From contig OX359191.1 of NCBI GenBank assembly GCA_947172415.1, positions 310,001-374,000 of the forward strand: a stretch of 64,000 bases of DNA, in the 5' to 3' direction. A model generated the notes under the pieces. That model saw nothing but the letters and a program-made list of their open reading frames with translations, had not been told where the DNA came from and did no database searches. Below are positions 1 to 64,000 of the stretch, one piece after another (position 1 is the first letter of the stretch; each line of letters begins with the position of its first letter). The DNA comes from Chondrosia reniformis (Eukaryota; Porifera; Demospongiae; Chondrillida; Chondrillidae). A program made the position numbers and the translations under genes.

Positions 1-149
1 ATGTGTATATACATGCTTACTTATAGGGGATGATTTTCCGTTTCAAATCAAAGGGTTTTCCATTTTAAAAGTGTTTTCCATTTCATATGCCAAATTCCAT
101 ATGACCTCTCTGGTATAATATACAGTCAGTGTTAAACTTGTCACTGCAG

Positions 150-1139
150 GCTAGCATTTTGAGTGAGGAGTCAATAAGGGCAGTTCAGCAGAAGATACAA
201 GAGACATCCGGCATCGTCCTTAGTCCACAGGTAGCCATCGTATAGTGTATTAGTGTGTGGTAGTGTATGTGTGTATTATCTGTGGTGCTGATGGAATGTT
301 GCAAAATAATGTGTAGGTATTGCGTAATAATAGGTAGGTATTGCATAATAATGTGTAGGTATTGCAGCCAGTGTTTCGCATTGTGGAGTCAAGTGGGGAG
401 CTTGCCAGTACACAAGACACTATCACTGCTGAGACCAGCGGCAGCAATGTGGAGATCTATGCAGAAGAAGAAGTCAATGTCAGTACTTGACAGTGGTTGG
501 CAGTTAAGAGACTTGTTCTTATAGACTGTTGGTGACTGTCTATTTCCTCTTCACATGTAGACAATGCCTTCACCAACAAAAGTCAACTTTATCACTAAAC
601 CCTCCAGTGAGGCAATTAGGACTCCAGTGAGTTTAGGACAAGTCCATTTCCTGGTTTAAAATACGTACGTACATTTTGACCTAGAACCTTAATTGTCCAA
701 GCACCTCTAACTAGTACTCCTGGCTTGTGCGTATATACGTACGTGTAGTAATTTATTTCATTGTCATTTTCTAACCCCTAACCCAACCCTCTTTAGACTA
801 GTGGTTTCTAACCCCTAACCCAAACCCTCTTTAGACTAGTGGTTTCTAACCTCTAACCCAAACCCTCTTTAGACTAGTGGTGCCCAACAAGTTGATGAAA
901 AGCTCTTACAAGCTGGGAACGAGGTGAGGAGCTTGCTGCGTATCCTTGACAACCAGACCTATGCCTGTCGAAGCATGGAAGCACTGCAGACCCTTCGGAG
1001 GACACTCACTGACTTGTGCAGCGAGTTCTCAAACAGCCTCTACAACACACCGACCACTCTCTCCTCCGTTGGGAAGAAGAGAAGCGCAATAGTTTCTGGA
1101 AAGTCACCTCCCAATGGAGTACCTGCCAAAAGAAAGTAG
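150..1139 (+). CDS. 3' end of an unrecognised gene (last four exons)
   Basis: Four exons can be read in one frame: 150-230, about 368-483, 561-626 and 873-1139, ending in TAG. The first three acceptors (tcactgcag, attgcag, cacatgtag) and the last (ctctttag) are good; the donor of the second exon is uncertain because no GTAAGT-like site precedes the in-frame stop. The visible product is hydrophilic and Ser/Thr/Glu-rich, then has a helical stretch (NEVRSLLRILDNQTYACRS) and a basic tail ending in PAKRK. I do not recognise the family. The 5' part lies outside the window. The last intron holds a three-copy repeat that duplicates the final splice acceptor. It converges on the GH31 gene, whose stop lies about 140 bp downstream. 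Confidence 0.55.
768..880. repeat. Three-copy ~38-bp tandem repeat containing a splice acceptor
   Basis: Three near-identical units of 'ctaaccc..ccctctttagactagtgg' sit at the end of the last intron of the first gene. Each unit carries the polypyrimidine-AG acceptor, so three candidate 3' splice sites lie in a row; only the last keeps the downstream frame naturally. Confidence 0.75.
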
Positions 1140-1279
1140 TATTTTTGAACTTTGAACTTTAGCACTCTTATTTTCACCGTTTCCAAGTACTATGTAACCT
1201 ATTGTGTTATTTCTACCTCATTTATGCAATATAAATACGTATATGTGATCATTCACATTCACACATCACATGTTCAATA

Positions 1280-4200
1280 TTATACGTATGTCTGAGCGTC
1301 TGTTATCAAGGACAGCACTTTCAACTTCACATCTTTATTCAGATTGGCAAGAGCCATAACCTGTAATTATATAAGATACATACACATACTATACATATAA
1401 TATACTGTATATATACATGTATTGCATATGTAATGTAAGTAAAGATATGAAGCAATATTTGAACTGCTAAGTACCTCTTTAATAGCATTCTCATGATAAG
1501 TTGGAAATAATTTGAGGTACATTTCTGTGTCTTGTGGAACAAAAGTAATTCGGCTTGCCACTTGAGTAGCATTCATTAGAGCAAAATAATCTTCTTGCCA
1601 GACGGTATCCTTGCCCCACTACAGCGGACACAGAACCATTTGTATATACGTATGTACGTACGTATCACATACTGATGTGGGGGCTATATGTACGTATGTA
1701 CGTATGGATCACATACTGATGTGGGGGCTACGTATATGCATACACATAAGTACATGAAAAAAGGGAATGAATTGCACTGAGTCGTGCAAAAAGGCTATGA
1801 TGATAAGCAAAAATAATCACTGGCAAGTATTGCGCCAAACCAGCCAAGTGACCGAGGTCTATTCTTGGCTGGGGGATTGAAGTCCTATTATTAAATTGGC
1901 AACCAGTGATCATCAACATCATAAGTACATATATGTACATATTAAAGTGATTAAAGTACACTATGATTGATTGATATCTTTAAAATGATGAAATGATGAT
2001 TGAAGAAGGCAGTCGTCACACCAGCCTCCCCATGCCCCCCACCTGTTGGTCCAGCATTTGTTTGGCAAGAAGAAATCTTCTCGACAGTCCAGTGTAGTCG
2101 GATTGAAGTAATACTGAGAAGGGACTGTTGTCGGTTGCTATGGTGATCATGTGATCCTTTGTGAGATCCAAGAAGTCTGTAGTGATAATTACACTCAATG
2201 ATCTGTGGAGGGAGACAGAGAAACAGTTACTAGAAAAAGAGAAAACAGAATATTTCATCAGTCCCTAAACTGTCCAGTAAATAATGCAGAAAATCATGAG
2301 AGAATATTAATATTCGTTTTTGTGGTAAATCCTTTGATTCTCTGAGCATCTAAAAATACAGTTTGGTTTAAAATCTTCTAGTCAAATGTTTTGACCTAAG
2401 AGTCTTTATCAGCAAATATTAATTATGTTCACAAATAAAATTCTTAATACATAATCTCATGAGGTGAAAATTATACGTACAAGCACTCACTTTCCATCAT
2501 AGGTCCACGTGTTAGCTCCATAGCTGGACATCCCGTAGGGAGTGTAGGAGACAGTAGTACCATCAATAGACACTTTGGCAGCTGTAACATCATACAAATA
2601 TATGTATGACTACCAAATTGGTGTATATATTCAACCAATCGCATGCTTACCGGGCCAGTATCCGTACAACACTACCTCATAAGATCTCGTTTTGAAAGGT
2701 AAAATATTCAAATTGGAAGTTGCAAAAATATTAAATGTCATGGTATTGCTACATATATATAAAATGCAACAAATTTATTAAATAGAAAATGACACTAATT
2801 ATAGGGTTTACCTCACCTAGTAACTGTATAGTTAAACAGTTGACGAGTATATTCGTTCTTTGTATAATTAATCGTATGACCATCATCTTCATACAAATTA
2901 CCAGCACCACTATACAGTATATGTACAGTATATCCACATTACACTATTATACATACAGTATATATTGTAGGAAAATAACTCCTCTACTCACACTATCTGT
3001 GTCATTCCTCCCACAAAGGCCCACAATCTCACAGTCTGGGGTAGGCTCTTAGCAGTGCCAATGGGCTCTAAAATGTACAAAAATAAAAGCCATGGACTCT
3101 AAAATGTGGTCAACCAGTTTGAGCTATCTAGCTACATAACAGCATTACCAAAGTCACTAGTTAACATTGGAATTATGGATCCAACTTGAACAAAGACTGG
3201 CATCTCCTCCAGGGTGTAGTTCCTCTTCAGTACTACTGGTCCTTTGAAGAGTTCACCAGAGAACATTGACATGTAGTAACCCTGGACAAGAGAAAGGGGC
3301 GTGGTCACTGCTAGATGGGCGTGGTCACTACTAGATGGGCGTGGTCACTACTAGATGGGCGGGGTCACTACTAGATGGATGTGGTCACTACTAGATGGGC
3401 GTGGTCACTACTAGATGGGCGTGGTCACTACTAGATGGGCGTGGTCACTACTAGATGGGCGTGGTCACTACTAGATGGGCGTGGTCAACATGGCTGTGTG
3501 GTACCTCGGGTATCCATACAGTCTGTTCTGTGAGTGCTGTAGCAGTATCGTTTGGAGTAGTGATGGGAGATACCACAAAGTTATCACCAAAGAAATACTA
3601 AGAAAGAAGCAAAATGATTAATAACATAATGAGAAGAAGGAAAAGAAATACACAGTTTAAAAAGAAGTAGACAAAAGCTGTTACCTGTGTAGCATTGAAT
3701 GTATACGCTTCCTCCATTTCAGGGTATTCATAGTACATTCCACGAAGTATACTGAGACCTGATACATGATCACATGATAGTGAGTCATGTGACAGTCACA
3801 TGCTGCTCATGTGACATACCAGTATCATATGCAGTCCTGGCTTGTGTATAGATATAAGGAACAAGCATTTCCCTAAGTCTGAAAAACCTCCTCAGAATAG
3901 GATACACATTCTAAGTATACATATAAATGGAGACTACTGTACTCAGTGACTGAGAGCTACCGATCACAATAGACACCGCATGCCAACACTGTCCCTACCA
4001 ATCAAGTGACAGGATTGTCGAGCTCTTTTATAACTCACTGGAGGGAAGAGCCAAGGTCTTCTATAGTCGTCCCAGTTCTTAGTACAGTGCGTTCGGAAGA
4101 GTGGGGAAAAGGTCCCCCACTGGATCCACCTACATTTAACGAGCAAGAAGGTACTCACTCCAGCCACGCCTTCCCCTACCCCACCCTCAGTACCTTGTGT

Positions 4201-7200
4201 ACAGGTCAGGGGCTGGCAGGGAGATGTGGCCTCCCAAATCATGAGACCAATACCCAAATGCTACATTTGAAGCTGAAATGGTAAACTTGACCTGGAACTC
4301 CAAGGAAGACCAGGACTACATACAGGACAGGAAGATCTTCATAACATGTTGTGTGGCACAAAGAGGTCATTGACCTACTGGTAGCACATCTCCAGAGAAC
4401 CCAGTTTGGTATCTATGGTTACCAAGCCCTCCAAATCTGTGCAATATCATTGGTCTACTGAACTTGGGTGCCTGCATAATATAAGATATATAGGCAGTAT
4501 ACAAGATTATTCCTTAGTATACTGAAATATACAAATCTCCATATAATTAAAGGATTATCCCACTAACTGTTCCATTCCAATGGTAAGGATTAGTGAAGAA
4601 GACGTAATTCAACCAGAAGGTAGGATTGACGCCTGGGAGCTTTATCCAGTCCTCGCCCTGCTGCCAGTCCAACCACCAGAAATCTATTCCCTGAGTCTCC
4701 CGCTCTCCCATCACAATTTTCAACCAGTTTGTCACAAACTACATGTTAAACACTTGAATAAGCCAAATAATGCTCAAGAGAAGTATTCTAATACCTTCTT
4801 ATCTTGCAGAACACAAGGAACATATTTCTTTGTCTGCAGGTGGAAGAGAGATCATGTGACCAGGTTGAGAGATCATGTGACCAGGTTGAGAGATCATGTG
4901 ACCAGGTTGAGAGATCACGTATGGAGACATACGTACCTTAGGGTCAATCCCCATAGCTTCGGCCATTTCCGTATACTTTTCCTCCCAGGGCTGTATGCCT
5001 GAGGCAGGATGAATATTTAGTGTGTTCTTCAGACCCCTGGCCTTGCACCTTCAAATGTTCAAGTAGGTAAGTCAGTGAGGGAGGGAGGGAGGGAGAATGG
5101 GAGGTAGGGAGGTGCAGAGGGAGGGAGGGAGAGAATGAGGTAGGGAGGGTGGGAGGCAGGGAATGAGGTAGGGAGGGTGGGAGGCAGAGAATGAGGTAGG
5201 GAGGGTGGGAGGCAGAGAGTGAGGTAGGGAGGGTGGGAGGCAGAGAATGAGGTAGGGAGGGTGGGAGGGAGAGAATGAGGTAGGGAGGGTGGGAGGCAGA
5301 GAGAGTGAGGTAGGGAGGGTGGGAGGTACAGAGGGAGGGAGGGAGAGAATGAGGTAGGGAGGGTGGGAGGCAGAGAGTGAGGTAGGGAGGGATAGAGGGT
5401 GGGAAGTGGGGAGAGAGTGTATGGTATAGAAGCCATACAAGCAATGTATAGACAACATGTTAGTGTTTCTAGCAAGTGGCAACAGTAGAATACTTAACAT
5501 ATTAAAGGTCAAAACATTGTTATTTGACCTTTGTATGACTAGAGTACTATTGTTAGGGTTGCCATGGAGACAGCTCATGAAAAGCCTCACCAGTCAAGAA
5601 ACATCTTTGGCTGTGTGAAAAGGTGGCTGTCCCAAGTGAAGCCGGTCCACCCGATGGACTGCCCTGCCTGGTCCTTTTTCCCCTCGGAGGCTTCCTTGTA
5701 GAAGGTGATGTGCCAGTCCATGTCAGTCACCAGGACATCCAGAGGAATGGTGTGCTCCTCATAGTCCTCCACCAGATCCTGCAAAGGTCAAGGGTCAAAG
5801 GTCAAGGGTGGAAGTAAAGGTCCACTGTTAACATATACAAAACGTTTTCTACATTATCTGGTCAAAAAGAAGTATATCAGAATTATCACTGTCATACCAT
5901 TTCTTCCATGTCTGTATAGGCCCAGTAACGTGAGTAGAATATTCCAAATGCAAATCTCGGAGGAAGAGGAACCTTTCCAGAAATCTACCACAGGGAAGGA
6001 AGGAGTGATTATTCTAGCAGTGACTACCACAAGTGTTAGATCTGACCTACCAAAGTGAACTCGTACAGTGCCTTCTTGTAATCTGCAGTGATACACCAGA
6101 TATATATACACTAAAAAAAGGCTTTTAATTAAAGGGATATCCCCTCACCATGACCATGTCCAAAAAAGTACAGATCCTGATAACCATTTACACTATAGTA
6201 GCAATAGGGTGCTCCTGACATGGGTGTGTCGTCATAGCAACAACCACGACCCACACAATCCAAGGTAGACACTTGAATTGGATTTCCTCCACAAGCCAAT
6301 CTCTACAGCAGGGATGAGAATATATGAATCTAATTAAAAGAGAAGACTCATATGAATCTAATTAACACAGGGATTACCTCATAAGGGTCAATAGCACATT
6401 CCTGTGTGGAAGGCGGGGTCACATTGACAGTAGTCACCCACGGCCAGTCTGGGTCCGTATCAAACTGAGGTCGGTAAGTCTCATCCACCACAGCGTAGCC
6501 ATGACGAGATATGAGTCTGGGGGAGGACATTAGAGGCTGCGTACTTGAGGAGAATGGCACATTACAGAGTGTGGTTACCCTAGTGTGCAGTGGAGATCAG
6601 CTCGGCTGTTTTCATAACAATTTAGTGGCTCATTAGTCCCAGTATTACCATCTAGGGTCTGCAAGGGGAAAAGTGGGCGTGGCATGGGGAGTGGCGACCA
6701 GTAGGCCAATGACATTCTCACTCTAAAGGTCCCCAAAAGGTTTCCTGAAATTGACTGAAGTGTAGCTGGAACTGGTGTCCAAGTGATCACTTCTCCTTCC
6801 ACAGACAACATGACTTGAAGATTAGTCCTTCCAAAAGTCGTCTTTGAACTCGAGTCGTATCGCAGCTACAGACAAAGATAAGGTTTAGATTCAAAGGAAT
6901 AATCATCTGATCAAGTGGAGAAGAAGAGAAATAGAAACAGCGAATAATCATCTAAATTCTCAAATCTCCATCTAGACTGCAGTTTACTACAACACACACA
7001 TTCAGTAGGTTAGAGATATTCATAAATAGCTGGAGATGTAGAAAGTAAAGTTTCTCACTGTTAATGCATCAGTAATAATGACTGTCCATCCTTCACTGTC
7101 CTTTTGTACTTTAAAGTTGGGCACTGGAAGGTATCTGTTCACGACACCGAACGTGGCTGCATCAATCTCCTTCCCATATTCCATGCGAATAATGTGGTCA

Positions 7201-7334
7201 GTGAGAACTGTAAAGCGCGCATTTCCAGCATTGACTACAGCCGACGGATTAGGTTTGGGATTGTAGCCAAAGTGAGCGAATCCTTCTGAGAGAAAGAGAA
7301 GGAATACAATCACAAGGCCCCTTGCAGCAGCCAT
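1280..7334 (-). CDS. Secreted/lumenal glycoside hydrolase family 31 (alpha-glucosidase-like) with embedded trefoil domain
   Basis: About 24 exons with GT..AG introns, e.g. 7059-7334, 6722-6865, 6579-6658, 6378-6516, 6149-6302, 6051-6081, 5898-5994, 5591-5778, 4937-5048, 4795-4833, 4568-4738, 4379-4471, 4194-4291, 4039-4129, 3820-3878, 3685-3758, 3505-3598, 3149-3280, 2992-3067, ~2651-2686, ~2491-2581, 2043-2202, 1475-1618, 1280-1360. The start has a signal peptide (MAAARGLVIVFLLFLSEGF). GH31 landmarks: PLPPRFAFGIFYSRYWAY, LDVLVTDMDWH, IGWTGFTWD, GLKNTLNIHP, nucleophile motif DFWWLDWQQG, FGGLGNHRY and acid/base region YWSHDLGGH. All are intact, so a working retaining alpha-glycosidase is expected; the substrate cannot be told. 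A six-cysteine trefoil sits between VVDET and YFFGHGHDY (about 6190-6420). Several introns carry minisatellites. The first half of the C-terminal beta domain is the least certain part of the splice model. Confidence 0.88.
3295..3489. repeat. 20-bp minisatellite in a GH31 intron
   Basis: About ten copies of a 20-bp unit (gggcgtggtcactactagat) with few variants, lying between two exons of the GH31 gene. Confidence 0.9.
4848..4918. repeat. 21-bp tandem repeat, four copies
   Basis: Four copies of gagagatcatgtgaccaggt plus one base, in the short intron between the GH31 exons 4795-4833 and 4937-5048. Confidence 0.8.
5072..5412. repeat. Purine-rich minisatellite in a GH31 intron
   Basis: The plus strand is almost pure A/G: degenerate ~29-31-bp units built from 'gagggtgggaggcagaga' and 'atgaggtaggga'. 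It fills the intron between exons 4937-5048 and 5591-5778. Long Ser/Pro/Leu open frames on the minus strand here are by-products of the repeat. Such tracts can form triplex DNA. Confidence 0.9.
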
Positions 7335-7690
7335 CTTGCAGTGAACACCTTAATCAGATTCATAGTCCAGAAAACGCATGTATATGCATTTGAGTATTGT
7401 GCATGCGAAAATGAAACTCCTTTGTAGCTATTTACTTGTGCAGTCCGCCTTGGAACACAGCACACTGAGGCAACCAGTAGGTCTATGCATTGCTTCATTA
7501 ACCTTTATCACTACAAAGATTAGACACCTCATAATCAAAAAAGCATGGATCTCCACTATATGGTAAAGGGTATTTTCAGCAAACTCGGCAGCACTGTTGA
7601 AAGGATGCAATAGGATGCGTGCATTCCCTTAACTCCCCACAGGGGGCACCCATTGGTAGCCATTTTTAGCTGACATCGATTGAATCGACG

Positions 7691-7698
7691 TATATAAA
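7691..7698 (+). promoter_or_regulatory. TATA box of first EGF/ITIH-like gene
   Basis: TATATAAA in a locally GC-richer context, 88 bp upstream of the ATG at 7786. It also lies in the ~450-bp divergent spacer shared with the GH31 gene start (7334). Confidence 0.6.
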
Positions 7699-7785
7699 TG
7701 CGAGGCGCGAGCGATCCTAATTACCGACATTTGTTGATTTACCCCGCAAAGCTGGTCTTTGTTCGTGTATTGGTCACTGCTGAGA

Positions 7786-10700
7786 ATGACGAAGAGCCAC
7801 CCAATCCTTCTACCTCTAACGCTAGTAGTGGTCTTTCAGATTAATTCAGCCATGACCATTCTAGTATGCCCTCAAGGAAATGAGAGGATCGCTCCGGAGC
7901 AGTACTGTGACAATCAAGTAGACTGCTCAATTGGTCTGGATGACGTAAATACGGACTTTTTTCTCAATGGTGGTCATTGCCTTAGTAAGCGAGACGCACG
8001 TGCAAGTGTATATGTCTATAGGTATACACTTATTTAATGACGTCTCCTCTCATATTTTTGCAGGTGTTTTTGAGAATACGGAGTTTGGCGCTGTAGAAAT
8101 CGTGCTGTTTTACTGCTTCAGTGAAATAAACGATGCAGTAGGCATAAACTCGCTTTGCGATGGACGAATTGACTGCCACAACGCTGCAGATGAAACATTT
8201 TACTTGTGCGAAGGTGAGTCTTGCGCTGTCTTCCAAACTACGCGTGCATTACAACCAACTTGTGTAGGTCTTGGCGACGGAATTCACTGTTACAATGGAG
8301 GAACAGCAATCACAGGAAATGTGTGTCATTGTGCTTACGGATGGAGTGGACAGTATTGCGAAACACGTAAGCAAATGAGGAACGCATAAACAAGGACCTA
8401 ATAATGCGCATAATGTTTCTACATTAAAGTGACACTAGTCCAATAGACCAAGCTCTATATAACGGTATCTGCAGCCATTTTTGCACACATATAGTCGTAT
8501 AGCAACCGACAGATATATAAATTCATATAGCTAAATTCATACTGGCTGCATACACTCAGAGAGATGAAGTGATAGGGTTTATTTGTCACGATCATGATGA
8601 TATATGAGGTTTATTGAGCAACAGCAACATTAAATCTTTGGAATAGAACACTTCAACCCGTAGGTCTTCATCAGCAATAAACGTTCTATTCCAAAGATTT
8701 ATTGTTGTTGTTGCTCAATAAACATCATATATCACTCAGAGAGATGTATATAGAACATTCCTCTAGTAAGGGATATATGATATGTATATATATAGATTTT
8801 ATATTGAGTACTATATAGATGTAAAATTACTTGTTCCTTTCACTCTACATAGCGAAGTGTCATATTCCGTGTCAAAATGGAGGTACGTGTGTGGCACCCA
8901 ATATTTGTGATTGCCCTTCGCATTACAAGGGAAAGTTCTGTGAACAACTTAACTGCACTCTTCCATGTGAAAACGGAGGAGTCTGCGTTGCACACCATCA
9001 CGAGTTCAAATGTGCCTGCATTCATAACTTCTTTGGAGACCTATGCCAAATGTGTTAGTTTATAATATATAAAACTGCACATATGTACGTATATAATGTA
9101 TATGCATACACACATGTATATAAATATACATTCACCTATGTGTATATATAGCAAGTTGTTCACCGCCTTGTCAAAATGGGGGAGTATGCACGCCAGACGG
9201 TTGTCAGTGCCAGGAGGGCTTCACTGGGAGTGACTGTGGAACAAGTAAGGATTCATAGAGTGCACAAACACACTTACAAAGCCTGCCCCTGCTGCACACC
9301 TATTATATAACCACCTTCTAGAAGGAAATTTATGTTGGTATGTATTATTCAAAAAGTTCTACCATATATAGTTAATTTTCAAGGATTACCAGCTAAGCTA
9401 TTATACGTGATACAATATGAAAGATAAGTTTATTGGAGCTATCAGCAACAAAATTGAGCTAGATTGAACGTTTCGACCCGTAGGTCTTCATCAGCAGTAA
9501 TGAGGAATAGGATTACAGAGTTGGTTTAAATGTTTTTTTAAATGTTTCAATTTTGTTGCTGATAGCTCCAATAAACTTATCTTTCATAATGAACGCAACT
9601 AAAATTACCCCCTATCATTTCGTGATACAATATATATCAATTACAAATATTGAATGGAATCCTCCAATTTTATTCACCTTAACACAGTATATTTGAAAAG
9701 TTTCTACAATTCTATATAAAAATTAATTTCTTCCTTGATCCCCATTCACACTTATCGTACACTTCCTTGATCTCCATGCAGACGAGATGCAGATGGGAAT
9801 GGGGGGAGATCCCCACTTTATGGTGCTGCTACAAGACCTTCATAGTCTTTGTTACTCAGTCCAAGGAATGGCCGGATTTCCTTTCAACCTCGTCAGCAGC
9901 AGAGACTTTGTGATGAATGCAGTGTTTATCAATGCTCAACACCACATAGCCGACTACGCCACCTACCTGGGAGAGATCGGTATAGGACATACTTATTTAC
10001 ATATAACCATACATACATACATATACATTCAAAAAAATGGCAATTATTATTTTCATATTTTATTTGCTAAACTTCAATTTAAGGAATTCTGTTCAACTCT
10101 GGTGATAAAACACCAATTAAGCTTCATTTCAAATCTTTGCCAAAGACGATGACAATCTCAGGGTTTGGTATGCTGAATGCTGCTCGGGTTAGAAAGGTAG
10201 TCATTAAAGGGAAGGAGATGGAAGTACAGAGACAGGTTTTGAGTGGAAACTGGAATTCAGAAGTAAGTTACATTTAACACACAAGATCCAGATTTAGACT
10301 TTATTTACATAAACTAACTTGATATACTTACAGGTATTGATTGATATCAGTGAAGTAGGAATATCATTCAAAATATATTATCAACACGACCACCTTGATC
10401 TGGTGTGGTCACAAACAAGTTACTTCAATCAACTACAAAAGGAACAATCACATGGTCTCATTGGTAATATAGCATTTCTATGTGTATGTATATATATAAA
10501 ACAGTATAAAACACTCATACGTGCCAGCATTTATACAATACATTTCACACAGTATATTGTAAATATTCTCCTTTCTCATACTTCAGGTCAGTTCTTCAAC
10601 AAAGGTGTCAGTATTGATGTTAAGAGGCACGAGCTCGTCATGCCGAGTGGGAGGAGTGTGAGGGTGGAACTGAAGGAGTATTGGCCGGAAGTACATCAGA

Positions 10701-10840
10701 AGAAAGGAAACTGCTGGAGAGCCATGAATCCTGGTTACCAAGGAGACGAGCTCATTGAAGGGCACTATTTGGATTACGTTGTGGATCATGTGTTTGCCAC
10801 GGAATTTGAATACTCGAGAGCTTTCAAGAACCTCAGTTGA
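7786..10840 (+). CDS. Secreted EGF-repeat protein with ITIH-heavy-chain-like C-terminal domain (copy 1)
   Basis: Exons: 7786-7984, 8064-8213, 8268-~8368, 8853-9053, 9152-9244, 9782-9979, 10084-10262, 10334-10463, 10587-10840 (stop TGA). A signal peptide (MTKSHPILLPLTLVVVFQIN) precedes two Cys-rich LDL-receptor-A-like modules, then four EGF-like modules (e.g. CQNGGTCVAPNICDCP, CQNGGVCTPDGCQCQ). The last four exons encode a domain resembling the C-terminal region of inter-alpha-trypsin inhibitor heavy chains: GGDPHFMVLL, PFNLVSSRDFVMNAVF, TISGFG, DHLDLVW, SHGLIGQFFNKG, KRHELVMPSG, NCWRAMNPG, LDYVVDHVF. VIT and VWA domains of true ITIH proteins are absent. EGF introns are phase 1, as usual for shuffled modules. 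Very likely extracellular. It is followed by a second copy, and their 3' exons are nearly identical. Confidence 0.82.
8593..8733. mobile_element. Inverted-repeat element with degenerate hammerhead-like core (family A)
   Basis: Two ~50-bp arms pair imperfectly across a short loop (8593-8649 with 8681-8733; shared words include tttattgagcaac and ctttggaatagaac). The loop, read on the minus strand, has GCTGATGAAGACCTACGGGT followed by TGAAGT, a mutated form of the CGAAAC end seen at 9469-9495. It lies in the intron before the exon 8853-9053. Non-autonomous, no coding capacity. Confidence 0.6.
9421..9585. mobile_element. Inverted-repeat element with hammerhead-ribozyme-like core (family A)
   Basis: Arms 9424-9457 and 9547-9583 are inverted copies (taagtttattggagctatca... 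and its complement). The minus strand at 9469-9495 reads CTGATGA, then a GACC-TACG-GGTC hairpin, then GAAAC, the conserved order of a hammerhead ribozyme core, with one extra A before the hairpin. It lies in the intron before exon 9782-9979. Confidence 0.6.
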
Positions 10841-12305
10841 ATTCTAGAACATTTAAATATTTACTGAATGACTCAATGTACAAGTTAAATCTTCAAAGTT
10901 TTAATAACAATTTATTGTAATTTATATACATACAAATGTCTATGGATGAATCCTGTTTCGTAAAGAATCTCTCTATACATTACAGAAATCAAGACATAAC
11001 AGAATGAATAATTTTATAATTCCCAAAAGAGATTGCAATCTCAACATCAATTCAATTCCTTTGCATATGGCTCCATGATGTTTATATAATTCTTCAGGTT
11101 AGGGTATTACAGTATAGTATATTGCACAATATATAGCTAGCATATTATTGGAGTGCACACTGTAAAGGTTGTCATGGCGATGTTTACTGGCTAGTACTGA
11201 ATGAGTACCATAGCCCCTTTGTACAGGCCTATTCAAGAAGTGAATGGACATTCAGCTATTGACACTGCTGGACACTGTACTGCAAAAACAAGAGAGTTTG
11301 GAAAACAAGACAATTAATTATAGCACACATTTCATTAAAGTTTAGAATTTTACTTTCTCACATACATACATATGCCTTTGAGTATACCATTTGGACATTA
11401 CAGTGTATATTAGAATAAATAGATAGGTTCTCACATTAGTTAGATAAACTTAATTACGCTCACAAGATAAGAAACCTTACGATTAATTATATGTAAAAGT
11501 CATCAACTGTATATATAGGCAGCAGCAGGAAGATGATCAGAAGACTGCGTCCATACTGCAAGTGGCAGCGAAAGAGGAAGGAGTAGTGAGAATGATAGAG
11601 AAGATGTGGATCAAGAGGTTCCAGTGTCAGACATAAGTACTGTCATTTTGTACTAAATTGATTTATTGTGTTTGTCTGTTTTGCAACAGTGTTCTTTTAT
11701 AACATTTTTTAACTTTTTGCTTTCTTGTATAGTGCTGCATGGGGTGTACTCCTGCCCTAGTATGCAATGCACATGATGCACTTAAAAATTATTGAATATA
11801 CACTTTTGTTTCCTTTTTAAAGACATAAACTGAACAAATATATAAAACTTGCATTTTTGATTATATAAAAATGTATTTCATATAAGTTTAACTGAATATT
11901 TGGTGAAACGTTTGGGGATTACAGTTCAGGAAGGCGTATGGTGAGCAATTATATACAGAATTCAACTACAGGAACGCCTATGTTAAATTCTTATTCATTA
12001 TTTTAGGCCATTATTCCCAATCCTGTAGCGTTTTATGTAATAAATAGCCACATCAGATCTAGATGTAGTTACAGCGATGTATAGTTCTATATATGCTATC
12101 AAATAATGCACATATATCGTACATCTGTTCTTAAACTATTAAAACAATAGATATATGTCAACTTTTTCTTATAGACATAAAATAATAATATTATAGTCCT
12201 GCATCATCGGAAAATACACACCTGTGTCAGCTCAGGGGGAATCCCCAGAACTTTGACCCCTATTGTCAGGTGCACCCGTGCACTGGATCTATTCATCTTG
12301 AGTCG
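10841..12305. other. Intergenic spacer between the tandem EGF/ITIH-like genes
   Basis: AT-rich, no gene I can support. A stretch at about 11540-11660 has an open frame rich in Ser/Glu/Asp that follows an AG and ends in TAA; it resembles a lone 3' exon, but I found no partner exons. Confidence 0.6.
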
Positions 12306-12313
12306 TATATAAA
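12306..12313 (+). promoter_or_regulatory. TATA box of second EGF/ITIH-like gene
   Basis: TATATAAA 60 bp upstream of the ATG at 12373, similar in sequence and spacing to the TATA box of the first copy. Confidence 0.6.
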
Positions 12314-12372
12314 CGATTGAGGTCCGATGCTGGGAATTGCTAGTGCTTTAGAGAGGTTGCTGTCGATTGAAG

Positions 12373-15662
<3,290 letters not shown>

Positions 15663-15711
15663 AGACTGAATCTGCAATTGGAAACTTGAATCTGCAATTG
15701 GAAACTGAATT

Positions 15712-18244
15712 CTACATGAGTTGTATCTGTATTAAATTAACCTGATCTGAACACTGTACAAATAATTCAAACAAAGCATTATATAATTGAAATGAATCAA
15801 ATTTGTTTAATAACATTTTAGGAATAGTCTGAAAATACTTCCAACACGTGGGAGAGGGAGGAATCTCTCTTAAGATCCTGTACAAAGCACACAGAGGATA
15901 AGAATTAGGAATGGTATGTATTGAAAGTAGAGATGATTTGAACATAAAATGATGAGATGCAATCACTAAATGGTGGCTTATAGTCTGTTGTGGCAGACTT
16001 GCCTGTAGTCGCTCAATAATCTTTTTGTATTCCTTCCTCATTTTTGGGTCATTAATGTCTTCAAAGTAATCCGAGTATGATAATGTTATTTTAATCTTTT
16101 TTAATTGTGTCCATATTCCTAAAAACAAGCATATATGTAATTATGGTTCTTTAGGGAGGAATTTATATTTAACAATTTCCAATTTGTTAAATACATATAT
16201 GCATATACAATAGTGGTATTTTAAATTAATATATAAATATATAACCATAAAAATGAAAAGCTATCATGTGACTCTGTGGTCCAATGATATTCATATGTTG
16301 CATATAAAATCCTATACGTAATTTCATTTGCATACTAACAATAGCCATTACAGACCATATAAATTACTTGTATATGATTATGATTATGTAACAATAAAAT
16401 GGATGAGAAGTTCCTACTTGAAAGTAAGGAGACTGCTCTAGGTGTGATCTGGGTGTTTAGGAAGGAGATTGTCGTGAGCCTGATCGGCCTACTGGTCATC
16501 AGTTCTCTGATCGTCCTCTCATTAACCTCAAAACACCTCACAAGTCGCAGTTCACGCAGGTACAGACAATCAGTAACTGCAGAGAAACATGTGACCCAGT
16601 GGAGAAGAGGATGAAAGAAAGGAAAAGAAGGAAGAGAAAGGAAGGAAGGAGAGAAGAGACGGAGAAGAACCAATTTGACAAATAAATAACATTCAAACAA
16701 GTTGTTAAAGTGGGAGGACACAATAGAGAACCAGTTGGTCACACGCATTCCTCTGAATTTGCTTTTTTTGTTGTTATTTACATTCTTACATCCAATTTGC
16801 CCTTAAAATGTTTGTCCAGATTTTTAGTGCCACCCCGATATACTATGTTCTCTGAGGTAATAAATATACTCAGTGGGGACGTGGATACACTTGCACTATA
16901 TGTGTATATATAGCACATATTTAATATTCTTGCATCATACTTATGTACTGCATCACACTTTGTAGGTAAGTAGAGCTCTTTAACTATCTTTTGATGGTAT
17001 TGCAACACCTACTTACCAAATTGTGCAATCCCCTGGGGTGTAATGGAACAGCCACCAACTGAAGCTAGCTGTAACCGTGGAAAACCAACGGCCATCTTAC
17101 AAAGACTGTGGTCATCAAAGAGTTCCAGTTTTCCAGATGATAGAGTGGCAGTAGAAGATGGAGGGAAGGCAAGGGTCTGGATTTGAGGACTTCCGCAGGA
17201 CAGGCACCAAATAGCCTCGGTAGTCACTGGAAACTCCTCGCTGCTGTAGGCAAACTCAACCAGATTTAGGCAATACATGCTGGCCAGCCATAGAACCCTA
17301 TGAAGACACAACCACAACAAATAGTTGAATCTCTTTGTTATGAAACTATTGGTGCAGAGTATATATACAAGATATTATAATTGAGAATTTACTATATTAA
17401 ATGATATCAACATCACTTCACTTATAGAGTCATAAAACGCTTCATTGAGCTGATCAATTCAACTAATTCAATTTACCAATTCAATTAAACAGTTTAACAA
17501 CGATGAAGCCAAAACTTTATGAAATTTGAATTACTAATTTGATCAGGTGAGTGAAGCATTAAATTGAAAAATAGCAGCTCCAAACACATTAGCTGAAAAT
17601 CATTAATTATAGTTACTAAATACATTCATAGAGTTAAATTTATATTCCTCTGCATGGCCCAGTTATGAAGCTTCAGAGAAACACAGGCTCAGAGTTGTTT
17701 ACAAAAGTGCTGATAAAAAGAGAGATTCTTAATCTACCTTTCAGTGATCATCACATGACAATCAGTGATGTACACAGTTCTTAGTGAGTGACCGCTGGAC
17801 TGAAACAGGACAGCCAGACCCTGCTCTAGACATGCTCTACAATGATCAGACACAGAAATGGCTCAACAGCTTTGAAAGGGAAGAGAACTGGCCAAGAAGT
17901 AAAGTAACAAAAGAAGGCTATTTCATGTGGTAACTTTACCTTTGACTCTGAATGTATGACTTTAAGTCTTCATTAGGTTGAGAAGGTCTCGGAATGATCT
18001 GATGGAGCTTTAACACTTGAGTCTCTGTGCACCATTCTGCCATCCTTAAAAGCGTAGCTGAGCTCAGCATGGCATTGCTGATCTCTATGTGTTTCCATAG
18101 CAATGGCTGTTGACTTATACGTTGCCACTCCTTGCATACCCTTCGCATGATAAAGAGCTCTGCCATGCTGAGGTACTGAAACACCAGGTGAAGGACTATA
18201 TCACTCCCATCACCTGTATATGTGGACAACCAGTCCATAACCAT
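15712..18244 (-). CDS. F-box / leucine-rich-repeat protein
   Basis: Five exons: 17940-18244, 17738-17836, 17017-17297, 16418-16576, 15712-16118. The N-terminus has an F-box-like motif: LVFQYLSMAELFIMRRVCK followed by W-x-R-I and PLLWKHIEIS. Later exons give LRR-like text (LYLRELRLVRCFEVNERTI, RLQLASVGGCSITPQGIAQF). The last exon (about 135 residues, KIKITLSYSDYFEDINDP) is helical and not recognised. F-box proteins usually bind Skp1 and recruit substrates to a cullin ubiquitin ligase; the substrate is unknown. The ATG at 18244 lies 68 bp downstream of the stop of the coiled-coil gene on the same strand, so the two may be co-transcribed or simply packed tightly. Confidence 0.75.
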
Positions 18245-18312
18245 CTCTAATTACATAGGTATGCTAGCTAGCGTGTATTGAGATTGACATTACAGCTCAG
18301 ATATCGTATTTC

Positions 18313-19861
18313 CTATGTTATCTCACTTAGAACACCAAAAGGACTGTCTTGAATTAGTTTTCTTCCTCCTTGTGAAAAAGCATTAATATCCCAGGGTTTT
18401 ACTCTTTTCTCTGCCATATCTTCTACAAAGGACCATTCATCAGATGTGGAGCTACCTAAAGGGAGATAATGATATTCATTATCAATTCAAGATGACATAT
18501 ATAGGCTATCATATAATTGTGGGGCAGTAAAGTAAACCCTACATGTACTGTATATCTCAAAAATCAAAATGTATCTTAGTATATATCAAATGTATCTTGT
18601 TAGTTTTGGAAGATCACTAAACACTCTGAAAAGTAGCCAAGTTGACTGTCGCAGTGCATAAGCAGTGCCGCAATTACTGAGTTTTGTTCTGCTTTCCGTC
18701 CTTTTTCCTTCTGTGACCTTGGAAGCCTTAGAAGTGCTCCCTGTCGCTGGTTGTACGATTGAACTACTCTCTGATGGGACGGGAGAGACAGTCAGCACAT
18801 GTTTCGTTACTGGGTTGTCGTGGCTACATTTCACTGCTCTTTTCAAACTCTCAATTTCCCTGAAAGGCATTGCATGGAATGGAAGTGATTATGATTGGAA
18901 GATTGAAATTGAAATTAACTAAATATGCTACTACCTATATAGGTGCAGTATAGGTGAATATGCTATTGATCAATTAACATACAGTCTAAACTTTAAACTT
19001 CAACCCTGGCTACACCCCTCTCTCCCTCCCCCTACAACTGAATTGTATTATGGCTGGCAATTTAGTTATACAAGACATGCTTGCTTCAATTGAGATGCCC
19101 TTCATTTTCAAAATCTAAATCGACTTCTATTTTGTGACATGTTGACAGATAGAAATGCAATACTGTTATATTAACAGATATACTAACTCACACTCTACCT
19201 ATATATGCAACGACAGATTCTTATATATACGGGAGAGTTCACATACGTCGTTCGATCTTCCAATATTTTATTCAGCTTTTTAATTTCCCTGCTGTAGACG
19301 GAAATCGCCTCTTTTAATTTATCGCATTCTTTCTTCAAGTCGTCTCGCTCGGTCGAGAGCTGGTCCACCATAGACAACTGTGAGAAGAAGGGATCGTGGT
19401 CGTCCTCTGGACTCTACAGAATGCACGTAACGTGCGAGTAGAAACGATAATATAATATATCATGGGCGGCTCAGCTGTTGGGAAAAATATAAAGAAAATT
19501 AATGTTTTCGATGTTTTCGCAAAGTCTAATTCGACCAATGCGATTAGTTTCAAGTCGATCGACTTGAAACTAATAAAATATTCCGCTCAAGTTAAAGGTA
19601 CCAAATTGCATGCTGCGATGATATCGGTGCTAAAGCCATACACTCCCTCCCTCCCGTACACACCCCGAAATAAAAGTCTTCCTGCTCCGAATCTGGCTCT
19701 TTGCTCTCTGTAGCGTGTTTGAGTGATTCTTGCACCTTTGCAGTGGCCGATTTGAGCGTAGTTTGTAGACGTATGCTTCTTTGCAAGAGAAAATCTAGCT
19801 TTATCTGTCCATCCTCTTGAAAATCTCTACTCATCTCCAGATTGGATATATCAACTGCCAT
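18313..19861 (-). CDS. Small acidic coiled-coil protein, family not recognised
   Basis: Four exons: ~19635-19861, 19247-19413, ~18678-18868, 18313-18455; phases match at every junction, giving about 240 residues. Order: N-terminal helix (FLLQRSIRLQTTLKSATAKV), acidic SPEDDHDPFF, coiled coil (TERDDLKKECDKLKEAIS, REIKKLNKILEDRTT, EIESLKRAVK), Ser/Thr-rich linker, and a C-terminal segment with DEWSFVEDM. The latter matches the W-x-x-[LIV] LIR pattern with flanking acids used by Atg8-binding proteins, so an autophagy adaptor role is possible but not shown. The ATG is 49 bp from the ATG of ANAPC5 on the other strand. Confidence 0.65.
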
Positions 19862-19909
19862 TTTCAAATAGATCGATATGTGAGCTATGAAAATGGAGGC
19901 TACCTTGCA
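19862..19909. promoter_or_regulatory. Divergent promoter between coiled-coil gene and ANAPC5
   Basis: Only 48 bp separate the two start codons, so the genes must share a bidirectional core promoter and transcription must start inside or beyond each first exon. A short upstream ORF (ATG at 19886, stop TGA at 19910-19913) overlaps the ANAPC5 start. Confidence 0.55.
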
Positions 19910-22900
19910 ATGAATTTCGAAAGAGCTCTAAATTATTCCAAGCGGGTTCCACTTCTCACTCCAGATGTGCTCTTTGGTGCAATTTTGATACGTGAATGGA
20001 GCGACGTGAGGGAGAGAGCGCTTTCCGTAAAGGCTGTTAGAGCTACTTTGGAGCACCTAAAGCTGCTCTCTGATGCTAAAACTAAACTTGTAAGTCTTCT
20101 CTTCGAAAAGACAGCAATGATGCAAATATGCAATAATAGAGGAATTTAATGCTGTAGCTTGATTGCTTATTCAAGGGCTGTCTCGTGTAATTTACCAGTT
20201 GCTAGGGTTAACTCTATATTGTTGTAAATTTGGCTACTTCAACAGAATTGATGTCGAATTGGCGTTATATCTTCCAAAGGTAACATCTACAATACAAGAG
20301 TATCAGGAAAACTTGAAGGTTTCTGTGAACGAGGACTTTGCTACCAAATGTAGGGCAAGGTCAGTTAAGCTATAAGTAACTATCTGCAGTATACCCACAT
20401 ACGTATGTAGTTTATTGAATCATCTCAGAGATTGTTAATGATATATGTATATTTCCATCAAGAGGGATGTACTAACTATAGTTACATGTAAGACACTCCA
20501 TCTTTAGCTCTTTTGAGCGCCTAAAGACCCAGTTCGGAAATGTTGACCCTGAGGGTCTTCTTATTTTAGGTGTGACATGATTGCAGATGATTTGAAGGCA
20601 CTGATGGATCTGTTTGATCAACTAAGTTCTCTAATGCAAGAAGGAAAGACTATATGCAAGTCTTACAATACTTGTGTCTTTGGTGAGATACAACTGTCCT
20701 TCCAACCTTCCAACCTTCCACCCACCCACCCATCCACCCATCCACCCACCCATCTGTCCATCCAACCATCCATCCATCCATCCATCCATCCATCCATCCA
20801 TCCATCCATCCATCCATCCATCCATCCGTCCGTCCACTATCTATCTGTCCATCCATCCATTTATCCCACTCATCCAGGTTGCTTTCTAAGTCACTGCCTC
20901 ATAACTTATAGACAGCTGACATTTACACAAGTAATGACTCTACAAAAGGAATTCCACAGATTTATTACAGAAGATAAAATGAACCAGACCTGCAGAGACA
21001 AATCCTCTCAGAGCGAGCTAAAAGTGTGTCATTTAGTCTACACTGTTACAAAAGTAACATTTACCTCTCTCCTTTCAGACTTTGAATTTCTCAGACAAAA
21101 TAAATAACTTGTCGCTTACCGGAGCAAGTGGTGCAGATAAGAGTCCATCTTATACCAGTGAACTGCTGTCCATAGTTAGTCTGTATCATAGCAACGGTTA
21201 CCATGGAGAAGCCCAAGAATATCTGCGGACCTGTGTTCAGTTGGCTCAAGATGAAAAGATAAAGTATTCTACACTTAAGTCTTTGGTCAGTGAAGTAGCA
21301 ATACATTTATCTCATCAGATTCTAGCTAGGGCATCCATGCATTGCCCAATCAGATTCTAGCTAGGGGACCCATGCATTGTCCAATCAGATTTTAGCTAGG
21401 GCATCCATGCATTGTCCAATCAGATTTTAGCTAGGGCATCCATGCATTGCCCAATCAGATTTTAGCTAGGGCGCCCATGCATTGGCATTCAGGCTGCCCT
21501 ATGATCCAAAAATTATGCTTCCGAAATCTCTTGATAGCGATTCCGTAGAAGTTGGCCTGAGGCCATCTCCTATGCAGCAGGCAAAAGCCCTTTTAATAGC
21601 ACCTGATGTATAATGGTTCTTTATTTTTATGCAAAAGGAAACACTTGTGGTTATATGAATGATAAAATGCTCACATATTTGTGGTTTTGTATTCAACATT
21701 TGATTTGATCATGAATATAATTATCTCTTTGTAGAGTTGGCTTGTTGAATTGAGTGATTGTGAAAGGGATAAGCAGGTTCACCTACAGGTTCTAGTTGCC
21801 ATGACAACATTAAAGGAACAGATTGAACCATTAATTGCAGGGATTCACTCATGGGGCTTATTAAAACTGGCAATTGGCAAATTGGAACAAAATGATTTAC
21901 CCACTGAGTTAGTGATAAAATGTAGTTGGTACTCAATAATAAAGTATTATTCCCAAGTTTTAAATGGCTTCTGATAGCCATATTTTCCATTCCATAAACT
22001 GGTTTTAATTATATTAATGTTTCATTTGCCTATTAAATCTGTCTGTGTATGGAGTGTTATATGGTACTGTATTAAGTATGTTTTAGTGTGCAAATATTGT
22101 AGAAAATATGCTCATAGCTTCCATATATTAATAACATGAATACTTCACCTAAATGTACATATGAAATATAACTTGACCACTCTAATTCTTCTAAACTTGT
22201 CAGGATGTCAATCAATCAATCAATCAATATCACATCCTGGACACGTCTCCTAGACAGGAGGTCGTCCTTCATTATACAGTGTCATGAATACTATTAAAGC
22301 ATATCTATATAGCTGTACTATGTGTATATTAGTGGGTTGGTTGTATTACGTTGATAATTGTACAATTTTATGAGATGTGTATTCTACTTGATGGCCGTTG
22401 AAGGGTATTGGAGGCCATTTTAATTGGAGCTAAAGCAGCAGCTGGTTCTGAAATCCCAATTAAAGAGAAAATGTCCGCCTTCCCCATCCAAGCTGGATTT
22501 TGGGATCGAATTGGCATGAGGTGTAGTGTAATTATTACTATTGTTATGTGTGATATTCCATATATTAGTATGCATACATTTCTATTTACAGACATTTTAG
22601 TTGTCCCAAATTTATTCTAATTACAATGCAACTGTATCATATATTAATATCAATGTGGCACTGTAAAGATGTCTGACTGTATAGAACACCTTTCTCAGCT
22701 GTTTTATGAAGTGCCGTGATCGACTGTTTTACATTTGATAGACCTGTTGGGTCACTGTACGCCAACCTGCAGTGTCACATGATGTCATGTGACATTTTGA
22801 AAAGGGGACAATCTAGTGATGGAAATCACAAGCCTACCTGTTGCCAAGGAGATGATGCCCATTGCCGTGGTAACAGCAATGGTTTGGCACACTCATTGGT

Positions 22901-24669
22901 TTACCTAGCAATGAGGTTTGCTGATGAGGGGAGGAACGGAGAGGCAGGTCAGCTGCTGAGATACTCACAGAGAGCATTTGCGCCAAACAGTAAAGCTCTT
23001 CAAGTGAGCCATAATCACTTTTGCAATATTCTGTCCACCAACATTTCCTCCCCGTTTGCCTGTGAGGTATTATTATGTGGCCTTGGGGAATTGGAAATGA
23101 GACAGTTCATTATCAGTGAAGATGTGAAGGCAGCGGAGGAGACGTTGAAGAACATTTCTGTTTTTATGGAACAGGATGACATAAGCTATTGGTATGATTA
23201 AAATTAGTAGATGGGTTATATTCATTTTATTTATAGTTAGTTTTGATGAATCTGTAGCCTTAGCTAGTGTATTCAGTGAATGTACCATTTTTCTGGTTGC
23301 CTTAGCAACCGGGTCTTAGAATCAATAATTGCAATCCACCTGTCTATTCTACATCCATCAGGACTCTCAGTGTGAAGAAGATGAAGGGTTGTTCTAGCAA
23401 TCTAGTCCTGGAGATTGAAGAATTCTTGCATAAAATGAAATCAGTGAAAGGAAGTGATGTTGTACGTGTATTGAGGTATGAATCTAGATGTTTATTTATC
23501 AATGCCTACCCTCTGTGCCACACCCCTCACCTTGCCACACCCCTCACTTTGCCACACCCCTCACCTTGCCATTCCCCTCACCTTACCACACCCCTCACCT
23601 TGCCACACCCCTCACCTTGCCACACCCCTCACCTTGCCACACCCCTCACCTTGCCACACCCCTCACTTTGCCACACCTCTGTGCCACACTCACAGGTACA
23701 AACTATTGTTGTCTGAAATATATTTGCATATGAATGATTTGGCTAATGGGATGAGGGTAACCATGGAAACAATCAGTTTGAGCAGAGAATATCACTTTCT
23801 AGGATTTGAAGTTCAAGCCAAATTGTTGTTTGCAGACTTCCAGGTAATTCACAGCTCCTATGCATGTCTATGTATACATGTGTCTTCTATTTGTACAGAA
23901 TTGATGGAATAGGATAATGGTCAAGATTAAAATGTAACCATAGATGTTATGTGCAAATTTGTTCATTACAGATTCGCGCTGGTTGCCATGGTGAAGCCTT
24001 TAGACTGTTAACTGAGGAGTGTGTGCTAAATCTACTGTCCTATGGGTCTGTATATGACCAAAGTAAGGCGTGGCTACTTCTGTCGCAGGCAGTCTTTATG
24101 AGGGAGCTGTCACTGGCAGGAAATGATACACAAGGTGTGTGTCTGTTGTATTCCGACACATACGTAGATATATATAACATTTGATAAATAGTATATATTT
24201 ACAATAGAACCATTTCATGAGCACAGCTAGACTATACAAAGACTCCTAAAGTTGATGATTCTACAAAGTTCAACTTATACTGTATTTGTCTGTATAGAGG
24301 CCAGTGTCAAAATGGCTGGAATGAAATAGAGGCTTCTATTTAGACAAATATGGTATATGATACTTGTAGACAATGTTGAGCCTACATACCTAGCTAGCTA
24401 ATTAAGTAATCATGTACAGCAGCTGTCCATGCTATGAAGTAGTTAATAAGCTCTGCTCTGTTATTGTGTCACTGAATTCTTCTCATATGCTATCAGCCGT
24501 TGCCATGGCATCCTCCCATTTGAACGAGGCTCTCTTGGGATTTAGGAGGTGCGGTGCTAGGAAGGACTTGCGCAATTCTCTTTTACTATTGGCCAACTTT
24601 CACAAGTTGTTAGGAAATACAGTGGATTTAGATAACATTTTATTGGAACTAAATGGTTTAAATGCCTAA
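19910..24669 (+). CDS. ANAPC5: Anaphase-promoting complex subunit 5 (TPR protein)
   Basis: APC5 is a TPR scaffold subunit of the APC/C ubiquitin ligase that drives mitotic exit. Exons include 19910-20089, 20159-20189, ~20246-20360, ~20571-20680, ~21078-21285, ~21735-21923, ~22405-22520, ~22740-23004, ~23067-23190, ~23362-23475, ~23696-23843, ~23972-24134 and ~24497-24669. The product follows human APC5 in order: a TPR pair ending in [16 protein letters not shown] and AQDEK, then [13 protein letters not shown]; a middle block [70 protein letters not shown]; and the terminal helix pair [19 protein letters not shown]. The N-terminal third is the most diverged. Introns carry four different tandem repeats. 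Identity rests on recalled family features, not a search. Confidence 0.82.
20697..20870. repeat. (TCCA)n tetranucleotide tract in an ANAPC5 intron
   Basis: Imperfect at the edges and near-perfect CCAT/TCCA in the middle. It gives His/Pro/Ser reading frames that are artefacts. Confidence 0.95.
21316..21490. repeat. ~35-bp tandem repeat in an ANAPC5 intron
   Basis: About five copies of a unit containing tctagctagggcatccatg and cattgcccaatcagat. Confidence 0.85.
23515..23690. repeat. 17-bp minisatellite in an ANAPC5 intron
   Basis: About ten copies of cacacccctcaccttgc, pyrimidine-biased on the plus strand, directly before the exon starting near 23696. Confidence 0.92.
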
Positions 24670-24834
24670 AGGACTTGTTATTTCTTTGTAGTATTCATTT
24701 TAATCTCTTTTTAAATGTGTTCATTTTCTCAACTTCCCCCATGGTGTGATTGAGTCGGTCCAATGACTGTAAGGTGAAGGTGCATTTCACTAGGACCTAC
24801 TCCTCATCACAATGGTCTACCTATCTAATGTAAC

Positions 24835-25100
24835 ATTTGGGTGTGGCCTGAATAAGGTGGGTGTGGCCTGAATAAGGTGGGCGTGGTCTAAATAAGGTGG
24901 GCGTGGTCTAAATAAGGTGGATGTGGCCTGCATAAGGTGGGTGTGGTCTAAATAAGGTGGGTATGGCCTGCATAAGGTGGGTGTGGTCTAAATAAGGTGG
25001 GTGTGGTCTAAATAAGGTGGGTGTGGCCTGCATAAGGTGGGCGTGGTCTAAATAAGGTGGGTGTGGCCTGCATAAGGTGGGCGTGGTCTAAATAAGGTGG
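24835..25100. repeat. 20-bp minisatellite (~13 copies) downstream of ANAPC5
   Basis: Units alternate between 'gtgtggcctgcataaggtgg' and 'gcgtggtctaaataaggtgg'. The gggcgtggtc core is shared with the minisatellite at 3295-3489. Confidence 0.92.
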
Positions 25101-25431
25101 GTGAAACCTGAATACTTGTACATACATATTTGAAGTACTGAGTTGCACATGTAAGGAGAAACCTATATCAGTTGGACATGCATGCAACAGGCATTGGATA
25201 CACTATCTCAGGTATATATGTATACATCTGTAGTATGGCTATTGTTCAGTAATGTGTTGGAATGTAGCATTACTGATAGACTTTGTCACGGCTGATAACA
25301 TAAATATACAAATACTTATTTCCTTGTCTGATAATCTTTAGACAATGAACCTCATGGGGGAAATGACAAGTTATCTTCTTCAGATATATTTAGAGTATCA
25401 CTGTATGTTCTCATTAATAATTACATCCACA

Positions 25432-25605
25432 ATGTGTGTCACATGACAGGAAAAGGGATTATATATAGGTCGCTGAAGATGTCTACTGCCCCAGAAATAG
25501 GTCCAGGATGTGTCACATGACAGGAAAAGGGATTATATATAGGTCACTGAACATGTCTACTGCCCCAGAATTAGGTCCAGGATGTGTCACATGACAGGAA
25601 AAGGA
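25432..25605. repeat. ~68-bp tandem repeat, about 2.5 copies
   Basis: Units contain gtgtcacatgacaggaaaag, tatataggtc and tactgccccagaa. Confidence 0.85.
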
Positions 25606-26447
25606 ACTGCCCCAGAAAAGATTAATTTTTGATCTTTATGGATGCTTCAAAGGTCAAAGATGAACCCTTTAAAGGGTGTGGGCGGAGAACAAAGTTATCA
25701 AATTAAGTATTACACATTTAGTGATATATACATATATTTTCGCACACTCAAATATCACAACTGTAAGTGTATATATACTTGTTCAATTACACTACCTGCA
25801 CTGTGGGCTTTCAATTGCTCTCATGATCCTAATTGGATTAATTCTGAGAGTTACCTTAATCAAGAAATCTTAACTTCTCACTTGAGAACCTTAGCCATAA
25901 TATGTTAATATAAGGCACAGTATAATGTGATAAAGGCTATACTATGTCTGGTAATCCTTTGAAGGTGGAGAGATTTGGTTTTCACATTTTAAAGGTTGCA
26001 TCCTTTGCCTGGCTGACAAGGAAGTTAGAATTAGGAGCTCAATAGAGTATCTGTCGGAATCAAGTCACTAATATTATATAGAACAGCAGTAGGCACTTCT
26101 TCTGTAGAGCACTCTCAACTATTCCAACAGAAACAGGTTAGTTAGTTAAGAGATAGTATATATAGTCCATCCAAAGCCCTCACTAGCTATATAGGTTTAG
26201 TTCCCTTTATATACTGTAAACCTTTACTCTATAGTGGATGTAGCATGTATGTAGTGTACATTAGCAGTGCTCTCACTGTAGAGATACTCATAGTCTACGT
26301 ATGTAAACCTTGGAAAAGAGGATTTATGCCAAGTTAAATATTTAGCCTCCAGGAGTTCCATGTCTTTAATTCCAAGAGTTCACTTACAAAGCTATTACCT
26401 TTGTATATTATACGTAGTAATCCATTTGGAGGACTTTACCACAAGAA

Positions 26448-29400
26448 ATGAAGATTCTTGCTATTAGCGTTATTATATTTAATTGTATCGGGGTTATCTT
26501 CACCCAGGAAGAATGTCTCTCATCATGTCTTAAGAGTCCAACTACATCACCCAAGTAAGTTCTTCTCTTTAAATGTAGTCAACCTCTCTATAGTGGTGAC
26601 CTATGGGAGTGAGACTAGGTAGTCTTTATACAGTCAACCTCTATGTAGTGGTGACCTATGGGAGTGAGACTAGGTAGTCTTTATACAGTCAACCTCTCTC
26701 TATAGTGGTGACCTATGGGAGTGAGACTAGGTAGTCTTTTTACAGTCAACCTCTATATAGTGGTGACCTATGGGAGTGAGACTAGGTAGTCTTTATACAG
26801 TCAACCATTCTATAGTGGTGACCTATGGGAATGAGACTAGGTAGTCTTTATTGGAGCGAGGTGATATAATCTAATAAAGATTAATTACCTAATGTGTTCT
26901 TCCTCTCATAATATCAGTATTATATATTATTGCTTTATTAAAGCCAACCACAGAATGCCATGTGATAATTAGTAGCTACTTCAAGTTCTATATACACTTA
27001 CATGGACAAATACCTATGTATCTCCATTAGCTCTACATGGTCATATACACACAGTATATAAACATATAGTATTATATATACGTATGTGTAGTTCATGATC
27101 AACCCTGATTCAGTTTTCCTGTAGCAAGGTGTTATTGTTTGCATGTGGGCAGTAGTGGTATTGCATATCAACTGCCCCTTAACTGCATCAGTTTCAGTTT
27201 CAAAACACATGTTCTCTTTGTCTTCTGCACATGGTCAATTGCTGTCCGTTATGGCATATGCATATATTCAATGCATGATCAATCACGCATGGGTATATAC
27301 TTATGTACGTATATACGTAATTGGAGGAAGATTTGAGGATCATTTTATCCTTATAGGATTAACTACTAACTACAGTAATCTGTATATTGGAAATATATAA
27401 GCTTTTGTCTAAAATTAATTTTTATATGGATGCAGATGTAACAGGTTTTAGTTTAATATCAATACTGTACAACATTGAGAAACTGCAAATATATATACCT
27501 ATGGAGCATTTAAATATTTAAATTCCATTAGTTGTCCCTGGAGGGTGTGTTCAAGTCTACGTTGTCTGTAAATTAAGATTCCCCCGGGTTACCAGCAGTG
27601 TCAACATGAAGCTACTATAGTGCCTTACAGAGCCCATAGCACCACCAGAGAACCACTAGATAAACATGTGTATGTGCATGGCTTAAAGGAAGATCAGGAC
27701 TTTGGAAATCCCCAACCACAAGTGTATCATAAATGTACACGTGCTTTTTCATCCATGTGTGTCTACCATATATAAATTAATTATATACAGACCTTTATTA
27801 AATTTATGGTGAGATAAGCAAGGTAGGTTCCAAAGATTCCTAAGGTTGAGAAGGGTAAATCCCTGTTATATTATGAGAAGGGTAAATCCGATCCCTGCAT
27901 GTCGTATTATACCTATGCAAGCTTTCATAATTCATAATATCATCTTACACACCTTATGTGTTGTATATAGTCATCTCCATAATATATAAGAATTGTTCTA
28001 CTTTTTATGTTTGGTCAGACAGCTATTTCTGAGAACCTCTAGATTCATCAGTGGTATGGGAAAATATTTTAGCTTTGTGGTCTGAATGTCCTGATCTTCT
28101 CTATCCTGTATCCTGCGACTATATATCAGTAGTAGAGCTCTATATATACGTATAGCAATGCTCATTATGGTATATGCCTGAATACAATAATAATCATCAT
28201 TTTCTTACATGCTACTGGACCTATACATGTGAGAGTTATGTAGGACAAGTCTATAGAGCTTTGGATGAGGATACAGTTGGACCTCTCTCTTAATTCCTTT
28301 TCTCCACTTCTCCACATACTCAAGTTGCTAGACTGTATTATCTTAATGGAAAATGTATTATCATTCAACAATTCTCTCTCTATACACATATAATTCTCTT
28401 TATACATAATCACAAATTTGTATTAAATGTTTTGATCCTGTTCTTATGTATGTAGTACTTGGAAGTGTTGTGATTGGAAGTTGAACAAGGAGGGTGACTG
28501 TGAGTCCACCCAATGCACAGAAGAACTTGGTATGGACTACAATAGTGGCATTGACATAGAGTTTGTATACCAGCCAGGGTTCTACATCGTTCCCAGGATG
28601 TATTATGATAAGTTCTCCTGCGTTTGGCACGTGGGCGACCTTACTAACTGTAGAACAGGCACTTTTATGATCCTCCAAAAAGATTTTCACATTAGAAATG
28701 TTAATGAGAGGTGTGAATGCGAGGACCATCTGGAAGTGAATTATAGGAACTTTCAAAGGGACTATCTTTGTGGTCCACAGGACTTACACAACTGTCCCAG
28801 CAGCAACTGTGTAGATATTCCAATAATTTCAAGTGAGTATATACACTTATATGTATATAGTGTATATATACGTACGTAGGGCATATATAGTTGTGTAATG
28901 AGTATTTACACGTATACGTACGTACGTACATACATATATAGTGTATATGGCACATATAGTTGTGTCATGAGTATATATATATATACAAATATATCAATGA
29001 ATGACCATGAACATATTGTAAGACTCTTCTCCGACAATCTCTGATCATTTTCCAAGTTTAACAATTACTTCATCAGATACTCCAATGACAATCACCTTTA
29101 AGAGTGACTTGGAGGACTACAGCACCGGTTTCTTTGGCCTTGTCATCATCAGTAACATAAGAAACTGTCAAACCTCAGCGAGACACTTAAGACAGGTATC
29201 AGACGGTATACTGGACAATATAACTAATATAGTGGATATTGCCCCAAATATTTTGGAGGACATAGAAATCATTGAAGACAATTTGTGTGAAGTTATGGAA
29301 TGTGTAAGTATAGAAACCTCAAACACCACTCCTTATTGGTACATATATACCTCCTTATTGGTACATATATACCTCCTTATTGGTACATATATACCTCCTT

Positions 29401-30714
29401 ATTGGTACATATATACCTCCTTATACTGTAGGTATATACCTCCTTATACTGTAGGTATATACCTCCTTATTGGTACATATATACCTCCTTATACTGTAGG
29501 TATATACCTCCTTATTGGTACATATATACCTCCTTATTGGTACATATATACGTACTAGATGTACTATTATTCACACAAGAGATAGTAAAATATTTAAATT
29601 GATTAGTTAAGCATGTACGTACCTAGGCTATACTGATGATTTAATTATAGTTGTTAACAAATAACATATGCAGCTGCTATATCAGTTCAACTGCTACTTC
29701 CTCACACGTTTCTATAGTAATAGTTTTGAGATAATCAAATTTGACAAACCTAATTAATTAAAGATGCAGTCTCAGCGCTTCATCCAACCACAACCAGTAG
29801 TCATGTGTATGATCCCTTAAATATACCCCTTCACAAGTAGACATAGTCCCAATGACTGTACCCCATGTACGTATATAGTTAATATACATACATGTAGCTA
29901 TGGTATTAGATATATATTAATAGATGTGTGTGTATACATGTACTACATGATATAATATGTACATGTTTCTGTTCCATCCTGTACTGTAGGCTTGTGATGG
30001 TTCCTGTATTGTTGAAGGTGGTGATGTGAGTTTATATGCAACTAAATTAGCAAGGAATTAATATAATATAATGTAGGGAGATGAAATCCTTAAACATATT
30101 ATAAGTTGAACAAAAACATGTGTATATATATTATATATAGACAGGAGACATACTGTATATATATATAATAGATTTATTGATCTTTGAGTTTTAATATAAG
30201 TCTAATTTGGAGATGGATTGATTTCAATTGAAAGTATATACGTAGACAAGTTGGCAATGTCTAACACAATTAGATTAGAGCTGTGATGTATGTTCTTACC
30301 ATTCCTATATACATACATATTTATGGTTTGATCTCTACAAAAGGAACAGATTTCAATTTGAAGCCTGGCAGTTTAAAAGTTTAAAATAGGTTTCATGTTG
30401 CATGAGAATTTGTTCTGTACGTGTATGTATCTTATGATGCTCTCAAGTTGCATAAGTCAGCTACAATATATATAAGTACAAATGCTGCATGCGATGTAAC
30501 TGGATGATATTCACTTTTTCAGGGCTATTCCAACTTCACAGATATTGAGATGGAAAAGGCAAGAGAGATTACCTTCAGCAAAACCATTCACCTGGCCTAC
30601 GCTTATGCTAACTCACTAAACATATTTTTAAGACGAGTTTCCAGAAAGTGCATCAAAAACTGGGACCTTTATGGAACAATCATTCCACCTTGGTCACTAC
30701 TGGCTGGCTGCTGA
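26448..30714 (+). CDS. Secreted CUB-like protein, array member A
   Basis: Exons: 26448-26554, 28456-28832, 29077-29303, 29990-30025, 30523-30714. The signal peptide is MKILAISVIIFNCIGVIFTQ. Exons 2-3 encode a CUB-like domain: YQPGFYIVPRMYYD, CVWHV, GTFMILQKDFHI, CECEDHLEVNY, YLCG, then ITFKSD and GFFGLVII. Exon 3 ends on a Cys codon and the tiny exon 4 starts A-C-D-G-S-C, giving the array signature C-x-C-x-G-x-C across a phase-0 intron. Exon 5 has the C-terminal domain in diverged form (LAYAYANSLNIFLRRVSRK, YGTIIPPW) and no repeat tail. CUB domains bind proteins or sugars outside cells. It is the most diverged member, and exon 3 to exon 4 lacks a clear furin site. Confidence 0.72.
26570..26850. 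repeat. ~60-bp tandem repeat, five copies, in intron 1 of member A
   Basis: Units contain ctatagtggtgacctatggg and agtgagactaggtagtcttt with small length variation. Confidence 0.9.
28012..28056 (-). ncRNA. Hammerhead-like core, diverged family-B copy
   Basis: On the minus strand: CTGATGA, a stem-loop segment, then GAAA, two bases, a short loop and GTC followed by TGACC. The order matches the family-B cores at 46644 and 50260 but the stems are weaker. A partial family-B tail lies at about 28190-28320. It lies in intron 1 of member A. Confidence 0.4.
29330..29555. repeat. 21-23-bp tandem repeats, two interleaved types
   Basis: Units tccttattggtacatatata and tccttatactgtaggtatat alternate in the intron after exon 3 of member A. 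The open frame through them is an artefact. Confidence 0.9.
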
Positions 30715-31355
30715 AGACTTTATATATACTAGGCAGCATGATATTCCTACACACCATACTCTTGAATCATTCAGAGCATATATACATCCATATTTTGACT
30801 ATATTTGTACTGCTTTTTCACATTTTATAAAATATTAATGTTCATATGCTGATCAGAATGCTATATATGTTGACATACACAACAGTATATATACCTGCAT
30901 AGGAAGAACAGGGGGTTAATTGAACTATTGTTTAGGCTTTATTAAATGTGGTACAGTCTAATTATCAATAAGCTCATCATGTCATATAAAGGGATGGGTG
31001 AATAAAGACAACCTTCACAAGTCCAGAAGAATGAGATTCTAAATTCACTTCTAATTCAATTATATAGTATATCAATCAAGGGGTAACTCCCTGTAATTGT
31101 TTTATATAGTAACAATTCAAAGGTCTATATATATATATACAAAGCTATACATTTACATTCCTAGGGGAGCCTGGAACATAACATGTCTATGACCTCAGAC
31201 CATTCGAGTATTATTTAATTTGTAGATTGGATATCACTGTATGTACGTATAGTAGTGAGAGATCCCAGGGAGTTTGAACTTTCTGTGAAAGCTGGTATAA
31301 TCTGTTTGCTGGCAATTCTCTGGACCTTTGTAGATTATTTGGAACACTAAGCTAT
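30715..31355. other. Spacer between members A and B
   Basis: AT-rich; no feature I can support. Confidence 0.5.
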
Positions 31356-34312
31356 ATGTCAGCTGAGAAGAAACTACTTACAACTTTTGGAGTGGGTTTA
31401 TTGATCATTTGTTGGTGTGGAGGACCAGCAGATGGTGTTAGCAGCTATTCTGGGTGTCTTGAAAAAGATGCACCTCCAAAGTACAGCTACATATACATAC
31501 TGTATACGTATATATGTAGTTATTATATATGAATTATATATATAATTGTGATTAGATAGTCTGTGGTTAATTAAGCATCAGCCACAGACACAGGTTTGAA
31601 TATATATATTATCAGCAAGATGGATTGACTTCAATATTGAATTGTTTAAATATTTTTGGTGACGTTTGTACGTACCTATTGTGCATGATCATATCAAATT
31701 AATAACAGTATACATAGTACTACTTCAAATATTGTGTTTATATACAGGTGACACTCTATCGTCAATTATTACATTTTTATATACAAACATACTGTACAGT
31801 ATATATATAATAATAATAGCTTCCCTCAAGTCTCTGAAAGATATATAATATTCACACCTTTGATCTACAGATATGCAGTATAATATATTCATGAATAATA
31901 TTATAGTTTCTTTTTACTGTTTGTTTTAGCTTGAATATATATATTTAATTTCTGTGTGTGCATGTGTTCCAGTACCATGAGATGTTACAACTGGACAATG
32001 TGCGGAAATAATACATTTGAAGACATGATTTATGACAACTTTACTCTCCTAACGAATACCTCTTGTCTCAACGATACAACTGAATGCTACTTCACTCCTT
32101 CTGTGTTTCTGGATACATTTGTAGACTACGCGGGAGCTGACTTCATCCATCAACCAGGTTATCTGGACTACGGTTATGCAGATCAGTACATGTGTGCCTG
32201 GACACTAACACCTACTGTAAGTATACGTATATGAAGTCACATATATATACGTAGTAGTTACGTGTGTATACAATATTACACAATGCCCAATAGAATTTTT
32301 ACCTTACTAATTAATTTAATTTTTGATCAAAATATGAAGCCACCATCTTAATTATAATCCTGTAAACCAGTCATATTATTTCGGCACCCAAACTTGAAAT
32401 ATGTACATTGGTCAGAAGTTCTCCATGTATACCACATACGGTACATGCATATACGTACATGCTTATATATTTCTTATATGTCTTCAATCTACCTAGAGTC
32501 CATACAATGCATTGCTGTTTCTTTTGCAAGATAAGGATTTTGATGCTGTAGATCCTGCCAATGGGAAAGACTGTAAAATTAAAGATCACTTGGAAATTAA
32601 ATATCAAGAAACTAACTATGACACTTATTGCGGGAATAATCTTGCCAATGATTGCTACCTTTGTAACTGCTATCCTCCATTTGGAATAATATCAGGATTT
32701 GGCAACAGTAAGTAATTAGGAAGGGACTGCAGAGAAAATAATATTACTAACATTTCTACTATATGCTCAATAGAATAGGGTTCCTTATAATAGTAAACAG
32801 AACATACACAATATACAAGCTCTTGAATTGATCTCCCCAATGCTTTCCAATCTCCAATGGTCTCCATTGTTCTCTAAAGTTATGCTCAAAAAATTAATTG
32901 ATGAGGCATATAAAAATATATTAATTTAATCAGTACATTTTGTATATGTATACGATCCTATATACATTTTGCATTACAATTTAATACATGTTGTAATTAC
33001 TTATACTGTATATAGAAAAGCCAGATATTAAACTGACATTTCGAAGTGATGAATATAGTTATGGCGCAGCTAAAGGATTTTTTGCTGTGGTCATAAACAT
33101 GCAGATCAATGTACGAAAGAGGGAGCTACCAACACAGTCGGATGCATATGACATCCCTATAGCAGAGCTCTATGGAAGAGATTACGCAGCAATCTGTAGA
33201 GAGGCCCTGTCAGAAAGACCAAGTAGCCAAAAGTATAGGGAACTGAGGCCCACCATCACCACGGCAACACTTGAAGAGGAGTTCAGATCAAGAATGTCAT
33301 GTGTAAGTCCTAACTTGAGTTTATTTGACGTAATGAAACACATGCAATGATGGTACGTACGTATGTAGAGTGCATGTACATATATATCATGTGTAGATGT
33401 GGTTTTACATGCATTGATTATATATTATATATATATGTGTACATTTGAAAAATTAGTATTCAAATATATATTCTTTTGACTATTTTGTAGAGATGCTTTG
33501 GGAACTGTACAATATCATCACGTGTCAGTTCAATGATTATAATTATATGTGCACACATTTAATCACATACGTATAGGTATATACAAATAGAATTCATTGC
33601 TATAACTAATCCTGTGATTACGTATATGCTAAAACATACACTCTTACACATCTGAAGGACTCACAAAAGATCAAAGAGAAGACAAAGATTCCCAAGGTCA
33701 CTAATGAAGGGTGGAATTCCCAAACAACTGTCTGGCCCAGTGGAGATGAAGAAGGAGAAACCTCTTGTATCCTCATCCAAAACTCTCACTAGGTTTAGTT
33801 CCCTATAGATAAATATATAGCATGTAAGAAAAATGGTGTATATTGATAATATAATAATGCATTCATATTGTACCTATACATGCATACGTATACACTTTTC
33901 CTATTTATTGTATATACAGTACAGTCATAACACTTGTATGGGTATATATAGCATTACATTTCAAGTGTACATAATATCCTTTCAGGATGCTGCTAGGCTG
34001 CGAAGCACCATTCAAGATATTATTACAGACAGGACCAGTAGAGTGGCTTACGCTTATGTAAACTCAGATAGCGTTATCCTCTATCATGTAGCAAGACGAG
34101 CTCTCACTAATCTCAAGGTTTATGGCACAACTTTGCCTACAGTGTGTCAGAAGTGTGCTCGTCAGCGAAGGATTTATGATCAATGTGTGACTAATATGAG
34201 GTCTTGCAAAGCTACAAAGCTATTGAGTGAAATAGAAGAATGTGCAGATTGGTCCGAAACATGTATTAGAAGAGGATGCGGGGAACCTCCACTTTGTGAC
34301 TTCTGTGACTAG
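31356..34312 (+). CDS. Secreted CUB-like protein, array member B
   Basis: Exons: 31356-31480, 31973-32216, 32497-32707, 33016-33302, ~33491-33521, 33986-34312. The signal peptide is LLTTFGVGLLIICWCGG. CUB-like core: FIHQPGYLDYGYADQYMCAW, LLQDKDFDAVD, CKIKDHLEIKY, YCGN, then LTFRSD and GAAKGFFAVVI. A basic site (VRKREL) follows the CUB part. Exon 4 ends on Cys and exon 5 begins R-C-F-G-N-C; the donor of exon 5 is weak. The last exon has VAYAYVNSDSVILYHVARRA, LKVYGTTLPTVCQKC and a Cys-rich tail ending CGEPPLCDFCD. There is no Pro-rich tail; the terminal cysteines may be disulphide-linked. Extracellular function is unknown. Confidence 0.76.
33655..33840 (+). mobile_element. Dispersed family-B element (plus orientation)
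   Basis: Shares the order gacaaagattccca - hammerhead-like core - cccagtggagatgaagaag - tcctcatccaaa - aggtttagttccct - gcatgtaagaaaaatggtgt with copies at 43228, 46508 and 50107. The core (33695-33738) is mutated (CTAATGA). It sits in the intron before the last exon of member B. Confidence 0.65.
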
Positions 34313-34416
34313 ATAGACTAGTACTGTTCATTATAACTCTTCTATATATGCACATCTACATATATAGCACACACATATATATATATCGTATACCTATATA
34401 TATGATGGACTATATA

Positions 34417-34518
34417 CAGTGTTAACTTGATAATCCACCCCCTCTTTAATCCACCAACCCCACTAATCTGCCGTATTTTTCCTTACACCAATTGTGGCGG
34501 ATTATCGAGGTGACACTG
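34417..34518. mobile_element. Small TA-flanked MITE
   Basis: A 102-bp element starting CAGTGTTAACTTGATAATCC and ending in the inverted form (GGATTATCGAGGTGACACTG), with 20-bp terminal inverted repeats matching at about 17 of 20 sites. TA lies directly outside both ends, as in Tc1/mariner/pogo-type insertions. No coding capacity. Confidence 0.75.
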
Positions 34519-34997
34519 TATATATGTGAATTTTATCAATCAATTTAATTGTATTTGCAGATCTTTAGTCTTCTTGTATATCAATCAATCAATCAATTAA
34601 TCAAGGTGGGATCGATGGCCTATTAGCCAAATTAGCTACTTTACAAGGAGCAATACAGCCTTAAAGTTTCATAATGTTTTGACTTTGCAAAATGAAGAGT
34701 CATGTATTATGTTTAAAAATTCTAAATAGTATCTATACGAAGATGAAGTGATGTGGTATTTTAGAAGTGATTCAATTTCATTACAGAAGCCTTCCGAAGC
34801 TGCACATTTAAAGCTAATTATGATATGACATTGTATGATTGTAATGATTCCGGTATGCATGGATATGCTTAAGCACTTAAGATGGCTGACATATACAATG
34901 TTTTTACTATTTAATTGTTATAATATTTATTAAGTGGAACATGGTCACAGCAGGAAAATACATGTATATATATATAATCACTAGTTCTATATATACA

Positions 34998-37567
34998 CCA
35001 AAGAACTGGTCTCCTCTGGTCTCATATACACCAAAGAACTGGTCTCCTCTGGTCTCATATACACCAAAGAACTGGTCTCTTCTGGTCTCATATACGCCAA
35101 AGAACTGGTCTCCTCTGGTCTCATATACACCAAAGAACTGGTCTCCTCTGGTCTCATATACACCAAAGGAACTGGTCTCCTCTGGTCTCATATACACCAA
35201 AGCACTGGTCTCCTCTGGTCTCATATACACCAAAGCACTGGTCTCCTCTGGTCTCATATACACCAAAGCACTGGTCTCCTCTGGTCTCATATACACCAAA
35301 GGAACTGGTCTCCTCTGGTCTCATATACACCAAAGCACTGGTCTCCCCTGGTCTCATATACACCAAAGAACTGGTCTCCTCTGGTCTCATATACACCAAA
35401 GGAACTGGTCTCCTCTGGTCTCATATACACCAAAGGAACTGGTCTCCTCTGGTCTCATATACACCAAAGGAACTGGTCTCCTCTGGTCTCATATACACCA
35501 AAGAACTGGTCTCCTCTGGTCTCATATACACCAAAGAACTGGTCTCCCCTGGTCTCATATACACCAAAGGAACTGGTCTCCTCTGGTCTCATATACACCA
35601 AAGCACTGGTCTCCCCTGGTCTCATATACACCAAAGAACTGGTCTCCTCTGGTCTCATATACACCAAAGCACTGGTCTCCTCTGGTCTCATATACACCAA
35701 AGAACTGGTCTCCTCTGGTCTCATATACACCAAAGCACTGGTCTCCTCTGGTCTCATATACACCAAAGAACTGGTCTCCTCTGGTCTCATATACACCAAA
35801 GGAACTGGTCTCCTCTGGTCTCATATACACCAAAGGAACTGGTCTCCTCTGGTCTCATATACACCAAAGAACTGGTCTCCTCTGGTCTCATATACACCAA
35901 AGCACTGGTCTCCTCTGGTCTCATATACACCAAAGAACTGGTCTCCTCTGGTCTCATATACACCAAAGCACTGGTCTCCTCTGGTCTCATATACACCAAA
36001 GAACTGGTCTCCTCTGGTCTCATATACACCAAAGCACTGGTCTCCTCTGGTCTCATATACACCAAAGAACTGGTCTCCTCTGGTCTCATATACACCAAAG
36101 AACTGGTCTCCCCTGGTCTCATATACACCAAAGAACTGGTCTCCTCTGGTCTCATATACACCAAAGAACTGGTCTCCTCTGGTCGCATATACACCAAAGC
36201 ACTGGTCTCCTCTGGTCTCATATACACCAAAGCACTGGTCTTCCCTGGTCTCATATACACCAAAGCACTGGTCTCCTCTGGTCTCATATACACCAAAGCA
36301 CTGGTCTCCTCTGGTCTCATATACACCAACTGGTCTCCTCTGGTCTCATATACACCAAAGAACTGGTCTCCCCTGGTCTCATATACACCAAAGCACTGGT
36401 CTCCTCTGGTCTCATATACACCAAAGCACTGGTCTCCTCTGGTCTCATATACACCAAAGCACTGGTCTCCCCTGGTCTCATATACACCAAAGAACTGGTC
36501 TCCTCTGGTCTCATATACACCAAAGCACTGGTCTCCCCTGGTCTCATATACACCAAAGCACTGGTCTCCCCTGGTCTCATATACACCAAAGCACTGGTCT
36601 CCCCTGGTCTCATATACACCAAAGCACTGGTCTCCTCTGGTCTCATATACACCAAAGAACTGGTCTCCTCTGGTCTCATATACACCAAGAACTGGTCTCC
36701 TCTGGTCTCATATACACCAAAGAACTGGTCTCCTCTGGTCTCATATACACCAAAGAACTGGTCTCCTCTGGTCTCATATACACCAAAGAACTGGTCTCCT
36801 CTGGTCTCATATACACCAAAGCACTGGTCTCCCCTGGTCTCATATACACCAAAGCACTGGTCTCCTCTGGTCTCATATACACCAAAGGAACTGGTCTCCT
36901 CTGGTCTCATATACACCAAAGAACTGGTCTCCTCTGGTCTCATATACACCAAAGCACTGGTCTCCTCTGGTCTCATATACACCAAAGAACTGGTCTCCTC
37001 TGGTCTCATATACACCAAAGAACTGGTCTCCTCTGGTCTCATATACACCAAAGCACTGGTCTCCTCTGGTCTCATATACACCAAAGCACTGGTCTCCTCT
37101 GTTCTCATATACACCAAAGCACTGGTCTCCTCTGGTCTCATATACACCAAAGCACTGGTCTCCTCTGGTCTCATATACACCAAAGCACTGGTCTCCTCTG
37201 GTCTCATATACACCAAAGCACTGGTCTCCTCTGGTCTCATATACACCAAAGCACTGGTCTCCTCTGGTCTCATATACACCAAAGAACTGGTCTCCTCTGG
37301 TCTCATATACACCAAAGAACTGGTCTCCTCTGGTCTCATATACACCAAAGCACTGGTCTCCCCTGGTCTCGTATACACCAAAGCACTGGTCTCCCCTGGT
37401 CTCATATACACCAAAGCACTGGTCTCCTCTGGTCTCGTATACACCAAAGCACTGGTCTCCCCTGGTCTCATATACACCAAAGCACTGGTCTCCTCTGGTC
37501 TCATATACACCAAAGCACTGGTCTCCCCTGGTCTCCATTGGTCTCCCCTGGTCTCATATACACCAAA
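34998..37567. repeat. 33-bp minisatellite, ~77 copies, 2.6 kb
   Basis: Unit ctcatatacaccaaag + (a/c/ga)actggtctcctctggt, mostly 33 bp with 34-bp and a few shorter variants. Because 33 is a multiple of three, long open frames appear on both strands (884 codons on plus); they consist only of the repeat and start or end at its edges. Each unit has GGTCTC twice. It lies between members B and C. Confidence 0.97.
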
Positions 37568-37976
37568 GCCATTGCATTACACTAAGGAGAATTGAAACTA
37601 AGTTGCACCTAAACGCGGCCAAAGTGCTTCTTATTACAGTTATACAACAGTTGTGGAATACAATTTGGCCAGTATATATATATAACCCTGATGATCCATA
37701 CGGACACTATATGTATACATTTTTTAAATGCATTCAGTTATTTATTATTAGAGTTTCCTCATTTTAGGGATTTCAATTTTTGTAATTTGTTAATACATTT
37801 GCCTATGTACATGTGTGGTATGTATACATTTTGCTATGTAAGGAATTGGCAATGGTTGAAATTCTTTTGGGAAATTTAGCGCATTGCATGTGATATACAT
37901 ATGTGTACTGAATATAATATATGCATGAATTTTAATGGCATAAATAGGAAGAGAACTTAAACTCTTTATGGTCTAG

Positions 37977-39547
37977 GAAGAGGGCCGTGGAGTAGAATTT
38001 ACAGATCTGGGTACTGGAGTTGATATTGATGGTAAGCCATGGCCGCCAGCTCCAAATCCTTGTACTTCTGGAGATTATTTACAGATTGAAGCACAAGGAG
38101 GTATAAACAGGTATTGTGGAGATATGGACGATTATGATATATATGAATATAGCTGTAAGTTATCATATAAAACATGCATTATGTATGTATGTATGTATGT
38201 ACAGTACAAGATATACAAGATTCTACAGTTATGCAAAACTGCAATTCAGATATACATGTATAGGGCTGGGTGCTGTTGAATTTTTATATCTTGGCTGATC
38301 ATATATATATATCTATGTAAACTGAATAGTCCAGCCTAATTGCATATGTATGTACTATGTGTGATTATCATATTAGAGCCTTTGCTTAGTGCAATTACCC
38401 ACACAGCCCTTCTCAATACATATATTACATGTCTACTTCTCTGTTGTGTATATAGGTGATAGGATGAGATTAGCATTTAGCAGTGATAATACTCCTGAAG
38501 GGAATGGTGTCGGTTTTCATGGAATGCTATATACAAATGCACCATCCTGTGAAGAGAATTTAAGACGTGAGAGACAGGGAAGACCAGTTCAAAGTTATAA
38601 TCGCATACCAGTTCCAGTAGCCATCATTGGACAACCTTGCCGATATAGGTATACAGTACGATGTGTAAGTCACAAAGTGCTTATATAATATTATTAGCTC
38701 ACAAAGTGCACATACAGTATATATATAACTAAATTAGATTCTAATGTATGATCAGAAAGTATAATATTATTCCTTTATCAAAAGAGCTAACTTTCCTATA
38801 TACGTATAATTTATGATTATTATTATTATTATTATATATATATATAAAGCTCACATAATTCATTTTATCTTTGATATACATATATATATGCATGCAATGA
38901 TTTTCATGGAATATAAAAGTATAGTTTTTTATGTGCAATATTTAAAATGTATATACAATCTCCATATTCTCCATATACAGAGATGCATTGGGACATGCAC
39001 AACAAATGCCATGAATCTTCAAGTAAACACAAAAATATATGTAAAACTGATAATGTATGCATACCTATGGCTATAGCTAGTCAAACTTACATAACTTGTT
39101 CCTTCTACATAGGACCAGGAAGTACGAGGCAACCTCACTAGAATACTTTCAGACAGAAGTGGAAAAACAGCTTACTTCTTTGTTAACTCTCCAAACTATT
39201 ACTTGAGAGAAGGAGCCAGGAGAGCCAGAATAAATGTGCTGAACTTCGGAACCACTCTGCCTACAATATGTCAAAAATGCTGTCAAAGGCTACGTGAATA
39301 TAAGAAATGCTACTACAAAATTTCTGCCTATTTACGCTTGAATTCTTTCTACGTCAAAAGGATCTGTGGCTCCAGACCCTCTTGTTACGGGTGTAACTGT
39401 ACATCTTGCCCAACCCTAACGTGGCCTACCACCAGGTACACCAGACCCCCGCCAACCACCAGGTACACCAGACCCCCGCCAACCACCAGGTACACCAGAC
39501 CCCCGCCAACCACCAGGTACACCAGACCCCCGCCCCGGAGAGGTTGA
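37977..39547 (+). CDS. Secreted CUB-like protein, array member C (5' end missing)
   Basis: Exons found: 37977-38154, 38456-38664, ~38982-39022, ~39115-39547. It begins inside the CUB-like domain (EEGRGVEFTDLGTGVDIDG, CTSGDYLQIEA, NRYCG), then MRLAFSSD and GVGFHGMLY. A basic site (LRRERQGR) follows. Cys ends exon 2 and exon 3 starts R-C-I-G-T-C. The C-terminal domain reads KTAYFFVNSPNYYLREGARR and VLNFGTTLPTICQKC, then a Cys-rich stretch and four TRPPPTTRY repeats (27-bp DNA units). No start codon or signal peptide could be joined, and the 33-bp minisatellite lies just upstream, so the gene may be 5'-truncated or have distant first exons. Confidence 0.68.
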
Positions 39548-40610
39548 TGAACAAGATTTTGTCTAAAGGAAAAATTATAGGCGATACTATAGACCAGGCA
39601 TAAGAACTAATTTCCCAAAGTAAATGTTCTTAAGCTTATAAGTCATTAAATAGGCTATTAACAAGAAATACTGTACACACACAATACAATATATACATGT
39701 ATTATGGTTCATTTATATATGTATACATTCAAATGAGGTGAATCAAACGTTAAAAATGGAGTGTTCTACAGAAGCAGTCAATATTAACATTGTCTGAATT
39801 TCATTGGCAAAAACTTGCTATTACATATCTGTGTTTTCATAGTTACTCATTTGGTAAACTTACCTGACTAGCCCTGCTAAGTCTTAACAGGTGAGCTTGG
39901 GAATTCCACCAACTGGGCAGGACTTGTCATACACACAATATATATTGAAATTCAAATGATAATATAGAACTAAATCTCCTAACAATTTCTAATTGACACA
40001 TGTAGTTAAGACATTAGTTGTCAAAATGCTAAAACTCAAAGAGCTGTATGTAACATACTTATCACATGTCTTCTCGATCAAACACACTTTGTCCTCCAAC
40101 ACTGTCTACAGCTATAGGCACTCTGAAAAGATTGCTACAAGTGCAAAAAGGAAATATTTTAATGTAACAATCCAGTTAATAAACGTTATCAAAGTTTAAG
40201 TAACACTAATGTAAGAAGCACTATAAAGGAAATATATACAACTTTCGAGTGTAAGACAAGTAGAAGGAAATAAAACAACTTCAATATTTAAAAGAAACGT
40301 TTGCAAACAATTTACCTAACCGCTGCCATTTTTTAATCAGTCTATATTGTATAGATCGTGATTCATAGCTTATAGTGTATATCTCTCTTCCGCAGTGCCG
40401 TAGAATGTGCATATGCCAATTTACATTAAATGTACATGTGATATTGCTTATTCGAGTTTGCAATGTCCATGGCCAGCTGGTGTATAATTGTTTGGTATGT
40501 ATATGCATACATGCATGCAGAAGTTAAGAGGTACATTCATATTGATACATGCGTGACGAGCATATGCTTAGCAACTGTTTCCTGAGCTTGAGATCTCAGT
40601 TGGATAAGAC
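39548..40610. other. Spacer after member C with a possible tiny minus-strand gene
   Basis: No convincing large gene. On the minus strand a possible small model joins 40316-40329 (ATG GCA GCG), ~40060-40116 (VPIAVDSVGGQSVFDRED) and ~39875-39928 (PAQLVEFPSSPVKT then stop), about 38 codons. Acceptors and donors are acceptable, but length and lack of homology keep this uncertain. Confidence 0.25.
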
Positions 40611-40617
40611 AAAAAAC

Positions 40618-40680
40618 TGACGTCACTTTAGAACGAAAATACAACAGGGTCCGACTATCCCGCCAAATTTCCTATAAAAG
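40618..40680 (+). promoter_or_regulatory. CRE plus TATA promoter
   Basis: TGACGTCA at about 40619-40626 (full cAMP-response-element palindrome) and TATAAAAG at about 40673-40680, 47 bp apart. This is the clearest compact promoter in the window and points to a plus-strand transcript starting near 40705. Confidence 0.6.
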
Positions 40681-40704
40681 ATCGAGAAAATTTTCAGTTG
40701 TACG

Positions 40705-41532
40705 GCTTACGAGCCATCAACTCTGGAGGTCTATGCTTACGTAGATCGACGCGAAAACCGTGGTAGGAGCACGACCATGGTACCATGTAGCCAAAGGGTC
40801 ATCGGTGTTCGTATAGTGGGGTGGTCTCTCTTCTATGGGTTAGTGCCTGGAGATGTATCTCACTATTAATCCTGCTAGTGTGCGGGATTCTTGCTATACG
40901 ACCCGTACCTGGAGGATGCGTGGGTCCAGTGCCACTACGTAGTTGGTCAGGAACCCCTGTTGTAGGCTGCAGCTTCAGGTTGGTTTGGAAAGTAATTGGA
41001 TTTGTATTCAATTTTTGTATCCACTTATCAATGTAGTATTTCTTTGCAATTGTTGTTAATATTATGTATTTTCAATTCTTTTCTTATAGTTCAGTGAACT
41101 GATGGGTCCCTACTCTAAAGCGCCTGGCCAATCCCAATGAGCTAAAGTCTGTGTACAGTGTTCCCAAGCTGCGTTGTGTGCACACGATGATTCTCATTGG
41201 TGGGAGTTTGTGGTCCGCCAGGGTCGGGCTTGTTCTGTTCGCAGCATGGCAGGGCAAGTCTAGTAACTGGTCAGAGGTCGGTCAGGTACGCCGTATCGTT
41301 CCCGTGCAGCTTCTCTTACGACGCCAGTAGTGGAAGTGTCAAACAGAGTTGTAAACATTTTTTGGGGCACGAAGTACTTCTACCTCCTCGTGGTGTGCCC
41401 TGGGGTCACCTTTACACTCGTAAAGTGATGCAAAAAGAAGTACAGCAGCAACAATCCAGTAACAACTCAAGAGAAGAAACAAAGCCGAGAACACTGTCTC
41501 TAACTATGTTTGAACAATTTTTCCTTTTTTAA
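40705..41532 (+). other. Unresolved transcription unit downstream of the CRE/TATA promoter
   Basis: The stretch is GC-richer than its surroundings and has a plausible intron (donor after gcagcttcag at ~40980, acceptor cttatag at ~41090). No long ATG-started frame survives splicing; the best ATG context (40777) gives only about 30 codons. A 5' frame with a hydrophobic run (CISLLILLVCGILAIR) lacks an ATG. It could be a noncoding RNA, a decayed gene, or a gene I failed to splice. Confidence 0.3.
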
Positions 41533-41772
41533 TATATTTCAAAATTGTCAAACTTTATAATAATAATCATTCTACATTTTACATTGTAAACTGTAAATTC
41601 AAATTAGTGATATGAGATAATGAATACAAGATTGCATGAGATATAGCTTATCTATGCATCCATCTAAGCATTTAGTATACTCTTGTAAATTATAGTACTT
41701 TAATTCTAACAGCATTACATATTTAACAATTCATATCTTACAAAGCTACATATTAAATAAAAACTACAATCT

Positions 41773-44700
41773 TTATGCAGGAGTTAGGTCATTCACTGCT
41801 GCATATACTCCATATTTGGTCAACACTTCATCTGAGAGAAAATTCTTTGTAAAACTGACACTCTTCTCCCACAACTGCTCCTGAAAATGTTCATTCCTAT
41901 AAAAGTATAGATGTATGAAGGTACGTATATGCTGGTGTATCATATAAACTTGGGGAGAATGCTGTTACAGACACTAAATTAACAATAAGCTGAATTAGTT
42001 TTTATTTGATAGGCAAGGTTAGAAACACACTCCTCATTGACATACCGTGCATCTCGGCTTGTGGAGGAGGGACTGCAGTTGTCATAATAAAAACACTGTT
42101 CACTGTTGAGGTCCGGATGCAAGGCTGCATGCAAAGTAGTACAGGCACCCTGCTGGGAATTCTTTACACGACCTGTGTGTATATATGATAATTAAAGATT
42201 TGCGTCACTCAGGAAATTATAATATAATTAGAGGATGTACCCAGGGATAAAGCTAAGAGAATAATAGGATGTAGGATTTACTAAAACTATCTCTGCTATA
42301 TTTTTAACATGTATAAATTACTTATACAGCAGCTAGATAACAATACTTGTGTGTGTGTATATACTGTATGTATAACAACAGAAACACAAGGTCAATTGCA
42401 ACTACGTATATAATTTACCAAACAATTTCCCTAAAATTGCAAAAAACATGGCTGGTACATGGTCCCTAAAGTTTCTACTGAGCTCAGTCTCCACCTAATG
42501 CATGGAATAGTAGAAATATATCAGATACTTGATTTCAGTGACAGTTAAATTTGAGAACAACAGTAGAAAATTAAACAAGACTACATTTACCATTCCTGGA
42601 TGAACAGCGCTGACAGTTACTCCATGTCCTCTAAGTCTTCTTTGCAGAGCTAGGGCAGTCATTAGCTAAATACACAGTCAATAAAGCATGTACATGCATG
42701 TCATCTTGTCTATAGTCATTGGTGACTAACATTGAAAAGTTTAGTACTTCCATATTGTTTAATTCTGCTGTAATTCTGTTCCCCCTGAAGCTGCTCGGGA
42801 TTGAAGGGGTAAGCCAGTTTATGACCAGCAGAGGAAACAAACACAATTCTTGCATCAGGAGCAGAGGACAACACAACAGGAAGCAATTCAAGTGTCAACA
42901 GGAAGTGACCAAGGTGATTAATCTGAAGTACATAGGAAAAACTTAAAGCTGAAGTACTTTACACTAGGAATTCTTTGTAAGGTTTCTGATATAATATATT
43001 AGACTTTACAGACAAGATCTCTAACTCAATTAGACAATGCTATTCATATATGTATACGTAATATAGTGCTGTAGTCCTTTTCGACATACTTGGAAATGCA
43101 ACTCACAACCATCCTCTGTTCTACCTACAAAACACAGAACATATATACTATAAGTAATGCTAATATATATAAATAATACTTATACAATACAACCATTACT
43201 GTGTATAGGTAGGGAAGATAATACGCCAAGGACTCACAGAAGATCATGCAAGAAGAAGACAAAGATTCCCAAGATCAAGAAAAAGACAAAGATTCTCAGG
43301 GTCACTGGTGAAGGGTGAAATTCCCAGAAACAGCGGTCTGGTCCAGTGGAGAGGAAGAGTAAAAGGATGGCCCAGTAGAGAAGAAGAAAAGTAAAGGAGA
43401 AACCTCTTGTATCCTCATCCAAAGCTCTTGTAGTTCCTTATACTCTAAATTAGACGTATACCATGTAAGAAAATTGGTGTATTGATTATATATTCATGCA
43501 TTCATGATGTGCACATGTACAAACAACATTTAGGCAAACAGGCTTTTGAACATTTAGTGCTAAAATAATTATATTAGACATGAAGGAGTGTTCAGTTTGG
43601 AAGATTGAGAGCTCCCACTGTATATACTTCACTTACACACACACATACCTTCATGAACTAGTGCTACTCCTGCGTTGTTTATGAGAAGGTGAATCGGAAG
43701 ACTTCGCTGTTTGAAGTCCACAGTAAATTGCTTCACAGACTTGAGAGAAGACAAATCTAGCTCCATAAACTCCACATTAATGGTTTTATCAGGTTGTGCA
43801 TTAGACACTTCTGTGTGCATCCGTAATATTGCCTGTATAGAGGATGTGGACACTTATTTAGCAATTAATGTCAGACTATTCAAGATAATATATATATGTA
43901 TTAGAATAAGGATTTCTTCTAACTGCATCAAACTTATCTTTGGAAAGGGTCATCTTTCCACTTTGGGAGCGTGTCACTGAAGAAGACCCCCAGGGTCGAA
44001 ACATCTGGCAGAAAGAAGAATCAGAAAAACTGCGTCTCTAGATGCTCCCAAAGTCGAAAGGTGACCCTTTCCAAAGATATGTAAAAGACCTACACAATCA
44101 ATACATTCCTATGCCCTCTCATACCTATACATCATAAATGGGCATACATATATACACAATACATTAAGTGGTCAATATATATAGACATACAGATAGATAC
44201 AGAAAATGATGGTTTCAAACTAACAACTATACATTCTGAATGAATAGAAGTTTTCAAATGAATACCCTTGGATCTATTCATCGACATACATTGTAAAATT
44301 CCTACAAGCCATATATATCTACCTACGTATACATTACATGATTTCATATGATTACTGTATGGAGTAGGTATATGGTTTAAAATATAATTGTCAGTTCAAA
44401 TGAAGACACTATTATTAGACCGAGGTCTAAAAACTAAGCTTGCATGCATTATTATTTGCTAGCTTAAGTTTCTTATGTATATGAGGTTAAAGCAAATAAA
44501 TAAAGCTTGTAAATAAACACGTCCTTCACTGGCTTCAGGTCCATTAGTGCAAAACTGGCAGATTTGTATTGTTCATACAAAGCTGCACCTTATCTTACAA
44601 TTTTATCGCTTAAATCTCAAGTTTACAGTTTACAAGTGTCATTGAACACAAGTGCGGTGCATACACATAGTACTCTACAGACAATACTCACATCTTTCGC

Positions 44701-44850
44701 TCTCTCTTCACTTCTGCATGCTATAATGACATGTGCTCCCAGTAGCGCTAGTCCTTTGGCTGTTTCGTAGCCAATTCCAGTGTTTCCTCCAGTAACAACG
44801 GCTACCCTACCGCTTTGGTTCACCTCAGGATAGGTCAATCTTCCTCCCAT
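41773..44850 (-). CDS. Short-chain dehydrogenase/reductase (retinol-dehydrogenase/WWOX-like)
   Basis: Exons about 44695-44850, 43650-43835, 43078-43130, 42715-42925, 42590-42668, 42030-42175, 41773-41900. Classical SDR motifs are intact: cofactor site TGGNTGIGYETAKGLA with ACRSEERA (Arg after the second strand favours NADP(H)), acidic LDLSSLKSV, LLINNAG, catalytic Ser in VSSAGH and the active-site pair Y-G-S-T-K, then VHPGMV. About 300 residues, normal for the family. It likely reduces or oxidises a lipid or retinoid-type alcohol/ketone; the substrate is unknown. The ATG at 44850 was chosen because it directly precedes the Rossmann fold. It is the only minus-strand gene in the array that I can support well. 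Introns hold a family-B element (43228-43480) and an inverted-repeat element (43936-44078). Confidence 0.85.
43228..43480 (+). mobile_element. Dispersed family-B element (plus orientation)
   Basis: Full-length-like copy with tandemly doubled 'aagacaaagattcyca' at the 5' side, hammerhead-like core at 43299-43344, purine-rich middle and the tail tcctcatccaaagctct ... ccatgtaagaaaattggtgt. It lies in an SDR intron. Confidence 0.7.
43299..43344 (+). ncRNA. Hammerhead-ribozyme-like core (family B)
   Basis: GGGTCA / TGGTCC can pair as stem I with wobble pairs. The core is CTGGTGA (one change from CTGATGA), stem II about GGGT..TTCCC, then GAAAC, a short loop and GGTC at the expected cleavage position. 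Confidence 0.4.
43936..44078. mobile_element. Inverted-repeat element with hammerhead-like loop (family A type)
   Basis: 35-bp arms (atctttggaaagggtcatct... and its inverse at 44043-44078) flank a centre with CTGAAGA, a GACC..GGGTC hairpin and CGAAAC on the plus strand (43974-44003). The arms differ from those at 8.6 and 9.4 kb, but the centre is clearly related. Confidence 0.6.
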
Positions 44851-45860
44851 GTCGCTTGTACGCACAGTAGATCCTATATTGCGCAAAATGTTAAGATGGA
44901 GTATTCTCGACTGTGACTACGTTACTCGTCCTATTTGAGTCATTTATACATCACCTCGTTTGGATTCGGGAGTAATTGACAAAGCCATTGTAGATAATAG
45001 GCCCAGTTAGTGCTTTTCATTCATTGGTTGATTTTTAATCATGGAAGCGACCTTTTGCAAAGTCGAGTTGAACTTCATGTAAGAGCCTGTCTACCTACAG
45101 GACTTCTTAACAGTATAATATAGCTACATAGGACATGTCATTGGACATTGAGATTCTTAGATCATATCTGAATATCATGCAAGGCTGTCAGTAGTATTAG
45201 CTACATGGTACCTACGTATACTACACATTGCAATCACTAATAATTGCACCATACTGTGCTTAAGCTAAATTTCGTCCTATAGCTACAAAATTTTAATAAT
45301 ATATCCCAGTAATGTTTCTCTATTCCCCCACTATGTAGAATCCTTTCAAGGAACTGATAGACTATTACCAGTGCCAGTTGTGTGAAAGTGCTTCTTGTGT
45401 GTAATTATAAGACACATGTGTCTGACTATGAACACCTGGCATAGCCATTTGTGCAGACATACATCAACACAGAAAACCATTAAGAGCCATTGATAGTAAA
45501 TAGTAGTGATACCAACAAAGACAATGCCAATAGACAGGAAGACCTCACCTTTGTAACACTAAATTTATAATTATACCTTACCCTATATATTAATACAATA
45601 ATAATACAAGTTTACTAATGTGACATGTGTATATATATATATAACTATAACTACATAAATCTTGTCAGCAAAAATATACAGTATGTATGAGGTACAGTAT
45701 GTTTAAACAAAGGGAGGTCTACACATGTATATATACATATGAATACATACAATCCCTAAACAATGTTAGAGCTATACTTATATAAGAGAAATCTACTTGA
45801 TAGTTATAGAGTCATATACCCTGGAAAATCTATATACAGTATGTTGATGATTGTTTAAGA
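44851..45860. other. Spacer between SDR and member D
   Basis: No gene supported; AT-rich with TATATA tracts. It is presumably the divergent promoter region of the SDR gene and the upstream region of member D. Confidence 0.5.
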
Positions 45861-48443
45861 ATGAAAATGAAGATGTTGCTCCAGTTTCTTGTAGTATTAA
45901 GTTTGGGAGAATTTGGTAGAGGTCAAACCTTTCCATCTTGTGTCGACATTTCTTCCACAGCAGGGTACGTATGTTCAGAGTCTGCAGCAGTTGTTATTAC
46001 ATCAGTGAAGCAGTTAATTTCTATATACACTTCTCTGTATTATAAAGTATAACTTTTATACGTATTCTATAATTTACTTTTCTCTTTTACTTACCACTGC
46101 AGGTTTGTAAATTGTGCAAATTGGCAGAGAGCGAGAACGAGTGAAAATTGCTTATTATTCCCTTTGGAGCTCCCTATTGTGACTGAACCTGATGGTACCA
46201 GGTTTATCTACAATGATGGCTACCTAGATGACATGTATGCCAACAGTGTTGTCTGTGCTTGGACTGTACGGGCTAGTGACGAATGCAATCAAGTATTCTT
46301 TCTAGCTCTCGATAAGGACTTCGATTCATCTGAACCAGATAATGGAGAGGATTGTGCAAATCGTGATAATTTGGCAGTGGAAAATTCCCGAGATAGTTAT
46401 TGTGGTGGAGCTAGCGCTAACCAGTGTGCTTCAGGAAGAAACTGCCTTGGTGTATTCCAAATAGCAAGATTAAGTATGATATTTTAGTAATATAGTAATA
46501 CACATGAAAAATCTAAGATACTACATGCTATATGCCTATTCTGTAAAAGAGCCTATAGGGGAACTAAACCTGAAGAGAGCTTTGGATGAAGATACAGGAG
46601 TCTTTTCTTCCTTCTTTTTCCTTCTTTCATCTTCTTCTCCACTGGGTCAGACAGCCGTTTCTGGGAATTCCACCCTTCATCAGTGATCCTGGGAGTTTTT
46701 GTCTTTTTCTTTATCTTGATCTTCTGTGAATCCTTGGCTCTCTATAATACACATATATGCCACACTAGTTGATCCATGTAAAGAGATGTGTTTGAGAAAG
46801 CTTATCAAGCATCAGCAACATGGAAGTACTAGTTTTGGACGTTTCCACCCCAGCTAGAGGTCTTCACTATATGCTCAATAAGGCTTCAGTCTCATTATGA
46901 TTACAACAAGCACTCCTTATCCTTTCAGAAATGTGTTTATACACATATAGGTATAATAAGTGGCTTCAATTTACTCATAATATGTGTACAGTACAAGCAT
47001 TGTATACTCTCCAAAGTACTAGGATCCTTGACAAGTACATGTATATATAGGTATAGGTACTGTATATACATATGTAAGTAGTGCATACTTTCATATATAT
47101 AGGCACATAGATGGTACATTATATATGCATACCTAGCATATATACATAATTGAGTGTTGTTGATCACATTATTACATTTTATTGTCTAAAAGACCTTTAC
47201 AGCTTCTGTTTCTATATTAAGATGAGAACTTGGTACTGAAGCTACGTACCGATGAATCCAACACAAGTCCGCACAGAGGCATACTTGGTGTGACCTTTGA
47301 GGTACCAGATCCAAATTGCAATAGTCGAAGAAGGAAGCGATCATCTCGTTATGATGACTATCTTGTGCCACCGAGGCCATACTGCCCCCAACATCAGAGT
47401 AGATATAAGAAGAGTTATTATCCACCGTCACCACATAAGTACTATTACTACAAGCCTCCCTGTGTACGTCAGCCCCACTACACACACTCTCACTAACATA
47501 CGCAAAGTAACATATACAATTACTGGTATATATATTTGTATTGTATAACTTGCACATATGACTATACAGAAATGGCATTATATATATATATACTCTGAAA
47601 TTTAAATGACTTACATAACAATACACATCACTCCTATATGTCTACTGATGTTAGGCATGTACCTACATACATTAGAAATGAACTATACTTTGTGTGTATT
47701 ATATGTATGACATTGTATAAGTATAGAATCTTTGAGGAGGCATGATCATTATATTATGAAACCTTACACAATGTTACTGTATATATATCTTTCTCCAAAC
47801 AGGAGTGTTTTGGAAGGTGTACAGGAAGGAATCAGGTAAGCTCAAATACTACCCAACCGCAAGTTGGAATTGGAACTATGTATCTAGTTCTCCTGTAAGG
47901 ATGTTCCTTTCCCCTTTGCAGGCAGAAGAAGCCAGATTAGCACTGTTGATCATACAGGATTCAACAGGATGGAAGGCATGGAAGTTTGTGAATTCCCCTA
48001 GTGAATTCCTAAGGGGTGTAGCAAGGCTAACTTTGCAGAACATTCGAGTATTCAACGCTACACTTCCCACAAGAGCGCAGATCTTGAATCAATCCTGTCC
48101 AAGTTTTATTCCACTGCCAGAACCCAAATTCCGCAGAACACATTATCCTACAAAAATTTACTATCCCAAGCCTCACTACAAGCCAACTACGCAATACACC
48201 AGACCTCCACCCACCACCAGATACACCAGACCACCGCCCACCACCAGGTACACCAGACCTCCACCCACCACCAGATACACCAGACCACCGCCCACCACCA
48301 GGTACACCAGACCTCCGCCCACCACCAGGTACACCAGACCTCCGCCCACCACCAGGTACACCAGACCTCCGCCCACCACCAGATATACAAGGAGGCCCTA
48401 CACTAACACACGCCAACCATATAGAAATCAGTACCCGCAATAG
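45861..48443 (+). CDS. Secreted CUB-like protein with TRPPPTTRY repeat tail, array member D
   Basis: Exons: 45861-45964, 46103-46473, 47222-47463, 47803-47835, 47922-48443. The signal peptide is MLLQFLVVLSLGEFGRGQ. CUB-like domain: FIYNDGYLDDMYANSVVCAW, FFLALDKDFDSSEPD, CANRDNLAVEN, YCGG, then LVLKLRTDE and GILGVTFEV. A strong furin-type site (SRRRKRSS) follows, then a Tyr/Pro/Lys-rich linker (YYPPSPHKYYYYKPPC). The Cys ends exon 3 and the tiny exon 4 reads E-C-F-G-R-C. The last exon has WKFVNSPSEFLRGVARL and FNATLPTRAQ, then eight TRPPPTTRY repeats (27-bp units) and a basic tail. High Pro/Thr/Arg/Tyr content suits an extended or O-glycosylated extracellular segment. A family-B element lies in intron 2. 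Confidence 0.8.
46508..46738 (-). mobile_element. Dispersed family-B element (minus orientation)
   Basis: Nearly identical to the copy at 50107-50348 and alignable with those at 33655 and 43228. It contains the core at 46644-46689 and lies in an intron of member D. Confidence 0.75.
46644..46689 (-). ncRNA. Hammerhead-ribozyme-like core (family B, best copy)
   Basis: Minus strand: GGATCA pairs with TGACCC (five of six) as stem I. Then come CTGATGA, stem II from GGG..CCC around a GGAATT loop, GAAA, a two-pair stem III (AC..GT around GGCT) and C as cleavage base (GTC). Core nucleotides are intact except for A opposite A at the base of stem II, where G-C is usual. Confidence 0.5.
46795..46880. 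mobile_element. Degenerate family-A hammerhead-like fragment
   Basis: Minus strand has TGAAGACC, a hairpin and GGAAACGTCC, flanked by gcttatcaagcatcagcaac, similar in words to the 9.4-kb element. Confidence 0.4.
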
Positions 48444-49037
48444 GTTGGTACAAGCCAATCCTTGAAAGGAAAAGAATATTATAAACACTACATACACACT
48501 CATATATACAGTATACCATATACTTGTATATATATATACCAGTCTTAGGAAAGATATATATAGTCACTTGCAATTGATGAAAATGAGTTTTAATTCAATT
48601 TTCCATGTCATCATAGTCTGTGCAACAGACAAAACACATAATTAAACAATTATATCATACATTTGAACCTAATTATAATGAAGCTACATACGTAAATGTG
48701 TTATGTGCAAATTGTCCTACTGTACATATATGTGTATATGAAATGTCTGAATCTTTTAAGTGCCTATGTATACCAGTATTTTAATATACATTTGGTGCTG
48801 TAGCTGTACATGTCAAATGGGATAATATGAAGCTCAACCTTTACAAGCCAACCACAGTAGAGAGTGTTTTAAGGCCTCTTGCTCTTGTACATCTTCACAT
48901 AATACATACTGTACGTATACGTATACTGTACGTGTATACATGGACTACACAGTTTTGCAATATAAACACTAATATGGGTGCTCAGAATCATTAAAGGATA
49001 TATGTATGTATATCCTTTAATGTTTGCATCTTACCAG

Positions 49038-49150
49038 GATGTAGAAACCATTTTGATTACCTTACTGGAATTAACCCAGGAATGTTCGGAAAAGGGATTC
49101 CTTGAAGAATATCCAATTGCAAAGAAGAATTCAAAGGCTATGACTTTACA
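49038..49150 (+). other. Orphan exon-like fragment
   Basis: After an acceptor-like ttaccag the frame reads DVETILITLLELTQECSEKG then FLEEYPIAKKNSKAMTLQNQ, with codon use unlike the surrounding AT repeats. I could not find flanking exons or a family. It may be a relic of a gene or part of an unannotated transcript. Confidence 0.3.
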
Positions 49151-50039
49151 GAACCAACTGTTTAATGCGTGTACACACATGCACTTATATACCATATATA
49201 TATATAAGATCCCACAAAATAGTTTCTATATAACTTCTCTGATATCCATGGCCACAGTCTAAATTCCCCATGCACAAAAATTATTACATACAAATCCCTA
49301 CAATTATAATATAAGCAAAATTATGTTGTATATATAAAAATGAAAGGTTAATATATAGATTATATATATACTGTCTGAAATCTGAAACATGTGATTCTTT
49401 ATGAGCCAATAATAATGCATCTTAACTTCATTTCATCCTATATATTTATTTCATAGTGTACATATATTATTGCATAATTATACATTTATAACTTATTGAG
49501 GCAAAACATGAAACTGAAACAAGTACTACATATAATAATTATATAATATAGAATACTATATATGTACACAGCACATAATGAAATTGAAATATGTACCTAT
49601 ATGTATATTTATATGAGTGATGGAGGAATAATTTGTCCAAAGCCTGAGCAACTTTGTTTGATTGAAATCATCAGCACTCTGTATCATATATTAGTGGCTT
49701 CCAACCATATAAACTATAGAAAAGGAAGCTTACAGTGAATACTTTCCCCTTCTAGTTGAACAGGATGCAGAAGTGGGAATCTTCCTTTCTGCACTAAAAC
49801 AGAAGCCTTTAACAAATGCTGAAACACTACATATACGTAAGTATTATCAAAGGAACTCCCTAATAGATATATACTGTATGTATATAATATATATAGTGTT
49901 CTATAGTGTTCTATACATACGTACATATATATAATATATATAGTGTTCCATATATATGACTAATCTAAGTAACAATCAAACCACAAGTATATAGTTACAA
50001 TCATCCTCAAATATCCTAAAGAGGGAAAAAACATGAAAG

Positions 50040-50110
50040 AAGCAATTGCTGGGAATCAAACCCAGGTCAGCTGGTGATGAACATCAGTGCAAATCATTGC
50101 TTACAACTGC
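50040..50110 (-). repeat. tRNA-like B-box fragment, possible SINE piece
   Basis: Minus strand contains CCTGGGTTTGATTCCCAGCA, a T-arm-like hairpin matching the pol III B box (GGTTcgAnnCC). No A box or full cloverleaf could be drawn. Confidence 0.3.
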
Positions 50111-50348
50111 ATGAAAAATCTAAGATACCATTTTCCTACATGCTATATGCCTATTCTGTAAAAGAGCCTATAGGGGAACTAAACCTGAAGAGAACTTTTG
50201 GATGAGGATACAGGAGTCTTTTCTTCCTTCTTTTCCCTTCTTTCATCTTCTTCTCCACTGGGTCAGACAGCCGTTTCTGGGAATTCCACCCTTCATCAGT
50301 GATCCTGGGAGTCTTTGTCTTTTCTTTATCTTGATCTTCTGTGAATCC
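50107..50348 (-). mobile_element. Dispersed family-B element with hammerhead-like core
   Basis: Copy nearly identical to 46508-46738; core at 50260-50305 with the same stem I, CTGATGA, GAAAC and GTC. The high identity of the two copies suggests recent spread or local duplication. Confidence 0.72.
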
Positions 50349-51284
50349 TGAATGAATGCATGTACAACAACACGTATAGAAATAGTGTATATCTTTTAGG
50401 TTGATCATCTTAAGTTGAGCCATCTGACACAGTTTGGCACATCGATATCATTTGTAGTTGTAATTCATCTATATAAAAGATATATATAAGTACATACACA
50501 AGTTCAATACAATTAGAAGAAATCTTTACTGCATATTATATAATTCTTTTAATACACTCCATATAAATGTGTGTCCAGTATATATCTATATAGTAGTGGT
50601 GTATTTGTATTTTGTATTACAATTTGCACTGTTTATATAATCAACCATACTGTACATGTGCATGGGTATATATAATAATAATATTCAAAAGATATATCTT
50701 TATGTATATAAAGATATTTCATTCGCCATAAACAGTCACCAATTAGAAGGAATTGATGACTAAGAACATATATATGATCATGACTAGACAGAGAAGTGTA
50801 TATTTGGTACATAGAGAATTTTCAAACATACACACACATACCCCATGCAGGAAATGCATTCCACATATAAGTGCATTATAAGGATGAAATATTTGTACTT
50901 GTGCCAGTGATTAACCTTTCTAGAATATTAGCTCCCTACACTGGCCAATATGTACAAATTATTACAGACCAAAGTCTAACTCTGTATACTGTATATTTAC
51001 ATATATAGAACAGTCTCATTAAAAATTATCGGAATTTCTAAATCATGTCTCAAAAATGCAATGTTTTTACACAATTTATAAAAGTAGACATATTAATAAA
51101 AATATGACAGTTGGAGTTAAGTGCACCAAGCCTTTATAGTGACTATGAGATATGATTGATATGATTAGCCAGGGTATAAGCAACTCTCATTTTTATTTCT
51201 AAATATTAAAATCCAATACTCAATCACGATATAACATTGAAGCTAATGCACATACTGTACTTATAGTTACATATACACATGGTC

Positions 51285-51400
51285 CAGTGGAGCAAAAGAA
51301 GATAGAGAAGACCCCTGTATCCTCATCCCAAGTTCTCTCAGTTTCCTTAATTTTTACAGAATAAGGGCATATATAGCATGCAGAAAAATGGTGTATTAGA
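51285..51400 (+). mobile_element. Partial family-B element (core missing)
   Basis: Begins at ggtccagtggag and runs through tcctcatcccaagttctct to gcatgcagaaaaatggtgta. It is 5'-truncated just after the point where the hammerhead-like cleavage site would lie. Confidence 0.55.
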
Positions 51401-51936
51401 TTAATTATATAATAGAGGACAGCCCTATATATTAATCCTCAGTGTGCATGTGCCAGAGACATTATTACATATATAGAAAGTTTGATCTGCAATCATTGTC
51501 TGTGTAGTATATATATTATAGAAACTGGCAATGTCTTAAAGAAGTATATTACATGACTACATTAATTGGGATGGGGTAATTTCTGACTCCATGGCCATAT
51601 AAGTAATATACACAAGGTAAGGTAACTCTTATTTGTTAGCATACAATAATTTGAATTAATGAATTCAGGTGTTTAGGATCATGACTGAGAAGGCTGCCTT
51701 TATGTATATATATGCTTTCTAGTGTGTACATCCAAACTGTCAACATAAGGAAGTCCATTTCCATACAAATGTACCATAATGTGATTATAAGTCTGCTGAT
51801 TGCCAGGTGTTAATGACCTTTCTGGTCGGCCCTACTGGTATATAAAATCACTAAAGCCTAGCTATTAACCAGTTAGAAACAAGCTATTGTATATAGACTG
51901 GGAGTATACAAAGAAGAGAACTGAACTGATTCAGAA

Positions 51937-53867
51937 ATGATTAAGTTACTAAAGCAACTGATTTATATTCACGTAATCCTATACACAGTGGTAGATTCTG
52001 AAAGCCAGCTTGATCAATTTGATATAGATGCCCAACCTTAGTAAGTATCTATTAGAAATGCTTGTATTATATATTTAAGACTCATTTTACCATAATATAT
52101 ATTCATACAGTATGTACACGCATACATATATGCTCTATATATATAGAGTAATTATATATGTAGCAGTTTATACAGATTATAATTGGTGTATATAAATACT
52201 AATTATGACTGTAGTATGGTTAGCTGTGCTCCAATCATTGACATTACGGATGAAGGTCAAGGGTTGGGACCAGTTATTGACGAAGTCTTCTACCCACAAA
52301 TGGGTGGTAGTGGGATGATCTACAGTATGAACTTTCAGGTTCCTCCATACTATTTTGATGGGTTAGTATGCTCTTGGAATATTCCAACTGATGACGGTTG
52401 TACTTGGTCATTCATACCAGTGAGGAAGGACTTTGATTCAGCTCCAGACCCATGTGACTGCTCTGAGACGGACCATTATGAAGTGGAGACTGGTAGCCAA
52501 TCCTTTACATACTGTGGATCACAGACTGATGTTTGCAATGTGCAAACATCTTCTACAAATATTGACCAACGATTTACTCTTTTTGCAGGTTGGTTAATAT
52601 TTTTAAGTTGAATATTTAAAATGTTTGTGTACATACTTTATGCTAAGTATTACCACAAATATATATGTATGGGCATTAAAAATGTTAAAAATATGTAATA
52701 TATAGGTATAGCCCATAGGTGAGGACTATAGCCGAAATGGTGTATAATAGATATGCCTGGGGCCCCATTATCAGCTCATTGCCATGGTAATGGGGTATTA
52801 AAGACGCCCATAAGTCGCTCTGTATATACATACATATGAGGTCCCTTGGTAGAATATATGTATTATACATACCATTATATATACGTATATAACTATATCA
52901 TACAGACGGTGATGGCTCAATTAAAGTGACAATGCGTTCAGATGATGATAACCAGAATGGAGTTGGATTTATTGGTATAGCACATTGTGGATCTTCCAGC
53001 AGGAAGAGGTCAATTTCTTCTTCCTGGAAAACTTACAGATTAAGTTGGACGGAGGCACAAGCTGAATGCAAGCAGGCCTGGACCAGTATGCAAAGTTCCA
53101 ACGACTATTACAACCCTCCAGAGAATACGATCCCTTGTGTAAGTGTATATTTTATACCTTGACAATCAATTAATGTACCATGCATGCATTATTAGGTGTT
53201 ATAGGAAATAACTAAGGTGGATTTTAAATTACATCAAAATACCATAACTTGAGTGTTACCACATGCACCATATTGCTTTCTACTTAATGGCTAATTGCCA
53301 TGCCATGACCATATATAGTATAGTAGTATATACACTAATTATTACATACTTGAACAATCTGTGATTTATATATTTATATATTTCTATCATGTATAGCATT
53401 GCAAGGGAGAATGTAATGTGAAATATGAATCACAATTAGCTATGGCTCTCGATGAAATCATTGGAGATAATTCTGGAGCTGTTGCCAAGAAGTTTGTAAA
53501 TTCTGAAAAAGATGTCCTAAGGGAAATATCAAGATTGTCTTTAGAGAACATCTGTCGATTTAATACTACAACACCTACATTTGCTCAACTCAACAGAGCT
53601 CAATGCCCAGACCCTATAAATACTTTTTCAAGGAATACCAGGCCCACCAGGCCCACCAGGCCCACCAGGCCCACCAGGCCCACCAGGACCACCAGGCCCA
53701 CCAGGCCCACCAGGCCCACCAGGCCCACCAAGCCCACCAGGCCAGCCAGGCCCACAAGGCCCACCAGGCCCACCTGTCCAAGCAGGCATGCCAGACCCAC
53801 CAGGCCCGCCAGGCCCACCAGGCCCACCAGGCCCAGTACAACAGCAATGCATACCCCTAAATATTAA
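51937..53867 (+). CDS. Secreted CUB-like protein with TRP-repeat tail, array member E
   Basis: Exons: 51937-52040, 52215-52588, 52916-53138, 53397-53867. The signal peptide is [23 protein letters not shown]-like part: [45 protein letters not shown], then [11 protein letters not shown] and [10 protein letters not shown]. The furin-like site is SSRKRSIS. The Cys at the end of exon 3 joins H-C-K-G-E-C; here the small exon and the last exon are fused. The C-terminal domain reads [20 protein letters not shown] and [15 protein letters not shown], then about 20 TRP tripeptides encoded by 9-bp DNA repeats and a stop. The TRP frame agrees with members C and D. The +1 frame of the same DNA would read collagen-like Gly-Pro-Pro. 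Confidence 0.8.
53630..53840 (+). repeat. 9-bp coding repeat (CCACCAGGC)n
   Basis: Codes (TRP)n in the frame of member E, (GPP)n in the next frame and (QAH)n in the third. GC content is far above the surroundings. Confidence 0.92.
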
Positions 53868-56277
53868 ACTGTGACATGCAATACACACATATATACCTAT
53901 ATATAGTTGTAGGAATTTTATAAATGACACAACACTTATACCTCTGGACTTAAAATTCCAAGTGTATAATATATAGCTGCACATACAATGATTGAACAAC
54001 TATTATCACTGTAAACTGTATATATAAATACCTACGGTGCTAAAAGTTAGTATCAGCCTATAAATGGCTAAATGTGCATGTAAAATAGCAATTAAATTTG
54101 AGATTATTTTTTAATATACATATTTATGTAATAGTTGAAACCAGTTCACCATGATGGTATATATACAATTGCAATTATATAGAAATGCTATCATCTCCAT
54201 ATGCCAAGGTACACACATAAATATATATATAGGTACGTAGGTAGGTAAGTAGGAGACAGAGATACGTACGTACATAGATAGATAATCTAGTCACGATCTA
54301 TATATATAATATATATGGTGCTTTTTCAACCATTCTCTTAATATATATATCTGTATATAAACATCACAAACCGGTTACTCATACTAATGGGACTATGCAC
54401 CTAACAAAGTGGTTCATATACGTATAATATAGAGATGACCTGCTTATGAAATAATATCAACATAATATGTAACAGCACTGGACCAGCATCTGCAAAGTAA
54501 ATATGTACTCTATTATATAAAAAACACGTGTTTAAAAACCACTGCAAGCTTACGATGGCTATATAGTCAATTGTTAATGGAGCTCCTAGCTATATGACAT
54601 ATATACTATGAATTGTCTGAGAGAGACATGCTAATATATATATGTACGTACAATATCATATATTTACAACATGCAGTATCTGATCACCACATGTACATTG
54701 AGAAAATAGGCATCTAATTAAAATTTCTGTTAAATATTAATCTCCTAAATCCATTTAAATGATGAGGTAACTGCATGCATGGATCAGTCACTTAATTATA
54801 ATATATGCACCCTTGACATTTCTTACTATTAGTAAGCGAGGAATGTTTTACTATATGAGATGACTAAAACAAGTGTAAAGATCTTCAATGATTTCACAGG
54901 AAGACGTCGTAAGAGTGTGTCAACTCTAATTGTCAGTCATGACTAAGTTGGCACGACAGCATGCAGTAGGTTGTTCAACTGAAGTAAAGAAAGGTATAGT
55001 CTATATTTACTGTTTGTAGGTCAAATAGGAAACTTTAGGAAATCACAGTTACCAGGTGATCATGATATACGTACTATATGTACGTATATTATTAAAGTGT
55101 ATGTTATATATTTCCTTATATAATTCATGACAAATTTTAGCATTATACAATTTTACAATGTCATACAAATATTATGCAGTATCTATATATATACGTATGT
55201 ATACCTCTCTCAATAGTTATATGGAATATGTTTTATATAAGTCTTGTATATTTTAGTTCTTAATTTAAGACATATTATTAAATCAATATTATTAATACTA
55301 TGCTCTATCTGGATATAGAACAGTAACTATTATGAACCTGGTTACACACTGCAACTTATAATGATTGTCATTTCCTAGTACTAACTTTGTGAGACTATAT
55401 ACTTATGTGTTTTGCAAGGAAACTGGGGTCCGAACTGTACAAAGTAACATTGCATGATCAAAGTGGTATCCCAATATCCTAATGTCTGTTGCTATGGTTA
55501 CCATTCTTGGCTACACATATAACCTACTAACTTCAATTTAACATGTATATATAGCGTACATGTGATCACTTAAGATATATAGGGAGCTGATTATAAGCCA
55601 GTCTATAGCCATAGTCTATGATGTGAAATATATCATTTAATAGGACTTTGGTCTCCCAATAATCAGACTTCAGTCATGCACTTGCAATTGGCTGGTCAGG
55701 TGTAATATCTCCCATACATTTGTAGTTATTGTATTTCTAAATCAGCTATATAGTGCAGAACTTTGTCGCTCTATATAGCTGCCTGGCAACATACTTATGC
55801 TAATAAAATTTCTATATAATCAGTGCAGAACTTTGTCGTTCTGCCTGGTACCATTGGCTAATAAAATTTCTGAATCAGTAAGTAGTTAGTCAATGATCCT
55901 AGCAACGCTGATCACAGGGATTAAGTATCACAACAGTGGATGTCTATATGACCTAATATGTAAAATAATCATAGTCTGTCAAACATACACAGGAGATTGG
56001 AGACAGGAAATTGATGTCATAGGCCACTACAATAATCAGAACTGTGTTCCATATAGGAAAGTGTTGTAGATTATTTGAAGATAGCATTTAAATGATTTCT
56101 CATACCTTATATGCAAACCAGAGTGGATATGAGGATATAAAAAGGGAGACTTGAGACCAGTTAAGCAGAGCTGGAACTAAAATTAAGAATTAATCAAGAG
56201 AGAAAGGGAGAATTATCGAATACTTTGAATTGATTTAGCTATTCCAAGTCTGTGCAAGAGATTGAGAAAGCCACAAG
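53868..56277. other. Intergenic spacer between members E and F
   Basis: No gene supported. Strongly AT-rich with TATATA/TACGTA tracts; a short local duplication (gtgcagaactttgtcg) occurs at about 55755-55870. A TATA-like gatataaaaagg at about 56133-56144 probably belongs to member F. Confidence 0.55.
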
Positions 56278-57446
56278 ATGAATCTATATGTTGTTATCCT
56301 TGTACTGGCCTGCTTCTCCATGGCAACTACACTGCCAAGTACCACATACGAGACTGGTAACGAAGCCCTGTCTCACTTCATGGATGGTGCAACAAGAACG
56401 GAAGACAGAGAAATGAGAGTTAGGAGAACCCATGTTAACAGTGATGAATTTGATTTTGATCTTGTGTCAGTGAATCTCACAGAGAATTGCATAAGACTAC
56501 TACTGAGTGACCCAACCTCGAGGAGGCTAGGAAGGAGAACCTACAGTAGTCTAATGTATAGGAGAGTATACAGTTACCTACCTTGTGTAAGTATATACAT
56601 CAGCATTACTTAAATGTTTAATATATAGCTATCTACACACATGTATGGCTATAACGTTGTATTATATATATACGTACAGAAGTAGATAAAAGCCACATAT
56701 ATATATGAATATGCATGCATGGTGGGGCATATATAGCTACAGTATTGAGATTCCTGTGGCTATAATTATGTATTTAACTCATAAAGTATATGCCATGTTA
56801 TATGTTTGTGTGTGTGTGATCATTTTGCATTAAAATTTATGATATCCCTCAATTTGTGTTACAGAAATGTTTAGGAATTTGCAACATTGAATCACCAGTG
56901 AGTTAAAGTATAATGAATTGTATCTATGCTTTAATGTATAAATATTTACATTGCAGAAGCAAATATATTTACAAATACTAGTAAAATTTAATACCAAAGG
57001 TTTCCACAATAATAAATACTAAACTGAATGGATTTTAATTTTTCTGTAAAATTTATCGGTGACTGACATATATAAATATTGATATCATGACAAATCTATA
57101 GGTCTGTATGTTTGTAAAATTAAATTCAGACACACATACAGTATATACGTTCATACTATCTGTTAAGCTTATGCGTATACGTATATGCTGCGCTGCATGT
57201 ACATGTTCGTTCTTATATATATATATATAGACCCAACTCCGAGAGGTTATTTTAGCTATTGTGAATGATGTCAGTGGTGATACTGCTAAAAAATATGTCA
57301 ACTCACCTGATGATGTAATAAGAGGATCAGCAAGATTGGCCCTTCGCAACATTGCACAGTTTGGGACCACTCTCCCCTCATTCAGCCAGCTGGCTTCAGC
57401 TGCTACCACAGCAACCACAGCTTCAACAACAAATGCTACACCTTAA
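56278..57446 (+). CDS. Small secreted protein with the array's C-terminal domain but no CUB, member F
   Basis: Exons: 56278-56586, 56865-56897, 57231-57446. The signal peptide is MNLYVVILVLACFSMATTLP. A short propeptide-like region with a basic site (EMRVRRTH) replaces the CUB domain. The Cys at the end of exon 1 (YSYLPC) and the tiny exon 2 (K-C-L-G-I-C) form the C-x-C-x-G-x-C signature. Exon 3 gives ILAIVNDVSGDTAKKYVNSP, ARLALRNIAQFGTTLPSFSQ and an Ala/Thr tail. About 186 residues. It shows that the signature plus the VNS/TTLP domain is a separate unit that works or evolves without CUB. A TATA box lies about 140 bp upstream. Confidence 0.8.
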
Positions 57447-57506
57447 CTGCTACACCTTAACTGCTACACCTTAACTGCTGCGTCTTAACTGCTACACCTT
57501 AATTAA
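57424..57506. repeat. 14-bp tandem repeat over the stop codon of member F
   Basis: About five copies of ctgctacaccttaa, beginning within the last codons. Confidence 0.85.
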
Positions 57507-57879
57507 CTGCATACTTATTACTTTTGAAATACATACGTATATTATGTAAGCTATACAGTATAATATTATCATGCCTATAATTGTATAATTTCTATATTTA
57601 ATAATTCAATATATCTCGACGGTAACAGCAGTCTCTGCTGGCTAACGTGACTGGTCTTTTTTTCTTCTATCTTTGCTGAAAGATTTCGAAACCGTTCCAA
57701 ACGCTATTTTTTTCCTTTTTTTCTTATCGTCAGCATATCGCGATTACTTTGGAACCACCCACTGAGTATCCAAGCACACTTGGGACGCCTTTTTATTTTT
57801 TTTTCATAACGCTAGAAAACTTTAAAGTAGTTTGTGTACTATCGTGACAAATGTGATTCCACATTAATAGAATTTGTAG
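57507..57879. other. Spacer between member F and the dynein fragment
   Basis: T-rich stretches (ctttttttc, ttttttttca) and moderately GC-rich text; no gene or clear promoter seen. Confidence 0.45.
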
Positions 57880-58571
57880 AAGAAGAAGGGAAGTGTGCCC
57901 CTCTACCAGTCCACAGATAAGAGTGGCAAGCACGCTGATCCGGCGTGGCAGGTTGCTTGGCAAGAGAACGATGTGGATAACAACCTCAACTTCTACTCAG
58001 TGCCCTCTGATGGCCGAGCAAGGAATATACATATGTATACGTATGATGGATTTCTCATACATCTACATAATTATAAAAGTGTCTGCATGCATAACTGATG
58101 TAACCATATTTTAGGTGTTGCCAGGTAGAACTCCACTAAATACGTACCTTTTATGAACTGCCTCATAATTAGGTGCCTGGCTAACTAATTAAACAGAGAT
58201 GTGCTATTTACATGCAAACATACATATGTACTGTGTACATACGTATGTTTGCATATAGCCAACCTTATTAAGTACTACGTATGTACATATGTATGTACGT
58301 ATATATGTACATATTGGCAGCTTAAATTAAGTAATGATGTACGTATAATGTATATATACTTGTAAGGATAGTATATACTTGTATACAGAAATTGATGTGT
58401 TTTCTCCCCTTCAGAGGATCCCATGTTCACGTATGACTTGAACAGTGGTGTGTGTGACATTGCTTGGTCCCACTTTGCCTCAACTGTGTTTGCTGCCTGC
58501 ACTGCTGATGGGAAGGTGTTTGTGTTTGTTCACAACATTAACAAATATGAACCACTTTGTGTACAACCAAG
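57880..58571 (+). pseudogene. Fragment of axonemal dynein intermediate chain 1 (DNAI1-like)
   Basis: Two exons match DNAI1-type sequence: 57880-~58021 ([32 protein letters not shown]) and ~58413-58571 ([39 protein letters not shown]). In full proteins these pieces are separated by roughly 200 residues of WD repeats. No such exons lie in the 390-bp gap, and none of the following WD exons or the long N-terminus was seen nearby. Exon 1 ends at GGCCGA|GCAAGG, a non-canonical GC donor. The reading frames themselves are undamaged, so the piece is either a young, internally deleted duplicate or a segment of a rearranged gene. Outer-arm dynein function from this fragment is unlikely. Confidence 0.6.
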
Positions 58572-60054
58572 TAAGTCACATGACATCATTGTATTATAGT
58601 ATTATGCATACATGCCACTGGGCTGATCAGGAGTAATATGTTCCAGTGATTATTTACTTATTGGAAAAAATTATGAAATGTTAAAAATTCTATCTATACA
58701 GTGAGTCTTGACGGGAGACTGAGATCCTATTAAAATAGCATCCAGTGATCACCTCACAGCTATCTAAGATCCTGGCCAAGTTAAGACCCTGGTCACTCTA
58801 CTGATCTGACAAAATACATTCCAGTGATTATTCACTTAGCACCATATCCTTTGTTTACGTACATACAAGTGCAATTTAGCATTCACACTACTAACCTATA
58901 TTATTAATATTATTTGTATGCTAGATTATTAGACATTTTCTGCATTAGTTCAGTTGTCTTATGACTGTCTAATCTAGTGTACTAATTGATAAGTCTTAGA
59001 CTCCATGTCAAAATACGTTTTCAGAGTAATATATAGTCAGTGAATAGGGTAGTACCCTTCAAGTATAGAGAGGCAGCAAAAATGGCTGCCTATGAATGAT
59101 CTAAAACAACAGTTTCTATGGTGGGCATCAATAGGAGGCAAAGGAATACACTAGAATAGACTGTTTTCCCAGACTTACGACTTAGGGAAAAATCCCATAG
59201 ATCTTTGTATTCAACAGGTTGCATGTTTACGCCTTAAAATTGTATGTACGTATATGTCTGTATGCTCATTGGTGTAAAGGTATGCAAGTTTTCACTATTA
59301 CATTTCATTTAAATGCAGTCTTTTACATGCATGTGTGAGTGTATGTACTACACAATCTTCTTATTCTGCCTCTCAGGAGAAAACTTATTCCAGAAAAAAT
59401 GAAGTTGCCAAATTGGAGAAGTTGACGAACTGAATCATTTTTGGAGAAAGCTGCTTAAACTATAAACACATATGTACATCAGCCTATATAATTTATATGC
59501 AAATGAACTGTATGTCTGTACAGTACATGTACAGAATATATATAGCATGTGTTGAAGTATATGTAAATAAGTGAATCACTTCAAGATAATATTATTATTA
59601 TTATGCTGGCCATGGCCAGCGACCAAGTCTTATATTAGTTAGGAGAGTATTTAAATGGCAATCAGTGGATTACCTTCCAGTCATACAAAGAGGGAAAAAG
59701 AATCACAGACATGTACAGCTGTTTCACCCTACTTCCTGCATGCCGTCCATGTTTGTATATACGTATGTATGGATATATTAACAAGCCTACCTGCCATCTA
59801 TGTTTGCACAAGGGCAAGACAGTAGTAGTATGTATAAACACAGATGGATGGTGCGCAAGTGAGGGATAGGTTTGGTAGCTAGGTGTGAAAATGTAGTAGA
59901 TTGTTAATCCATGTGGTCTTTACTTGTAAATACTGCTTCTGGTCATTCCATCTAGCTATAGAATGAGCTAGCAGACACTGCTTAAACAACTCTACAGGAT
60001 TGCTATGTAGCTGTCATCTAAACTATACTGAAACTATTCTATTGGAAAATGTAA

Positions 60055-61015
60055 TCATAAGCCTCCTGGTGGTTAATCCACTTTTTGGCTTAAGTACCAG
60101 CAAGTTTCATACTATTGGAAAATGCAATCGAGGTGACTTGAAATGACACCTTGTAGCTCCTATAGGCCTCCTGGTGCTTAATCCACTTTTTGGCTTAAGC
60201 ACCGGCAAGCCTTGTACTATTGAAATATGCAATCGAGGTGACTTGAAATGACACCTTGTAGTTCCTTGAGGCCTCCTGGTGCTTAACCCACTTTTTGGCT
60301 TAAGCACCAGCAAGTTTCATACTATTGGAAAATGCAATTGAGGTGACTTGAAATGACACCTTGTAGTTCCTTGAGGCCTCCTGGTGCTTAATCCAATTTT
60401 TAGTTTAAGCACCAGCAAGTTTGATACTATTGGAAAATGCAAACGAGGGGACTGGAAATGACACCTTGTAACTCCTATATACCTCCTGGTGCTTAATCCA
60501 ATTTTTAGCTTAAGCACCAGCATGTTTGATACTATTGGAAAATGCAATCGAGGGGACTGGAAATGACACCTTGTAACTCCTATATACCTCCTGGTGCTTA
60601 ATCCAATTTTTAGCTTAAGCACCAGCATGTTTGATACTATTGGAAAATGCAATCGAGGTGACTTGAAATGACACCTTTTAGTTTCTATATGCCTCCTGGT
60701 GCTTAACCCACTTTTTGGTTTAAGCACCGGCAAGCCTTATACTATTTGAAAATGAAATCGAGGTGACTTGAAATGACACCCTTTAGTTTCTATATGCCTC
60801 TTGGTGCTTGACCCACTTTTTGGCTTAAGCACCGGCAAGCCTTATACTATTTGAAAATGAAATCGAGGTGACTTGAAATGACACCCTTTAGTTTCTATAT
60901 GCCTCTTGGTGCTTGACCCACTTTTTGGCTTAAGCACCGGCAAGCCTTATACTATTGGAAAATGCAATCATAGGCCTCCTGGTGCTTAATCCACTTTTTG
61001 GCTTAAGCACCATGC
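60055..61015. repeat. ~105-bp tandem array with conserved hairpin, ~9 copies
   Basis: Each unit has tactattggaaaatgcaatc, tgacttgaaatgacacc and a 9-bp perfect inverted repeat GGTGCTTAA...TTAAGCACC around a ~13-base loop. Open frames on the minus strand are repeat artefacts. Confidence 0.93.
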
Positions 61016-61084
61016 ACCTAATCATACATCTGTAGCTTTAGTAGTTGCAGACCCAAGCTGCATGGTGCTTGAAAGAGTTTCAGC

Positions 61085-61440
61085 AATAAAATTAATGTAC
61101 ATTAAAATCTACCATACAAAGTTAATGTATGGTGAGAGATAAGGCAAATATGAACAAAAATTGAAATTTCTAAAACTCTTTGGAAATGATTCATACATGT
61201 CTGTGAATGCTGACATCAAGTATTAGCTTCACATCTTGCTGTTTGATGGAGTTACGACCCTTAATGTACTTTAAAATCTACCATACAAAGTTAATGTATG
61301 GTGAGAGATAGGGCAAATATGAACAAAATTGGAACTTCTAAAGCTCTTTGGAAATGTTTCACACATGTGAATGCTGACATCAAGTATTAGTTCACATCTT
61401 GGTGTTTGATAGAGTTACAGCACTAATATATATGAGTGTA
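61085..61440. repeat. ~180-bp direct repeat, two copies and a partial third
   Basis: Units contain aatctaccatacaaagttaa, aactctttggaaatg, gctgacatcaagtattag and a terminal tttgatrgagttac. It directly follows the 105-bp array. Confidence 0.85.
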
Positions 61441-62351
61441 CATTGAAATCTGACATACAAAGTTAATTTTAAATTTGGTGAAAATGAGTTGTAATGTAAT
61501 ATTGAAAACTACACAGTGAGAAAGCCATACATAGACAGGCATTTAGTATAACTTAAGTAATTTAAAAGGATATATTTATACTAAATGGTACTCTATGGGG
61601 TTGCGTGCTATTATCTCTATTATCTCACAATGCAATTAGAACATTTACCATAGAGTTGGATAGGTATATTTTTACACATACCTATGTACATATATTATAT
61701 ATTGTAGCAGTTGATCCTATATGTGAAACACTTATGATATAGTGAAAATGGCACAATGTATTTTTATACTAACAGCTTATTGATCAGTAATATATCAACC
61801 CTGATTTTTGTAGAGGGATCTTTAATTTGTGTCACAATCTAGAACCATTAAAGGAACTTTCTTTTGATATTGGAAAGGTGAGCAGTTTATTATAGATGAA
61901 TAATCTAAAACACTATTTTTCTAAAGAAATGGTTTATATCATCAGCCCAAAAAGTACTTAGCTATATATAGAATAGAATCTACTGGAGACTGTCTATGTA
62001 TATATAGGTAAACTTATACATATACATACAGTATATACATAGAGGATATTATATATATATACCAATATTAACTGGACTAGGCAGACAGCTAGCTCTATAT
62101 AGCACTGTTTTTGGGAATTCCTCCCTATATACAATTTTCACAAGGAAATCTTAATTATGTGAATTGTGTATTCCTACATTAACATTTACCATATAACCTT
62201 CAATTTCACTTTAAGCTTTCAGTTATTGACAGTTATTTAAGTATTATATATGTATGAAGGGCCGACTAAATCTCTATATACTATGATACAAAACTTTTCC
62301 TATATACGTACAAGAACAGTGTGTGTAAGAGACAAGTTCAGCGGAGACCTC

Positions 62352-62931
62352 ATGGAGACTGTATTGTTTGAACTTCCAGTTTGGTTTGTGATTGGAGCAT
62401 GTACAGTCGCTGTTATTATTCTACTGGAGCTGGTGATTATTGCTTTTCTCGTAGCCCTCTACTGCAGACATAAAAAGTATATATATGTGTATATAACACT
62501 TAAGACTATTAAGCACTATATACTACTGTGTATATAATGTACGTACATCTATAGGTTGATGATCACTATATATTAATTTAACTACAGGTTTTCATTCAAG
62601 CATAAAATGTAACAGTTATGCATGCTGCACATATATTTGAGACTGATCTTGAATATATATTTATTTATATTTTATATATACTTACGTATATAGATGTACA
62701 TATATACGTATATACAGAAAGTCTCCTCCTGGGCCAATGATTGAAGTTGTCAATTCACATTACGATTCAGATGATGACAGATCAAGAGATGATGACAGGT
62801 ATCTAGAGCCTCCCCTACAAGCCGGGCTACCCAAGAGATTGTATCATCATCCAAAGCCAAAACTTCCTGGTTATGAAACCCAATCAACAAGGCCTACAGG
62901 GAGTGGACTTGTAAAGATTTCAACTGTCTAG
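62352..62931 (+). CDS. Small single-pass membrane protein with PDZ-ligand C-terminus
   Basis: Two exons, 62352-62476 and 62717-62931, about 113 residues. A very short extracellular N-terminus (METVLFELPV) precedes one long hydrophobic segment (VAVIILLELVIIAFLVALYC) and a basic stop-transfer RHKKK. The cytoplasmic tail is acidic (DSDDDRSRDDD), then Pro/Lys-rich, and ends I-S-T-V, a class I PDZ-binding motif. The ATG at 62352 was chosen as the first one in frame before the membrane segment; extra 5' exons with an ectodomain cannot be excluded. I do not recognise a family. Confidence 0.6.
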
Positions 62932-63073
62932 AAACACACATACGTATACTTATATGTATAAAATGTATTATATATTTCAACTTGACATTAGATTGATCTA
63001 TAGTATAGTTTTCCTTTTATAGTGTCTCATGGGCCCCAACTTGGCCTTGTGCTTTTTTGCATGTGTCACTTTA

Positions 63074-63078
63074 ATAAA

Positions 63079-63114
<36 letters not shown>
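63074..63114. repeat. (ATT)n trinucleotide tract
   Basis: About 13 units of tta/att after ctttaataaat, like the 3' end of a non-LTR or SINE-type insertion. Confidence 0.9.
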
Positions 63115-63115
<1 letters not shown>

Positions 63116-63180
63116 CGTATGTATATCCTATATATTTAGGTTAGATATTTATATACTATTATGCATGATAATATACGAGA

Positions 63181-63316
63181 TGATTCATCTTTTAATCTTT
63201 TGAGTGTTTGGAGACACATGTTGTTTTTTAGAGGATTTGGAAGTTGCAACCCACCGAATCCTAAAAGAGCCAATTGCATCTCTAGATGCTTAATTAAAAG
63301 ACTAAAAGATGAACCT
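63181..63316. mobile_element. Small MITE-like element with ~20-bp inverted ends
   Basis: Starts tgattcatcttttaatcttt and ends aaaagactaaaagatgaacc, which is its inverse with few mismatches. About 135 bp, no coding capacity. The target duplication is unclear. Confidence 0.55.
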
Positions 63317-63568
63317 GTTTAAATAGATGACATGTATAGTACATGGTTCAGCCTATTTGGCAAGTTGTTATTGATTCAGGCTTACTAGCGCTAGCTGGTC
63401 TAGATTTTTTCATATAATTTGTTTTGTCATCTTTGAAAAAGCCCGAATAGGTAGGCAAATTGGACATATCTAATAAAGATTGTTATATTTTTATGCATTC
63501 TTCAAAATCTGTACTTACAAAAGTTACAGGCACATAAACTATACATCTACTACATATATAGAGTGTAT

Positions 63569-64000
63569 TCATGAACATGCCACTGTTTTATGTTTGTATT
63601 TTCTCCATGCTCTCTGTATAACAGTAGCTGCTTTCATGGCAAGTCTTATTCGGGCAACTCTTTCTCTTTGCTGCTGAGCGGCAGACATAAAGTTCTTCTC
63701 TTTCACTTCTGGCTGGGCTGATTTAGATACCTGAGGGTTGGAAGGTGAGGTCGGGTTAAGAGTAGTGAGTGAAGGCTTTCCTTCATCAGAGAGATGATTG
63801 AGTGGGTCTCTATGTTGAGTGGTAGTCTTGATATAGTCTGTTCTCGATGGTGCCATCTGCCTTTGATTTGACCCTAGTTCCTTTTGGTATACTGTTACAT
63901 TTGAAGATGTAGACAAGTGGTCACATTTTGACAATACAGTTGGTTTCTGATTAGTCTTCTTCCAATCCTTTGGATAAACTATAGCCGCAGCTTCTTTTTT
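63569..64000 (-). CDS. C-terminal part of an IQ-motif protein (runs off window)
   Basis: One open exon from the window edge to a TGA at 63569-63571, reading on the minus strand. The visible 140 residues are hydrophilic and Ser/Thr/Gln-rich, then basic-helical (AQQQRERVARIRLAMKAATV) with an IQ motif V-I-Q-R-A-W-R-K-Y-K close to the C-terminus. IQ motifs bind calmodulin or myosin light chains. The arrangement recalls centrosomal/ciliary IQ proteins, but the family cannot be fixed from this part. Confidence 0.65.
   Translation of the reverse strand, partial: KKEAAAIVYPKDWKKTNQKPTVLSKCDHLSTSSNVTVYQKELGSNQRQMAPSRTDYIKTTTQHRDPLNHLSDEGKPSLTTLNPTSPSNPQVSKSAQPEVKEKNFMSAAQQQRERVARIRLAMKAATVIQRAWRKYKHKTVACS

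Follow-up and report, generated by a model that had tools for sequence, protein, structure and literature searches.

What kind of protein is encoded by a row of six neighbouring paralogues on a single strand, and do these genes make up their whole family? The genes, designated A to F, occupy positions 26448-57446 on the plus strand of a 64,000-nucleotide stretch of Chondrosia reniformis chromosome 3, which is referred to here as the window. A first-pass annotation had described a plus-strand array of six genes with this span, and our models A-F cover exactly 26448-57446.

Gene models and the C-terminal block

All gene models, including those of the relatives G-J described below, are predictions from the genomic sequence. 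A phase-0 GT-AG intron follows the first Cys of the cluster C-x-C-x-G-x-C in six of six array members, as had been annotated. Gene A (26448..30714; exons 26448-26554, 28456-28832, 29023-29303, 29990-30025 and 30523-30714; 330 aa; intron phases 2,1,0,0) combines a signal-peptide-like start, a CUB-like domain, the Cys cluster and the C-terminal block. Gene B (31356..34312; exons 31356-31480, 31973-32216, 32497-32707, 33016-33302, 33491-33523 and 33986-34312; 408 aa; phases 2,0,1,0,0) has an additional intron within the CUB and a Cys-rich tail C-terminal to the block. Gene C (37977..39547; exons 37977-38154, 38456-38664, 38981-39022 and 39113-39547) consists of a late-CUB fragment with a marginal score, the Cys cluster, the block and a tail of TTRYTRPPP repeats. 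Its 5' part was not located, and no plus-strand CUB-profile match lies between B and the first exon of C among the matches listed, to about E 20. Directly upstream of that exon is a minisatellite on the plus strand (34991..37535; 33-bp unit, 77 copies). Gene D (45861..48443; exons 45861-45964, 46103-46473, 47222-47463, 47803-47835 and 47922-48443; 423 aa; phases 2,1,0,0) encodes a CUB-like domain, an RRKR site, a Tyr/Lys-rich linker, the Cys cluster, the block and a TTRYTRPPP tail. In gene E (51937..53867; exons 51937-52040, 52215-52588, 52906-53138 and 53397-53867; 393 aa; phases 2,1,0), the remainder of the Cys cluster and the block lie on one exon, which ends in a tail of TRP repeats. Gene F (56278..57446; exons 56278-56586, 56865-56897 and 57231-57446; 185 aa; phases 0,0) has a signal-peptide-like start, an RVRR site, the Cys cluster and the block.

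The tails following the block in C, D and E are approximately 90 to 120 residues long, basic and repetitive, with Pro-rich repeats in C and D and Thr-Arg-Pro repeats in E. The 9-bp repeat in the tail of E encodes Thr-Arg-Pro in its own frame; Gly-Pro-Pro appears only at +1. Such a frame-shifted collagen was considered, and the in-frame reading was kept. Silent changes account for 4 of 15 changed codons in the TRP frame, 3 of 13 in the GPP frame and 2 of 14 in the third frame (the last unit being counted beyond the repeat), thus no frame is favoured.

The C-terminal block, approximately 55 residues long, is common to A-F. Alignment and block-profile searches place it on plus-strand exons at 30523..30714 (A), 33986..34312 (B, with the Cys-rich tail), 39113..39547 (C, with the repeat tail), 47922..48443 (D, with the repeat tail) and 57231..57446 (F); in E, the leave-one-out profile locates it on the exon 53397..53867, which also holds the Cys cluster and the repeat tail, and it is predicted to be all-helical. 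The blocks are paralogous, as had been claimed: a profile of the other five recovers each member at E values from 3.3e-7 (A) to 1.3e-20 (B) among 2026 window ORFs, and the best non-member reaches only 0.26 to 1.4. The consensus printed in the annotation captures a block that is indeed shared, but it is too strict when read off the alignment. D-x-[ST]-G..A..[FY][VA]NS fits four of six members (C, D, E, F), as does F-[GN]-[TA]-T-[LT]-P, and A-R-x-x-L-x-N fits three (B, D, F). Residues invariant among A-F are I, A, N-S, R, N and P, reduced to I, A, N-S and R in all ten genes A-J.

The block had been called an unrecognised domain, and it has no Pfam match above cut-off and no credible match in NCBIfam or PDB. 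Pfam matches to IL4Ra_N, DUF3716, Extensin_2 (in a Pro-rich tail), Spectrin_4, Toxin_R_bind_C and IL12p40_C were attributed to chance (below cut-off or E > 0.01), as were three NCBIfam names, each matching one member. Structure prediction from six sequences gives an all-helical fold (pLDDT 82.6; helices at 5-23, 28-32, 39-55 and 62-66), with one weak match among the four chains compared. By a crude hydrophobic-moment check, in which the row for E was mis-cut, helix 2 is high and helix 1 mixed.

CUB-like domains and basic sites

Five array members had been credited with a CUB-like domain; it is clear in A, B, D and E, but marginal in C, and none was found in F. In C, only the late-CUB exon is recognised, at E 3.6e-4 by profile among window ORFs and at 0.35 and 1.9 in CUB HMM searches of ten proteins. 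When the whole-family profile was compared to PDB, nine of ten matches were CUB proteins (cubilin, 2.2e-7; C1s, about 3e-6), and with the CUB exons alone it was six of six (cubilin, 9.3e-7; C1s, 0.002). These E values are sums of weak matches, the best single-domain values being 0.019 (C1s) and 0.68 (cubilin). The Pfam gathering cut-off for CUB was not reached, with a best score of 19.3 bits against 32 (PF23062, G exon), and PF00431, the Pfam CUB family, matches one of seven members at E 0.044. A CUB HMM of A, B, D and E finds G-J at E 1.1e-11 to 3.9e-8 among ten proteins; the reverse test, with a CUB HMM of G-J, finds D at a mere E 0.0072. By profile similarity to known CUBs, a CUB-like domain is predicted in A, B, D, E and G-J.

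A basic processing site had likewise been assigned to five members. The strict motif R-x-[KR]-R occurs between the CUB or signal peptide and the Cys cluster only in D and F, whereas B and E have R-K-R, C has R-R-E-R and A only R-H-L-R; the sole strict match in B is at the end of the block. In the relatives, a basic site lies immediately N-terminal to the Cys cluster in four of four, and it is strict only in G. A strict site between the N-terminal domain and the block is therefore present in three of ten family members (D, F, G). The putative release by furin-type cleavage that the annotation proposed is backed by well-placed strict sites in these three only; the others have looser basic sites, and A none but R-H-L-R.

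Collagen-bearing relatives outside the array

Four further copies, G-J, are dispersed outside the array, which is therefore not the whole family. A genome query with the consensus block found at least ten places, all of them A-J, with no other among the matches listed. Among ORFs of 42 sequences, an HMM trained solely on the A-F blocks recovers those of G, H, I and J, with E values between 1.8e-8 and 2.2e-10. The relatives match the array in the order and phases of their exons and likewise carry the CUB-like domain, the Cys cluster and the block. Wherever the corresponding parts exist, the models have a phase-2 intron before the CUB, a phase-1 intron near its end and a phase-0 intron before the block, except that E lacks an intron between the Cys cluster and the block. 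One extra place was seen on C4 at E 4.2, which is absent from the consensus-block genome query, and C6 carries a disrupted relic of a CUB exon of the G type.

G-J carry collagen-like Gly-X-Y repeats N-terminal to the Cys cluster. Read from the N-terminus, they consist of a signal peptide, a short Gly-X-Y stretch (G, I, J) and the CUB-like domain, followed by between one and three short stretches of collagen, then a dibasic site, the Cys cluster and the helical block, which forms the extreme C-terminus past the collagen. The longest runs comprise 5 (G), 8 (H), 9 (I) and 5 (J) triplets, lengths reached in 2, 0, 0 and 15 of 5000 shuffles each, respectively. Of the two relatives scanned, H matches Pfam Collagen at 34.3 bits (cut-off 27.2) and G has no such match. 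A triplet search of A-F (C without its unlocated 5' part) found no Gly-X-Y run of three or more triplets. Between I and J, dN/dS is 0.52-0.60.

G-J form a clade with support of 98/95 in the block tree and 99/99 in the CUB tree, both unrooted. A joins G-J in the CUB tree (87/97), and A, B and C split off in the block tree (79/95). A has a long branch in the block tree and E in the CUB tree, and branching within the array is not resolved. The trees by themselves do not make A-F one clade; the array is regarded as one branch because of the shared intron and Cys-cluster form.

Searches for homologues reached beyond this genome. In a set of 5.8 billion proteins, queries of 317, about 374 and 185 residues matched solely the first exon of the window's own F read into the intron, which suggests that the set represents such a genome as exon-like open frames. 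Candidates were limited to 0.55-1.75 times the query length, which puts relatives of less than about 100 to 200 residues out of reach; the absence of outside homologues carries little weight. When bacterial and archaeal genomes were scanned with the block of H, 596 pattern matches but no relative came up. Among the titles found in the literature, none concerned this family; overlap with a 2012 paper on a nonfibrillar Chondrosia collagen is possible.

A putative chain-association module

Collagen trimerisation domains are located C-terminal to the collagen, and FACIT collagens have a Cys pair at the collagen-NC1 junction. The Cys cluster of G-J similarly lies shortly past the collagen end, although, compared by description, the family differs in Cys spacing (C-x5-C-x3-C) and in the other flanking domains. 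The spongin short-chain collagens and the NC1 of collagen IV (PF01413), which are sponge matrix proteins, are like G-J in having a short collagen followed by a non-collagenous C-terminal module, whereas the block here is approximately 55 residues and predicted to be helical. PF01413 (C4/NC1) is not among the Pfam matches of A-H (D and E scanned minus their tails, G and H minus the first exon), and in this genome it occurs only at C1:10.340 Mb. The NC1 of collagen IV has a C-terminal location as a trimerisation domain, and collagen-free NC1 genes with a signal peptide are described in ctenophores, a parallel to A-F (PMC5395295). CTHRC1, which occurs in Porifera and for which trimers are reported, resembles the family in its signal peptide, short collagen and a C-terminal domain long termed orphan; that domain was modelled as a C1q-like beta-sandwich, in contrast to the all-helical block (model against model), and a CUB domain, present in CUB-like form in the family, is not mentioned in the part of the source available (PMC7058181). 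The CUB-like core is shared with the extracellular proteins cubilin, C1s, TSG-6 and neuropilin, which the profile matches in PDB, but the family's CUB scores below Pfam cut-offs and is joined to the orphan block and, in G-J, to collagen.

Because G-J carry short collagen stretches, A-F appear to represent a branch without collagen within a collagen-like family. We give roughly even chances to the reading that A-F are a tandem, collagen-free branch of a secreted CUB-collagen extracellular family in which the Cys cluster and the helical block act as a chain-association module. Three or more chains would meet via the block, and disulfides would then lock the associated chains; in G-J, the association would enable the collagen segments to fold, and cleavage at the basic site may afterwards separate the module. 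In the array, collagen would have been lost, or never gained, with the module kept, and the gene products, most of which carry a CUB-like domain, would then form oligomers that are secreted or belong to the matrix. Six genes that lack collagen nevertheless keep the block, so its function need not lie in folding collagen. More tentatively, and with less than even confidence, the Cys cluster and block could constitute a further, novel class among the C-terminal association modules of collagens, with no relation to the C1q, NC1/C4, COLFI or FACIT types; a sponge CUB-collagen family would have employed it, and it would then have been released from collagen and tandem-amplified as a general matrix oligomeriser.

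The same architecture could be read as that of processed signalling or effector peptides, in which furin-type cleavage would remove an N-terminal pro-region and free the disulfide-bonded Cys cluster and block to act on cells. In agreement with this, the block is preceded by strict sites in D, F and G and by looser ones in B, C, E, H, I and J, and F is barely more than signal peptide, pro-region and block; between groups, the bit score of the block also roughly equals that of the CUB at about one-third of the length. The tails of C, D and E past the block, the joining of the module to collagen in G-J, and the absence from A of any strict or dibasic site in the stretch from the CUB to the Cys cluster argue against such peptides, which we consider unlikely. 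Soluble recognition molecules have an established design as collagen-linked oligomers, and a CUB, collagen and an oligomerising end could form a collectin- or C1q-like protein that binds microbes in a sponge rich in them, the array then supplying diversified receptors. The resemblance of the CUB profile to C1s and cubilin and the strong divergence among array members fit innate immunity, but no lectin, C1q or protease domain is among the Pfam matches of the eight scanned proteins, and divergence of old paralogues is no evidence of immune selection; a role of this kind is quite improbable.

Fewer than six working genes would remain if C, and perhaps F, were decaying copies. The missing 5' exons, marginal CUB fragment and 2.5-kb upstream minisatellite of C point in this direction, and the relic on C6 indicates that loss does happen in the family; however, the four located exons of C are open, join in phase and end in a conserved block, and F is open throughout with a signal-peptide-like start. 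We regard decay as very unlikely. Proteins associated with a mineral skeleton or spicules would be expected to fit the apparent secretion and the basic repetitive tails of C, D and E, but we regard them as highly improbable, given that the relatives point to collagen and that C. reniformis is described as lacking silica spicules (PMC7459819). The short collagen of G-J lends indirect support to the matrix or skeletal role first suggested.

The body of Chondrosia reniformis is rich in collagen, and its cells are thought to control how stiff it is; the sponge is studied for this and as a source of biomaterial (PMC5867623). The ten-member family, with its CUB-like domain, collagen and a helical domain matching no tested family, provides candidate genes for the matrix of this sponge. 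Should the module prove to associate chains, it would serve as a compact tag for association that belongs to none of the known classes, and the collagen-free NC1 genes of ctenophores would have a parallel in the array.

Gene models of the array and their common block

The six plus-strand genes of the array (A-F; window 26448-57446, the window being C3 310001-374000) were reconstructed manually from open frames and GT-AG sites, and every model is an open frame ending in one stop. The first-pass annotation had placed a phase-0 intron after the first cysteine of the Cys cluster, the motif upstream of the C-terminal block (about 55 residues, predicted to be helical); this intron is seen in all six rebuilt models, and the end points of the array are likewise unchanged. 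A phase-2 first intron follows the signal-peptide exon in A, B, D, and E, a phase-1 intron lies near the end of the CUB-like domain in A-E, and the intron between the Cys cluster and the block is in phase 0 in five of the six genes, E being without it. B has one additional intron, of phase 0, within its CUB. Four members have array-specific tails: C and D end in (TTRYTRPPP)n, E in TRP repeats, and B in a Cys-rich stretch. The E tail (53637-53835) is a 9-bp repeat whose own frame encodes Thr-Arg-Pro, and a +1 shift would turn it into collagen-like Gly-Pro-Pro; conservation favored none of the frames.

The same annotation claimed that A-F share the C-terminal block. In six leave-one-out profile searches over 2026 window ORFs, each omitted block outranked all non-members (E = 3.3e-7 for A, 4.6e-16 or better for B-F, and 0.26 to 1.4 for the top non-member). 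The block similarity among A-F is not due to chance.

Other features were observed in the window. Two minus-strand exons, F-box (17936-18250) and short-chain dehydrogenase (44623-44916), lie ahead of the array and between C and D, respectively. A 33-bp minisatellite at 34991-37535 (77 copies, 96% matches) leaves three plus-strand frames open for 866-929 codons, and would pass for a giant gene in an ORF list. Copies of a dispersed repeat of ~215 bp at 46521-46734 and 50136-50349 are 97% alike, with a partial inverted copy (85%) at 43270-43367; one copy is within an intron of D, and an intron of G holds a stretch that resembles the repeat on visual comparison. Exon-like stretches are duplicated at 9755-9989/14316-14549 (90% identical) and 10331-10824/15156-15655 (92%), and the ORFs of the gene they belong to have no Pfam match at E 0.01. 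Two similar EGF-like repeats (12352-12696; 108-bp unit, 92% matches; Pfam EGF, 1e-9) follow a signal-like start.

Collagen-bearing relatives outside the array

The genome searched comprises 117,379,552 bases in 15 contigs; the Chondrosia reniformis assembly is described as 14 chromosomes and a mitochondrion, 117.37 Mb (PMC12181767). Beyond the array, the F block as query found two places, the B block a third, and the A-F profile over fetched flanks a fourth, all four scoring E = 1.8e-8 to 2.2e-10 with that profile. The consensus block matched at least 10 genome places, i.e., the six array genes and four relatives, all with complete gene models: G (C2 near 8.884 Mb), H (C3 137-139 kb), and the close pair I and J (C3 246-254 kb, minus strand), which differ at 51 nucleotides over 360 aligned codons. 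A relic of a G-type CUB exon, broken by frame shifts and stops, lies at C6:3360380-3360490, and no recognizable block was found within the 6 kb fetched there.

The exon plan of phases 2, 1, 0 and the CUB-like domain are common to G-J and the array. Ahead of the block, G-J have C-x5-C-x3-C, whereas the array has the intron-split C-x-C-x3-C; the block is the end of G-J and lacks the F-x-T-T-x-P extension. Collagen triplets are placed between CUB and Cys cluster in G-J, and G, I, and J have a further 3 to 8 consecutive triplets close to the N-terminus. In H, I, and J, Gly-Pro-Pro or Gly-Leu-Pro triplets are followed by Ser-Lys-Arg, and the basic site of G is Arg-Glu-Lys-Arg. Of 5000 shuffles, none reached the longest Gly-X-Y run of H or of I, whereas 2 did so for G and 15 for J. 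A Pfam scan covering G and H, each without its first exon, detected Collagen in H (34.3 bits, cut-off 27.2) and found no collagen match in G.

Among the ten proteins, a CUB profile from A, B, D, and E detects G-J (E = 1.1e-11 to 3.9e-8). The reciprocal profile from G-J detects B (2.1e-11), A (6.4e-10), and E (2.9e-6); the value for D is only 0.0072, and C (1.9) and F (1.5) are missed. In an unrooted tree, the CUB of A groups with G-J (87/97).

Family identity and a putative chain-gathering module

The family appears unlike spongin or collagen IV: the C4 domain is absent from the matches of A-H, and the only place found for it in this genome is C1:10.340 Mb. As far as the predictions reach, the block does not have a CTHRC1-like fold, its predicted structure being compared with the description in PMC7058181. 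A single scan of bacteria and archaea did not find the family, and a literature search of titles and abstract beginnings found no paper on it. A nonfibrillar collagen from Chondrosia reniformis was reportedly described in 2012, and it could be identical to one of G-J.

In non-fibrillar collagens, the C-terminal end after the collagen is the site of the domain gathering three chains. The Cys cluster and block of G-J form the extreme C-terminus, after the collagen, and this placement suggests a putative chain-gathering module by analogy. The chains would associate via the block, the Cys cluster would then lock them by disulfides, the collagen would fold, and cleavage at the basic site may follow. 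In the array, the Cys cluster and block occur without collagen, and four genes (A, B, D, and E) also have the CUB. Ctenophores have NC1 genes without collagen (PMC5395295), which show that the parting of such a module from collagen does occur in nature.
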